Of a DNA stretch of 64,000 nucleotides, positions 1 through 64,000 are shown one piece after another. The notes beneath the pieces are model-generated. The model worked only from the letters and a program-made list of their open reading frames with translations. It ran no database searches and was not told where the DNA came from. The DNA is taken from contig OX381708.1 in NCBI GenBank assembly GCA_947462335.1, forward strand, positions 3,596,001 through 3,660,000. The letters run 5' to 3'. The translations under genes were made by a program, and so were the position numbers. Source of the DNA: Harmothoe impar. Lineage: Eukaryota; Annelida; Polychaeta; Phyllodocida; Polynoidae. Position 1 is the stretch's first letter. Every line of letters starts with the position of its first letter.

Positions 1-149
1 CATGACCCTTAAATGGTCAAGTACCAGCTACTAGAGGTGTGGTGTGTTAGGGTTATAAATCAGTTACTGTCAGTATAATGTCTACTTGTAGGCAGCAAAG
101 TTAACTGACTACCGCTAACCTTTAAGGGTTTCATAGTGCTTTAACGCAT

Positions 150-310
150 CATGCCCTTAGTCTTCATGATGCATGAATGCAGCCCATGAGAGTAACTCAC
201 CAGTGCTACATTGGTGCATCATGCTGACCCTATGGGGTTTGATATACTCTCGAAGGGTCGGCATGATGCAGCACTGCTGAGTTACTCACCAGGGCTGCAT
301 AGGTGCATTA
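150..310. repeat. GCATGATGCA hairpin module (copy A)
   Basis: Inverted GCATCATG/CATGATGC words alternate with CTGCATT/AATGCAG and GAGTTACTC. The duplicate in copy B is at 28590-28750. See the family finding. Confidence 0.65.
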
Positions 311-2384
311 TGACGGCAAATGTCACCTTTTAGCGACATGCCGTCCTTAAAGTGCTACCAGACTTTAGGAAGTTTCCGCTGCTGGATGTGGCTCTGGTGC
401 CTCCTGTACGAGGGGTGGGTGAGAAGAGCTACCAACCAGCAGTAAAGTTTTATATCCCACTGTTGAATGAGTGTTATAATTTCTCACTGATTTAATTGAC
501 TGTAAACTCCTGACAGCACTTTCCTGAGTCATCTCTCACAGAATCAATCTCTTTAGAACCATGACTGATATCCCTTAGTCAAGATGTCCAGTTCAATTGA
601 CACTGTTGATTGGCTGTTCTCTTCGTAAAGATCCGGTGCCTTGACGAGTCACTTAGAAACCAATATACCACTGGTTTGCGCATGTGGCCTTACAGATGTG
701 AGCACCTTGACTGTCTATGTGTCCTTGGTGGCAGTCGGTAGGAGGTAGATCCCTGCATGACACCCACCACTGGCTGCTCCCCCTGTGCGGTGCTGTAAGA
801 CCTTGTACACTACGTGCCTCCTTACACACTGAGCAGCCACACACTGCCCCTCCTTGAGACGCACGCGGTAGGTACCCCGCAGTAACCGGGGTGTGTGTGT
901 GTGTGGTGGTAGGTATGGGCAGGCCAAAATGATGAAAGGTGAGTTTTAGACGTTGGCACACACCAGAGAGGTGGCCTATGGTTTTACTGTACCATGTTAC
1001 TCAGACCGAGGCCACACACAAAAGTGTCATTTTTCTATACCATATTTTTGGAAATGCATTCGGTCGATGGATGACAACCGCCTCATTATCATTGCGATGG
1101 TTACCAAATAGTTGGTGCATGGAGTGAAGTAGTAGGGTCCCTTAGCCAAAAAATCGTTACCGGAGTGACAAAAGCGCCAAATTTCTCATAGGTGTTCATT
1201 TGGTCACAAAGATTCATTTTAGCCTAGGTTGCATCTTCAAAACAAATCGGTAACCATGGAAACAGCCAAAATCCAAGATGGCCGCCAAATTAGCCAAAAA
1301 CACATCTCCCATAGCATTAATATTGTCCCTATACAAATTTGAACTATGCCTATCCCCCCTAAAATGGGCCCTGGAAATCTAATGGTATTATTGGTTTGTT
1401 GCTAGGTTGAGCGGTTGCTTAGCAACAGCCATTCTAAATATGTATTTCCATAGTTACACAGACTTAATGATTACTTAGCTCAATTTCAATGATACCTACC
1501 CCCACTAAATTGCCCCCTAGGGTTTTAACGGTGGCATTCATTAGTTGCTAGGGCCAGCGGTTGCTTAGCAACAGCCATTCCAATTGTTTATTTGCATAGC
1601 AACACATGGTTTGCAGGTATATAGCTTAATTACAATGACACCTACCCCCACTAAATTGACTGCTAGGATTTTAACAGTGTTATTCATTGGTTGCTAGGGC
1701 CAGTGGTTGCTTAGCAACAGCCATTCCAATTGTTTATTTGCATAGCAACACATGGTTTGCAGGTATATAGCTCAATTTCAATGACACCTACCCCCACTAA
1801 ATTGACTGTTAGGATTTTAACAGTATTTTGCATTGGTTGCTAGGGCCATTGGTTGCTTAGCAACAGCCATTTCAAGTATTTATTTGCATAGCAACACCCA
1901 GTTTGCAGCTCAATTTCAATGACACCTATCCCCCTTAAAGGGAAATGCTACTTGTTCAGAGATTACTGAAATTCTATTGCTAGTGGCATAGGATTATATA
2001 ACTTTGATTCATGATCAAACAGAAAATGTTCATGATAGAGCCATTTGAACCAAAAAGTAGGCCTACCTTAATTATAGAATGAAATGAGAAAACAATATTT
2101 TTTCACATAACCTGTCACGGATAATTCCCTTCCTTTGCTATACTAACCAAACCTTGGGACTGTGTAATGTGCATTTCTACAAATATTTTTAAAGCAAACT
2201 AGGGGGTCACCGATGAAATGAGAAAGTTATGAATTTTTCGAAAATATATATTTTGTCTTAACCATTGGGTCCTATGGGTAACCAGGTGGTTAATAAATGC
2301 CATACATATTATGTATAATCTCCAAGTGGCAAATGAAATGGTGGATTAAGGAAAAGTAATATATTGGAATATGTATTGAACTAA

Positions 2385-2699
2385 GGGAGTGGTCATTTTT
2401 TAACAACAGGGGGGGTTGGTGGATTTTCGCGCGAGCGGGCCAAAAAATTTTTGGTCCCCCCCGGGAGGGGTCAAAATTTTTTTGGTCCCCCCCTCAGGCA
2501 AGTTGAAATTGAGCGCAGCCGACCCCTTTGAGCTATAGTAATGCACGGGCTTTTTCGCTAAAAAGGGGTGCAATTTTTTTGGTCCCCCCCTCAAGAGGGG
2601 TCCAAATTTTTTTGGTCCCCCCCTTCAAGGGTTCCAAATTTTTTTGGTCCCCCCCCAAATCCACCAACCCCCCCCTGTTGTTAAAAAATGACCACTCCC
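2385..2699. mobile_element. C-rich MITE, Harbinger-like (copy 1, nested)
   Basis: It has terminal inverted repeats GGGAGTGGTCATTTTTTAAC and complement, flanked by TAA on both sides (2382-2384 and 2700-2702). It is filled with poly-C blocks separated by AAATTTTTTTGGTC. The 3-bp TWA target duplication is that of PIF/Harbinger transposons. It is nested in the foldback element. Confidence 0.8.
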
Positions 2700-3059
2700 T
2701 AAAAGAAGAACTTCCATGACTTTCAATTCTTGCCACCAGGTTGCCTATGTGTAGGAACCCACATTTCCCTTTAAATTGACTATTGGCATTTTTATAGTAT
2801 CATTCCCATCTTGCTAGGGCCAGTATATGCCTAGCAACAACCATTTTATTGGTTAATTCCTTAAAAACACAGGTTTAGGTACTGCAGGGGTAGACAGTAA
2901 CTGTTGACCAGGCCTGTAGCTCTAGAAATCTATGGGCCCAGGCTTGAAACAGCAGGCCTGGAATAAATAGTTCACTTTTCTCACCCTTTTCTCTTTTTCC
3001 AACAACATAAAACATAATCATTGCTGTAGACCACCCAGAACTGGATGGTAATTCCTGAG

Positions 3060-3200
3060 GTAGTAATAACTCATCAGTGCTCTATTCAAGCATCATGCTA
3101 ATCCTTCGGGGTTGATACACTACCAAAGGGTAATCATGATGCACCAACGCAGCACCAGCACTAAAACTAAATGGTGCATTAATACACTATCACTGGTAGC
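3060..3200. repeat. GCATGATGCA hairpin-module repeat in the foldback core
   Basis: The module has AGCATCATGCTAATCCTTCG, GGGTTGATACACTACC and TAATCATGATGCACCAACGC. It is the same dispersed family as at 160-310 and elsewhere. Confidence 0.6.
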
Positions 3201-3328
3201 GCATTGATGCTTTTAACCCTAAACAGGTTAAGGGTGCCATTTCCTTGTCAGTGCTGGAATCAATGGCTACTTAAGGACTACCATTTCATTTCTCTGCTTA
3301 TTACTCTCCCTGCCTACACCCCATATAA

Positions 3329-3826
3329 TAGGGGAGCCAAGCGACCTAAATGTCAATATTTAACTTTGATCTGGTACAGCCTGCAATAGATGATATGACA
3401 GTTGGATTAGGGTAATTTAAGTATGCTTATTCCAAATCTGGTGTGTGTAGAATGATATCTAGGTCGGAACAAGGTCAAAAACAAGGTCAAAGTTCACAGT
3501 TTTAAGGACCTCTAACCTTGACCTTGCACCCTATCAATATCCACCATAGTCAGTCAGGTAATTGACCATATATATATAAGAATGGCTATGAAAGATGAAT
3601 AACACTCAGGTTCAGTATCTTCGCATTTGTCTCAAAGTATATGTACCCTTTAGAGGTCCTTAAAACCGTGACCTGACCTTGTTTTTGACCTTGTTCTGAC
3701 CTAGATATCATTCTACACATACCGTAAATGGAATCAGCACCCTCAAAATACCTTAGTTCACCATTGATACCACCTATTGCAAGCCGTACCAGGTCCTCTC
3801 CAAGATTCCAGCCTGGCTCCCCTATT
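3329..3826. mobile_element. Palindromic MITE nested in the foldback element
   Basis: The inverted ends are ATAGGGGAGCCA and TGGCTCCCCTAT. The arms also share the inverted stretch GATATCTAGGTC / ACAAGGTCAAAAACAAGGTC. It is about 500 bp with no coding capacity. Confidence 0.65.
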
Positions 3827-6800
3827 AATACCTCTCCCTTCCCCTACTTATCCCCTAACATTCTATTCTCTTTCTTTTAACTTTTCATTCTTCCCCATGC
3901 AGTCCTTTCACCTGCATATACCTCTAGCTCTCTGGGATTTTCATCTGTTGTAATATTGTAACTTCAAATGATTTTCCTCATTCAGTATCCTTATGCGCTT
4001 CAGAATTACCATTTCTCTCTCCTAGATTCTCAAAACCATTGAAACCACCAAAGGTCAAATTGTTTTGGTATGCAATATTTGACTTCTGCATATTCATTAA
4101 GAATCATCCTTGGGAAGCAAGCTCCCTGACATTGTACTATTTTGGTATTCTAAAAAGGATGGGAGGGGGCTTTGTTGCTAGGCTAGGTAGCCATTCATTT
4201 AGTTTAACATACATTTATAGAGGCTAAGTGGGAGCTGTGCTTGTTCCAGCAAAGTCCACTAAAGATATCTAATTGGGACAAGCCTGTCCAAGAATATGCC
4301 AATTAGGGACACATTACCAATTGTGTCATACCTTATCAATGATTTTCACCTGACCCTGAATCTTTTTATAGCAGATATAACTCTAAGCCCCTACATTTAT
4401 CTGTAGGAATCTGTTCAATGTAATATTTACCTTCTAAATATTTAAGATACAAGCTTCAGCAGCTTGTTACTAGTTGCTATAAGTATGGTAAACTAAAAAA
4501 TATTAGAATGCATCATAGTTGACACTGAAAGTCATTTGCTGATATTAATCACTGAAATAATGTATTCTCTTGGATCATACATGGTAGTTAGTGAGAATTT
4601 GTTGGGTTGCCAAGTTGGGTCTATGGAATATACCTCTATGTTGCTCACCTGTCTTGAATGATATGGCAGTTGGAGAAATGGCAGTTAGAGAAATAGTAAG
4701 GGAGATGCTAGTAGAGGGATAGATAGAGGTGTGGATAAAGCAATAAGCATGGGAAGGGAGAGGGTGGGCAAGCAGATTAATAGGTACACAAATAGGGAGG
4801 GGACATGAGAGGCAAGGAGATAGGCAAGGAAACAGAGAATGGTGGAGGGATAGATAAGCAGGTATTGCTAGGCAAAATAAAATATAGGCAGAGAAGGATA
4901 GGTAGGGAAATAAGCAGGGGAGAGGATATGTGCAGCTTCACAAATTCACAAACTATATTCCCTAAGTTAGCCTCCTTTGACCCCTATTTCCAGCTAACCA
5001 TGTAACTTACAAGCCTAAAGACATACTAATGTTGAAATTGATATGCTACAATTGGGTGGTATTGTTAAATTTTATTGTATGGTCAATTGTCATGGCATAA
5101 AAGAAGTCAAATACCTGTGTTGGATTATTTTTGGGAGTTCAATATCCAATTTACCTATGAATATCTATCATTGGTTGGCGATTGTAAATGCAAAGGGCAT
5201 TCTACTAGTAAGGCTGGTGATAACTCCACGTTTCTTCGGGAACTGGCTGAAACAATGACTTTGGTGCGGGAATTCTATATGTGGAGTGTAAAAGCGATGT
5301 TCTCTACTTTCTGGTTACTGAGGCAGCCATTCCCACATTTTAAACATGAGATATTTGTGTCGGTACTAGCAGAGTTCATTGCAGGACAGGAAACTATGAA
5401 TCACAGCTAGTAATTGCACCCTAAATCATAACTAGTTTGTGAAGTTTCTCGCAAATTAGAGGAATAAGCTAGATCTAGAGTTATAATCTAATAGAGAGAT
5501 TCCTTATAAAGGCATGTCGATGTACCAAATTGATGTTGTATTGCATTGAGAGGAAATGTGAAGTGAAACGTGCATTGATGGTCAGATCTTCCTCTCCCTT
5601 GTACCGTAGGAGTTTCCATAAACCCAGGGATGTGTCTCACACTGCTTTCAGATTATGGTGCTATTCAGCTATACATGTATTGCGATGAGCCGATGGTCTG
5701 CATCTTAAATCCCCAACCTCTCTATTTAAGCCCAGAGGTCTGGTCTTCGCTCAGCTCTGAATGCTACTGCAGGGGCACAAGGGTTTTGCCTTTAATACAG
5801 CGTAGGCTCATACCTGATCACTGGTGAGTGGTACATATAAAAATAACCATAGACCATTAGACAAGGTGTGTGTGGAGGGGGGGGGCTGTTGAGGTGTTAT
5901 AACAATGCTGAGCCAGGAAAGGTCTCACACCTAACCCAACCCCCCCCCCCCCCACATACAGAGCCACACTGTACAGTGTATGTAGTGGAAGAGTGGAAGG
6001 CCCTGGTCATTTAGGTCATTTCAAGGTCTTTTCTGAAGCAACATTTGGAAATACTTGTGTATAAGCCGTACTAGCGATCTGACTTGGGTACTAGTCGCGG
6101 CTTCTATGTGAGGTTTTACAGTATTTATTTTTAGTCAATTTTAGAATTAATCAATTAAAATCGCTGTTGCTAGGCATATACTGGCCCTAGTATTTAAGAT
6201 GGGAGTGGCACTATGCAAATGTCAATAGTCAATTTAAGGGGGGTAGGTGTCATTGAAATAGAGCTATGTACCTGTTAGCCATGTGTTGCTATGCAAATAA
6301 ATACTTGAAATGGCTGTTGCTCAGCAACAACTGGCCCTAGCAACCAATGAATAATACTGTTAAAATAGTAGCAGTCAATTTAGTGGGGGTAGGTGTCATT
6401 GAAATTGAGCTATATACCTGCAAACCCTGTGTTGCTATGCAAATAAACAAATGGAATGGCTGTTGCTAAGCAACCACTGGCCCTAGCAACCAATGGATAA
6501 CACTGGTAAAATCCTAGCAGTCAATTTAGTGGGGGTAGGTGTCATTGCAATTGAGCTATATACCTGCAAACCATGTGTTGCTATGCAAATAAACAATTGG
6601 AATGGCTGTTGCTAAGCAACAGCTGGCCCTAGCAACTAATGAATAACACTGTTAAAATCCTAGCAGCCAATTTAGTGGGGGTAGGTATCATTGAAATTGA
6701 GCTAAGTAATCATTAAGTCTGTGTAACTAAGGAAATACATATTTAGAATGGCTGTTGCTAAGCAACCGTTTAACCTAGCAACAAACCAATAACACCATTG

Positions 6801-7220
6801 GATTCCCAGGGCCCAATTTAGGGGCGGTAGGTATGGCTCAAATTTGTATAGGGACAATATTAATACTATGGGAGATGTGTTTTTGGCTAATTTGGCGGCC
6901 ATCTTGGATTTTGGCTGTTTCCATGGTTACCGATTTGTTTTGAAGATGCAACCTAGGCTAAAATGAATCTTTATGACCAAATGAACACCTATGAGAAATT
7001 TGGCGCTTTTGTCACTCCGGTAACGATATGCCCCAAATTTGAGGCTAAGGGACCTTACTAAAGGGTCTCCCTCCGCTTTAACTAATTTTCTCATTACACA
7101 TGTCTTCCAATGGTTTTCTTTTTCATGGTTGGTAAAGGAGGGGGTGGGAATTTTTCCCTGCCTCAGATATTTCTCAGATTTTTCTTCCCAATCCACCTTT
7201 CACCATGATATGTTTTCTTA

Positions 7221-7554
7221 GGGAGTGTTATTAATTACAGGGGGGTGGGTGGTGAGATTTCGCGCAGAGGCGCGAATTCTTTTACCCCCCCCCCTTCGAT
7301 AGCGCGTGGAATGTTTTGCGCCCCCCCCCCCCCCTCGCCGAAGGCGGTGAACAATTTTCGTCCACCCCCTTTGAACTATAGTAATGTGCGTTTTTTTGTG
7401 CTAAAAAGGGGTTAAATTTGTTACGCCTCCCCCCCCCCCTCAAGAGGGGTCAGAATTTTTTACACCCCCGCCCCTCCTCAGGAGAGGTCGGAAATTTATG
7501 CGCCCCCCCCCCAACCCACCACCCCCACACTGTAGCTAATAAATGAACACTCCC
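7221..7554. mobile_element. C-rich MITE, Harbinger-like (copy 2, duplicated)
   Basis: The ends are GGGAGTGTTATTAATTACAG and complement, with TTA on both sides (7218-7220 and 7555-7557). It is shared with copy B (29728-30042), so it is older than the copy A/B split. Confidence 0.75.
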
Positions 7555-7769
7555 TTAGTGGCCTGATTAAGGTGGGTGGGTTGAGTACAAAGGTTACCGG
7601 GGGCAGGCTGTGTGTAGTTTAGATCAGTCAATAGCCATGTGACAGGCGTCAACATTGGACCGTCTTACCGCTACTCACACACCCACTACTGTTAATGGTC
7701 CCCTCCTCTCTAACTGCCACCTGGGACTACTCACCTGGGTCTTAACTCTATAAGGACCACATGTCGCTA

Positions 7770-7960
7770 AAAGCCAACATTTGTCGTCATGATGCACCAA
7801 TGCAGCTCCAGCGAGTAACTTCCCAGTGCTGCATTGGTGCATCATGCCGACCCTTCGGGAGTGTGTCAACCCTGTAGGGTCAGCATAATGCATGAATGCA
7901 GCCCTGGTGAGTTACTCGCGAGGGCTGCATTCATGCATCATGCCGACAAAGGACGTAGCA
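7770..7960. repeat. GCATGATGCA hairpin modules
   Basis: There are three inverted modules (CATGATGCACCAATGCAGCT, GCATAATGCATGAATGCAGC and complements) around a GGGTTG-type spacer. The copy B counterpart is 30290-30480. Related words recur at 8500-8600 and 30950-31060. Confidence 0.6.
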
Positions 7961-8902
7961 CCCTAAGGCAGTATGCAGCCCTTTAAGGTTTAACCGGTAT
8001 TGTAGGCGCTCATTGTGTACTCATACTGGGGTTATTTAAAGGATTAACGCTGTAATCACTCTGGGTTAGTACAAAGAAACTTTACTTCTTCAAGTTCTCC
8101 ATTCCATCGGATTTATATAGCATTAAATACACATTTCAATTATTTGAGTAGCTCTTTGAGTAGTGGTCTTTTAATACCAGGACCATAACGTAGGACAATG
8201 AGTACTCAAATTATGCTGAGTCATCATGGAGTAGCCGTGTAATACGGACCTTAAGGTAGTAACACTTTTATAACTGAGCTCAGCAAGTGACAGGATCTTA
8301 GTGCATTTAAAGCATTTAAAACCAACATGGATTAAAGTGGCCAATCTCAAAAAAACTTGAAATGTTCAATTTGAGGCCCCTGAATAAATTTAGGTCCTTT
8401 ATAGTTAAGTACAGGTCTTCACAACATAGAAAACTTGAATTCAGGGAAAAAGCTTGGAAGACTTTAATCCCTGAACCGAGCTTGATGCCTCAAGACTTTT
8501 TATCATGATGCATGAATGCAGCGCTGACGAGTGACTTTGGAAGTGTATCAACTTGTGCGGTCAGCATGATGCATGAATGCAGCATTACTGATTGACTTGC
8601 CAGGCCCTGCCTTAACGTACTATGTGGCCCTTACAGGGTTACGGCATACGTTGGGACAGCCACCATGTACTTCCAGCACTAAGGTGCTAATGGCCGCTAG
8701 GGTGGCTAACAACCCGACTCACTACCGGAATTATAACCTCAAAGTCAAGTTGCTGACATTTTGCATCCAGTGAGATTCATTCCGCACTACACCAACAGTT
8801 CACGTCTCTGAGTGCCTCTTCCCCCCCGTCAGCTACCTGGGCCACATGGCAGTGCTATAAGTGGTGGCCGCATGCTCCGTAGATACGGCGCTATTAGCGC
8901 CA

Positions 8903-9218
8903 GGGAGTGCTCATTTTTTAACAACAGGGGGGGGGGGGGTGGTGAGATTTTGCATGGAGCGCGCTAATTTTTTCACACCCCCCCTAGAGGGGTCGAAATT
9001 ATTTACCCCCCCCCCCCCCCCGGCAGACCAAAAATTGTGCGCGTTCGCGCCTCTTTGCCCAGTGACACGCGGGCTTTTTCCCTCAATACAGGTTGAATTT
9101 TTTTTACCCCCCCCCAAGAGGGGTCTAAATTTTTTACCCCCCCCCGTTCAAGGGGTCCAAATTTTTTACCCCCCCCCCAAATCCACCCCCCCCCCGTTGT
9201 TAAAAAATCAGCACTCCC
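8903..9218. mobile_element. C-rich MITE, Harbinger-like (copy 3), absent from copy B
   Basis: The ends are GGGAGTGCTCATTTTTTAAC and complement; TAA follows on the right. Copy B at 31345-31360 reads straight through (GGCGCTAATGTGTGC), giving an empty site. The left flank carries a few extra bases, so the target duplication is imperfect. Confidence 0.75.
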
Positions 9219-10358
9219 TAATGTGTGCTCAAAACGTGCTAAGTCATCATCAAGTAGCCTTTTAATACAAGACTCACTCTTGATAACTCTAAGTGGGTTT
9301 AAACCCTTAGTACCTTAACCCTGTGTGTCCATGTGTATGGGTCTAGACAACTCAACTCACCATGACCACATGGGGCCTAGTGACAGGGAACATGGTCATA
9401 TCTCGAAGTTTACAGAGGCCATGCTGGACCTCACCTATATCAGCATTTGTCGTCACGAATGCAGCGTCAGTGAGTAGCCCGCGGGCATTACAGTGGTGCC
9501 AGCGCCTTGTACAGGTACAGCAAAACCTCCGTTACAAGTTTGAGAGAAAGAACTTTTGCTTATACAATGTAGTAAAAGTGCTTGATATTCGTTTATACTA
9601 TATTCCTATACATTTGTACATCTGGGAGGAATTCAGCATTTGGGGGGAGGAATTCAGCTTTAATGTATGAAATATGAACACCCAAAAGAAAAGTTTACAG
9701 TAGCAGTCAGGTTACTGTAAACTGGTGCGTAGTGTGGCAAGGCTGCCTCTAATCAGGACGTCCCCCACATCTACCCGCCCTAACACTGTTATGCTTCAGG
9801 CAGTGTAAGTGCACCATTAATCTTACCCCAGTCCTTCTATGGAGGCTCCCCGTGTAGGCTTCACAGACCCTGTACTGTCCAGACACATCCTAATCCATAC
9901 ATACTCAAATGGTCAGTCTACTAAATACCAACATAATACTTCTAGGTGTGAGTGAAGCCGTGTGTAAGCTGTTAAAGACCCAGTTTACATCAGGGTGGGG
10001 TTGGGTTAAAGCCTCCAGGTGTGGTTCATGAAGACCCCACTAGGTGGCAGCACCACCCGAGACACACACTCTGTACTAGATCCAACACCCATGTCCTCCT
10101 TGGTATAAATTTGTGTTATTCTAAACCAGTATACAGCTGTAGACGTTATTTATTTGTATATCATTGATATAGAAAACTTCGTCCCCTTGCTCTTAGAATT
10201 GTCACCTTGGAAAAAAATATTCTATATGAAAGTGTTTTAGTTTTCTTGATTTTAGTCAGAAGTGATTGAATGTTTAGAAATAGAGTATGAGTGTATGTGA
10301 TATACCGTGTGCATACAGCTTGTAATACGTGCATGGAGACTCTATGGAGACCAGACCA

Positions 10359-11616
10359 GACGTCATCAGCTGACCCAGACGTCGCCTGTCCCGCTGACGT
10401 CATCAGCTGACACAGACGACGTCTGTCTCTCTGACGTCATCAACTGACACAGACAACGTCTGTCTCGCTGACATCATCAACTGACACAGACAACGTCTGT
10501 CTCGCTGACGTCATCAACTGACACAGACGACGTCTGTCTCGCTGACGTCATCAACTGACACAGACGACGTCTGTCTCGCTGACGTCATCAGCTGACAGAC
10601 GTCGCCTGTCTTACTGACGTCACCAGCTGACACAGACACAGACGACGTCTGTCTCGCTGACGTCATCAGCTGACACAGACGACGTCTGTCTCGCTGACGT
10701 CATCAACTGACACAGATGACGTCTGTCCCGCTGACGTCATCAACTGACACAGACGACGTCTGTCTCGCTGACGTCATCAACTGACACAGACGATGTCTGT
10801 CCCGCTGACGTCATCAACTGACACAGACGACGTCTGTCCCGCTGACGTCATGAACTGACAGACGTCGCCTGTCTTACTGACGTCACCAGCTGACACAGAC
10901 GTCGCCTGTCTCGCTGATGTCATCAGCTGACACAGACGTCGCCTGTCTCGCTGACGTCATCAGCTGACACAGACGTCGCCTGTCTGGCTGACGTCGCCAG
11001 CTGACACAGACGTCGCCTGTCTCGCTGACGTCATCAGCTGACACAGACGTCGCCTGTCTCGCTGAGGCCTGTCTCTCTGACGTCGCCAGCTGACACAGAC
11101 GACGCCTGTCTCTCTGACGTCGCCAGCTGACACAGACGACGCCTGTCTCTCTGACGTCGCCAGCTGACACAGACGTCGTCTGTCTCGCTGACGTCCACAG
11201 CTGACACAGACGACGTCTGTCTCGCTGACGTCATCAGCTGACACAGACGTCGCCTGTCTCGCTGACGTCATCAGCTGACACAGACGTCGCCTGTCTGGCT
11301 GACGTCGCCAGCTGACACAGACGTCGCCTGTCTCGCTGACGTCATCAGCTGACACAGACGTCGCCTGTCTCGCTGAGGCCTGTCTCTCTGACGTCGCCAG
11401 CTGACACAGACGACGCCTGTCTCTCTGACGTCGCCAGCTGACACAGACGTCGTCTGTCTCTCTGACGTCACCAGCTGACACAGACGACGCCTGTCTCTCT
11501 GACGTCGCCAGCTGACACAGACGTCGTCTGTCTCGATGACGTCATCAGCTGACACAGACGTCGCCTGTCTCTCTGACGTCACCACCTGACACAGAAGTCG
11601 CCTGTCTCGCTGACGG
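10359..11616. repeat. 37-bp minisatellite with a CRE palindrome in each unit (copy A, ~33 units)
   Basis: The unit has TGACGTCAtcAGCTGACACA followed by GACGACGTCTGTCTCGC. Each unit carries TGACGTCA (CREB/ATF site) and CAGCTG (E-box). Two main unit types alternate (GACGACGTCTG and GACGTCGCCTG). The long minus-strand frames here are repeat translations, not genes. Confidence 0.9.
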
Positions 11617-12442
11617 TCAGTGACTGAGAGTCCACTACAAGAATCACCCGGTCAGTCCAGTCACTGATACATCAAAAACTTTTGTACATCAACGCTTGTA
11701 CAAAATACGGCTTTTGTTGCATCTACGACCAGCCTGCCCAGGCTTTATGGTGAATAATGGAAAGAAATAATTATCAAGTAATACATGATTATACATGAGA
11801 TGTCGGTACAAGATGGTAACGTCACAGATGATTCTTTACAAATTAAAATTTATTTTCTAAACTAAATATGCCGAAAATAGAGGTGAGTATTTGCTGCTGT
11901 GGATTGCCATGACCATCCGTGACGTCACCATGACCAAATTAAAAGTTGCTAAGATACCACCAGGTGCCGCACACACGTCACACGTCTACGTCACGTCTAC
12001 GTCATAACACGACACACACACACACAGGGCGCCATCTGGTAACACCCACACTGCTACATGGCTGTTCTACTGCTAAAACACGGGGGAGAGGTCAAAGAAT
12101 TTCACTAGTGGCATCATGTAAAATTGAAGAAATATTCTGTCGTTAAAATAATTTTCTTTCCATAATAAATTCAAAATGGGGCTGATATGGATATTACTAA
12201 TAATATAGCGGGTTTTTTTTCGTTAGAATAATTTCATATTAGATTGAATACATTTTACATTTCATAGTGGGCAGTTATAAATCGGGATAATTGTTGGAAT
12301 ATACGATTGTTTTAAAATAAAGTATTTAATTCAAAGAAAAAAGAACAAATAGTGGTGTGTATAGTGTGTTGTGTGTGCTACCAGGGGGCGCCCCGGGATG
12401 GTGTAGTGCCGGGGGCGTGCAGGGCCTGCCGCGTGCCTCTAC

Positions 12443-12653
12443 CTGTAGGCTTACTCCCCGTGGTGGAAGCGGCATGAGTAGCTGAGGTGATGAATGTCTT
12501 ACTCTTTGCCGTCTTGCCGGTGGCCGCCCGTGAGTCGTCGGTGTAGAAGTCATCGTCTGTGTAGTCGGAGTAGTCGTCCCGTGAGTCGTAGCTGCGACTC
12601 CTGCTGCGACTCCTGCTGCTGCTGCGGCTGCGGCTCCGTGTCCCGGTCGGCAT
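12443..12653 (-). pseudogene. Second copy of the LCA5 first coding exon (copy A)
   Basis: This 211-nt exon has the same start, donor (ACAG|GTAGAG) and phase as 35562-35772. The encoded peptide is identical over 65 of 70 residues, with several silent changes in the Arg/Ser codons. It has no stop, frameshift or splice-site damage. It sits downstream of LCA5 exons 4 to 2 on the transcribed strand, so it cannot be the first exon of that transcript. It could be an orphan exon from a tandem duplication, the first exon of a second LCA5 gene continuing past position 1, or the other allele placed in series. It is labelled pseudogene only because no downstream exons are visible in the window. Confidence 0.6.
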
Positions 12654-12814
12654 GGTGCCGGTCCTGTAGGTCCCGTCAGCACCTCACCATAGCCTCACCT
12701 GGGGGGAAAGGAATACAACAGTCAGCACAGAGCAGAGACAGGTTCAGGTTACAGATATAAATCACAACCACTGTGGGTGGATAAGGCCACAAAATATGTA
12801 CATGTTCAAGTATC

Positions 12815-12930
12815 CCGACTGACCCAATTTTTTTGGCCCTACCCTAATCTTTTTTTTTTGACTGAAATTATGAGGAAGGGGAGAAATTTCTCATGATCTT
12901 CTAAAAAAGATAGTTTAGGCCTAATGCCCC
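12815..12930. mobile_element. TTAGGCC-type element (copy A only)
   Basis: The sequence CAAGTATCCCGACTGACCCA, then a poly-T tract and TTTAGGCCTAATGCCCC, matches the ends of related elements at 15855-16110, 18560-19708 and 62568-62794. Copy B carries unrelated sequence here. Confidence 0.5.
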
Positions 12931-13434
12931 TGGGTGTGTCCAACAGTCCTGGTCTAACAGACTGACAGCTGCTTCATGGTTTCACCTTGGTCGTCATGAT
13001 GCACCAATGCAGCTCTGGCGAGTAGCTTGTCAGAGCTGCATTCATGCATCACGCAGACTGAATGACACAGTGCATTAAGGGGGTAACTAAACATCCTACA
13101 ACATCTCACCTGTGGTAATGTATGTCACCAGTAGGAGCTCAATGTGTGCCCCCCTTATAACGAGGAGGGGGTAATTTGTAATAAATAGTACCAGAGTCTG
13201 TTTCCCCTATTGACAATCGATACTACCTCTGTGTGATAACTGAAGGTGCTACCTGCCATAACCCTGGTACTGCCGCCTCGCTGCAGGCGGCCTCAGCAGC
13301 CATACTTAACTGGTAATGACGGTAATCACAGCACCTGGGGCTTAACGAGCATGTGTCACATGGACCTCCCACCGTCATCTACTCAGTAACGAGCAACTCA
13401 CTCTCCATACACATACACTGAGTAACTCTCCTTG

Positions 13435-14580
13435 GTATGTGTATGGAGAGTGAGTTACTCAGGGTGTGTGTATGGAGAGTGAGTTACTCAGGGTATGTGT
13501 ATGGAGAGTGAGTTAGTCAGGGTATGTGTATGGAGAGTGAGTTACTCAGGGTGTGTGTATGGAGAGTGAGTTACTCAGGGTGGGTGTATGGAGAGTGAGT
13601 TACTCAGGGTGTGTGTATGGAGAGTGAGTTACTCAGGGTGTGTGTATGGAGAGTGAGTTACTCAGGGTGGGTGTATGGAGAGTGAGTTACTCAGGGTGGG
13701 TGTATGGAGAGTGAGTTACTCAGGGTGGGTGTATGGAGAGTGAGTTAGTCAGGGTATGTGTATGGAGAGTGAGTTACTCAGGGTGGGTGTATGGAGAGTG
13801 AGTTACTCAGGGTGTGTGTATGGAGAGTGAGTTACTCAGGGTGGGTGTATGGAGAGTGAGTTACTCAGGGTGGGTGTATGGAGAGTGAGTTACTCAGGGT
13901 GTGTGTATGGAGAGTGAGTTACTCAGGGTGTGTGTATGGAGAGTGAGTTACTCAGGGTGGGTGTATGGAGAGTGAGTTACTCAGGGTATGTGTATGGAGA
14001 GTGAGTTACTCAGGGTGGGTGTATGGAGAGTGAGTTACTCAGGGTGGGTGTATGGAGAGTGAGTTACTCAGGGTGTGTGTATGGAGAGTGAGTTACTCAG
14101 GGTGTGTGTATGGAGAGTGAGTTACTCAGGGTGGGTGTATGGAGAGTGAGTTACTCAGGGTGGGTGTATGGAGAGTGAGTTACTCAGGGTGGGTGTATGG
14201 AGAGTGAGTTACTCAGGGTGGGTGTATGGAGAGTGAGTTACTCAGGGGTGTGTGTATGGAGAGTGAGTTACTCAGGGGTGTGTGTATGGAGAGTGAGTTA
14301 CTCAGGGGTGTGTGTATGGAGAGTGAGTTACTCAGGGGTGTGTGTATGAAGAGTGAGTTACTCAGGGTGTGTGTATGGAGAGTGAGTTACTCAGGGGTGT
14401 GTGTATGGAGAGTGGGTTACTCAGGGTGTGTGTATGGAGAGTGAGTTACTCAGGGTATGTGTATGGAGAGTGAGTTACTCAAGGTTTGTGTATGGTAAGT
14501 GAGTTACTCAGGGTATGTGTATGGAGAGTGAGTTACTCAGGGTATGTGTATGGAGAGTGAGTTACTCAAGGTTTGTGTGT
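13435..14580. repeat. 29-bp minisatellite (copy A, ~39 units)
   Basis: The unit is GTGTGTGTATGGAGAGTGAG followed by TTACTCAGG. A sub-block at 14226-14400 has 30-bp units and so gives a false open frame (repeating MESELLRGVC). The array lies about 0.8 kb upstream of the LCA5 first-exon copy. Confidence 0.92.
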
Positions 14581-15698
14581 GGAGGTCTATGAGCTGCTCA
14601 TGTGGCGCCACCTGGTAACATGAGCTGCTCATCTCACTCTCCAAGCAGAGCGGGGTGTAGAGGCTGTAAGTACAGGTGTCATGCTGCACATGTGGCGTGA
14701 GAGTGTGTGATGTCATCTACACACAGGTAAAACCCACCTGTACCTGGTAGGTGTGTGTGTGGGGGGGGGGGGGTGTAGAGGCAGGAGTCTGTGTGTACAC
14801 CTTGTCTGGGGGAACCTGGCCAGGCTGACAAAGGGTCTGGCTAATGAGCTCTCTGTGGGGGTCTTATAGCTGTGGTCAGTGGTTAAATTGAGGGATCAGA
14901 AGCCCCTTCCTATAGTGTATTTAATTGCAGTGCTACTATCACAAACCCCTTCCTCTCCTCAAGTCTTATGGCCGATAATGACGCCACCAAAGGCGTGAAG
15001 CTGAATTCCTCCTGTAGGTGTCCCCATTAATTAAGGTCCTAATGCCCTCACAGTCAGGGAGCTGGCCAGGTCCTCCCAGACAAGGTATATTGATTGATTG
15101 ATTTTCTTTTATTTATACTGAATCATGTACAGGCATTAGGCTTGCCTATGAATTATGACATCTCCAGTTTAAATGCTTCATAGTCACATATCTCAGCCAC
15201 GTAAAGGCAGCTGTGTGTGTGGGGGGGGGGGGGGGGCTCAGTGGTAAATAAGTAACATTAAGCGAGGTACGTACAGAGTATCAGTGCAGGTATCGGTGCC
15301 ACATCAGTACGACTGTCTGTACCCATCTCTAGATGCTCACTTAATCAATGACACTACCGTGTTGGTCAGCCAATATGTGTGACTATTGGCTGCCTAGGCT
15401 GCAGTATTGTAGGGCCAAAAATAATGTGTCCAATCCTGACCAACCCTACGTTTTTGGGGCCAACCCTTTTTTTTGTTGAAGCTAATGAATTTCTTTTACC
15501 AAAAGACTAATTGGCAAAAAATAAAAGATCTACCAACTGACACTTCGCCGTTTTTGGCCATGTTACCTGAAAAACAACTTTTATTTTGGTCCAAGAATAA
15601 CTCTGTACGGTAATCAGCATTCTGCTCAGCCCCTGCAGCCCCAGCCTCCACTACTGCTGTGAGTACTGGACATGGATCTACACAAAATGTAAACAAAC

Positions 15699-15827
15699 AT
15701 GTCTAAACACAGCGCAGTCACCATGGTGTCGTGCTGCAGTATTGTCCTCATGTTGTCTATTTGTGGATGTGGTACACCATGTTACACCCGGTCTAGTGTC
15801 CCGCCACACATGGAGCAGGACAGGTGA
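15699..15827 (+). CDS. Short conserved open frame, copy A (uncertain)
   Basis: It has 42 codons opening MSKHSAVTMV, then a hydrophobic cysteine-rich run (SCCSIVLMLSICGCG), ending at TGA or at a possible donor (GACAG|GTGACT). It is kept open in both duplicated copies with 7 base differences, 4 of which change the residue. It could be a signal-peptide first exon. No partner exon was found, so it may be chance. Confidence 0.15.
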   Translation: MSKHSAVTMVSCCSIVLMLSICGCGTPCYTRSSVPPHMEQDR

Positions 15828-15854
15828 CTGGCTCAGTGATAAACCGCTCATTAC

Positions 15855-16110
15855 TTCATAAAGGCCTAAAAAAAATGTTTTTGTTCTGGTAAAATGGCCA
15901 AAAACCACTAGAGTCGGTAGGTCGTTTTTTGTTTCTTTTACCTATTTCTTTTTTTGTAAAAAAATGTGATTTTTGTAATAAAACCCCAAAAATGTCATAA
16001 ATTTTCTCAAAAATTAAAACATTGTCCAAGAAAAATTAGGGTCGGTCCCCAAAACGTCGGGTTGGTCGGAATACTAGAAAACTTTTTTTTTTTCAGGCCT
16101 AACTGATACA
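15855..16110. mobile_element. TTAGGCC-type MITE (duplicated, copy A)
   Basis: The inverted ends AGGCCTAAAAAAAATG and TTTTTTTTTTCAGGCCT flank ACTAGAGTCGGTAGGTCG and its inverted counterpart GGGTTGGTCGGAATACTAG. The copy B partner is 38960-39200. Confidence 0.65.
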
Positions 16111-16354
16111 TCAAGCTTTATGTCCATTTGTCATCATGATGCACAAAGTAACTTCGGGGGTATAACAACCCTATAGAGTGAGCATGATGCACCAATACAT
16201 GTAGCAAGCAACTTGCCATCTGCAGCATCATTGTAGCATCATGCCCATTCATGATGCATAAATGCAGCACAGGCTAGTGTGTGCTGTATTTACTGCTTCA
16301 TGTTGCCAAAACGGCATGATACATTGAAGCATTCGGCCGTCCTTAAAGGGTTAA

Positions 16355-16510
16355 AGGGGGGCTAGCACGGATCGTAGCAAAGATGGGTACCTGCCCATGA
16401 AGCGCAGCAAAACGGCCGGGAACTAGCGGACCGTTAGCGGCGCCCTGATTGGTCAATCGGTGGTCACGTGACTTGCTAAGGCGGGTAGTCTTAGCGGTGC
16501 TAGCCGCCCT
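16355..16510. mobile_element. piggyBac-like MITE with TTAA flanks, absent from copy B
   Basis: It is 156 bp with inverted ends AGGGGGGCTAGCAC and complement GTGCTAGCCGCCCT. TTAA lies directly outside both ends (16351-16354 and 16511-16514). Copy B at about 39428 reads GGGTTGAATTATATAAT across the site without the element. TTAA target duplication is diagnostic of piggyBac-type transposition. Confidence 0.75.
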
Positions 16511-16574
16511 TTAAATTATATAATATTTTATTGATCACTATTTGTTCTACCCTCTTGTTGCACACTGTATGGCT

Positions 16575-16795
16575 CTAGACCCCTAAATTCGATATGGTGA
16601 CGTGGGCATTTCTTAAAACCGTCATGCGACATGAGGCCTAGTGACATGCAACATGAGGCTTAAAAGGATAGTGACAGGGGACATGGACAGTTCTTAAATC
16701 GACACCGGACATGAGCATTTTTAAGCGACATAGACATGCGACATGGTCATTTCTTAAAACCGACATGTGACATGGGGATCCCCCCATCAAGGGCC
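16575..16795. repeat. CATGTCG-rich insertion (copy A only)
   Basis: It consists of repeated words GACATGNGACATGGTCATTT and CTTAAAACCGACATG. An inverted relative lies at 33240-33440 in copy B at a different place, so this is a mobile family. Confidence 0.5.
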
Positions 16796-17128
16796 ATCAC
16801 CGTCTGTATGTCTCTTGTTGTACAGCGTCTGTATGGCTGTAACGTGTTATCTGTGTAGAATGCCGCATATACTATACCTCATGTCTCTTGTTGTACAGCG
16901 TCTGTATGGCTGCAGGCCACGGTGTAACATGTTATCTGTGTAGTATACCTCATACAATATACCTCATGTCTCTGTGTAGTGATTAGTTGCCATACATCAC
17001 CATATAAGGGGTATATCAGATAAAGCTGATAGCGTTATCGTGTAGCTGCAGATTACACCCAGTGTACGCGACATGTATACAGGTAATCCTCTCACATACC
17101 TGTATACAAACCCCAGACATACCTCTAA

Positions 17129-17296
17129 GGGAGTGCTCATTTTTTTAACAACAGGGGGGGGTGGTGAGATTTCGCGCGGAGGGCGCGAATTTTTTTCACC
17201 CACCCCTCTAGAGGGGTCGAAATTTTTTACCCCCCCCCCCCCCGGCAGGCCGAAAATCGTGCGCGTTTGCGTCCCTTTGTAGCATAGTAACGCGCG
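17129..17296. mobile_element. C-rich MITE (copy 4), cut by the assembly gap
   Basis: It starts with TAA then GGGAGTGCTCATTTTTTTAA and runs into N. The copy B counterpart (40138-40409) is complete. Confidence 0.75.
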
Positions 17297-17496
17297 NNNN
17301 NNNNNNNNNNNNNNNNNNNNNNNNNNNNNNNNNNNNNNNNNNNNNNNNNNNNNNNNNNNNNNNNNNNNNNNNNNNNNNNNNNNNNNNNNNNNNNNNNNNN
17401 NNNNNNNNNNNNNNNNNNNNNNNNNNNNNNNNNNNNNNNNNNNNNNNNNNNNNNNNNNNNNNNNNNNNNNNNNNNNNNNNNNNNNNNNNNNNNNNN
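17297..17496. other. Assembly gap (200 N)
   Basis: A run of exactly 200 N lies between the truncated MITE of copy A and a tandem repeat in the LCA5 intron. The round size suggests a placeholder gap. Confidence 0.99.
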
Positions 17497-17611
17497 TGTG
17501 TGAGCTCACCTTGACCCCTGTGACCTCACTTTGACCCCTGTGTGACCTCACTTTGACCCCTGTGTGAGCTCACCTTGACCCCTGTGTGACCTCACTTTGA
17601 CCCCTGTGTGA
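17497..17611. repeat. 22-bp tandem repeat next to the gap
   Basis: The repeats are CTCACTTTGACCCCTGTGTGAC with variants, ending at the LCA5 exon 4 donor. It probably continues into the gap and may have caused it. Confidence 0.8.
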
Positions 17612-17617
17612 CCTTAC

Positions 17618-17766
17618 CTTGACTCTCTTGTCCTTGTCCTCGTTGTCGGCCTCAACCCGGGACAGTTTCCGTGCGAGCACGTCTCGCTCCTCCAGCTGTT
17701 TGTCTTCTACGAGACCCTTCATCTTACGCAGCAGGCGCTGCGTGCGCGATAACTCCTCCTCCACCT
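17618..17766 (-). CDS. LCA5: LCA5 homologue, exon 4 (coiled coil; last exon seen)
   Basis: The exon has an acceptor (TTACAG|AGGTGG) at 17767 and a donor (GTCAAG|GTAAGG) at 17617. It is 149 nt: two bases completing Glu, then 49 codons ending in phase 0. It encodes VEEELSRTQRLLRKMKGLVE, then DKQLEERDVLARKLSRVEAD and a Lys/Asp-rich end. This aligns with the human lebercilin stretch that includes LPERDDLAKKL. The next exon should begin in phase 0 and carry the rest of the coiled coil. It is not found between here and the gap at 17496, nor recognisably in 1-17296. Confidence 0.85.
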
Positions 17767-17829
17767 CTGTAAGATGACATAACGGGGGAATCAGTCAGAT
17801 AATATAACACAATGTCCTACCTCAACTGT

Positions 17830-18350
17830 ACAGTGTCAACCGGCAGGTGTCAACCGTCAGGTGTCAATCGTCAGGTGTCAACCGTCAGGTGTCAACCGTC
17901 AGGTGTCAACCATTAGGTGTCAACTTCTAGAGTTTTCTGTCTGGTGCTAAGCATCATGTGCCAATGTGTCAAGCATCTAGTGTCAATCATCAATAGTCAA
18001 CAGTCAGGTGTCAGCTTCTAGTCTTCTGTCCAGTGTCAACCTTCAGGTGTCAACCATCTGGTGTTAACCATCAAGTGTTAATCGTCAGGTTTCAACTGTC
18101 GAGAGTCAAAGGTCAGGTGTCAACTGTCAGGTGTCAACCATCAAGTGTCAACTGTCCGGTGTTTACCATCAAGTGTCAACTGTCAGGTGTCAACCATCAA
18201 GTGTCAAGGGTCAGGTGTCAACTGTCAGGTGTCAATCATCAACTGTCAGGTGTCAAGTATGCAGAGTTAACTGTCAGGTGTCAATTCTCCAGTCAATATT
18301 CAGGTGTCAATGGTCAGGTGTCAACAATGGTCAAATATCCAGCACTAAGT
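17830..18350. repeat. GTGTCAAC-type degenerate tandem array in LCA5 intron 3
   Basis: The words CAGGTGTCAAC, CCATCAAGTGTCAACTGT and relatives repeat every 10-22 bases through most of the 596-base intron. Confidence 0.8.
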
Positions 18351-18362
18351 GTCATGCCTTAC

Positions 18363-18504
18363 CTTTGAGTTTGGCCTCGGCCTTGGCGTTCTTGTCCTTC
18401 TGTTTGCGTATCTGTTCGCGGTTGGCGCGTGTCTCCTCCTGGTGTTTGGCGATGATGCGCGGCATGTCCGACTCTGTGTCCTCGTACAGCAGAAGTTTGC
18501 GGTC
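18363..18504 (-). CDS. LCA5: LCA5 homologue, exon 3 (coiled coil)
   Basis: The exon has an acceptor (CTGTAG|GACCGC) at 18505 and a donor (AAAG|GTAAGG) at 18362. It starts in phase 0, matching the phase-0 end of exon 2, and finishes one base into a Glu codon completed by exon 4. It encodes DRKLLLYEDTESDMPRIIAK, then a charged helix rich in Lys, Glu, Arg and Gln ending AEAKLK. The position and pattern correspond to the EKALNKFEDAENEISQLI segment of the human protein. The introns on both sides are packed with repeats: a 146-bp array in intron 2 and a GTGTCAAC-type array in intron 3. Confidence 0.85.
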
Positions 18505-18559
18505 CTACAGGTGGGAGCGGGGTTTAGACGTTATTTTGAAATAAGATCTCCTATGCTTA

Positions 18560-19708
18560 AGGCCCAAAAAAATAAATAGTTGTGTTCAGGTAACATGGTC
18601 CAAAAAATAGGGTAGGTAGGTCGATTTTTTTTTTTAACCAAATCTTTTTAAGGATTTTGAGACAAAATTCCTCCCGTTTTGGTATAATTTTCAGTAAAAA
18701 GATATTTCATTAAAAAAAAAAAAGCCTTCAAAAAAATAATAACAAGAATTGCGGTTGTTGCCGCGTAAAAAATGCCTCAGGCATTTTTATACGCTAGGGA
18801 ACCATTGAATTCCTTGGGTCCATATTAGGGGGGTAGGTATGATAATAATCGACCTTAGGACCATGGAAATGTGTGTTGCTAGGCAGATAAACAATTAGAA
18901 TAGCCGTTGCTAGGCAACCAGCTGTATTAGCAACAAAAGGATAGAACAATTGAATTCATTGGGTCCATATTAGGGGGGGTAGGTATGATTATAATCAACT
19001 TCAGGACCATGGAAATGTGCGTTGCTAGGCAGATAAACAATTAGAATAGCCGTTGCTAGGCAACCAGCTGTATCCGCAACAAATGGATAGAACCATTGAA
19101 TTCCTTGGGTCCATATTAGGGGGGGTAGGTATGATTATAATCAACCTTAGGACCATTGAAATGTGTGTTGCTAGGCAGATAAACAATTAGAATAGCCGTT
19201 GCTAGGCAACAGGCTTTATTAGCAACAAATGGATAGAACCATTGAATTCCTTGGGTCCATATTAGGGGGGGTAGGTATGATTATAATCAACCTTAGGACC
19301 ATTGAAATGTGTGTTGCTAGGCAGATAAATAATTAGAATAGCCGTTGCTAGGCAACAGGCTTTATTAGCAACAAATGGATAGAACCATTGAATTCCTTGG
19401 GTCCATATTAGGGGGGGTCGGTATGATTATTATCAACCTCAGGAACTATCAAAGGTTTATTTATATTATTGTTATCACATAGCATAAATTTGTGTTGTGA
19501 CACCTTAATCCAAGATGGCGGCACAATCCAAGATGGTGGCGCCCGTTCTGACTTCTGGCAAAGTGCAAACATCATATACCTCGTTCTGGTGGTGCCTGGC
19601 GGCACCACCAGGTGGCTACGCCACCACTTCGGCATAAAAAATTTGGGTAGGGCCAAAAAAATAGGTTCGCTAGGGATACCTGAACACAACTTTTTTTTTT
19701 TTTTTGGC
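18560..19708. mobile_element. TTAGGCC-type element carrying a ~146-bp array, in LCA5 intron 2
   Basis: The inverted ends are AAGGCCCAAAAAAATAAATA...GTTGTGTTCAGGTAAC on the left and AGGGATACCTGAACACAACT...TTTTTTGGCCTA on the right. Inside (about 18780-19440) are four and a half ~146-bp units containing CCATTGAATTCCTTGGGTCC, GGGGGGGTAGGTATGATTAT and GCCGTTGCTAGGCAAC. The units resemble those in the arms of the foldback element at 1.1-7.1 kb. Confidence 0.7.
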
Positions 19709-20100
19709 CTAAGCACTGGAAGGCCGTAATTCAATGGCTATTCAATGCCCCCCATTGAATACAATATAGCCGTATTCAATGGGCTAAGAAAAAGTTGGGT
19801 TTTCCTTCATTAAATGGCTTCAAAAAAAAAATTAACACAAATACCAACTACATTGATACTGCTCTGATGTATTTCACTTGCCTGTGGCTTCATGGGATAC
19901 TGCCCCAGCCCCCACTTGTGAAATGCAACAGAGACAGTATCAATACTTATTTTTCTGAAATAGAAGATTTACTATGCTTCAGTATTCAATGTTTCCAATT
20001 GAATACGGCCGCATTGTATTCAATGGGCTAAGAAAAATCTGTCTATCCTTCATTAATTGCTATAAATTAAAAAATAAACACAAATGCCAACTACATTGAT
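19709..20100. mobile_element. GGCCGTATTCAATG inverted-repeat element
   Basis: Inverted AAGGCCGTAATTCAATGG and ATTGAATACGGCCGC flank copies of ACCAACTACATTGATACTGC. It is related to the palindromic element at 56088-56712. Confidence 0.55.
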
Positions 20101-20421
20101 ACCACTCTGAGGAAAACTTGTTCATTTCCATAATAGAAGTTGCAATAACGGTTCAAAATGTGTAAGAGCTGTATGAATTTATGAACTAGAATGGTAGATG
20201 GAAATCAAGTGAGTGTGGTAATAACGGGGGGACGTTGATTTTTCTTTTTATATGAAAAAGAAAAATTGAAAAAGATTCTTTTTCTCATTTTTTTCCCATT
20301 ATTCCCAATTGGCGGTGTATCGATATGCATCTTTTCTCGATTTGGTTATCTGATACATAGCAATGTGTTGATGCTTTGACATCCCCGTTATAAATAGCAG
20401 TGATAGTGATGACCTCCCTAC

Positions 20422-20663
20422 CTGCATGGTGGCGGTGCGTGCCAGCAGCTTGTTCTCGCGCGCCGTGTCCGCCAGCTGACCCCGCAGCTCCTCATTCTCG
20501 TTCTTCAACTCGTTGATTTTGAGCCGTCTGGCCGACAGGACTCGGCTGGTGACATAGTCTTTGGCGGCCGGCGCCGGGGCCTTGCCCTTCTGGCCGGGTT
20601 TGCCAGGTTTGGGCTGCGGTTTGCCCCGACCTGCCGGAGGCTTCCCGGGGGGAGGCTTCTTGG
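20422..20663 (-). CDS. LCA5: LCA5 homologue, exon 2 (linker and start of lebercilin coiled coil)
   Basis: The acceptor (TTGCAG|CCAAGAAG) is at 20664 and the donor (ATGCAG|GTAGGG) at 20421. The 242 nt give two bases of a split Ala codon plus 80 codons. The first half is a Lys/Pro/Gly/Gln-rich basic linker (KKPPPGKPPAGRGKPQPKPG). The second half is helical: DYVTSRVLSARRLKINELKN, then ENEELRGQLADTARENKLLA. This second half is the diagnostic match to the conserved N-terminal edge of the lebercilin domain. Third-position GC is high (GGC, CCG, GCC runs) compared with the AT-rich flanks, as expected for real coding sequence. Confidence 0.88.
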
Positions 20664-21319
20664 CTGCAACAGGAGAGAGGGAAGGTCAACATTAACATGA
20701 GGCATATCTTAGAGAAGGCAGAGCATACTGGTGTATCTGAGCTATAGCCTATAATGTTGTCCGAGGAACCATCACAATGATTGGTGTCAATAAGTAAAGC
20801 TTTTAAAGTGTTTTAACATGAGAGAGTTGAAGGCTGAAAGCAAAATTCAGTTTTTATACAAAATGTAGTAGCATAGAAATAAGTTACAATACATCCTTCT
20901 CCGAGGGCAATATAACACAAATACAGTCTATTTCATTGGAGATACTAAGTTGTTTTCAAGAGGTACTGAATATGGGTTTCAAAAGAAATTAGACTAAGAA
21001 AAATGTGAATGCAAACAAAACATGTTGAGAAAATGAAACAGTCAATAAAGAACAGCCTCTTGTCAATAGGGGTTAACAATGTGACGCTGAAACAAAATGT
21101 GCTCATGAAAAGGTATAATCATTTTGTTTCATGTGGCGAAACAAAGTTACTATGCTTAAGTACTAAAGTGGCCATTCTCCACACCCCCGTGGAGAAACAG
21201 GCCCTGGAGAATGAGCATCAGTTTCTCCATAGCTATGAAACCAATCTTTAAATGTATATTCTGATAAAACTGATCAAGACTTACATAAAATAAATACAGA
21301 GATCCACTCTAATCAGTCT

Positions 21320-21430
21320 GAACTCCTGGTTTCTCCACTCGTGCTGCATTGGATCACACTTGTATCACATTCGACTCCGCCTCGTGTGATATGATCCAAT
21401 GCACTACTCATGGAGAAACCTGTGGTTCAG
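21320..21430. repeat. Inverted repeat GGTTTCTCCAC...GTGGAGAAACC type
   Basis: GGTTTCTCCACTCGTGCTGC, ATTGGATCACAC on the left, and its inverse GTGTGATATGATCCAATGCA, CATGGAGAAACC on the right. A second smaller hairpin (CCACACCCCCGTGGAGAAAC) lies at 21178-21205. It is probably a small MITE. The rest of 20.7-21.6 kb shows nothing recognisable. Confidence 0.5.
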
Positions 21431-21589
21431 ACAGATTATCGTGAACCTCTGTCTATGTCTTCAGAAAAGGACAGTATGGAAAATTTATCCTTGTTCCATT
21501 GACACATTACTGAGGCTTTCTTTATCTATTCTTCTAATGTTCGTAGTTGGTCGTACTAAGTTGAAGCGGCGAGGCTACATACACCAGCT

Positions 21590-22090
21590 CTCTGTCCTAT
21601 GTGTGACCTGTCTGACCTCTGTGTGACTTATTGGACCTCTGTGTGACCTCTCTGACCTCTGTGTGACTTATTGGACCTCTCTGTGACCTGTCTGACCTCT
21701 GTGTGACTTATTGGACCTCTGTGTGACCTCTCTGACCTCTGTGTGACTTATTGGACCTCTCTGTGACCTGTCTGACCTCTGTGTGACTTATTGGACTTCT
21801 GTGTGACCTGTCTGACCTCTGTGTAACTTATTGGACCTCTGTCTGACCTGTCTGACCTCTGTAGGACTAATTTGACCTCTCCTTGACCTGTCTGACCTCT
21901 GTGTGACTTATTGGACTTTTGTGTGACCTGTGTGACCTCTGTGTGACCTGTCCAACCTCTGTGTGACCTCTCTGACTTCTATGGGACTTATTTTACCTCT
22001 CTGGGACCTGCCTGACCTCTGTGTGACCTCTTTGTAATCTGTCTGACCCATCTAACCTCTGTGGGACCTATTTGACCTCAGTGATTTGTT
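21590..22090. repeat. 40-bp tandem array in LCA5 intron 1
   Basis: The units are GTGTGACCTCTCTGACCTCT followed by GTGTGACTTATTGGACCTCT, becoming degenerate towards 22090. Confidence 0.85.
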
Positions 22091-22155
22091 TAGCCTATTT
22101 CTGTGACTTATAGCTTGGACACTGATCTTGGCTCCAAGTCCTACAGACATCTATA

Positions 22156-23359
22156 GGGTAGGTTCACCCTAAGTCAAACTCATACCATGAGTCAACCACT
22201 TTTGACATGAAGTTACAAGTTTAGTATGCATCTGGTGACAATAAACTCCCTCTGATTTAAGAATTGAAGTGTTTTGCAAATATAAATTGCACATTGCATC
22301 TGCGTTATCACTCTTTTTCATACTGTAAAATCAGTCAGAAGTACCCCTGTTTGACCTGTTTTGATAAACAGAGAATGAAAATCTCTCCACTGTTCATACT
22401 CTTTGGTAGTTGATTTGAAATATTTGTCCCTTCCATACACAGTGTCGATCGGTTTTGTGAGCTGGGTATATATCTAAATTACACAAATCATTACTTTATT
22501 GAGCAAAATTAATTTTCTAAATTATTTTTAGGACAGATTTTGTAAGGTATACCCATTTCACCTTAAGTCAGCCATGAATTCACCCTAAGTCAGCCATCTC
22601 ATACCCTAAGTCAACCACGGGGTTTTCTTCTCTGGAATCCCAACTGGAATTCTCTCGCCCTAAATTTCTGTCTAAGAACTCTCCCCCTACCCTTGTGAAT
22701 AATTCCTCCTCCCAGAATACCCTCTTCTACTACAGGGTTGAGGATAGTAGACCTACTTGTGTAGTGTATAGAGGGCAAGGGTGAAACACAAAATGAGGGG
22801 AGAAAAGGGGGTGAGGGGGCAGAGCCCCCAATATATTCAATAGAACTCCATACTGCATGTCTACAATGTTATATTTAGTCCCTATTGCTCATACAAATAA
22901 TATTTACTTGTATTGATAGCTCATAATGCAGTTGTATCCACCTGAGGTACAGTACTGACTTTGTCTTGATTATTTCATATTCAACAAATCGTTTTCTTCT
23001 CTATTGTTAGTTGTAACATATTGATATATGATGCATGCATTCATCCATTGATGAAAGTAGGAAAATTACTGGTTTCTGCCACATATTTCTGGTGGTTGTA
23101 ATATGGCTGACTCAAGGTGCATTTTGGCTGACTTAGGGTGGAAAGGGGCAATTCTGAATACTCTGATAAATCATGGAATTAAATACTGTAACCTGACATA
23201 TGGCATTGTAAGACATCATGAATGTTACTCTCCAGAGCAATACCTAAAGTTTGGTTCAATTCTGAAGGATATGCACAAAAAACTTTAGGAGCAATTAGAC
23301 CTGAAAGGTAGCTCATGAAAAAACATGGATCAGACCGGTTGAAAGTGGTGAACCTACCC
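22156..23359. mobile_element. 1.2-kb TA-flanked DNA element
   Basis: The inverted ends are GGGTAGGTTCACC and complement, with TA on both sides. Inside are repeated CACCCTAAGTCAGCCAT words near both ends and no transposase frame. TA duplication fits Tc1/mariner-type movement. Confidence 0.65.
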
Positions 23360-23435
23360 TAGAGGAGAAAAGGGTGATTCACTTTAACGAATAACTCCAA
23401 CTTTTGAACAATAACCGTAAACAAACTGCCTAACT

Positions 23436-25579
23436 CTAGGAGCACCTACACCTTAGCCAGCTGTAGAGTCTGGACAGCGGTTGTTTATCTGTACTATGTG
23501 TACTCTTGGTGCTGACGGCCCACACCACCTTGTGCTGCTTCCCCTTACACACAGGGGCCACATCCAGGGTAACAGGGGAGTCTGCTGTATCTTCATAATA
23601 CAGGGGCTCTGCCTGGGGTGTGGTGGTATGGGGGGAGGCGGTCAGACCAGGACGGTCAGCCATGTTGGCAGCCACGTTAACCGTCCAGGCCAGACCCGGC
23701 GGACGATTGTCACAGTTTGAGTCTGGTGTTGTAAGCTGGTCTGTGAGGGCGGTCAGGGAGAGGCGACCGTCAGCCACCTTCGCACCGATCACATTCTGAC
23801 AATAACGCGCTCCTGCCGACTTGGCTGTTACTGAACACAACAACAACAGTTTCCATGAGGACAGTTTCCACATGTTGTATAACTAAGTCTCAGTACTTAA
23901 AGCTTTAGTAGCACAAGAACTTTAAATAAACACTTGTGTATAATGGTATTATAAAGTATCTGCAGTATAGAAGAGAGATTATGGGTACACTTTCAATGAC
24001 TGTCTTTATGTATTTGGAGCTCAATATAAAGGTGTCAATCACTTTTTTTCCTTTTATTTCTGCTCAATTTTAATCTCCCTTTCACATACATATTTCTTCA
24101 TGTCAGTGCCTCTCTTTCAGAATTGTAGACCTGAGCTAGGGTTGAGCTACACTTGATCCATCTAAGAGAACCTAATGCCTGAGTCTTAGTACTGTCTAGT
24201 TTAGACCCCAGTGTTCCTATGCTTCATACATACATACACACTCACCCATCCAGCTAACACATTCACCCTAAGTAAACCCTCTCTATATTTAAAGCTGCTT
24301 ATGTATGAGTGTGAACGGTATACATAAGTAATGTCAATAAAGCCGCGGGTATCACTAACTGTTCTGTTTGTTGTTAATATCACTAAGTGCTGTGTGTGTG
24401 TGGGTGCGGTGCGCGGGGCTGTAGGAACATGTATATTTAACAGACTTTACCAAGGTGACAGCCGTCTTGTCTGCATCCTGTGTGTCAACACGAGGCACAG
24501 ACAGACGTGCAACCAGCGACACATGGTGCGTTATACATACAGACAATGTGTGTTTGATGTCCCGTGAGGGGAACTTTAAGAGACTTCCGCTAGGAGGTCA
24601 AATGGGCCTCATTATTACTAACCCAGTAGTTAGAGAGCATGCCTAGCAATTACCGTAAAACCTTGTGTTTTTTTTACTATAAGTATACCTCCCCTGATAG
24701 TCAATTGTGAGTTTGAGGTAAAAAGTTTGGCCTATATGAAAAGGATTTTAACATGTTTTCTCTATGTACTGCTCTTAAAATTCAAGCCGAAAGTATAGTT
24801 TGAGGAGAAAAATTTGGCGGCTATCTAAAAAACGGACAAACAAAAAAATCAGCTTACAACTGAGGATTTACAGTATCCAATATGTTCCCTTCTCTACCAC
24901 CACTGGGCTGCAGTCTACAGCTACATGACATTCAGCTATTGTTTACCAGCGTGCTAACACAGCGTTGTTGTGTTGTTATTTAGACGGGCAGCGCATGGTG
25001 ATGGCAGATATGGTCCTCCTGCCTCCCATTGTTCCCTGTTGTTATTAACCCTTTGTTGACAGCATCAAATATTCATGTTTATTTGTTGTCATGATAAACA
25101 CAGCTGACTAGACCGCGTAGGCCGATTATAACATCAAACCCATAGGGTTGACATGATACAAGAGTGCAGTCAAACAATACACCTTTATCCAAAATACTGT
25201 GGTGGGCAGGTCCGGGCGGACTTGCAGACGCAGAAGTGTATCCAAAATACTGTAACTGTTATTGCTACTTGATTTCAGAATTTAATTGAGTGAAGAAATG
25301 AAGATATTTAGCCTTAAAATGCTCCAACAAAATTAGTGCGGTGCAGTTATTAGAGTATGTTCCTAATTACATGTAAGTCCAATACGATACTACGGTAGGA
25401 CATTAGTGTTTAGTAGACTTGGTGCCAGACCCTTTGTTGGTCTCACCAGGTTCTCCCACAGCACAATACATATGACAATAGAGTGGTAATACACAATATA
25501 ACCCCCCCGGGGTCCCGCCAGTATCAGACCAACTTACCCGCGTACAGCGCATACTTGGCTTTCATCTGAGAGTGCTTCA
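23436..25579 (-). CDS. Candidate two-exon gene of unknown function inside LCA5 intron 1
   Basis: A short first exon at 25537-25579 opens MKHSQMKAKYALYA and ends one base into a codon at a consensus donor (G|GTAAGT). The second exon follows an acceptor (TTGTTGTGTTCAG) at about 23833, enters in the matching phase (G+TA gives Val) and stays open to a stop at 23436. The total is about 145 aa. The body is GC-richer than its surroundings and reads VTAKSAGARYCQNVIGAKVA at its start and HKVVWAVSTKSTHSTDKQPL near its end. Alternatively translation could start inside the second block at 23873, whose first residues (MWKLSSWKLLLLCS) resemble a weak signal peptide. The first exon's phase would also let it splice to LCA5 exon 2 as an alternative first exon. 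The family was not recognised. Confidence 0.45.
23880..25535. other. Intron without recognised features
   Basis: This is the sequence between the two exons of the candidate gene. Simple GTGTGTGTGGG tracts and short open frames occur, but there is no consistent coding signal or repeat family. Confidence 0.5.
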
Positions 25580-26279
25580 TTGTGAGGTGTACACGTAATC
25601 CACTGTTATAAAGTCCCGGTCCTCCTCCTCCCTAATACTGGGGGCTAATACTGAGGTGTAATACTGGAGTCATGTCTGTAGGTGAGCTGTAAGGGTACAG
25701 CTAGGGTACCCAGGGTATACACAGGCTGTACTGTAGCAGAGAGAACTTCATCCCTACATCCTCCTATGTACAACACTAGTCTGTAAAAGGTCCATGAACT
25801 GTCTCCTCATATTTCAACTCTTGTGTATGTGTGTCTAAATTCTCTACCATACTTTGTCTCACACTTTTTCTTCACAGCACTGGGAGAGTAGTTGTCTTGA
25901 TCCTCATGTCACTCAAAATGATGGACTTGATAAATCTCTTCTTACTAGTGCTAAAAAGGTAGATATAATCCATACTGAGAATTGCTTACAGTAAGTTCAG
26001 GTATGTAGTTAGTGTGTGGTAGCTTCTGAGAGCTGTGTTAGCAGTCAGAGAGCTTCTGTTCCCACAGTTAGAGTCTCCAGCACTGCAGCAGCCTCATGTA
26101 TCATGCAGCATGTACCATATACAGCTGTATGCTGCTCTACCCTACAGCCTCTCAGGGTTCATATCAGTGCTCTCCGTGTGGGGTGGACATGTGAGCCGCG
26201 TGTACCTCCGGCTGGTGACCGTGATACCCCCCTGACCGTCCCCCGGCCGCCTCCATACCTGCTCACCTGCAGGTGGGTT

Positions 26280-26600
26280 GTGTGGTGTACACTTACAGCT
26301 TAGTACAGCTCCTCCCAAGCACCTTCTTTCTCCAGGCTCTGACTGTGTGATGTGGTGACTGGTAGTGTACCCTCACTCTGACTGTGGTGTACCCTTACAG
26401 TTTAGTACAGAGCACCTTCCCCCTCCACTCTCTGACTGTATCGTGTGGTGACTCGCGGGTAGGTGTAGTGTACCCTAACAGTACAGCACCTACCGAGCAC
26501 CTTCCCTCTCCACGACTGTGTTGTGTGGTGACTCGCGGTGTACCCTTTCTTTGAGCACCTTCCCCTCCACGCTCTGATTACCACAGAGTCCCGCTTCCTT
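26280..26600. repeat. ~75-80-bp degenerate tandem repeat
   Basis: Three to four units with TTAGTACAGAGCACCTTCCC, CTCTGACTGTG and GTGGTGACTCGCGGGTAGG. Confidence 0.6.
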
Positions 26601-26799
26601 CTACAACAAAACTCACATCAATATTTCATCCAAACCTCGCTGGGCGACTAATCAGGCCCTCCTCGTGTCTGTGTGCAGCATAAAGCCCCAGCCGGGCGGG
26701 CAGTAAGATGACTTCCTGGGTGAAACGCATGGGTACCACTCGTTGTGTTTAGTTCCCGGCTACTGCTGTAGAGAACCAACCCGTTTACACCATACAGCG

Positions 26800-26965
26800 C
26801 TTTAATGCACCTGTTGTCATGATGCTTGAATACAGACCTGGCGGGCATAATTCATGCATCATGCTGACCATAGAGGGTTGATACCCTCCCTGAGGGTCTG
26901 CATGATGCTTGAATGAAGCTGCATTCAAGCATAGCACCTTACTATAGCAGCTTGCAGCACAGAGG
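26800..26965. repeat. GCATGATGCA hairpin module with AACCC/GGGTT ends
   Basis: The sequence runs CAGCGCTTTAATGCACCTGT, TGTCATGATGCTTGAATACA, CATGCATCATGCTGACC, GGTCTGCATGATGCTTGAAT, and closes at CACAGAGGGTTAA. It is one of the clearest single copies of the family. Confidence 0.65.
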
Positions 26966-27779
26966 GTTAAGCCTGTTGCGGCTCCTGCTCTAGCTCCTCT
27001 ATAGAGCTGCAGGCCTGACATGCGATACGTGCAGCCCTGACTACCTCCTACTGGGGCACGTATTGATTCATGAACCCCTGAGTGGTAACTGCTGCCTCCA
27101 CCACCTCAAAAACCACCTCAACCACCAGCAGAAAGCAGCACCCCCACCACCACAGTGGGTGCCTCCAGGTGCCTGTACTGGCCTAATGACAGGACTGGGG
27201 GCAGCCTCCGGGCGGCTGTCTCTGTCTCTGTTCAGGTGACCAGGACTTCATGTCAGCGGGCCATATCACTTCATCCACTCTAATCTCACAGACACTGAGC
27301 TGGTGTTACAGCTGGTACTTGTGTATCTTACGTATAGGCAGCTTGCAGCCATAACAGCAGTCTCAGAGAGTGTTACCTGAGCTTGTCCCACCTCAGACTG
27401 AGCTGTTATTCTGCGGGGTGGGGAACTCAACTGACCATTCCTTATAGATCTAAGTGCTTCTATGGGTCTGGTGTACCGTAAATTCTTGTGTACAAGCCTA
27501 ACTCGCGTATTAACTGCACCCTTAATTTTAATAAATCATATAAGCCACAGAGGGGTTTTGATTATGGCGAATTTAGCACTGTAGTCTGTAGTATACATAT
27601 AAAACTGCACCCTGATTTTCTCCCAACCCTAAAAGTTGTACTGGCGATGTGACTTGCGTACTATCAGCGGCTTTGACACAAGAGTTAACGGTAGCTGTGC
27701 AGTGAGCTGTGCAGCTACAAACTAGCGCTGATTGGTGGCCGTCAATGTGCGCGAGAAGCGTGACGCCGGGGTCAGGTAT

Positions 27780-28200
27780 CGAGCCTCTTCTAGACACTCT
27801 ATATCAGCTAGTACACCCACAGGCAGGCTAACAGCTCTATGTATGCTACTCTCGTTCCCAAATCCTTCCGAGGGAAGGCTCTGGTAACAGCCAAATGACC
27901 TTGAACTTGGGATTTTGCTGGGTCTGGGCAACCCCTGCTGGTAGCCTGGAACCAGTGGACAGGAACCAGAATGTATGATGGTAGTTTTACTGTATTTTAC
28001 CATCAGACTTTCTGGTTCCATTTCCTGTTCCTGTCCACTGGTTCCAGGCTACAAGCAGGGGTTGCCCAGACCCAGCAAAATCCCAAGTTCAAGGTCATTT
28101 GGCTGTTACCAGAGCCTTCCTTCGGAAGGATTCGGGAAAGAGAGTATATGTTTGTCAGCTCTGACATCCAGCCAGTCAGTACAGTAGGACCGGGTAAAGT
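27780..28200. repeat. Long near-perfect inverted repeat (MITE-like)
   Basis: The arms are inverted copies centred near 27990: TCCTTCCGAGGGAAGGCTCT...CTGGAACCAGTGGACAGGAA on the left, and its inverse through CCTTCCTTCGGAAGGATTCG on the right. The loop is TGATGGTAGTTTTACTGTAT. The frames read on both strands are mirror artefacts. Confidence 0.8.
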
Positions 28201-29727
28201 ACTGCAGTTAAAAGCGGCAACAACTACAGAGCACTTCAATGTGCTATGCCCTTTATTGTCATGATTTAGACAATACTATCGTCATGATGTATGAATGAAG
28301 CCCTGGTGAGTAACTCGTCAGGGCTTAATTCATGCATCACGCTGAGCCCACAAGGCTGATACACTCCCACTCTACCAGTAGATGGTCAGGGCTGCATCCA
28401 TGCCTCATGTTGACAAACAGCACGGCACATTAAAGCACTATGCCCCTTAAAAGGTCAAGTACCAGCTCCTAGAGGTGTGGTGTGTTCTGGGTTATAAATC
28501 AGTTAACGTCAGGATAATGTCTACCTGTAGGTAGTAAAGTTAACTGACTACCGCTAACCTTTAAGGGCTGTATAGTGCTTTAACGCATCATGCCTTTAGT
28601 CTTCATGATGCATGAATGCAGCCCATGAGAGTAACTCACCAGTACTGCATTCAAGCATCATGCTGACCCCATGGGGTTGATACACTTTCAAAGGGTCGGC
28701 ATGATGCAGCACTGCTCAGTTACTCACCAGGGCTGCATAGGAACATCATGACGGCAAATGTCACCTTTTAGCGACATGCCGTCCTTAAAGTGCAAACAGA
28801 CTTTAGGAAGTTTCCGTTGCTGGTGCCACCTGTACGAGGGTGGGTGAGAAGAGCTACCAACCAGCAGTAAAGTTTTATATCCCACTGTTGAATGAGTGTT
28901 ATAATTTCTCACTGATTTAATTGACTGTAAATTCCTGACAGCACTTTCCTGAGTCATCTCTCACAGAATCAATCTCTTTAGGACCATGACTGATATCCCT
29001 TAGTCAAGATGGCAGGCTCTATTGGATGACTGTTCTCTCAAGTAAAGATCCAGTGTCTTGACGAGGTGTCTCGCTTAGGAACCATTTTACCACTGGTTCC
29101 CTCCGATCACCTTATAGATGTGATCACCTTGACTGTCTATGTGTCCTTGGTGGCAGTCAGTAGGAGGTAGATCCCTGTGTGACACCCACCACTGGCTGCT
29201 ACCCCTGTGCGGTGCTGTAAGACCTTGTACACAAGTTGCCTCCTTACACACTGAGCAGCCACACACAGCCCCACCTTGAGACGCACGCTGTAGGTACCCC
29301 GCAGTAACCGGGCACTGTGTGTGTGTGTGTGGTGGTAGGTATGGGCAGGCCAAAATGACAAAAGGTGAGTTTTAGACCTTGGCACACACCAGGAAGGTGG
29401 CCTGTGATTTTGCTGTACCATGTTACTCAGACCGAGGCCACACAAGAAAAGTGTCATTTTCCTATACCATATTTTTGGAAATGCATTTGGTCGATGGATG
29501 ACAACCGCCTCATTATCTTTGCGATGGTTACCAAATAGTTTTGTTCTTCATAACAGAAATGCTGGTGCATGGATTGACCAGTCTCCCTCCGCTTTAACTA
29601 ATTTTCTCATGATTACAAATGTCTCGACGTTTTTTTTTTTCATGGTTGGTAAAGGAGGGGTGGGAATTTTTCCCTGCCTCAGATATTTCTCCGATTTTTC
29701 TTTCCGATCCACCTTTCACCATGATAT

Positions 29728-30042
29728 GGGAGTGTTATTAATTACAGGGGGGTGGGTGGTGGGATTTCGCGCGGAGGCGGCCGCCCGCCGCCCCCCCCCC
29801 CCCTTCGAGAGCGTGTGGAATATTTTGCGCCCCCCCTCGCCGAAGGTGGTGAAAATTTTTCATCCAACCCCCTTTGAACTATAGTAATGCGCGTTTTTTT
29901 TTTGCTAAAAAGGGGCTACATTTTTTACGCCCCCCCCCCCCCCCTCAAGAGGGGTCAGAATTTTTTACACCCCTGCCCCTCCTCAGGAGAGGTCGGAAAT
30001 TTTTTGCGCCCCCCCCCCTGTAACTAATAAATGAACACTCCC
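29728..30042. mobile_element. C-rich MITE, Harbinger-like (copy 5, duplicated)
   Basis: It starts GGGAGTGTTATTAATTACAG and ends with the complement followed by TTA. It is the partner of 7221-7554. Confidence 0.75.
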
Positions 30043-31979
30043 TTAGTGGCCTGATTAAGGTGGGTGGGTGGAGTACAAAGGTTACCGGGGGCGGTCTGTG
30101 TGTAGTTTAGATCAGTCAATAGCCATGTGACAGGCTTCAACATTGGGCCGTCTTACCGCTACTCACACACCCACTACTGTTAATGGTCCCCTCCTCTCTA
30201 ACTGCCACCTGGGACTACTCACCTGGCAGGTAACTCACCTGGCAGGTAACCCTATGAGGACCACATGTCGCTAAAAGCCAACATCTGTCGTCATGATGCA
30301 CCAATGCAGCCCCAGCGGGTAACTTCCCAGCACTGCATTGGTGCATCATGCCAACACTATGGCAGTGTGTATACTCTGTAAGGTCGGCATAATGCTTTAA
30401 TGCAGCGCTGGCGAGTTACTCGCGAGCGCTGCATTCATGCATCATGCCTACAAAGGACTAGAACCTTAAGGCACGATGCAGCCCTTAAAGGTTTAACTGG
30501 TATTGTAGGCGCTCATTGTGTACTCATACTGGCGTTATTTAAAGGATTAACGCTGTAATTACTCTGGGTTAGCACAAAGAAACTTTACTTCTTCAAGTTC
30601 TCCATTCCATCGGATTTAAATAGCATTAAATAAACATTTCAAGTAGCTCTTTGAGTAGTGGTCTTTAAATACCAGGACCATAACGTAGGACAATGAGTAC
30701 TCAAATTGTGCTGAGTCATCATGGAGTAGCCGTAATATGGATCTGAGCACAAGATATTAACAATTTTATAACTGAGCCCAGCAAGTGACAGGATCTTAGT
30801 GCATTTAAACCATTTAAGACCAACAGGGATGAAAAAAAAATTGAAATGTTCAAATTGAGGCCCCTGAATAAATTTAGGTCGTTTATAGCTAAAGTACAAG
30901 TCTTTGCAGCATAGAAAAGCTTGGAAACTTTCATCCCTGAAACAAGCATGATGCCTCAAGGCTTTTTGATGCATGAATGCAGCACTGGCGAGTGACTTTG
31001 GAAGTGTATCAACTTGTTCGGTCAGCATGATGCATGAATGCAGCACTAGTGAGTGACTGGCTAGGCCCTGCCTTAACGTACTATGTGGCCCTTAGCGGGT
31101 TATGGCATACGTTGGGACAGCCACTGTGTACTTCCAGCACTAAGGTGCTAATGGCCGCTGGGTGGCTAACAACCCGACTCACTACCGGAATTATAAACCT
31201 CAAAGTCAAGTTGCTGACATTTTGCATCCAGTGAGATTCATTTAGCACTAAACTCACAGTTCACATCTCTGAGTGCCTCCCCCGCCCCGTCAGCTACCTG
31301 GGCCACACAGCAGTGCTATAAGTGGTGGCCGCATGCTCCGTACATAAGGCGCTAATGTGTGCTCAAAACGTGCTGAGTCATCATCAAGTAGCCTTTTAAT
31401 ACAAGACTCACTCTTGATAACTCTAAGTGGGTTTAAACCCTTAATACCTTACCCCTGTGTGCCCATGTATACGGGTCTAGACAACTGAAGTCACCATGAC
31501 CACATGGACATGGCACCTAGTGACAGGGAACATGCTGGACCTCACCTATATCGCCATTTGTTTTCATGAATGCAGCGTGGGTCAGTAGCCCGCGGGCATT
31601 ACAGTGGTGCCAGCGCCTTGTAGAGGTATCGCAAAACCTCAGTTATAAGCTGAATGTTAGTTTGAGAGAGAATATGTGGCTTATAAGAAAAGCATTTGAA
31701 ATTTGTTTTTACTATATTCCTATACATCAAAATCTCGCCTATAAGCTGAATGTGAGTTTTGGGGAGGAATTCAGCTTTAATATATGAAATAAACAGACTC
31801 TAATCAGGACGTCCCCACATCTCTAACACTAGAACAGTGCCTCAAGTAGCATTAGCGTACACATTTAATCCTCCCCAAGTCCCCCTACGGAGGCTCCCCG
31901 TGTAGGCTTCACAGACCCTGTACCGTCCAGACACATCCTAATCCATACTCAAACCGTCAGTCTACTAAATAGCAACACG

Positions 31980-33085
31980 AGGATGCAATTGTTAAGGAAT
32001 TGCACAGCATAGCTGTGGTGACCTGCTTCATTCTAAGATTGAGGGGTGATGATTAAGTTCAGTTGATGCATGAATGAATTGCTGTTTAGTTGAAGCAGTG
32101 TCCTGTTCTTAAAGGGTTAGCATACAGAACTAATGATGCATAAATGAAGCGCTGTCAAGTTGAAGCAGTGTGTCGTTCTTAAAGGGTTAGTGTACAGAAG
32201 TCACGATGCATACGTGAAGTGCTGATCAGTTCAAGCAGTGTGCTGTCCTTAAAGAGTTAGTGTGCAGAAAGCATGATGCATAAATGAATTGCCATTTAGT
32301 GAAGATAGTATACTGTCCTCAAAGGGTTAGCATACAGAAGTCATGATGTATAAATCAATTGCTGTTTATTTGAAGCAGTGCCCTGTCCTTAAAGGGTTAG
32401 CATACAGAATTCATGATGCATAAGTGAAGTGTTGTTCAGTTCAAGCAGTGTGCCATCCTTAAACGGTTAGTGCACAGAAGGCATGATGCATAAATGTATC
32501 AACATTTAGGTGAATCAGTTTGCTGTCCTTAATGGGTAAGCATACAGAAGTCATGATGTATAAGCGAAGTGCTCTTCTGTTGAAGCAGTTTGCTGTCCTT
32601 AAAGGGTTAGTGAACAAAAGGCATGATTCATAAATGTATTGCCGTTTAGTTGAAGCAGTGGGCTGTCATTAAAGGGTAAGAATACAGAAGTCATGATGCA
32701 CAGATGAAGTGCTGTTCAGTTAAATCAGTTTGCTGTCCGTAAAGGTTAAGCATACGGAAGTCATAATGTGTAAGTGAAGTGCTCTTTTGTTGAGGCAGTG
32801 TGCCATCCTTAAAGGGTTAAATAGAGAAGTCATGATGCATAAATGAATTACTGTTTAGTTGAAGCAGTGTGTCGTTCTTAAAGGGTTAGCATACAGAAGT
32901 CATGATGCATAAATGAATTACTGTTTAGTTGAAGCAGTGTCCTGTTCTTAAAGGGTTAGAGTACAGAAGTCATGATGCGTAAGTGAAGTGCTCTTCTGTT
33001 AAAGTAATGGGACATCCTTAAAGGGTTAGAATAGAGAAGACATGATGCATAAGGGTAAGTGTACAGAAGGTATGATGTATAAATG
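31980..33085. repeat. ~70-bp tandem array built from the CATGATGCA module (copy B only, ~15 units)
   Basis: The unit has CAGAAGTCATGATGCATAAA, TGAATTGCTGTTTAGTTGAA, GCAGTGTGCTGTCCTTAAAG, GGTTAGCATA. Units drift a few percent. It is absent from the matching place in copy A (about 9950). Confidence 0.88.
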
Positions 33086-33239
33086 AGTTTACGAATGCAT
33101 TCACTCCTGCCAGCCGGGAACGAGTCCACTGCAAAATAACCTAAAATTTGCGAATACAGCCAGACCGGTGCTACGTCATGGCGCCAAGTGAGAGCTGATA
33201 ATTACCCCCACCCGCCCTGTACAGGGGCTCTGGATTGGG

Positions 33240-33440
33240 GGTCCCCATGTCGAATGTCGATCTTAAAAAATGGCCATGTCACATGTCAATGTCGCTTAAT
33301 AATGCTCATATCCCATGTCGATTTTAAGTATTGCTCATGTCGCCTGTCACTATGTTTTTGGGCCTCATGTCATATGTCACTAGGTCTCATGTCAATTGTC
33401 GATTATAAGAAATGGTCATGTCGCCATGTCGAATTTGGTG
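33240..33440. repeat. CATGTCG-rich insertion (copy B only), inverted relative of 16575-16795
   Basis: It carries CCCCATGTCGAATGTCGAT, AAAAAATGGCCATGTCACAT and similar words. It is absent from the matching place in copy A. Confidence 0.5.
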
Positions 33441-34208
33441 GTCCACAGACTCCACACCCATTGTACACAGTACCGCTTCCCGTGGCCAGGCCACAACGTG
33501 TGAACAACAGGTGAGGTTATGACAGCTTGTGGGAAGGAGTGGAGCGGGCGCTACAGGCATCAACTGGTGTGATATAATCAACACCTATGAGGATTCAAGT
33601 GCTACTACTAACTGACTCTGCCAGAAACGCCAGTTGGAGCCTGTGGAGGCTACGTCAAGGTCCGCTGCCCCTCCATACTAATCTAATGTTCGCGGATCAG
33701 TGTTGTAGCATAGGACGCGCTCGTTCTCTCTTTGGGCTTACGGGCACTCCGTGTCCCACTGTATGACCTGGATGGCTTCGCCAGCAGGTCAATAAGGTGT
33801 GAGTACCGCCGTGTGTAGGCTGTCAAAGACCCAGTTTACATCAGGGTGGGGTTGGGTTAAAGCCTCCAGGTGTGGTTTATGAAGACCCCACTAGGTGGCA
33901 GCACCACCCCAGACACACAGTGTGTACTAGTTACAACACCCATGTCCTTTTTGGTATAAATCTGTGTCATTCTAAACCAGTATACAACTGTAGACATTAT
34001 TAATTTGTATATTATTGATGTAGTAAACTTCGTCCCCTTGCTCTTAGAATTCTGTCACCTTGGAAAAACAATTCTATATGAAAGTGTTTTAGTTTTTTTG
34101 ATTTTAGTCAGAAATGTTTAGAAATAGAGTATGAGTGTATCATGTGATATCCCGGTGCATACAGCTTGTAATACGTGCATGGAGACTACATCAAGACCAG
34201 ACCAGAAA

Positions 34209-34733
34209 AGTTGACGTCATCAACTTACGCGGACGACGTCTGTCCCGCTGACGTCATCAGCTGACACAGACGTCGCCTGCCTCGCTGACGTCACCAGCTG
34301 ACACAGACGTCGCCTGTCTCGCTGACGTCACCAGCTGACACAGACGTCGCCTGTCTCGCTGACGTCACCAGCTGACACAGACGTCGCCTGTCTCGCTGAC
34401 GTCACCAGCTGACACAGACGTCGCCTGTCTCGCTGACGTCACCAGCTGACACAGACGTCGCCTGTCTCGCTGACGTCACCAGCTGACACAGACGTCGCCT
34501 GTCTCGCTGACGTCACCAGCTGACACAGACGTCGCCTGTCTCGCTGACGTCACCAGCTGACACAGACGTCGCCTGTCTCGCTGACGTCACCACTTGACAC
34601 AGACGTCGCCTGTCTCGCTGACGTCACCACTTGACACAGACGTCGCCTGTCCCGCTGACGTCACCAGCTGACACAGACGTCGCCTGTCCCGCTGACGTCA
34701 CCAGCTGACACAGACGTCGCCTGACTCGCTGCC
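34209..34733. repeat. 37-bp CRE minisatellite (copy B, ~14 units)
   Basis: This is the same array as at 10.4 kb with fewer and more uniform units (TGACGTCACCAGCTGACACA, GACGTCGCCTGTCTCGC). It sits about 0.8 kb into LCA5 intron 1. Confidence 0.9.
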
Positions 34734-35561
34734 GGTCAGTGACTGAGAGTCCACTACAAGAATCACCCGGTCAGCCCAGTCACCAATACATCAAAAACAC
34801 AACTTTTGTACATCAACGCTTGTACAAAATACGGCTTTTGTTGTATCTACGACCAGCCTGCCCAGGCTTTATGGTGAATAATGGAAAGAAATAATTATCA
34901 AGTAATACATGATTATACATCAGATGTCGGTACAAGATGGTGACGTCACAGATGATTCTTTAAAATTGAAATTTATTTTCTAAACTAAATATGCTGAAAA
35001 GAGGGAGAGTTTTAGCTGCTGTGGATCCCCATGACCATCTGTGACGTCACCATGACCAAATTAAAAGTTGCTAGGATACCACCAGGTGCCGCACACACGT
35101 CACACGTCTATGTCACGTCTACGTCATAACACGACACACACACACACAGGGCGCCATCTGGTAACACTCACACTGCTACATGGCTGTTCTACTGATAAAA
35201 CATGGGGGAGAGGTCAAACAATGTCACTACTGGCATCATGTAAAAATGAAAAAAATATTCTGTCGTTAAAATAATTTTCTTTCCGTAATGAATTCAAAAT
35301 GGGGCTGATATGGATATTACTAATAATATAAATTTTTTTTCCGTTAGAATAATTTCATATTAGATTGAATACATTTTACATTTCATAGTGGGCAGTTATG
35401 AATCGGGATAATTATTGGAATATACGATTGTTTTAAAATAAAGTATTCAATTCAAAGGAAAAGACAAAAAGTGCTGTGTATAGTGTGTGGTGTGTGCTAC
35501 CAGAGGGCGCCCGGTGGTGGTGTAGTGCCGGGGGCGTGCAGGGCCTGCCGCGTGCCTCTAC

Positions 35562-35772
35562 CTGGGGGCCTACTCCGCGTGGTGGAGGCGGCATGAGTAG
35601 CTGAGGTGATGAATGTCTTACTCTTTGCCGTCTTGCCGGTGGCCGCCCGTGAGTCGTCGGTGTAGAAGTCATCGTCTGTGTAGTCGGAGTAGTCGTCCCG
35701 TGAGTCGTAGCTGCGACTCCTGCTGCGACTGCGGCTGCTGCTGCGGCTGCGGCTTCGTGTCCCGGTCGGCAT
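35562..35772 (-). CDS. LCA5: LCA5 homologue, first coding exon (copy B)
   Basis: The start codon is at 35772. It opens MPTGTRSRSRSSSRSRSRSR, followed by an acidic tyrosine-rich stretch (DDYSDYTDDDFYTDD) and a basic/Thr-rich tail. The frame stays open to a donor (CAG|GTAGAG) at 35561. The exon is 211 nt and ends one base into a codon, exactly the phase needed by the acceptor at 20663 (G+CC gives Ala). The acidic tyrosine run resembles the YSYLSDFE segment near the N-terminus of vertebrate lebercilin. Copy A at 12443-12653 encodes the same first 65 residues with silent changes and differs only in the last five (RSRPP here, GSKPT there). That pattern indicates selection on the protein. Because it lies upstream of exons 2-4 on the transcribed strand, copy B is the functional first exon in this assembly. 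Confidence 0.8.
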
Positions 35773-36631
35773 GGTGCCGGTCCTGTAGGTCCCGTCAGCA
35801 CCTCACCATAGCCTCACCTACAGGAGACAACAGTACAGTACAGTGGTAGTTCATAGCCTCACCTGTGGGGAAAGGAACACAACACATGTAGCACAGAGCA
35901 GAGAAAGGTTCAGTTTACACATAAATGACACCCACTCTGGTTGGATATGACCCGGGTGTACCATAGATTATCGCGTATAAGCCGTGGTCAGATTGCCAGT
36001 GCAGCTTATAGGATGTGTACAAAGTGGGGGTGTGGCATATACACAAGGTTTTAGATGTATGCTATAGTACTTAAGAGTAGTCGCTATAATCAGACCCTCT
36101 GTGCAGCCTATAGCATTTGTCAAAGTTAGGAGCGCGGCTTATACGTAAAAATTCATCCACCAGTCCTGGTGTAACCCTTCAACAACTGCTGCGTGGTTTA
36201 TTATTTGCCAGCCTGATGCACCAATGCAGCTCTGGTGAGTAGCTTGTCAGAGCTGCATTCATCATGCATCACGCAGACTGAATGACACAGTGTATTAAGG
36301 GGGTAACAAAACACCCTACAATACGTCACCTGTGGCAATGGCTGGTACAATGTATGTCACCAGTAGGAGCTCAATGTGTGCCCCCCTTATAACGAGGAGG
36401 GGGTAATTTGTAATAAATAGTACCAGAGTCTGTTTCCCCTATTGACAATCGATACTACCTCTGTGTGATAACTGCCATAAGCCTGGTCCTGCCGCCTCTC
36501 TGCAGGCGGCCTCAGCAGCGATACTTAACTAGTAATGACGGTAATCACAGCACCTGGGGCTAAACGTGTCACATGGACCTCCCACCGTCATCTACTCAGT
36601 AACGAGCAACTCACTCTCCACTCACTACTCA

Positions 36632-37755
36632 AGGTATGTGTGTGGAGAGTGAGTTACTCAGGGTAACTCAGGGTGTGTGTATGGAGAGTGAGTTACTCAA
36701 GGTGTGTGTATGGAGAGTGAGTAACTCAGGGTGTGTGTATGGAGAGTGAGTTAGTCAGGGTATGTGTATGGAGAGTGAGTTACTCAAGGTGTGTGTATGG
36801 AGAGTGAGTTACTCAGGGTATGTGTATGGAGAGTGAGTAACGCAGGGAATGTGTATGGAGAGTGAGTTACTCAGGGTATGTGTATGGAGAGTGAGTAACT
36901 CAGGGTGTGTGTGTGGAGAGTGAGTTACTCAGGGTTTGTGTATGGAGAGTGAGTTAGTCAGGGTGTGTGTATGGAGAGTGAGTTGCTCAGGTTATGTGTA
37001 TGGAGAGTGAGTTACTCAAGGTTTTTGTATGGAGAGTGAGTAACTCAGGGTATGTGTATGGAGAGTGAGTTACTCAGGGTGTGTGTATGGAGAGTGAGTT
37101 AGTCAGGGTGTGTGTATGGTGAGTGAGTTACTCAGGGTGTGTGTATGGAGAGTGAGTAACTCAGGGTATGTGTATGGAGAGTGAGTTACTCAGGGTGTGT
37201 GTATGGAGAGTGAGTTACTCAGGGTGTGTGTATGGAGAGTGAGTTAGTCAGGGTGTGTGTATGGAGAGTGAGTTAGTCAGGGTGTGTGTATGGAGAGTGA
37301 GTTACTCAGGGTGTGTGTATGGAGAGTGAGTTACTCAAGGTGTGTGTATGGAGAGTGAGTTACTCAGGGTGTGTGTATGGAGAGTGAGTAACTCAGGGTG
37401 TGTGTATGGAGAGTGAGTTAGTCAAGGTTTGTGTATGGAGAGTGGGTTACTCAGGGTGTGTGTATGGAGAGTGAGTAACTCAAGGTGTGTGTATGGAGAG
37501 TGAGTTACTCAGGGTGTGTGTATGGAGAGTGAGTTACTCAGGGTGTGTGTATGGAGAGTGAGTTACTCAAGGTGTGTGTATGGAGAGTGAGTTACTCAGG
37601 GTGTGTGTATGGAGAGTGAGTAACTCAGGGTGTGTGTATGGAGAGTGAGTTACTCAAGGTGTGTGTATGGAGAGTGAGTTACTCAGGGTGTGTGTATGGA
37701 GAGTGAGTAACTCAGGGTGTGTGAATGGAGAGTGAGTTACTCAAGGTTTGTTTTT
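36632..37755. repeat. 29-bp minisatellite (copy B, ~38 units)
   Basis: It is the same unit as at 13.4 kb. The total unit number is close to copy A although the variant order differs (more GTAACTCAGG and CTCAAGG units here). Confidence 0.92.
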
Positions 37756-38798
37756 GGAGGTATGAGCTACTCATGTGGCGCCACCTAGTATCATGTGGCG
37801 CCACCTGGTAACATGAGCTGCTCATGTCACTCTCCAAGCAGAGCTGGGTGTAGAGGCTGTAAGTACAGGTGTCATGCTGCACATGTGGTGTGAGAGTGTG
37901 TGATGTCATCTACACACAGGTAGAACCAACCTGTACCTGGTAGGTGTGTGGTGGGGGGGGGGGGGGGGGTAGAGGCAGGAGGTGTACACCTTGTGTGGGG
38001 GAACCTGGGGAGGCCGACACAGGGTCTGGCTAATGAGTTCTCTGTGGGGGTCTTATAACTGTGGTCAGTGGTTAAATTGAGGGATCAGAAGCCCCTTCCT
38101 ATAGTGTATTTAATTGCAGTGCTACTATTACAAACCCCTTCCTCTGCTCAAGTTGTATGGCCGATAATGACGCCACCAAAGGCATGAAGCTTAATTCCTC
38201 CTGTAGGTGTACCCATTAATTAAGGTCCTAATGCCCTCACAGTCAGGCGCTCGCCAAGTCCTCCCAGACAAGGTCTAGTCACGTATAGGCATGTGTGTGC
38301 GGGGGGAGGGGGGGCTCAGTGGTAAATAAGTATCATTAAGCCGGGTACGTACAGAGTATGGGTGCCGGTATCGGTGCCACACTCAGTACGAAGCTGTCTG
38401 TACCCATCTCTAGCTGCTCACTTAATCAATGACACCAGCTACTAGGTACCGTGTCGGTCAGCCAATATGTGTGACTATTGGCTGCATAGGCTGCAGTACT
38501 GTAGGGCCAAAAAAAGTGTCCAATCCCGACCCACCCTACGTTTTTGGGGCCAACCCTATTTTTTTTTTGTATTTTTTTGTGACAACTAAAATTTTACCAA
38601 ATAACTAAGCGGCAAAAACAATAGATCTACCTACCACCCCTTCGTCTTTTTTTGGATATGTTATGTATACTTGGGAAAAAAAGTTTAAATCCGAGAATAA
38701 CTCTGTACCGTAATCAGCATTCTGCTCAGCCCCTGCAGCCCCAGCCTCCACTACTGCTGTGAGTACTGGACATGGATCTACACAAAATGTAAACAAAC

Positions 38799-38927
38799 AT
38801 GTCTAAACACGGTGCAGTCACCATGGTGTCGTGCTGCAGTATTGTCCTGATGTTGTCTATTTGTGGATGTGGTACACAATGCTACACCCGGTCTAGTATC
38901 CTGCCACACATGGAGCAGGACAGGTGA
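38799..38927 (+). CDS. Short conserved open frame, copy B (uncertain)
   Basis: It is the counterpart of 15699-15827 (MSKHGAVTMV, then SCCSIVLMLSICGCG). It has the same length and the same possible donor. The family was not recognised. Confidence 0.15.
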   Translation: MSKHGAVTMVSCCSIVLMLSICGCGTQCYTRSSILPHMEQDR

Positions 38928-38959
38928 CCGACTCAGTGATAAACCACTCATTACTTCAT

Positions 38960-39200
38960 AAAGGCCTAAAAAAATGTTTGTTCTGGTAACATGGCCAAAA
39001 ACCACTAGAGTCGGTAGGTCGTTTTTTGTTTCTTTTACCTATTTCTTTTTTTGTAAAAAAAATGTGATTTTTGTAATAAAACCCCAAAAATGTCATAAAT
39101 TTTCTCAAAAATTAAAAAAATGTCCAAGAAAAATTAGAGTCGGCCCTCAAAACGTCGGGTTAGTCGGAATAGCGGAACACAATTTTTTTTTTAGGCCTAA
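38960..39200. mobile_element. TTAGGCC-type MITE (duplicated, copy B)
   Basis: The ends AGGCCTAAAAAAATGTTTGT and AATTTTTTTTTTAGGCCT are the same as at 15855-16110. There is no coding content; the 76-codon frame across it is an artefact. Confidence 0.65.
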
Positions 39201-39534
39201 CTGATGCATCAAGTGTCATCATGAAGCACAAAGTAACTTGCCGGTGCGGTGCTAATCCCTTCAGGCTTAGAGCATGATGCACCAATAGCAAGCAACTTAA
39301 CGACTGGCACTGCATTAGACAATTTGGTGCATCATGTCCAACTATGATGCATAAATGCAGCACAGGATAGTGTGTGCTGTATTCACTGCTTCAGGCTGCC
39401 AAAGGGCATGATACATTATTCTGCCGTCCTTAACGGGTTGAATTATATAATATTTTATTGATCCCTAGTTGTTCCACCCTCTTGTTGCACACCGTCTGTA
39501 TGGCTGCAGGCCATGGTGTAACGTGTTATGTGTT

Positions 39535-39861
39535 GGATAGACTACACCTGGACACGGTTCTTCCATATAGGGCCTAGTCAGGACTGGAGCTGGTTGCGGC
39601 AGCCTGCACTGATAAGAGCTGATAAGACTGTTACTAGCCTGTCCCTGTTTGTCCCTTATTTGTACCCATAGTGGGATGTCTTATCAGTGGGTATAACCGC
39701 AACCAGCAAAATATAAAATGGCGGACCCACAGGGTATAGCTCCAGATTCCTATACCCACTTCCCCCGCCACTGCCCCACAGGGTTAAGATGAGGTGTCAT
39801 ACACTGAGTGACCGGTGGGCAGTGGGTATATGGAAGAACCCTGGCCAGGTGTTGTCTATCT
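39535..39861. mobile_element. MITE with GATAGACNACACCTGG ends (copy B only)
   Basis: The inverted ends are GATAGACTACACCTGG, CGGTTCTTCCATATA on the left, and TATATGGAAGAACCCTGG, CCAGGTGTTGTCTATC on the right. It is missing at the same place in copy A. Confidence 0.7.
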
Positions 39862-40137
39862 GACTTAACCCTCGGGTACGTGAAATAACCTTGGTGCGAA
39901 TCCTTTGTCTTAGCCGTCCACCGTGGGTCAACTGTGATATATGCCTCATATACTATACCTCATGTCTCTGTGGTGATTGTTTGACGTACATCACCATATA
40001 AGGGGTATATCAGATAAAGCTGATACCGTTATCGTGTAGCTGCAGATTACACCCAGTGTACGCGGCATGTATACAGGTAATATCCTCCCCCCACACACCT
40101 GTATACAAACCCCAGACATACCTCTAAGGGAGTGCTC

Positions 40138-40409
40138 ATTTTTTAACAACAGGGGGGGGGGGGGGGTGGTGAGATTTCGCGCAGAGGGCGCGAATTTTTT
40201 TCACCCACCCCTCTAGAGGGGTCGACATTTTTTAACCCCCCCCCCTGGCAGGCCGAAAATCGCGCGCTTTGTTGCATAGTAACGCGCGGGCTTTTCCCCT
40301 CAAAACAGGTGAATTTTTTTGCCCCCCCCCCCCCCCAAGGGGTCTGAATTTTTTAACCCCCCCCCCAAATCCACCCCCCCCCCCCCGTTGTTAAAAAATG
40401 AGCACTCCC
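40138..40409. mobile_element. C-rich MITE, Harbinger-like (copy 6)
   Basis: The ends are GGGAGTGCTCATTTTTTAAC and complement, with TAA on both sides (40135-40137 and 40410-40412). It is the partner of 17129-17296 and marks the right edge of the visible copy A/B similarity. Confidence 0.82.
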
Positions 40410-40625
40410 TAACACAAAGAGGGACACAACACGGCTACTACGGAGCTGCTTCTGTTTCTTTCAGGTTTTTTTGTGTTTATCCATGGAGGTGGTCATATTG
40501 CACCGCCCCCCTCTATCCGCCACCAATTTGAGTTCCATTAACAAGCTAGCAATTTTGTTTTGCTAGAAATAGATCAGATATCTTCTTAATCATTGAGTTG
40601 ATGCTCTTAGTTGATCTCCCCTCAT

Positions 40626-41853
40626 ATTAAAAGAAAACACCACCCTAGTTTTATGATGGCTTAAATCGATGGTCTTAGTATTAATTATCAATATTCTAAA
40701 ACATTTAGTTAACCATGAGCTATCATAAGGGAGCACAGCAGGGTTATCTGCTGCAGCCCATGACGTCACCATTGGGGCAAACATGTCCCAGTACAGCCTG
40801 TATAGCACTGTTAGTCCACACCAAGATGCCCCTTGTAGGTTTCTTTGACACTGCTTGTAGATTTCTCTTGACAAGTAGCACCAAATAACCCCACTGAAGT
40901 GCCCTACATAATATCATGACGTTGTAGATTTCATATCTCTAATTAGAACCCAACAAAAGTAGTTTGATCACTGCCTCTAGGCTTAAACAATGCAGCACCC
41001 AGTGTGTTTGCCCCAATGGTGACGTCATGGGCTGCAGCAGATAAGCATGCTGTGCTCTCTTATAGTAGCTCATGGTTAACTAAATGTGTTAGAATATTCT
41101 TAATTGATACCAAGACCATCGATTTAAGTCATCATGAAACTAGGGTGGTATTTTCTTTTAAATGCGCACATGGCTGGGGGCTCTACTGATTGATTGAGTT
41201 TTACCCCTGTGGCTGTGCTACTAATACTGCTACTACTAAAACTTTATGTACTGAATACTGCAGTAATAGGTTCTATGAATAGATGATGGTATTCATTTTC
41301 TCTTTTATTTATTCCATTTAAAAGAAAATACCACCCTAGTTTCATGATGACTTAAATCGATGGTCTTGGTATCAATTAAGAATATTCTAACACATTTAGT
41401 TAACCATGAGCTACTATAAGAGAGCACAGCATGCTTATCTGCTGCAGCCCATGACGTCACCATTGGGGCAAACACACTGGGTGCTGCATTGTTTAAGCCT
41501 AGAGGCAGTGATCAAACTACTTTTGTTGGGTTCTAATTAGAGATATGAAATCTACAACGTCATGATATTATGTAGGGCACTTCAGTGGGGTTATTTGGTG
41601 CTACTTGTCAAGAGAAATCTACAAGCAGTGTCAAAGAAACCTACAAGGGGCATCTTGGTGTGGACTAACAGTGCTATACAGGCTGTACTGGGACATGTTT
41701 GCCCCAATGGTGACGTCATGGGCTGCAGCAGATAACCCTGCTGTGCTCCCTTATGATAGCTCATGGTTAACTAAATGTTTTAGAATATTGATAATTAATA
41801 CTAAGACCATCGATTTAAGCCATCATAAAACTAGGGTGGTGTTTTCTTTTAAT
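40626..41853. mobile_element. Foldback element: two 539-bp inverted arms, each itself palindromic
   Basis: The left arm (40626-41164) and right arm (41315-41853) have equal lengths and appear essentially identical in inverse. They are separated by 150 bp. Each arm starts with ATTAAAAGAAAA (and CCACCCTAG), and itself has inverted ends (CCCATGACGTCACCATTGGG near each side). The long frames on both strands are mirror images of one sequence. Confidence 0.85.
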
Positions 41854-42197
41854 ACCACTTTCTCAATTATTCCATCTTATTTTTCTATGAATATGACCAC
41901 TTTCTTTCCCATGACTGTCTACATGACTCTCCTTGACCACTATTCCATACTATAGATTATACTATGACATATCTATTAGTACTAGGCCTAGAGAACATGC
42001 TTGCAATGCACTATCAACACCATGTCAGGCATAGCTAGTCTGTTCGTGCCAGACCATAACAGTAGCCGGGCCCATCAGATCGGCCCCATCAGATCGGCCC
42101 GCAGCGACGGGTTCAGATTAGATGAGCTAGGCATAGCCTATGCCATAGGTTATGGCATATCTAATAGTAATAGGTACCATTTACAAAATCCCCACTG

Positions 42198-42603
42198 CAG
42201 GGTTGTCAACTTTTGGGAATGAGCAAGAGTGAGACTTTGTCAAACTGAAAAAGTGTGTGTGAAAATATTGACGCGCAAAGCACCGCGGTTCGCAAGCACA
42301 GCACTGCCACCAAGGTAGGGAGGTCTAGGGGCATGCTCCCCCCAGAAAATTTTGAAAATGTAGATGTCAAATGGTGCATTCCGGTGGAAAAAAAGAAAAT
42401 TGTGAGACAAATGGTGGAATCTGTTGTGTTCTGAGAACATCTTTATAACTTTGGTTCTAGTTGGAGTATTTAAAAAATTCTTTCAGTTCTGGAACGCCCA
42501 GAATCTCAGGAATGTGTGAGATTGCTTTACCCATGCGTGAGAGCATGAGAAAGGGTCCAAATGCGTGAGTCTCACGCCCAATGCGTAAGGGTTGACAACC
42601 CTG
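42198..42603. mobile_element. hAT-like MITE, 406 bp
   Basis: The inverted ends are CAGGGTTGTCAAC and GTTGACAACCCTG, directly flanked by CCACTG on both sides (42192-42197 and 42604-42609). CAGGG...CCCTG ends are typical of hAT elements, whose duplications are usually 8 bp; only 6 bp match here. Confidence 0.75.
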
Positions 42604-43250
42604 CCACTGCCACTGGCACTCGACCTGGCAGAGGGGAATTAGACTATCTGTGAATAAAATTGCAGTCAGTGACAGTCTTGAGTGAATCCATATCAAATCA
42701 TCAACTTGATGATCCAAATCAAGTGACTTGAGTTGAGTGGTCATCCCTGTTCGGAGTGTTCCTGTGCCGCACTGTCTCACTCAAAACTGTCACTGACTGG
42801 GTGACTGGCAGAGGTAAACATATCAACAAACCACGACTTACCATATAATTTTCCTGTGTGCTTTTCTACCGAAATCTAAAGGTGCTTCTCTCCAATAGTA
42901 TCACGAAACGTAACCATTCTCACGTCAATAATAAAACTAAAGTCAACGGAATGTCCCTCCTCAACTCCACGATGTTTGAGTGCCAAGCAACCACCTACCT
43001 GTAAATATCAAATAGTCGTGACGTCACCGGTGCCTGCGTACCTGACGTCATCACAACCTGCGTCCTGTGACGTCATCAGAGGGAATCTCCTCACCAAAGG
43101 GCTTCCCCAAGAATCGACGCAAAGAGGAGGAACTGGGTCAGAAATCTGGACGTTTCCGCGTCAGTTGCTAACTAAATACGGACAGATTTGGACGTGTATT
43201 GTCATAATTTATTTCTTAGGATCACAAGGAAGCGGTTGACATCCACCAAG

Positions 43251-43295
43251 ATGGTTATCAAGGTTTACGTGTCCAGTACTTCGGGTAACATGGAG
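43251..43295 (+). CDS. SH3BGRL: SH3BGRL exon 1
   Basis: ATG at 43251 lies in a good initiation context (caag before ATG). Fifteen codons, MVIKVYVSSTSGNME, form the first beta strand and the position of the glutaredoxin active site. The usual Cys-x-x-Cys is replaced by Ser/Thr, as in other SH3BGRL proteins. The donor is GAG|GTGAGT. Confidence 0.93.
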
Positions 43296-43670
43296 GTGAG
43301 TTTGGTGGAAAACTTTGCGTTCTGGGGCAAAGTAAACCCGTTTGTAACGTGTTGACACTCGCGGAAGTCCGATCAGGGATCTGGGATCCAGAAAGTGAGA
43401 CAATCCAGGGCAGCATCTGTGAGAATAAGGCGTTGTCACGGGTTGCCACTGTGTCAATTAGGTAGTCACAATAGACGTCAACATGTATTTCAGATAAATG
43501 TATTAGTTCCAAGATATTATTGACATGTCTAGATTCTTGAATACTACACTGACACTGTCTACACTACAGTATACTAGTACTGTATATACCGTAAACTGGG
43601 GTTACTTTGGCCACTTTTGACTAGTTTTGTGAGGCTCATAGAAAAACACTCTGCATGTGTGGATATATTA

Positions 43671-43983
43671 GGGAGTGCTCATTTTTTAACAACAGGGGGG
43701 GGTGGATTTGGGGGGGGGGGGTAAAAAATTTGGATCCCTTGACCGGGGGGGGGTAAAAAATTCAGACCCCTCTTGGGGGGGGGGCAAAAAAATTCAACCT
43801 GTTTTGAGGGGAAAAGCCCGCGCGTTACTATGCTACAAAGGGGCGCGAACGCGCGCGATTTTCGGCCTGCCGGGGGGGGGGTAAAAAATTTCGACCCCTC
43901 TAGAGGGGGGGGGTGAAAAAAATTCGCGCACTCCGCGCAAAATCTCACCGCCCCCCCCCTGTTGTTAAAAAATGAGCACTCCC
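43671..43983. mobile_element. C-rich MITE, Harbinger-like (copy 7), SH3BGRL intron 1
   Basis: The ends are GGGAGTGCTCATTTTTTAAC and complement, with TTA on both sides (43668-43670 and 43984-43986). The orientation is opposite to most copies (G-rich on the plus strand). Confidence 0.85.
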
Positions 43984-44942
43984 TTATGTAATGTAAATGG
44001 AGGGTATATATAAAGGAATCTTGAGGCTACATAGTTTGGACCTGCTCCAAATATTAACTGCCCTAAGTGCACAGGAAGTGTGTGGCCAAAGCAACCCTGG
44101 AGATGGGGTTACTTTGGCCACTTGACCTACTTTTCCCCCATTGACCTCCCCAAAAACAGGCAATAATTGAAAATGATCATGAAAACCTATCATTTCCATG
44201 CTTCTTATGTTTTAAATTGCCCACATGTTCAGTAGAAAACTGATATTTACCATGCAAATCTATAGTGAATTGACATCAAATGGGGCTGCTCAGGTATATG
44301 GATTGACCGGCTAATAGAATACAGTGCATAATGTATAAATGCATCAAAATGTGGGATTTTGCTGATTCTGCAAATTTTGAAAACAATTAATTTTGTAGAA
44401 GGAAATGGCAGAAGCTTATGGTTTCTATCAGAGAATGTATGTTTGATGCCTATATTAACAATAATGTCAAATAGAAATTCCTTGGTAACTGTACTAGCGG
44501 TTTCCATAGCAACCAATGACAGTTCAACGTCAAGTGGCCAAAGTAATCCCAAAATTTGCCAATATTGACCGGGTAACTTTGGCCACCCAGATTTTTGGCA
44601 CATGGCCTAATTCTTCAATCATCATATTAAAATTGTATTCAAATAGTGTCATTACAGACCTTTTTAACCCACCAATTTGCCAGGAAATATTGGTCTTTTT
44701 ATTTTGACAAACAAAAGTTTATGGATAGGCCAGTTTTTTTCTGACCCATAATTATTGACGACAATATTTCTCAAGTCATCCTGTGTGTGACCAAAAAATT
44801 GACCATGTGAAAAAAATTGGTTATCTACCTCTTTATGGCTTTGGGTAACTGTACTAATGCCTAATATTCATATCTGCAATCATAAAATGTCATTTTGGTA
44901 CAATACTTGAAGAAAAAATCTTTTCTTTTTTGAGTGGCCAAA

Positions 44943-45168
44943 ACCGTAAATTCCCGCGTACTACCCACATCTCGCGTATAACCCGCACCCCCAACTCAGG
45001 GGAATCCTATAACCCGTTTTTTAATTTGAAAATTTCAATTTTAGTACTGTTCTATAGTAATAAAAACCCTCGTATAACCCGCACCCTATATAGGCATGTT
45101 TTGGTATCAAATGAAAGCTGGGTTTGGTTCGCGTACAACCCGCGGGTAGTACGCGGGAATTTACGGTA
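44943..45168. mobile_element. ACCGTAAATTCCCGCGTA-ended MITE
   Basis: The inverted ends are ACCGTAAATTCCCGCGTACT and complement. Inside are repeated CGCGTATAACCCGCACCC words. It belongs to the widespread GCGTATAAGCCG family. Confidence 0.75.
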
Positions 45169-45324
45169 GTACAGGGTGGCCAAAGTAACCCCATGTTACG
45201 GTACTAGTATAGTATTAGTAGTATAAACAATTAGACTAAAGAATTTATACTACTGGCTATTACTGCATGAAAGTTAATATACGGGTTACTGTACCGGTAG
45301 TCTATTTTACCCCAGTCCGACTCT

Positions 45325-45429
45325 GGGGTGTTCATTAATTTAGACCTCTTTGAACTATAGTAACACACTTTTTTCTTTTTGCTAAAAAAAAAAGTGCATA
45401 CTTTGTTACGCCCCCCGTTGAAAATTGTA

Positions 45430-45460
<31 letters not shown>

Positions 45461-45497
45461 TGTAACTAACAAGTAAACCGGCATGAGTGAACACTCC
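45325..45497. mobile_element. Degenerate C-rich MITE (copy 8)
   Basis: GGGTGTTCATTAATTTAGACC on the left, poly-C core, and GAGTGAACACTCC on the right. It is shorter and more diverged than the other copies. Confidence 0.5.
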
Positions 45498-45499
45498 TT

Positions 45500-46098
45500 C
45501 ATTTTCCCCCTGTGTAGTGGGGACCTTCATGATGGGGGCATGAAGGAGTAGAATAACTTCATCGGGAGCCTTCCATAATACCAATGGGCATACCGGATTC
45601 GTAAAAGGCGACAAAACTTGAGGGGTCTCGTGCCTTACTGCTGTGATTAGTCACGTAAGCTGTTTGGCAACCGCTGCCCATATGCGCGGGCCCGGGCCTT
45701 CTTGCTGGTGGTCTGGCATGGGATCCCTCCTCAGTGAACCACGTCTGAGATATCAAAGGCCGTGGTTTGTCTGGCCCTGCCAACTATGGTACTCGCCCAG
45801 GTATGTAGGGCCAGGCAAATAAAAGAACACTTGCTATCCTTCGAAAAGAGTAGGGGACGTGCCCCGGTAGCGGTTTTCTCCCTCACCTCATAGATGCGGT
45901 CATTCATTTCATAGATTCGATCATCCATAGATGCGGTCACTGCTGTATTGGGCAAGCAGCATATAAATATCTGTCCTACTACTGCAAGGCAGACTACCAC
46001 TATTTGTGGATGACTCCTTGCCAACTTGAGATGTCCCGTGAGGTACTTGATGTACGTCTGGACGTTAAACAAATCAATCAATCAATCAATCAATCAAC
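45500..46098 (-). mobile_element. SINE-like or other retroposon fragment with (ATTG)n tail
   Basis: Read on the minus strand, a (GATT)n tract at 46071-46098 is followed by TTTGTTTAACGTCCAGACGT and ACATCTCAAG. Such GATT-tailed, TTTAACGTC-containing repeats are common in marine invertebrate genomes. The 116- and 74-codon frames across it show no known domain. Confidence 0.4.
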
Positions 46099-46489
46099 TC
46101 CTTCATTTACCTTTAAATACCGGTAATTGATAGGCTCTCTGAGACAGCCATAGTAATTGAGAGACAGCTTCTGGAGATCCAATTCCATTGCATTGATAAA
46201 TCTGAGGGCTGGGGGATTCAGTCCTGTAGTGTAGATGCAAGAGTTTGCAAACAAAATTGTGTGTGTACGCCGCTCCGCCCTTGATGCTGATCAGAAAAAA
46301 CAATTAAAAAAATAGATACCCACGTACATTGTATAGCCAGGTTTGTTGCGGTGTGTCCGTGTTTGGTGAGTCAACAAGTGATTGCCTTTTAATATTGGTG
46401 CTGAGAGTCACTAAGCCCGGTACAGATAAACACACACAGACAACAGCTAAGTGTTTGCCAACACATTAATGGCCGGGATATTAGCTGTA

Positions 46490-46683
46490 CCGTAAAACCT
46501 CGCGTGTAGGCTGTGGTTAGTACGCGAGTCAGATTGTCAGTGCGGCTTGTAGGATCGGCACACAGTGGGGATGCGGTTTGTAGGCCTACGCTAGTTTGTG
46601 CTACTATAATAAAGTACAGAACTCAAAACTAAAGTCAGGGTGCGGCTTGTATGTGAGTTAGGCTTATACGCGAGGTTTTACAG
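46490..46683. mobile_element. CCGTAAAACCTCGCG-ended MITE, TA-flanked
   Basis: The ends are CCGTAAAACCTCGCGTGTAG and TATACGCGAGGTTTTACAG with TA outside both (46488-46489 and 46684-46685). It contains GTGCGGCTTGTAGGATC. Confidence 0.75.
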
Positions 46684-47145
46684 TACTACAAGTGCTGTTT
46701 TAGAGGGGGAGGAAGGGGGATTGCATGGGTTCATGGTGTATACATGTATGTGGCACAGACAGAGGCAGACATCCTCATCTGATGTAGGCCAAATCCTTGT
46801 TGGGTTTTCACTGTAAACTAACTTTGTTGATGTTGGTCAACCAATAGACGGAGCTTGATAGCTGAGGAATCAACCAATATTCCTCGTTCACTTGATTATA
46901 TGAATTATTGACCCAGGTTTAGAAATAAAATAAAAGATCTGTTACCAAAGTTTGAGGGGCGGGGGGGGGGGGTGTTGTGGAGTGTCTAGTGGAGATATTC
47001 ACTAAAAGAAAAGTACACTAAAATGATTTCCTAACCTATTTCTGTCTGCCCATGAATGAAATTTATTGTGATTTGTCATTTATCGTGATTTGTGATTTGT
47101 CGTTTGTGATACAAATCACACAATCAATCTTTTCCCATTGTGTAG

Positions 47146-47331
47146 ATGAAGAGGAAGCAGGAGTTCATCCAGCAGTTGCTACAAGTGAAGGGTGTGGAGT
47201 TTGAGGAGGTGGACATCACCAACCCACAGCTGGAGGAACAGAAGATGTGGATGAGGAAGAACGCCAAACCCAAGGAGGGTCAAGTCAACCCCCTGCCACC
47301 CCAGGTGTTTAACGAGGAGGAGTACTGCGGG
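47146..47331 (+). CDS. SH3BGRL: SH3BGRL exon 2
   Basis: The acceptor (TTGTGTAG) and donor (GCGGG|GTGAGT) bracket exactly 62 codons. The exon holds the first helix (KRKQEFIQQLLQ), FEEVDITNP, MWMRKNAKP and the cis-proline region PLPPQVFNEEEYCG, which is the most conserved part of the family. A damaged copy of its last ~45 bases lies in the downstream intron at 47785-47830. Confidence 0.95.
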
Positions 47332-47339
47332 GTGAGTGC

Positions 47340-47870
47340 CTTATGATGACATATTAAACAGTATGATGACATATTTACACATATCATATTAAACAGTATG
47401 ATGACATTGCACACATTATAATGACATATTACACACATTATGATGACATATTACACACATTATAATGACATATTACACACATTATAATGATATATTATAC
47501 ACATTATAATGACATATTACACACATTACAATACACACATTATAATGACATATTACACACATTATAATGACATATTACACACATTATAATGACATATTAC
47601 ACACACCATAATGACATATTACACATGTTATGATGACATATTACACACATTATAATGACATATTACACACACCATAATGACATATTACACATGTTATGAT
47701 GACATATTACACACGATATAATGACATATTACACACATTATAGTGACATATTACACATATTTTAGTGACATATTACACAAACATGCCGCCCTAGGTGTTC
47801 AGCGAGGAAGAGTACTGCGGAATGAGTAGGTTAAATTGACACACGTTATGATGACATATTACACAAAGTA
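47340..47870. repeat. 22-bp tandem array at the start of SH3BGRL intron 2
   Basis: The units are ATTATAATGACATATTACAC and variants, about 22 copies. It includes the duplicated exon-2 fragment at 47785-47830. The same words resume after the hAT-like element (49552-49620), so the element landed inside the array. Confidence 0.88.
47785..47830 (+). pseudogene. Partial duplicate of the 3' end of SH3BGRL exon 2
   Basis: About 45 bases (ccgccctAGGTGTTcagcg... to TACTGCGGAATGAGT) match the last part of exon 2 and its donor with roughly six changes. The frame through EEEYCG is preserved, but the donor GT has become AT, so it cannot be used as the same 5' splice site. It is embedded in the 22-bp tandem array that fills the start of intron 2, which suggests the array expansion carried the exon end with it. 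Confidence 0.75.
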
Positions 47871-47874
47871 TGAT

Positions 47875-49551
47875 CAGGGCTGGGCAGCTGTCGCAATGTC
47901 GCAAAAAATGTGCGACATGGGTCTTGGAAAATGCGACAGGGACATAAGGGAAAGTCTGGGCTTTCTAAAGCTGAAAGAATTTTGTAAATATTCCAATTAG
48001 AAGCAAAGTTAGGACTATTTCAGTAGATTTTGCAGTGTTCCCAGTGCAATATTCCCCAAAGTGTAGCAGTCGAATTAGGGGGGTTTGGGGGCATGCCCCC
48101 CCCCCCCCCCCCCCCCCCCCAAGAAAATTTAGAATATCTAGACTTGAAATGGTGCATTCTGATGCATCTTGGCACAAAGTATTTCAGGGCTCAGATCTTT
48201 ATTATCCTGCCTCTATGACTGCTTTTTGGAGGGAAAAGTATTAGAAAATTTCGAAATTCTAGACTTGAAACAGTGCAATCTGCTGATTTTTGGAACAAAA
48301 TATACTAAATCTCGGGCCTTTATTATCTATGGTTGGACCTGGAATCTTTTTTGGAGGGAAAATTAGAAAATTCAGACTTGAATTGTTGCAATGTTGGGAT
48401 TTCCTTCTTCCTGTCTTTAATTTAACCTTTTGTGGGCAAGCATCAGCTATTTGTTGATGCCATGGGTGGTTGAGCGGCTACTATAGTTGGCTTAACTCTT
48501 TGGGATTTGGCAAAATGTCCAAAAGTTATAGCACAGAATCTCTCCCCCATCACCAGCAAATATCAATTTTTTGGTTGTCCTCAAAGGGTTAATATTTCAG
48601 GAGGAAGGGGGTAGAGCATGTCTGTCCCCCACCTTAATCCACCACTGACTGACAACAGTATATGTACTAGGAGGGTTGAGGGCATGACCCCTAAGAAAAC
48701 CAAGAAGGCAAATGGTGCCATTTGATGTATTTTGCTCTTTTGGTCTCAAGAATCAGGACTTAGACTTTGGAATGGGGATCCTGTGTGGCAAAGAAGTTGC
48801 ATTTCCTCAAATTTCTTGGAACATTGTCTCATGATCCCCTGAAAATATACCAATCCACAGATAAAATTACAAACTTCAAAATATGGACCAATCTAAGGGT
48901 ACAGATTTTCAAATTTCCCCGGAGCAACATGCTTCCAAAATGTCCAGAATACATATCAGTTGACTAACAGGCAAAATTTCTAAATTTTCCTAGAACAACA
49001 TGCGGACCAAGCCATCTACATGTATCTAAAAGGTTCAAGTTGCAAATCTTGGGGAGCAGTATGCTCCCAAACCCCTCAGAATATACCATTCTTAAAATAT
49101 AAATCCAAAGTTTTCCTGGAGCAATATGCTGCCTAAAGTTCATAGGAAATACCAATCTAAAAGAAGAATTTCAAAGTTTTTCCTGAAGCAATGTGCCACC
49201 AAATTCTCAGAATGCACCATTCTAAACTTATTTCCGAGAGGAATGTCCCCAAAGCAGAATGCACACATCTAAAGGTAGAATTTAGAGAATTCCTATTAGT
49301 TATGTACTCTGAAACCCCTCAGAGCACACCAAACTAAATACAGAAATATAAAATTCTCCTTTATTTCTCACCCAAAATCCACCTCAAGGAGATGTTTTTT
49401 GTGGGTTCTTTTTTTTTTTTTTTTTTTCTTTTTTTTGGGGGGGGGGGGGTACCCTGCCATACAGATATCTAGTTAATATGTGCCCGCCTGAAATACTTTG
49501 CTCCAAAGATTTCTAGGTTTGCTCCAGCATATCACAATATGCCCAGCCCTG
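47875..49551. mobile_element. hAT-like element, 1.68 kb, non-coding
   Basis: The inverted ends are CAGGGCTGGGCA and TGCCCAGCCCTG, flanked by ATGAT on both sides. Internal sequence repeats a motif around a poly-C tract (AAAATTTAGAATATCTAGACTTGAAATGGTG type). No transposase frame was found. The element splits the 22-bp array. Confidence 0.75.
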
Positions 49552-49673
49552 ATGATGACAAATTACACCGGTTACAATGACATAAACACATGCTATAATG
49601 ACATGTTACATACATGACGGCATATTATTTTGTCCTTTGACATAAAGTGCTGAACCTAGGTTTATTATTACAG

Positions 49674-49736
49674 GATTACGACCAGCTTCACGCAGCTAAT
49701 GAAGACGATGCTCTGATGGACTTCCTGAAACTGGCG
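49674..49736 (+). CDS. SH3BGRL: SH3BGRL exon 3
   Basis: The acceptor is TTATTATTACAG and the donor GGCG|GTAAGT. Twenty-one codons, DYDQLHAANEDDALMDFLKL then Ala, correspond to the human [20 protein letters not shown] C-terminal helix. Confidence 0.94.
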
Positions 49737-49978
49737 GTAAGTACCCAGACACGGAGAGACCAAAATTGGACGGACGACAAATAATAGGTCTTGTATTCCA
49801 GCAGTTAAAAAGATGTACGACAATCTTGTATGAAGTATGTAGGGAATAACACGAAGAATGAACTATGAAGAAGAGTATACAATATAAAAATAGGTACCAA
49901 TAGACACTGAATATTGTGGCTAGTTTAAAGAAGAAAAATGGAGTTTGAGAAGTACCGGTATTATTCAAAAGCAGAATA

Positions 49979-50119
49979 CCGTAAATTCTCGCGTATAAGC
50001 AAAAAGTATTGCAGCAAAAACTCTTGTATAAGCCGCATCCTGACTCCGAACCAATCCTATGAGCCGCACTGGCGATCTGACCCTCGTATTAGCCGCTGCT
50101 TCTACGCGAGAATTTACGG
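49979..50119. mobile_element. CCGTAAATTCTCGCG-ended MITE, TA-flanked
   Basis: The ends are CCGTAAATTCTCGCGTATAA and CTACGCGAGAATTTACGG, with TA outside both. It is 141 bp. Confidence 0.78.
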
Positions 50120-50369
50120 TACCATGTATTGTATTGATGACTTGAGTGATACAGTTTTAGCGCTGGTTGTCTGAGGTATTGCCCGTTCTGTTGTCAGACG
50201 TGGTGTCTGGGTGTAGCCCTAATGCTCCCACTCTCTGTCCGTAACTTGTCACACGGACCTGCAGCCGGTAAATCAGCTACACTACTACCCGGTCATGCAT
50301 AGCCAGTTGTGTGTTGTAGACTAGACTGTTCATGCTTCACGCCTCCAAACTTCATGTTAACCCTTTGAC

Positions 50370-50510
50370 ACACCAGACAGTAACTCGCGGGTGCATCATG
50401 CCGACCCTTCGGGAGTGTATCAACCCCATTTGGTAGACATGATGCATTCATTCATCATCCTGATGACAAATGGGCCTAGTCCATTCAAGTTGCTGCTCTT
50501 AAAGGGTTAA
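50370..50510. repeat. GCATGATGCA hairpin module, SH3BGRL intron 3
   Basis: GTGCATCATGCCGACCCTTC, GGGAGTGTATCAACCCC and AGACATGATGCATTCATTCA lie between AACCCTTTG and AAAGGGTTAA ends. Confidence 0.65.
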
Positions 50511-50594
50511 TTTATGAAGCATATTTGTTTAATGCATTGTCATAGATCCCATATTAGGCATGTGTTGCCCCCCTCCCCCTTTCCCCTGTGTGTG

Positions 50595-50675
50595 TGTGTG
50601 GGGGGGGGGGGTGGGGGTGGGTGTGGGTGTGGGGGGGTGTGTGGGTGGGGGGGTGGGGGTGGGGGTGGGGGTGTG
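50595..50675. repeat. G/GT-rich low-complexity tract
   Basis: GTGTGTGGGGGGG-type simple sequence. Glycine-rich frames across it are artefacts. Confidence 0.85.
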
Positions 50676-51707
50676 AGGTCAGCATGGTACACTGTAGTGG
50701 TAGTAAGACTCAGAGTGTGTGAGTCCAGACACCCCCGTATGGTGAGTGACGCGTCTCCCCTCAGCGTTAGTTAGAGCTAGTTCTGAGAGTTTGCCTTATT
50801 GCGTTTATTTTATTTAGATATTTCAATATATTAAACAATGGGCATGCTAGATTATAGCTGCATTTGTTAGATATCAGTGTTATCTTTTATAGTAGAGATT
50901 CCTTTAGTCTTAATTTAACATTTTGTAAAAATGTCTAACAAAAGCAAATCTCATACTGGTAAAAAAAATACCTGCTCTGCAGAACAAAGCATTTATGACC
51001 TTCCCTGACTCAGCTGGGTCCAGCCTATTCGAATAGCAGTGATTATCCTGACTCGGTCGTCTAGCGGAGGCTATCAGCGTTATCTGTCGTTATCTCAGAG
51101 ACAGTCCGCGTGCCGTGTGGATGGTTGTATAGCCGGGTCTAGTGACGGGTCAGGAAACCAAGGTTCTGCATGTATTGTAGATGTTCAGTTTGTACTAGAT
51201 CTACTTCTGACCCTGCACAATACAGCAAAGTTACCACCTTGTGTTGATGTATTGGCGTTCGTCCCAGCTGACAAAAATACGTATTTTACGTCAAAATAAC
51301 GTTTTTAACATTATACAACGTTTGGCCATAATAAAGGGGCCATAGAGAAATATGTTGAAATTCTCCACACCTCTAAAACACTTAAGTATTAAAAGGCCAG
51401 ACCCCAATGAAGTTTTCCATGGATTTAAAAAAAAGGAGAGATTTCATAGTTTGTGTTTGTTCTGACACTTTCCTCCTTGTAGTGTTTGGCGAAACAACAT
51501 AACAATTTAACAAATTTGCTTGCTCATCATTTTTTCAAGCAAGAAATTCATTGACCAACAAAATGTTCTTAAAAAGGATAGAAAAACAATTTTGCTCGCT
51601 TGCACCTTTTTTGGGTCAAGAAAAATCCATTGACCATCCATTGTAGATTCTATGTATTGTATATAGATCTTTACACCCAAAGTTGATTCCCGCTTTCCGT
51701 TTGACAG

Positions 51708-51719
51708 GAGGAATCATAA
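51708..51719 (+). CDS. SH3BGRL: SH3BGRL exon 4, terminal Glu-Glu-Ser-stop
   Basis: The pyrimidine-rich acceptor (CGCTTTCCGTTTGACAG) is followed in phase 0 by GAG GAA TCA TAA. A short acidic/polar tail after the last helix is normal in the family. Because only three codons are present, this exon rests on the splice signal and phase. The following sequence, with two AAC-repeat tracts, would be 3' untranslated. Confidence 0.6.
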   Translation, partial: EES

Positions 51720-51770
51720 ACCGGCGATGAGGATGGCTCGGGGCGGGATGAGACAAGACGCCACAACGTG

Positions 51771-51885
51771 CAACAACAACAACAACAACAACAATAACAC
51801 GAGGCGAGAATACATCCAGGTCCAACAAGCCGCAGCAACAACAACAGACGCCACAACGTGCAACAACAACAACAACAACAACAGC
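51771..51885. repeat. Two (AAC)n tracts in the putative SH3BGRL 3' untranslated region
   Basis: CAACAACAACAACAACAACA tracts occur twice, separated by a duplicated GACGCCACAACGTG word. Confidence 0.85.
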
Positions 51886-52641
51886 TTGTCAGTGACACAG
51901 AGGCCAGCTGTACTTTAGTTCCCCTGTCTGCCGCTGCTACTGCCCCCATGGCGCTGTGGTCGCCGGTAGGAGGCCTGTAGGCGGGGTGTGAGAGAGGTGT
52001 GTGGCTGTACCATGGTGTGTCATGCTATACATATAACTCAGCTGGTCACACGCATTTACTTCATAGTCCTAATATTCCACTATGTTATAAATCTGTATCA
52101 TTCCATTGACACAGCTTTTTAGATTCATCAAGATGAATATAAGTCAAGGTGTTCATTCCCTCTCTGCCAAATGTAAAATAAGGTTAAATCTCTTGACTTT
52201 GTTTTGAGTATGAGAGGTTTCTCTCGATTTGTAAAAACTAAACAAATATTGGATACAAAAGATATATTAAAGAGAGATGTAAGAACGATGCCAAAGTGTG
52301 CCCGTCCTTCCGGACTCCCGTCACATTGGCCACCAGTGGTATTGTCGAGGTGCAGTTAGATACATCATATATCGGGTTCTCAGAGTCCCCCCATCAGGAC
52401 ACAGACCGAGTCAATACTTCACTCAGGTCCCCAAACAGCTCACACCCATACATTGAGACATGATGCGGCTGTAACGCAGCCTTGATGAGAAGTCTGGTTT
52501 CCCACTTAGCGGTTTAACGTCCTTATACCACCGAGTTACCGACCGACCCGTGATACCCACAGTGACAGACTTTGCCAAACTGCCTGGTAGTAACAATGTT
52601 GTAGCCAAATGTAGCAACATGGTCAGATATAACACGCTAAA

Positions 52642-52845
52642 TACCTTAAAACCTCTCATATAAGCCGGGGCTAGTACGCGAGTCAGATCGCTGGTAGGCT
52701 TACAAGATCGGCCCAGAGTCTTATACGCGAGTTTTTGCTACTGTGGTATAACACTAAGTCTCCATACTCAGATCGCCAGTGCGGCTTATAGTAATTAGTA
52801 TCTTCCCAAAGTCGGGGTGCGGCTTATATGCGAGGTTTTAGGGTA
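52642..52845. mobile_element. GCGTATAAGCCG-family MITE
   Basis: TACCTTAAAACCTCTCATAT and AAGCCGGGGC on the left; GCGAGGTTTTAGGGTA on the right. The inner words CAGATCGCCAGTGCGGCTTA are shared with the copies at 36.0, 46.5 and 50.0 kb. Confidence 0.7.
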
Positions 52846-53284
52846 TACATAACTGGAGAAATGGACATGTATTGATATAACTGTTTATACTTGTTTCACA
52901 GGTTTGCTATTAGCTAGGGAAATTTACCATGTTATTGACTAAGAAGTTAATAGTAACGTTATTTAGTGAAGTAACTGACTAAACAGTTTGTTATTTAGTT
53001 TAATAAAGTATGTAAAGGGTTGTATATCCCTCAGTATAAGGGGCAGTGATTATGGTGTTATACATAGTTGTACACTTCACTGTGTGGTGTGTGCAGTAAG
53101 ACGGCATTATGACTATTGACAGTTAGCGCTACATGTATATATGGTTGTGTAGTCTACGTCTTATACAGGCCTACTGTGTCTGGTGACGAGGTGTGTCTGT
53201 ACCTAGACGTTCATTTTGTAAACCAGTCTCCCGCCGATCCCCAACACCCTGCCTCACAATGGTGGTTACACCTCATGGACGCCT

Positions 53285-53605
53285 CGACATGTCATGTCAT
53301 GATACATGTCATGGACCGACATGTCATGTCATAACACATCGCGACATGACATGTCATAGCACATAGACGTCCATTTTGTAACCCACTCTCCCGCCAAACC
53401 CCAATACCTTGCCACACAACGGGACATGTACGTGATGGGTATACCTCATGTCCAGTCGCGACATGACATGTCGTAACACATGTCATGTCATAACATGTCA
53501 TGGACCGACATGACATGTCATAACACATGACATGTCGTGACGTGACATGTACGTGACAGTTACACCTCATGTCATGTTATGTCACTACATGTCATGTCGT
53601 GACAC
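53285..53605. repeat. ACATGTCATGTC palindrome-rich repeat
   Basis: GACATGTCATGTCATAACAC and CGACATGACATGTC words recur throughout, interrupted by a second copy of a CCATTTTGTAACCCACTCTC stretch also present at 53212. It gives false Met/Cys/Ser-rich frames. Confidence 0.75.
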
Positions 53606-53884
53606 ATCAGGACTGGGAGTCTTTGTCATTAGAGGCACGTGTGGTGTTGTGTCCATGACAGGAGATGACATCATGTTGTGTGTGTCCAGCAGTCACCACA
53701 CGTCCACAACAACCTCAGTATGGTAGTAGGACGTTTGCTCGACACGTTTAGCCGTTACATGTTACTATCAGGGCGCCATCTTGTACTACGTACTGGGCAT
53801 TGCCATGCATCCCACCACTTTTTGTAGCTACATTTTATTCACGTGTTTTACGTGTGTAACCCAGTTTTACATTCATGCTTGTCA

Positions 53885-54235
53885 GGTGTCGGCATGATGC
53901 AGTGCTGCATCGGTGCATCACAACATTCCTGTGGGGGGTCGGCATGATGCAGTGCTGCATCGGTGCATCGCGACACTCCTGTGGGGAGGTCGGCATGATG
54001 CAGTGCTGCATCGGTGCATCACAACATTCCTGTAGGGGGTCGGCATGATGCAGGGCTGCATCGCTGCATCGCGACACTCCTGTGAGGGGTCGGCATGATG
54101 CAGTGCTGCATCGGTGCATCATGACACTCCTGTGGGGGGTCGGCATGATGCAGTGCTGCATCGCTGCATCGCGACACTCCTGTGGTAGGTGCGTCGTTGC
54201 ATCATGCATTGCTGCATTAGTGTATCAAGACAGCG
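53885..54235. repeat. 50-bp tandem array of the GCATGATGCA module (~6-7 units)
   Basis: The unit has GGCATGATGCAGTGCTGCAT, CGGTGCATCACAACATTCCT, GTGGGGGGTC. It is an amplified form of the dispersed hairpin family. Confidence 0.9.
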
Positions 54236-54259
54236 AATGGTCATGAAAGTCGAGGCATG

Positions 54260-56085
54260 ATGCAGGCCTTACAGGGTTGATGTAGCCTACACTTGTTACA
54301 CTATTATTGATAAGGCTGACGTAGCCTATGTTTGTATGCCGCAGTCATTCCACCGTTACATTGCTTGTATGATACACTCTGTTCTCGCATTGACTAACAA
54401 GTGTTTTAAGGCCAAAAGTTGTGTAGATATTATTCTCATGTTGCGCCAAATGTATACAAGAACATTCCCTCGGCACTTCCAATGTTACAATCTGTTGATG
54501 TGAGCAACGCCCAAATATAAGTTCATTCCGACAAGGAAAAGAAATGTTTTGATGATCAAGCTAGATATTATTCTGTTAAACATTCCCACATATCAGCATT
54601 TTACTACTCTGTTGTCATTTTCCTACATTTTGATACTTTTGTACATAAAGCGTGCTTGGTTTCGTCTTTCCAGGTTATGATTTCTCTGTGATACGAAACC
54701 TCCATTTATTCAGACAAGCAGGAATTTCTTTATTTTCTTGTCGCTTTATTGCTATCATTACGTAGCAGATATGTTAGCCGATGGTATAGACGGAGAAGGC
54801 ATAAAAGTATATACCGATTGTTTTAACGTCTTTCCAATGACATGCGCTAAAGTAAATTATAATGCGCATATTCCCGATGTGTTGATTCATGGTTAGTTTT
54901 GTGCGACTCTTCATTTGACTTCCGCTAGATACTCTTTATTGAAATTTGATGTTTAAGTAGTCTTCCAGCAAATGTTCACAGACGGTAAAATAAGGGCATG
55001 TATAAGTAAACTCCATTAGGTATCCGTCTACCTGCGTAGGGTTACATTCTTAAAGCTTCATTATTTTGTTCGATCGTATGTATCAAAACCACTGTGAATG
55101 CCACAATATTTCACATGTGATGCGAAACATTTATGGTAGCGGAAAATATAGATTCATCGAGACATTTCTGAATCGTGCATATGACATAGTACTTCATCAT
55201 TCGCAGTGACTCTAACATGAAAAGTATTACAAATAAGTATGCTATAATTGATTCTCCATGTACCTGTTAAATTCACCTATATACATGCTTTATATACACA
55301 TTAAGTGCTCTTTGATTTGTACAATGTATATCATATTGTTACATCCCATACTTTCTTCACAAACTCACATGGAGAGGGAAGATTCCTAAAGACTTAACAT
55401 GTATTTTACTGATTGCTCAACTCACTCAGTTATACTAAAGAGAAAAGTAAACTTTTCCCGTTGTTTTCCATCATTCCCATCATCATACTTATTGTGTGCC
55501 GTAGTCAACGGAATAACTGCAAGCCTACTTTTTGACTGAATTTTAAACTAGAAATTACAACAACGAAATAGAGAGATTTCGGTGGTCAGATAAGATTAGA
55601 TCTTTAACTATTAAATGTCCTAGATTACAATTATTTACAAAGCGCACTGTACTGTTGTTACAGCGAAGACTGTAAATGTTACAAAGCGTTACTTGTATCA
55701 CGACGCGCGTAGTTGAATACTGTAGATGTTTCTAAGCGTTACTTGTATCACGACGTGTCGTTGGGTACACACAGAGACGGTTTAAGTTTAGCATCTGGCA
55801 GAGACTTCTACCGTAGATGTGTTCCTTTGTTTAGTAGTTTAGGTCACAGATCATTTCTAGACATTCCAAGAAGCGAGCAGCGCATTCTCACGTGACGTAC
55901 TCAGGCGGCATTTTCTACGACCGTTGACACTGATTTGTTTACTTTAGCTTTAAGCTTGCATTTTGTAGCGCCCCCAGCCTGACACCAACTTGGGGGGTCT
56001 GTACCGGTATTACTACTCAGCGTATTCATTTGTACAAAATAAAAGTTGAACTGACACTAAACTATTGGCTTTTTTATTTTTGAGA
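54260..56085. other. Unique sequence without recognised gene
   Basis: AT-rich, largely non-repetitive sequence. A direct repeat (AAGCGTTACTTGTATCACGA) occurs at about 55686 and 55736. An AATAAA at 56038 could end a transcript, but no exon was identified. Confidence 0.5.
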
Positions 56086-56087
56086 TT

Positions 56088-56712
56088 TACCATGCTTAAG
56101 TACTGTAAGGGCCGTATTCAATGCCCCCCCCCCCCATTTGAATACAAATGTACCATATACAAATGGGCTAATTTTTTTTAAAAAATTTCATTTCTTCATT
56201 AAATTGCTTCAAATGATAAAATAAACACAAATGCCAACTACATTGATACCGCTCTGATGTATTTCAAGAGTGGGGGCTGCGCCAGCCCCCACTCTTGAAG
56301 CCCCCACTCTTGAAATACATCACAGTATCAATGGGCTTTGGCATTTGTCTGTATTGTATGTTGCTATTTGCCCCCTATAAAAATAAAAACCATTTTACTT
56401 CATCTTAAAGGATATGGCTTACCATATATAGACAAATGCCAACGCCCATTGATACCATCTCTGTTGTATTTCACGAGTGGGGGCTGGGGCCATATCCCAC
56501 GAAGCCGCAGGCTGAGTGGGATATGCCCCAGCCCCCACGAGTGAAATACATCAGAGATGGTATCAATGTAGTTGGCATTTGTGTTTATTTTTTATTTGAG
56601 GCTATTTTATGAAGAAAAACTATCTTTTCCTAGCCCATTGAATACGGCCACATTGTATTCAATGGGGGGCATTGAATACGGCCCTTCAGTGCTAAAGCAT
56701 AGGAAATCTTGT
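56088..56712. mobile_element. GGGCCGTATTCAATG palindromic MITE
   Basis: The inverted ends are CCATGCTTAAGTACTGTAAG, GGCCGTATTCAATG and complement. The centre holds nested palindromes (GAGTGGGGGCTGGGGC, GCCCCAGCCCCCAC) and repeated AACTACATTGATACC. It is related to 19709-20100. Confidence 0.75.
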
Positions 56713-56984
56713 ATTTCAAAAAAATAAATGTGGGGTGCTAATACGTTAAATTGGGGAGAAGACTATTTTAACCCATTTTATGAGCAAGTGCCGTCCCAGT
56801 TAAACCCAGCACATGTCATGGCACAGTAGGGTCAGGGGTCCTGACATTTATCTTCTTCTGCACTAAAATTATGTGATTTTCTATTAGTGCTAGGAGTAAT
56901 AATTAACCCCCAAATCTCTTAACTTAAGTACCGCCCTAGGTATTGTCAATGGTATCGTTTACATAATTAATATAAATCATTGTA

Positions 56985-57415
56985 AATCCCTTGCATGGTA
57001 AATTTTGTACAAATTGCCAATTGATAGTTATAGGGTGCGTAAGCCTACCCGTTTACTTTTAGTTGTGCGGGTGATGAAAACCCTCGAATCAGGACAGGAA
57101 GTCAAGGCACGGTACGTTTTAGGTATGGGCGCTCAAGAAAACATGAAGATTTCTCCTTCCAGGTGATTCCCCTATCTAAAAACATCACATACCGGTAATA
57201 GGGGAGGGTTCTAGTCCGACTTATCTCAAGCCTCAAGGCATTTCCAGTAGAAATCTCCCTTTGCTGAGAAATAATATTTTTTCCGAAATTCCTCATAGCG
57301 TGACATCGCTTCCTGTCCTGATTCGAGGGTATTAAATCACCAGTTTTTTTCCGTGGCATCGGGTTTAATCCCTTGCATGGTAAATTTTGTACAAATTGCC
57401 AATTGATAGTTATAG
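56985..57415. repeat. 49-bp direct repeats flanking a 333-bp segment
   Basis: AATCCCTTGCATGGTAAATT...TTGATAGTTATAG occurs at 56985-57033 and again, identical, at 57367-57415. The segment between contains its own inverted repeat (ACCCTCGAATCAGGACAGGA at 57080 and complement ending 57330). No poly(A) tail is evident. Confidence 0.85.
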
Positions 57416-57419
57416 ATAA

Positions 57420-59330
57420 ATGATGTCAGTTCATGGCGGCTGGCAGGGGGCAGTGACGTCACATGGACCGGGGAGGTGGCAGGCTGGTGGCTCCCCCTGT
57501 CGCCAATACCTCGACTAACTAGTTTGTCATACACATAGATTTAGACTGAGGCCTGGTCACTACACTAAAGACCGGGAATAGCCACCATGTTACATGTCTA
57601 CCTCTCAATGAGCTGCTATAGGGCTCCTAGGGGTTAGGCCAAGGGCGCGGCCATGTCCAACCCCCGGTGCCTCCTTTAGTTGGGTCTAGATGGGGCCTAA
57701 GTCACGATAGTGATTGCTTCAGCCTGTGTTACCCTGAAGAGATGTGAATAGCATTGGCCCTCAGTAACTAGGCCTACTCACTGAAGGGCCAAGTCCTGGG
57801 AACCACTTCAGACAGAAGCAATAGTGGCCTGCCCTGTGATGTCATGACCCCCGGTTAGCTGCTCTACCTAGTGGCCACGGGCCAGCACTGAAGGTTCTCA
57901 ACTTAGTACAGGTGGTGCTGCTATCAACGGTCAGGTGCCCTATAAAGAAAATCCAGGTGAGAGGGAAATGAAAGACTTCAGGCACACACAACACAACACC
58001 AGGTATGGTAGGTAATTTTATTACTGAGTTAAAACAAGTCTTTGAACCCTTTAACAACAGCATGTCGCTAAAAGATGACATTTGTTGAACTCCCTGGGGC
58101 TACACTCATGCAACCAAGGGTATGATGCATTAAGGCATCATGCAGTCCTTAAAGGGTTACAACACTACCATTGCACAGGTTACTTTTGTTAATTGTGTCA
58201 TAACCTGCTTCAATGAAGTATACCATGGCTGACTGACATGGATATGTTACTAAGTCTGATGTCGACTGCTGGGCAGCTCGACATTCCGCGACATCGGTTA
58301 TACGAGAATTGACTAAATGATACATTAGACATCTATGACATTATGCAGGAGGTTTAGATACAATGCAATAAGAGATTCATTCGGCACCAAACTGACATCT
58401 TTACGTCAAAATCACCGCTCATACTTTCACAAATTATATTCATGCGTACAGAGTTTTGAATCTCTCAACATTTTCTCGACATTTTTTAGATACAGATGTG
58501 CACGTTAAAACTGAGCCCAATTCTGTATTTTCTACACTATACAGATATGGTTGATGCTACATGATAAATACCAACACTAGCGTAACGCAGATTCTAACAG
58601 GTTTTGCGTCATATTTATGTAATAATATTTGAGATAACGCACTCATGTAATTATATTTGAGATAAAACATTCATGTCCTTATAGTTACATGTAATTATAG
58701 TTGAGATAACACATGTTGGATGGAATAAGAGCGCCTGATATATAACTCAGACTGATGCAATATTTATTCTTGAATCAACTCTCCCCTATTGGATCAATGC
58801 TATATAAATGTTGCACTTTAACCGGCGTTATAAGGTAGGTTGTTCTAGCCTTACATCAACACAACCCCAGTTCAGGACAAACACTAAATGCACCAGTCAC
58901 TAATTAAGGAATAGACCATGTGTAAACCTACACACATAGTCGTGTATCAATTTAAGTGAATGTATAAAGTTTGGTCACGTTGTTCATTTACTGGCCTCTG
59001 CACCCCGTGGAAAGTATCTAATGAATAGTAAGTACCCCAATCTAAAGATAAACCAAGATTATTTTTGTACTCTTGACACCACCACACTCTACTGTTACAC
59101 ATTGAGCTCGATGACACACAACCATTTCACAATTATTTGTATAATTATTTGTACATGTTATGTTAAATGCAAAATTCTAATCATACGGTTAAAACAAGAA
59201 TAATTGACCGAAGAACTACATGTATTATTTAACTCTCTACATTTATAAAAATATTCAGTTATCAATACTTCTTATTTGCTAAGTAATGAGACATGTAGAG
59301 TTGATGTCAGGTTTTACCTCATAGTGCATT
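57420..59330. other. Mostly unique intergenic sequence
   Basis: No gene was recognised. A weak GCATGATGCA-family module with ACCCTTTAAC / AAAGGGTTAC ends lies at 58040-58160. Confidence 0.5.
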
Positions 59331-59332
59331 AA

Positions 59333-59654
59333 GGGAGTGCTCATTTTTTAATAACAGGGGGGGGCGGTTAGATTTCGCGCGGAGCGCGCGAATTTTTTTC
59401 ACCCCCCCCTCTAGAGGGGTCGAAATTTTTTACCCCCCCCCCGGCAGCCCGAAAATCGCACGCGTTCGCGCCCCTTTGTAGCATAGTAACGCGCGGGCTT
59501 TTCCCCTCAAAACAGGTTGAATTTTTTTGCCCCCCCCCCCAAGAGGGGTCTGAATTTTTTACCCCCCCCCCGGTCAAGGGGTCCAAATTTTTTACCCCCC
59601 CCCCCCCAAATCCACCACCCCCCCCCCCCCTGTTGTTAAAAAATGAGCACTCCC
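59333..59654. mobile_element. C-rich MITE, Harbinger-like (copy 9)
   Basis: It starts GGGAGTGCTCATTTTTTAAT and ends with the complement, with TAA on both sides (59330-59332 and 59655-59657). Confidence 0.85.
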
Positions 59655-59659
59655 TAACT

Positions 59660-60580
59660 AGCTGTAGATGACATGTCCATGGGTTACACTCTGGTGTTGG
59701 AGTCACCATTTAACTAGGACACCTGCCACTCCCTTGTCAACAAAGATGAGCTTATAAATCTGACAAGATGACAACATTTTCTCCAAACCTAATATCCTCG
59801 TGGGTATGAAAACATCCAACGCAGCTGAGCTACTTTCTAGTCTCACTAGTTTAGCCAAACCGAAAAGTTAAATACTTAAGTCATTTTCTTACCATCAACA
59901 TTGCGAATGTCTATATCATTAAAACAGTTATTTCATTTGTATTTTTTCACATCACTGTTTTTCATGAATGTGATCAGAGAATATAGATGGTTAGCGATAT
60001 GTGTGTATTCTAACTTAGCTCTACATGTATATAACTCTACACGTACACGTACATTATGATGCTAGTCTATGTAAGCAGCACGTGAAGCTATTCACAGTGC
60101 GGGTTAGAATGTCGCACACAACTAGGTTTTACCGCAGTTCATGCGACAACTGATATCAAACCTGCATAGATCTAGAAGCTTGATGCCCTTTGATGCTTCT
60201 ACTACCAGTGTATTTACTGTAATATTTGATTTATTTTGTATACTTTCTTTCTGTTTGATTGGTTGATGTGTTAAGTATGTCATGTACAAGTTTGATGTTA
60301 GTAACATGTCCCTGAGTATGACCCTTGTTATAACGTGAACCCCGAGCGGCGCAGTCAGGGTGCCGCCATCTTGGTTGCTATGGAGATGCTGGTTCCCGAG
60401 TTATCAGGAGGAACCAGCAAACACAGAAACGGCAACCTTTATAAAATGCAGACACAGAAATTTGCAAATTGTTCTAAGGTCACTTTAAACCGCTAACACT
60501 ATTAATACTTTTTGTTAAAACCTGTCTATTAGAGTTACAAGCTCACAGCAAACCACTCAAATCTCTTTTTGCAGACTCAT
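59660..60580. other. Intergenic sequence, no gene recognised
   Basis: AT-rich sequence. A short GC-richer patch at 60340-60405 contains GCCGCCATCTTGGTTGCTAT (a YY1-like CCATCTTG next to GTTGCTATGG); this might be promoter-like but no transcript can be attached to it. Confidence 0.4.
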
Positions 60581-60632
60581 TTGACAAAATTCCCCCCAAA
60601 CACAATTACAACAAATCTAGCACGTTTACTTG

Positions 60633-60943
60633 TGCACTCTCCTAGTCATTTCAAGTTTTGTGTGTGCCACTATGGTCGTCGTCCTTCTATGATGTGTCCT
60701 GTGATTTATTCTTAATACGTTCCGTGGTATGTAGTTAATTTGTGTACATAATGTATGTTTTTAATATTTCATCTTTATATCATCTGTATTTAAACTCATC
60801 TTTACATCATCCATAAATATACCTGATGTGCTTCAAAAGATTCATATTTCAACGATTGATAAGGAAACTTTATTATTGACATACTTCCTACCACATGTAC
60901 TTAACCTGTGATTTGTCAATAAAAATATTATCAAACCTAAAAA
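60633..60943 (+). mobile_element. Poly(A)-tailed retroposed fragment with 47-bp target duplication
   Basis: The 311-bp insert ends AATAAAAATATTATCAAACC then a run of A. It lies between two identical 47-bp direct repeats beginning AAAATTCCCCCCAAAC (60586-60632 and 60944-60990). The AATAAA about 20 bases before the A run indicates reverse transcription of a polyadenylated RNA, either a truncated LINE 3' end or a processed 3' untranslated region. The source gene was not recognised. Confidence 0.8.
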
Positions 60944-61598
60944 AAAATTCCCCCCAAACACAATTACAACAAATCTAGCACGTTTACTTGACAGAACACC
61001 GACATCGTCTCTGCCATGAGGAAGGACTTGCGCAAAACTGGGTCTATGTTTTGATATTAAATGTAGCTAGACCGCACAACGCGGCCTAACGTAGATAATG
61101 CCTATTTATGGTGTAGAGTGTACCAGGAGGACCTGGTAGACAGTCATATGGGCTTGGCACCATGAGTCCACCATAAAGTCGTACAGTTACATTATAGCAC
61201 AGTGAGACAAGTCTTGTTGCATTACATGGTCCGTATACTACCGGTACCGGCCACAGCGACACTTTACCTCGCTTTGATTCTCACTTTTATATCTGAGTTT
61301 GTATTTCACCATACTCTTCATTTTGGCTGAGTGTTTCTTATTTTGATTTGTGATACATCATGTTTTCAAACAACACTTATACCGTAAAGTCTCGCATACA
61401 AGCCACCGCTTTAATGTCACGTAAACATTGTGTAATACAGGCGTCATGTACTTTGTAAAACCTTCATCTCTCCCTGTACTGACTTCTTCAGACTCACACA
61501 CAATGGGAGTTTAGTACAATGCCATGTCCCGTTCACACACCACGCCCCCCCCCCCCCCCCCCGCTTGTCTCCTACCCCGGTGTCCGACCCCCGGCGCC

Positions 61599-61705
61599 CT
61601 ACTCGGTCCCGAAGTAGCGCTGCCCGAAGTGGTTGGGTGCGCTGCGGTGAACCTCTGACGTCAAGATCTTCATGTCTGGGAACGACTTGACAACCGACCG
61701 CACCG
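61599..61705 (-). CDS. UPRT: UPRT homologue, last exon
   Basis: The acceptor (TTGTTTACAG|CGGTGC) is at 61706 and the stop TAG at 61599-61601. The exon encodes AVRSVVKSFPDMKILTSEVH and the hallmark C-terminal FGQRYFGTE. The first residue, Ala, is split with the preceding exon (G+CG). The family usually ends in Asp rather than Glu. Confidence 0.93.
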
Positions 61706-62437
61706 CTGTAAACAAAACACACAAATTAATTTACCTGACCATATTATTTTAAGAACCCGGTATATATAAAGGGGCGTGCATGCAAAAACTTTATGACTCT
61801 TCGGGGACACAAAACGTTGCTTAAAGGATTATGCTTTTTTTCCCTTTTTTTTTATCAAAAATGTTCCAAGCACATATTTTTTCCCTCTAATGTTTGTGGA
61901 TATTTTTCTTACTTCCTTTATTCTTTTGATTCCAGTGAATCAATCGAGGTATTTGTTACTGTTGGTGTACTCAAAACTGTGAGTAGAGACCGGTTCTTAA
62001 ATTTTTTTTTAAAGAAAAGTCGCTCACTCCACTTTTTCATGTTTGGGCCACCTTTTTTTGATAACTTGGATTACGGGCTTTTGGCTCCAAATTTTTGGAA
62101 GGGCAGAGGCAAAAAAAACCCAAAAAATCCCTGCCCTACAGGCCTCATTCTACCTTTTTCTGATCAACATGACAGTACATTGTACTTTTTTTTTTTTTGG
62201 TAAAACTCAAAAAATCTCAGAGGGGAAAGGTAAAAAAAAGAAAAAAAAAGAAAATTTTTGTTGCAAAATGCCAAAAATCTCGGCGGCGGATCCGTAATCC
62301 AAGTTATCAAAATAAAACGGTCAATGGTCAGTGACAAAAGATTGTTTCTAAAGGAAATTTCAGTCGCTGGCACCCTATTTTCCAAAAGAGTTTTTGCTTA
62401 CCTGGTATAAATATAGGCAGAATGAATCTAACTTTAC

Positions 62438-62536
62438 CTGGGGGGGTACAGAAGAGGTTGAGTAGGATGATGTTGTGTTCCTCCACCCCGTGTTCCGTCA
62501 GCACGTTGACCGCCCGGATCACCGTGTTCCCCGTAC
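62438..62536 (-). CDS. UPRT: UPRT homologue, penultimate exon
   Basis: The acceptor (TTTGTAG|GTACGG) is at 62537 and the donor (CCCAG|GTAAAG) at 62437. It is 99 nt, phase 1 at both ends. It carries the STGNTV loop, which contacts the phosphates in uracil phosphoribosyltransferases, and IILLNLFCTPP. Confidence 0.93.
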
Positions 62537-62567
62537 CTACAAACACAACACAACAAGGTCCAAACAT

Positions 62568-62794
62568 TGTAAAAAGTTGTGTTTCGGTATCTCGACTGAC
62601 CCTGCCTTTTTGGAGCCTACCCTAATTTTCCTAAGACATTTTTTTTTTTAATTTCTGAGAAAATCATGATATATTCCGTGTTTTCACTAAAGAAATTTTC
62701 CTAACTAAAAAAAGAAAGAATTTAAAAAAAAGAAGCGACCTACCAACCCTATTTATTTTTAGCCATGTTACCAAAAAATTGTCTTAGGCCTAAT
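62568..62794. mobile_element. TTAGGCC-type MITE near UPRT exons
   Basis: GTTGTGTTTCGGTATCTCGA, CTGACCCTGCC on the left, and AGCCATGTTACCAAAAAATT, GTCTTAGGCCTAA on the right. It is the same family as 18560-19708. Confidence 0.65.
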
Positions 62795-62894
62795 GCGGCG
62801 CTCATCATGCTCACGTACCAGACTGCAGTGCTGTTATACAAGGCTAGCATAGCCTCCATAATTGGTGATATTTCTATACATACACTTCTCAGTG

Positions 62895-62970
62895 ACGGAG
62901 CGATAGGTTGTGTTTCCGCGACAGAGGGATAGGTTGTGTTTCCGCGACAGAGGGATAGGTTGTGTTTCCG
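62895..62970. repeat. 25-bp tandem repeat, three units
   Basis: GGATAGGTTGTGTTTCCGCG then ACAGA, three times. It runs into the degenerate UPRT exon fragment. Confidence 0.85.
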
Positions 62971-63002
62971 CCAGGTGCTGCACCTTCCGCTCATTGATGT
63001 CC
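62968..63002 (-). pseudogene. Degenerate fragment of the UPRT 42-nt exon
   Basis: CCGG|ACATCAATGAGCGGAAGGTG matches the first half of the 42-nt exon and its 5' flank. It then runs into a 25-bp tandem repeat and has no donor. It is a remnant of a fourth copy. Confidence 0.6.
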
Positions 63003-63043
63003 GGTTACATTATGTAGTGTGGTATGTAGTTTAGTATAGTATA

Positions 63044-63474
63044 CCGTAAAACCCCGGCTTTAAGACGGATTTTATTTGCTGTTTATTTTTTGCACAAGAC
63101 GGATTATTTCCCTAAGTTGGGGGGTCGTCTTAAAGGCAGGGTTTTGGAAATTTTCAATGTAAAAAAAAAACATGAAAAAATGTGAAGAAAATATGAACGA
63201 CCTTATACCATTTATCAACTTTTCCTTCACTGATCTTAGAAAGTAACATGTATTGTACTGTAAACTGCAAAAGGTTCACGGATTAATGATTAAAAACTTG
63301 CGATTTGGTGACCTGGGGGGGATCTAGGGGCTGGACAGGACCCCAAAAGTCGGGGGTCGTCTTAAAGGTGGGGTTTTCCAAAATGTCATAATTTTTTTGC
63401 ACAAGACGGATTTTTTTTCTAAAGTTGGGGGGTCGTCTTAAAGGCGGGGTCGTCTTAAAGCCGGGGTTTTACGG
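63044..63474. mobile_element. CCGTAAAACCCCGGC-ended MITE in a UPRT intron
   Basis: The ends are CCGTAAAACCCCGGCTTTAA and complement, with TA outside both. The internal AAGTTGGGGGGTCGTCTTAA repeats three times. Confidence 0.78.
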
Positions 63475-63538
63475 TATGTAGTATAGTATGTATAGTATAT
63501 GTATAGTATATGTAGTATACAGTATAGCGTCTACTTAC

Positions 63539-63580
63539 TCATGATGGGGTACATGAGCAGTACCTTCCACTCGTTGATGT
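63539..63580 (-). CDS. UPRT: UPRT 42-nt exon, copy 1 (nearest the downstream exon)
   Basis: It encodes DINEWKVLLMYPIM, ending A|GTAAGT, and joins in phase to the STGNTV exon. It differs from the other copies by one codon (Trp instead of the conserved Arg). The acceptor is a bare CCAG with a weak pyrimidine tract. It is one of three tandem copies; only one can be used if the family length is kept. Confidence 0.55.
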   Translation of the reverse strand, partial: TSTSGRYCSCTPS

Positions 63581-63688
63581 CTGGTTACATTATGTAGTGT
63601 GGTATATGTGGTATATGTATGTGTATGTGTAGTATATGTATGTGTAGTATATGCATGTTATGTAGTATACAGTATAGCGTCTACTTAC

Positions 63689-63730
63689 TCATGATGGGGT
63701 ACATGAGCAGTACCTTCCGCTCGTTGATGT
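63689..63730 (-). CDS. UPRT: UPRT 42-nt exon, copy 2
   Basis: It encodes DINERKVLLMYPIM with the same acceptor (CCAG) and donor (A|GTAAGT). The Arg matches the family consensus. The unit repeats with about 150-205 bases of TATATG-rich intron sequence. Confidence 0.55.
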   Translation of the reverse strand, partial: TSTSGRYCSCTPS

Positions 63731-63893
63731 CTGGTTACATGTATGTAGTGTAGTATATGTATGTGTATATGTAGTATATGTAGTATATATAGTATAGTAT
63801 ATGTATGTATATGTAGTATATATATAGTATATGTAGTATATATAGTATAGTATATGTATAGTATATGTAGTATATAGTATAGCGTGTACTTAC

Positions 63894-63935
63894 TCATGAT
63901 GGGGTACATGAGCAGTACCTTCCGCTCGTTGATGT
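63894..63935 (-). CDS. UPRT: UPRT 42-nt exon, copy 3
   Basis: This exon is identical in sequence to copy 2. It is the most upstream copy in the window; more copies may lie past position 64000. Its length is a multiple of three and both ends are phase 1, so skipping or including copies would not shift the frame. Confidence 0.55.
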   Translation of the reverse strand, partial: TSTSGRYCSCTPS

Positions 63936-64000
63936 CTGGTTACACTATGTAGTGTAGTATATGTAGTGTATGTAGTATATGTATAGTATAGGTATGTTTT

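Follow-up and report, generated by a model that had tools for sequence, protein, structure and literature searches.

The LCA5 gene and its neighbours

The DNA analysed here (the window, 64,000 nucleotides in all) contains parts of two contigs, joined by a single assembly gap at 17297-17496 that consists of 200 N and is the window's sole run of N. A gap of 200 N is the default of the YaHS scaffolder. Two segments of the window are related to each other and are referred to as copy A, to the left of the gap, and copy B, to its right. Between the gap and copy B lies the left end of the right contig (17497-28438), which is single-copy in the window and holds exons 2-4 of the lebercilin gene LCA5 on the minus strand. 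Comparison with a clam lebercilin by tblastn identified exon 2 at 20422-20663, exon 3 at 18363-18504 and exon 4, the last before the gap, at 17618-17766, which correspond to amino acids 78-236 of the 748 in the clam protein. The lebercilin domain PF15619 is present in these coding exons, with exon 3 above the curated cutoff (E = 4.6e-10) and the other two individually just below it, exon 2 by 0.9 bit (E = 4.2e-8) and exon 4 by 1.5 bits (E = 6.6e-8). Exons 2, 3 and 4 cover positions 1-39, 47-91 and 94-140 of the 193 positions of the profile, and exon 1 lies outside the domain. Lebercilin searches matched six proteins: three clam lebercilin-like proteins at 44-46% identity, one of unnamed source at 43%, one from meerkat at 37% and one from fly at 28%. 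No amphioxus protein was among these six, which does not favour amphioxus as the source of the DNA, but the search requires shared exact words.

The coding part of a putative LCA5 exon 1 is present in both copies on the minus strand, at 12443-12653 in copy A and at 35562-35772 in copy B. Its tentative assignment to LCA5 is based on phase, which gives one open frame, and on a visual resemblance to the acidic N terminus of the clam protein; profile and protein comparison returned no database match for this exon of its own. The exon 1 donor was picked by consensus, and two further donors of the same phase are possible. Read with the exon 1 of copy B, the four exons of the right contig comprise 744 nt in a single open frame of 248 codons with AG/GT borders. 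They run leftward from copy B and end at the gap. The exon 1 of copy A sits beyond exon 4, and no exon 5 was found between the two by tblastn. The remainder of the clam lebercilin (amino acids 237-748) had no credible tblastn match in the window, the best having an E value of 5.9 at 24.7 kb; this search used two clam-like proteins, and diverged exons could escape it. From the predicted exons, the right contig appears to start within intron 4 of LCA5.

To the right of copy B, a gene of the SH3BGR family is predicted on the plus strand, with one exon at 43251 recognised by pattern only and another at 47146-47331 that matches PF04908 (E = 5.9e-16). A codon-composition exon scan highlighted the SH3BGR exons as well as those of a UPRTase-like sequence at 62.4 kb, whose match (E = 1.2e-5) is below the curated cutoff. 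A query with the SH3BGR protein returned no candidate, and the Rfam (gathering threshold) and tRNA scans of the window gave 0 matches. In human, LCA5 and SH3BGRL2 are also head-to-head neighbours at 6q14.1. By this arrangement copy B has the expected neighbour, and copy A ends short of the SH3BGR-family gene. In the available text of PMC9276112, LCA5 is placed at 6q14.1 and SH3BGRL2 is also mentioned.

Two collinear copies on either side of the contig join

BLASTN of 1-17296 against 17497-64000 yielded, among repeat matches, a collinear chain on the plus strand that leads from A 2/B 28440 to A 17296/B 40288. Copy A thus forms the right end of the left contig (1-17296) and is an allele-like copy of 28439-40288, copy B, whose start is approximate. 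The lengths of the two are 17.3 kb for A and 11.85 kb for B. In a self-comparison of the whole window (A-B pairs excluded; E <= 1e-15, length >= 60) there was no second collinear chain, and the remaining matches were dispersed, tandem or inverted repeats. The similarity between A and B is therefore not due to chance, and a repeat-driven origin was likewise rejected, the chain being collinear across A.

The last base before the gap, 17296, aligns to B 40288. It lies inside a MITE that is common to both copies and has an identical flank (A 17129-17296; B 40128-40409). The gap cuts this element in A; B continues through the same MITE, which is complete there, and beyond. Copy A is hence homologous to copy B up to its last base, and no breakpoint is found in continuous sequence. 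The similarity also extends to the first bases of the window (1-2). For copy A the window edge sets the limit on the left and the gap does so on the right, and because the similarity reaches both, the true length of A is given as a lower bound only. The first-pass annotation had described a collinear segment of 12-17 kb present twice, with one copy meeting the 200-N gap where the similarity would continue. Collinearity and the encounter with the gap were both borne out by the BLASTN chain and by the alignment of base 17296. The two segments are located as it had placed them, except that B is matched to about 40288 and not 40274, and the size holds as a lower bound, the left end of A being the edge of the window.

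The copies differ by substitutions, insertions and minisatellite length

Across seven well-aligned A-B blocks, 469 of 5988 sites differ (7.8%) and there are 67 gap events. Of the ten blocks initially compared, this count omits three that differ by 16-21% and shortens two more, and the minisatellite arrays are excluded. For all ten blocks the total is 724/7541 (9.6%), with 87 gap openings. SNPs and gap events together amount to 9.0 per 100 aligned bases. When divergence was determined per 200 bp, the median was 6.5% and the range 2.5-21% over 27 intervals, of which two exceeded 18%, and these count against an allelic relationship. The figure of about 5% substitutions, reported initially from a sampled stretch, fits the sequence adjoining LCA5 exon 1 on the side towards the gene interior (44 of 821 sites) and is too low for the seven blocks overall.

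Most of the length difference between A and B is explained by a large element, a MITE, a block specific to B and the lengths of minisatellites. The large element is found in A only (1130-7060, 5.93 kb) and is bounded by terminal inverted repeats at 1130-1939 and 6233-7060 (828 bp, 92% identical, including 146-bp tandem units). It is flanked on both sides by AAG (1127-1129 and 7061-7063), which by eye reads as a 3-bp target duplication; B is uninterrupted at the corresponding site near 29579 and reads CAG there. The A-only MITE (8903-9218, about 316 bp, with the ends GGGAGTGCTC... and ...CACTCCC) is missing from B near 31355, and nine unexplained extra bases on its left mean that its target duplication is not clean. 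A block of about 1.8 kb is specific to B (31978-33794) and contains 14 units of a 70-bp minisatellite. A 37-bp minisatellite occupies ~1.26 kb in A (10357-11615) and 0.52 kb, or 14.1 units, in B (34212-34731). The earlier description of the copies as differing by whole mobile elements applies to the 5.93-kb element and the MITE, and the rest of the difference is minisatellite or unclassified sequence. The presence or absence of the insertions and the minisatellite differences are compatible with alleles, and any diverged duplicate would fit equally.

An intact reading frame across the right-contig exons

Neutral decay of a single branch was simulated at the observed A-B divergence (4000 simulations for each gap count). 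Under such one-copy decay, the probability that all four right-contig exons stay intact was 0.0035 when all gap events were counted and 0.008 when gap events outside homopolymers were counted. That the exons are intact weighs against an old, dead duplicate, whereas a recent unequal crossover of diverged alleles would be compatible with it.

For exon 1, the comparison of A and B showed 4 nucleotide changes in 3 codons and 0 amino-acid changes over codons 1-61, and 3 amino-acid changes over codons 66-70. The probability of 0 changes in the 61 codons is 0.0009 with both copies neutral and 0.025 with one, for a stop at codon 61 that was chosen post hoc. Over all 70 codons, the simulated probability of at most 3 changed codons is 0.04 with both copies neutral and 0.42 with one. 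Exon 1 was set aside as a stand-alone test of constraint and is weak in that role, given the post hoc stop position, the uncertain donor and the three changes at codons 66-70.

Two haplotypes placed in series as the best reading

The arrangement is very probably a heterotype (haplotypic) false duplication at the contig join, and most likely an ordinary assembly error and not a new duplication. The proposal of the first-pass annotation that two haplotypes stand in series is thereby supported as the best reading: A is homologous to B up to the gap, the exons are intact, and tblastn found no later LCA5 exons in the window. At the 5' region of LCA5, the individual would have carried two alleles that differ strongly. 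One allele would be represented by the left contig, which would end upstream of LCA5 at 17296, and the other by the right contig, which would start inside LCA5 intron 4, 10.9 kb before the visible shared part. The scaffolder would then have placed one contig after the other, separated by 200 N, without the overlap being removed. The true locus would thus hold one LCA5 gene, divergently transcribed from the SH3BGR-family gene at 43-47 kb. That A and B are two alleles from a single individual is inferred, as is a position to the left of base 1 for the counterpart of 17497-28438 and the remaining part of LCA5.

Exons 2-4 to the left of base 1 are also predicted by a tandem duplication whose junction lies in the gap, so their presence there cannot separate the two readings, and such a duplication yields the same order of parts. 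A real tandem duplication, possibly polymorphic, that arose by unequal exchange between very different haplotypes is nonetheless unlikely, and we give a still lower probability to the version in which two diverged haplotypes recently underwent unequal crossing-over and the junction lies in the gap. The left part would then be a whole LCA5 starting from the exon 1 of A, and the right part a truncated gene of exons 1-4 beside the SH3BGR-family gene. The copies produced by such a crossover would differ from the start as alleles do, carry different insertions and have intact exons, in agreement with the observations here, and gaps also occur at true duplications. However, its junction would have to fall where the contig breaks, a further rearrangement would be needed, and no junction sequence is present in the window, where A runs from the window edge to the gap. 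If the tandem duplication were true, LCA5 would have gained a second promoter and first exon, and the window would show 248 codons of a second, truncated gene.

The collinear, directly oriented copies and the three amino-acid changes at codons 66-70 of exon 1 would also agree with an old tandem duplication around the 5' end of LCA5, in which the two copies have drifted apart by 7-8% where they stand and a dead partial gene remains. This was judged very improbable: in the right-hand partial gene all four exons have an open frame and AG/GT borders, an outcome to which decay gives a probability of 0.0035-0.008. Just as little weight falls to a scaffolding misplacement, in which the left contig would be a stray haplotig or a dispersed paralogue from elsewhere: the join is indeed a 200-N gap, but the MITE common to A and B sits in an identical flank and their blocks follow the same order, which is what a single locus would give.

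Read literally, the scaffold gains a spurious partial LCA5 gene while the genuine one is broken, and the LCA5 locus needs checking and merging before the assembly serves gene counts or duplication surveys. If the haplotype reading is right, the window illustrates how both alleles can be left in series where contigs are joined, and the copies sample local allelic variation in the form of SNPs, a present/absent 5.9-kb element and minisatellite lengths.

Comparison with known duplications and haplotypes

The available text of PMC9516828 names four marks of false duplication, namely an intervening gap, half read depth, discordant read pairs and 1-copy k-mers, and gives ZBTB11 in an older zebra finch assembly as an example. 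The first of these marks is found here, with 200 N between A and B on the same scaffold. Like the false duplications described in that text, the window has an adjacent partial-gene duplicate on one scaffold, an intervening gap and a broken gene model, a likeness that rests on the gap mark, one of the four listed. The median divergence of 6.5% in the window is far above the heterozygosity of 0.22-0.95% tabulated there.

Contigs with duplicated ends that were joined by Hi-C scaffolding, with the remaining gaps set to 200 N, are described in the accessible part of PMC12675260. This resembles the window in that two contigs with overlapping ends were joined across a 200-N gap. Unlike the window, that case concerns an inbred maize line, is not necessarily haplotypic and was settled by optical maps. 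Gaps are likewise marked by 200 N in the portion of PMC12134992 available to us, and YaHS is mentioned in both texts.

Amphioxus haplotypes offer a further comparison, although their level of divergence bears on the window only if the DNA comes from an amphioxus. According to the available text of PMC2632668, they differ by 8.6% in SNPs and indels at the VCBP2/5 cluster and by 6-7% genome-wide; the 9.0% of SNPs and gap events in the window is near the former value. The heterozygosity of 3.2-4.2% given for amphioxus in the excerpt of PMC12862219 is exceeded by the 7.8% divergence of the window, and this was counted against the reading of A and B as alleles. The VCBP2/5 cluster, a different locus, resembles the window in its large indels of mobile elements and repeats, its palindromes and the trouble it caused in assembly, as far as the same text of PMC2632668 describes it. 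In a YaHS-scaffolded assembly of Branchiostoma lanceolatum, 22 haplotypic duplications were fixed by curation, as stated in the available section of PMC11907188.

Repeats and neighbouring genes

LCA5 is adjoined in divergent orientation by SH3BGR-family exons (43251-47331, plus strand). This pairing may be of ancient origin, because human LCA5 and SH3BGRL2 are also arranged head to head. On the minus strand, 61602-62561 holds a UPRTase-like exon, which matched PF14681 at E 1.2e-5, 1.6 bits below the curated cutoff, and a second exon-like open stretch, for which no Pfam match was found.

The long terminal inverted repeats of the element confined to copy A (1130-7060) are partly built of 146-bp tandem units. 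An array of 146-bp units also occupies 18799-19444 in LCA5 intron 2, and the units of the two locations are ~70% alike. Because both hold such units, the intronic array may have spread together with the A-only element.

Window self-comparison and BLASTN revealed a MITE family of ~320 bp with internal G/C runs, represented in the window by seven or more copies, some of them possibly incomplete (2382-2702, 7220-7555, 8903-9218, 17129-17296, 40128-40409, 43668-43986 and 59330-59658). The termini GGGAGTGCTC were found in three copies, those that were read.

Whole-window self-comparison also identified two 540-bp inverted arms (40625-41164 and 41315-41854), 100% identical and separated by a 150-bp spacer. 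They lie just to the right of copy B, the second of the two collinear segments. Each arm itself contains a 157-bp inverted pair of 92% identity. Together the arms could represent a palindrome or foldback element of very recent origin; alternatively, they could have arisen in the assembly.
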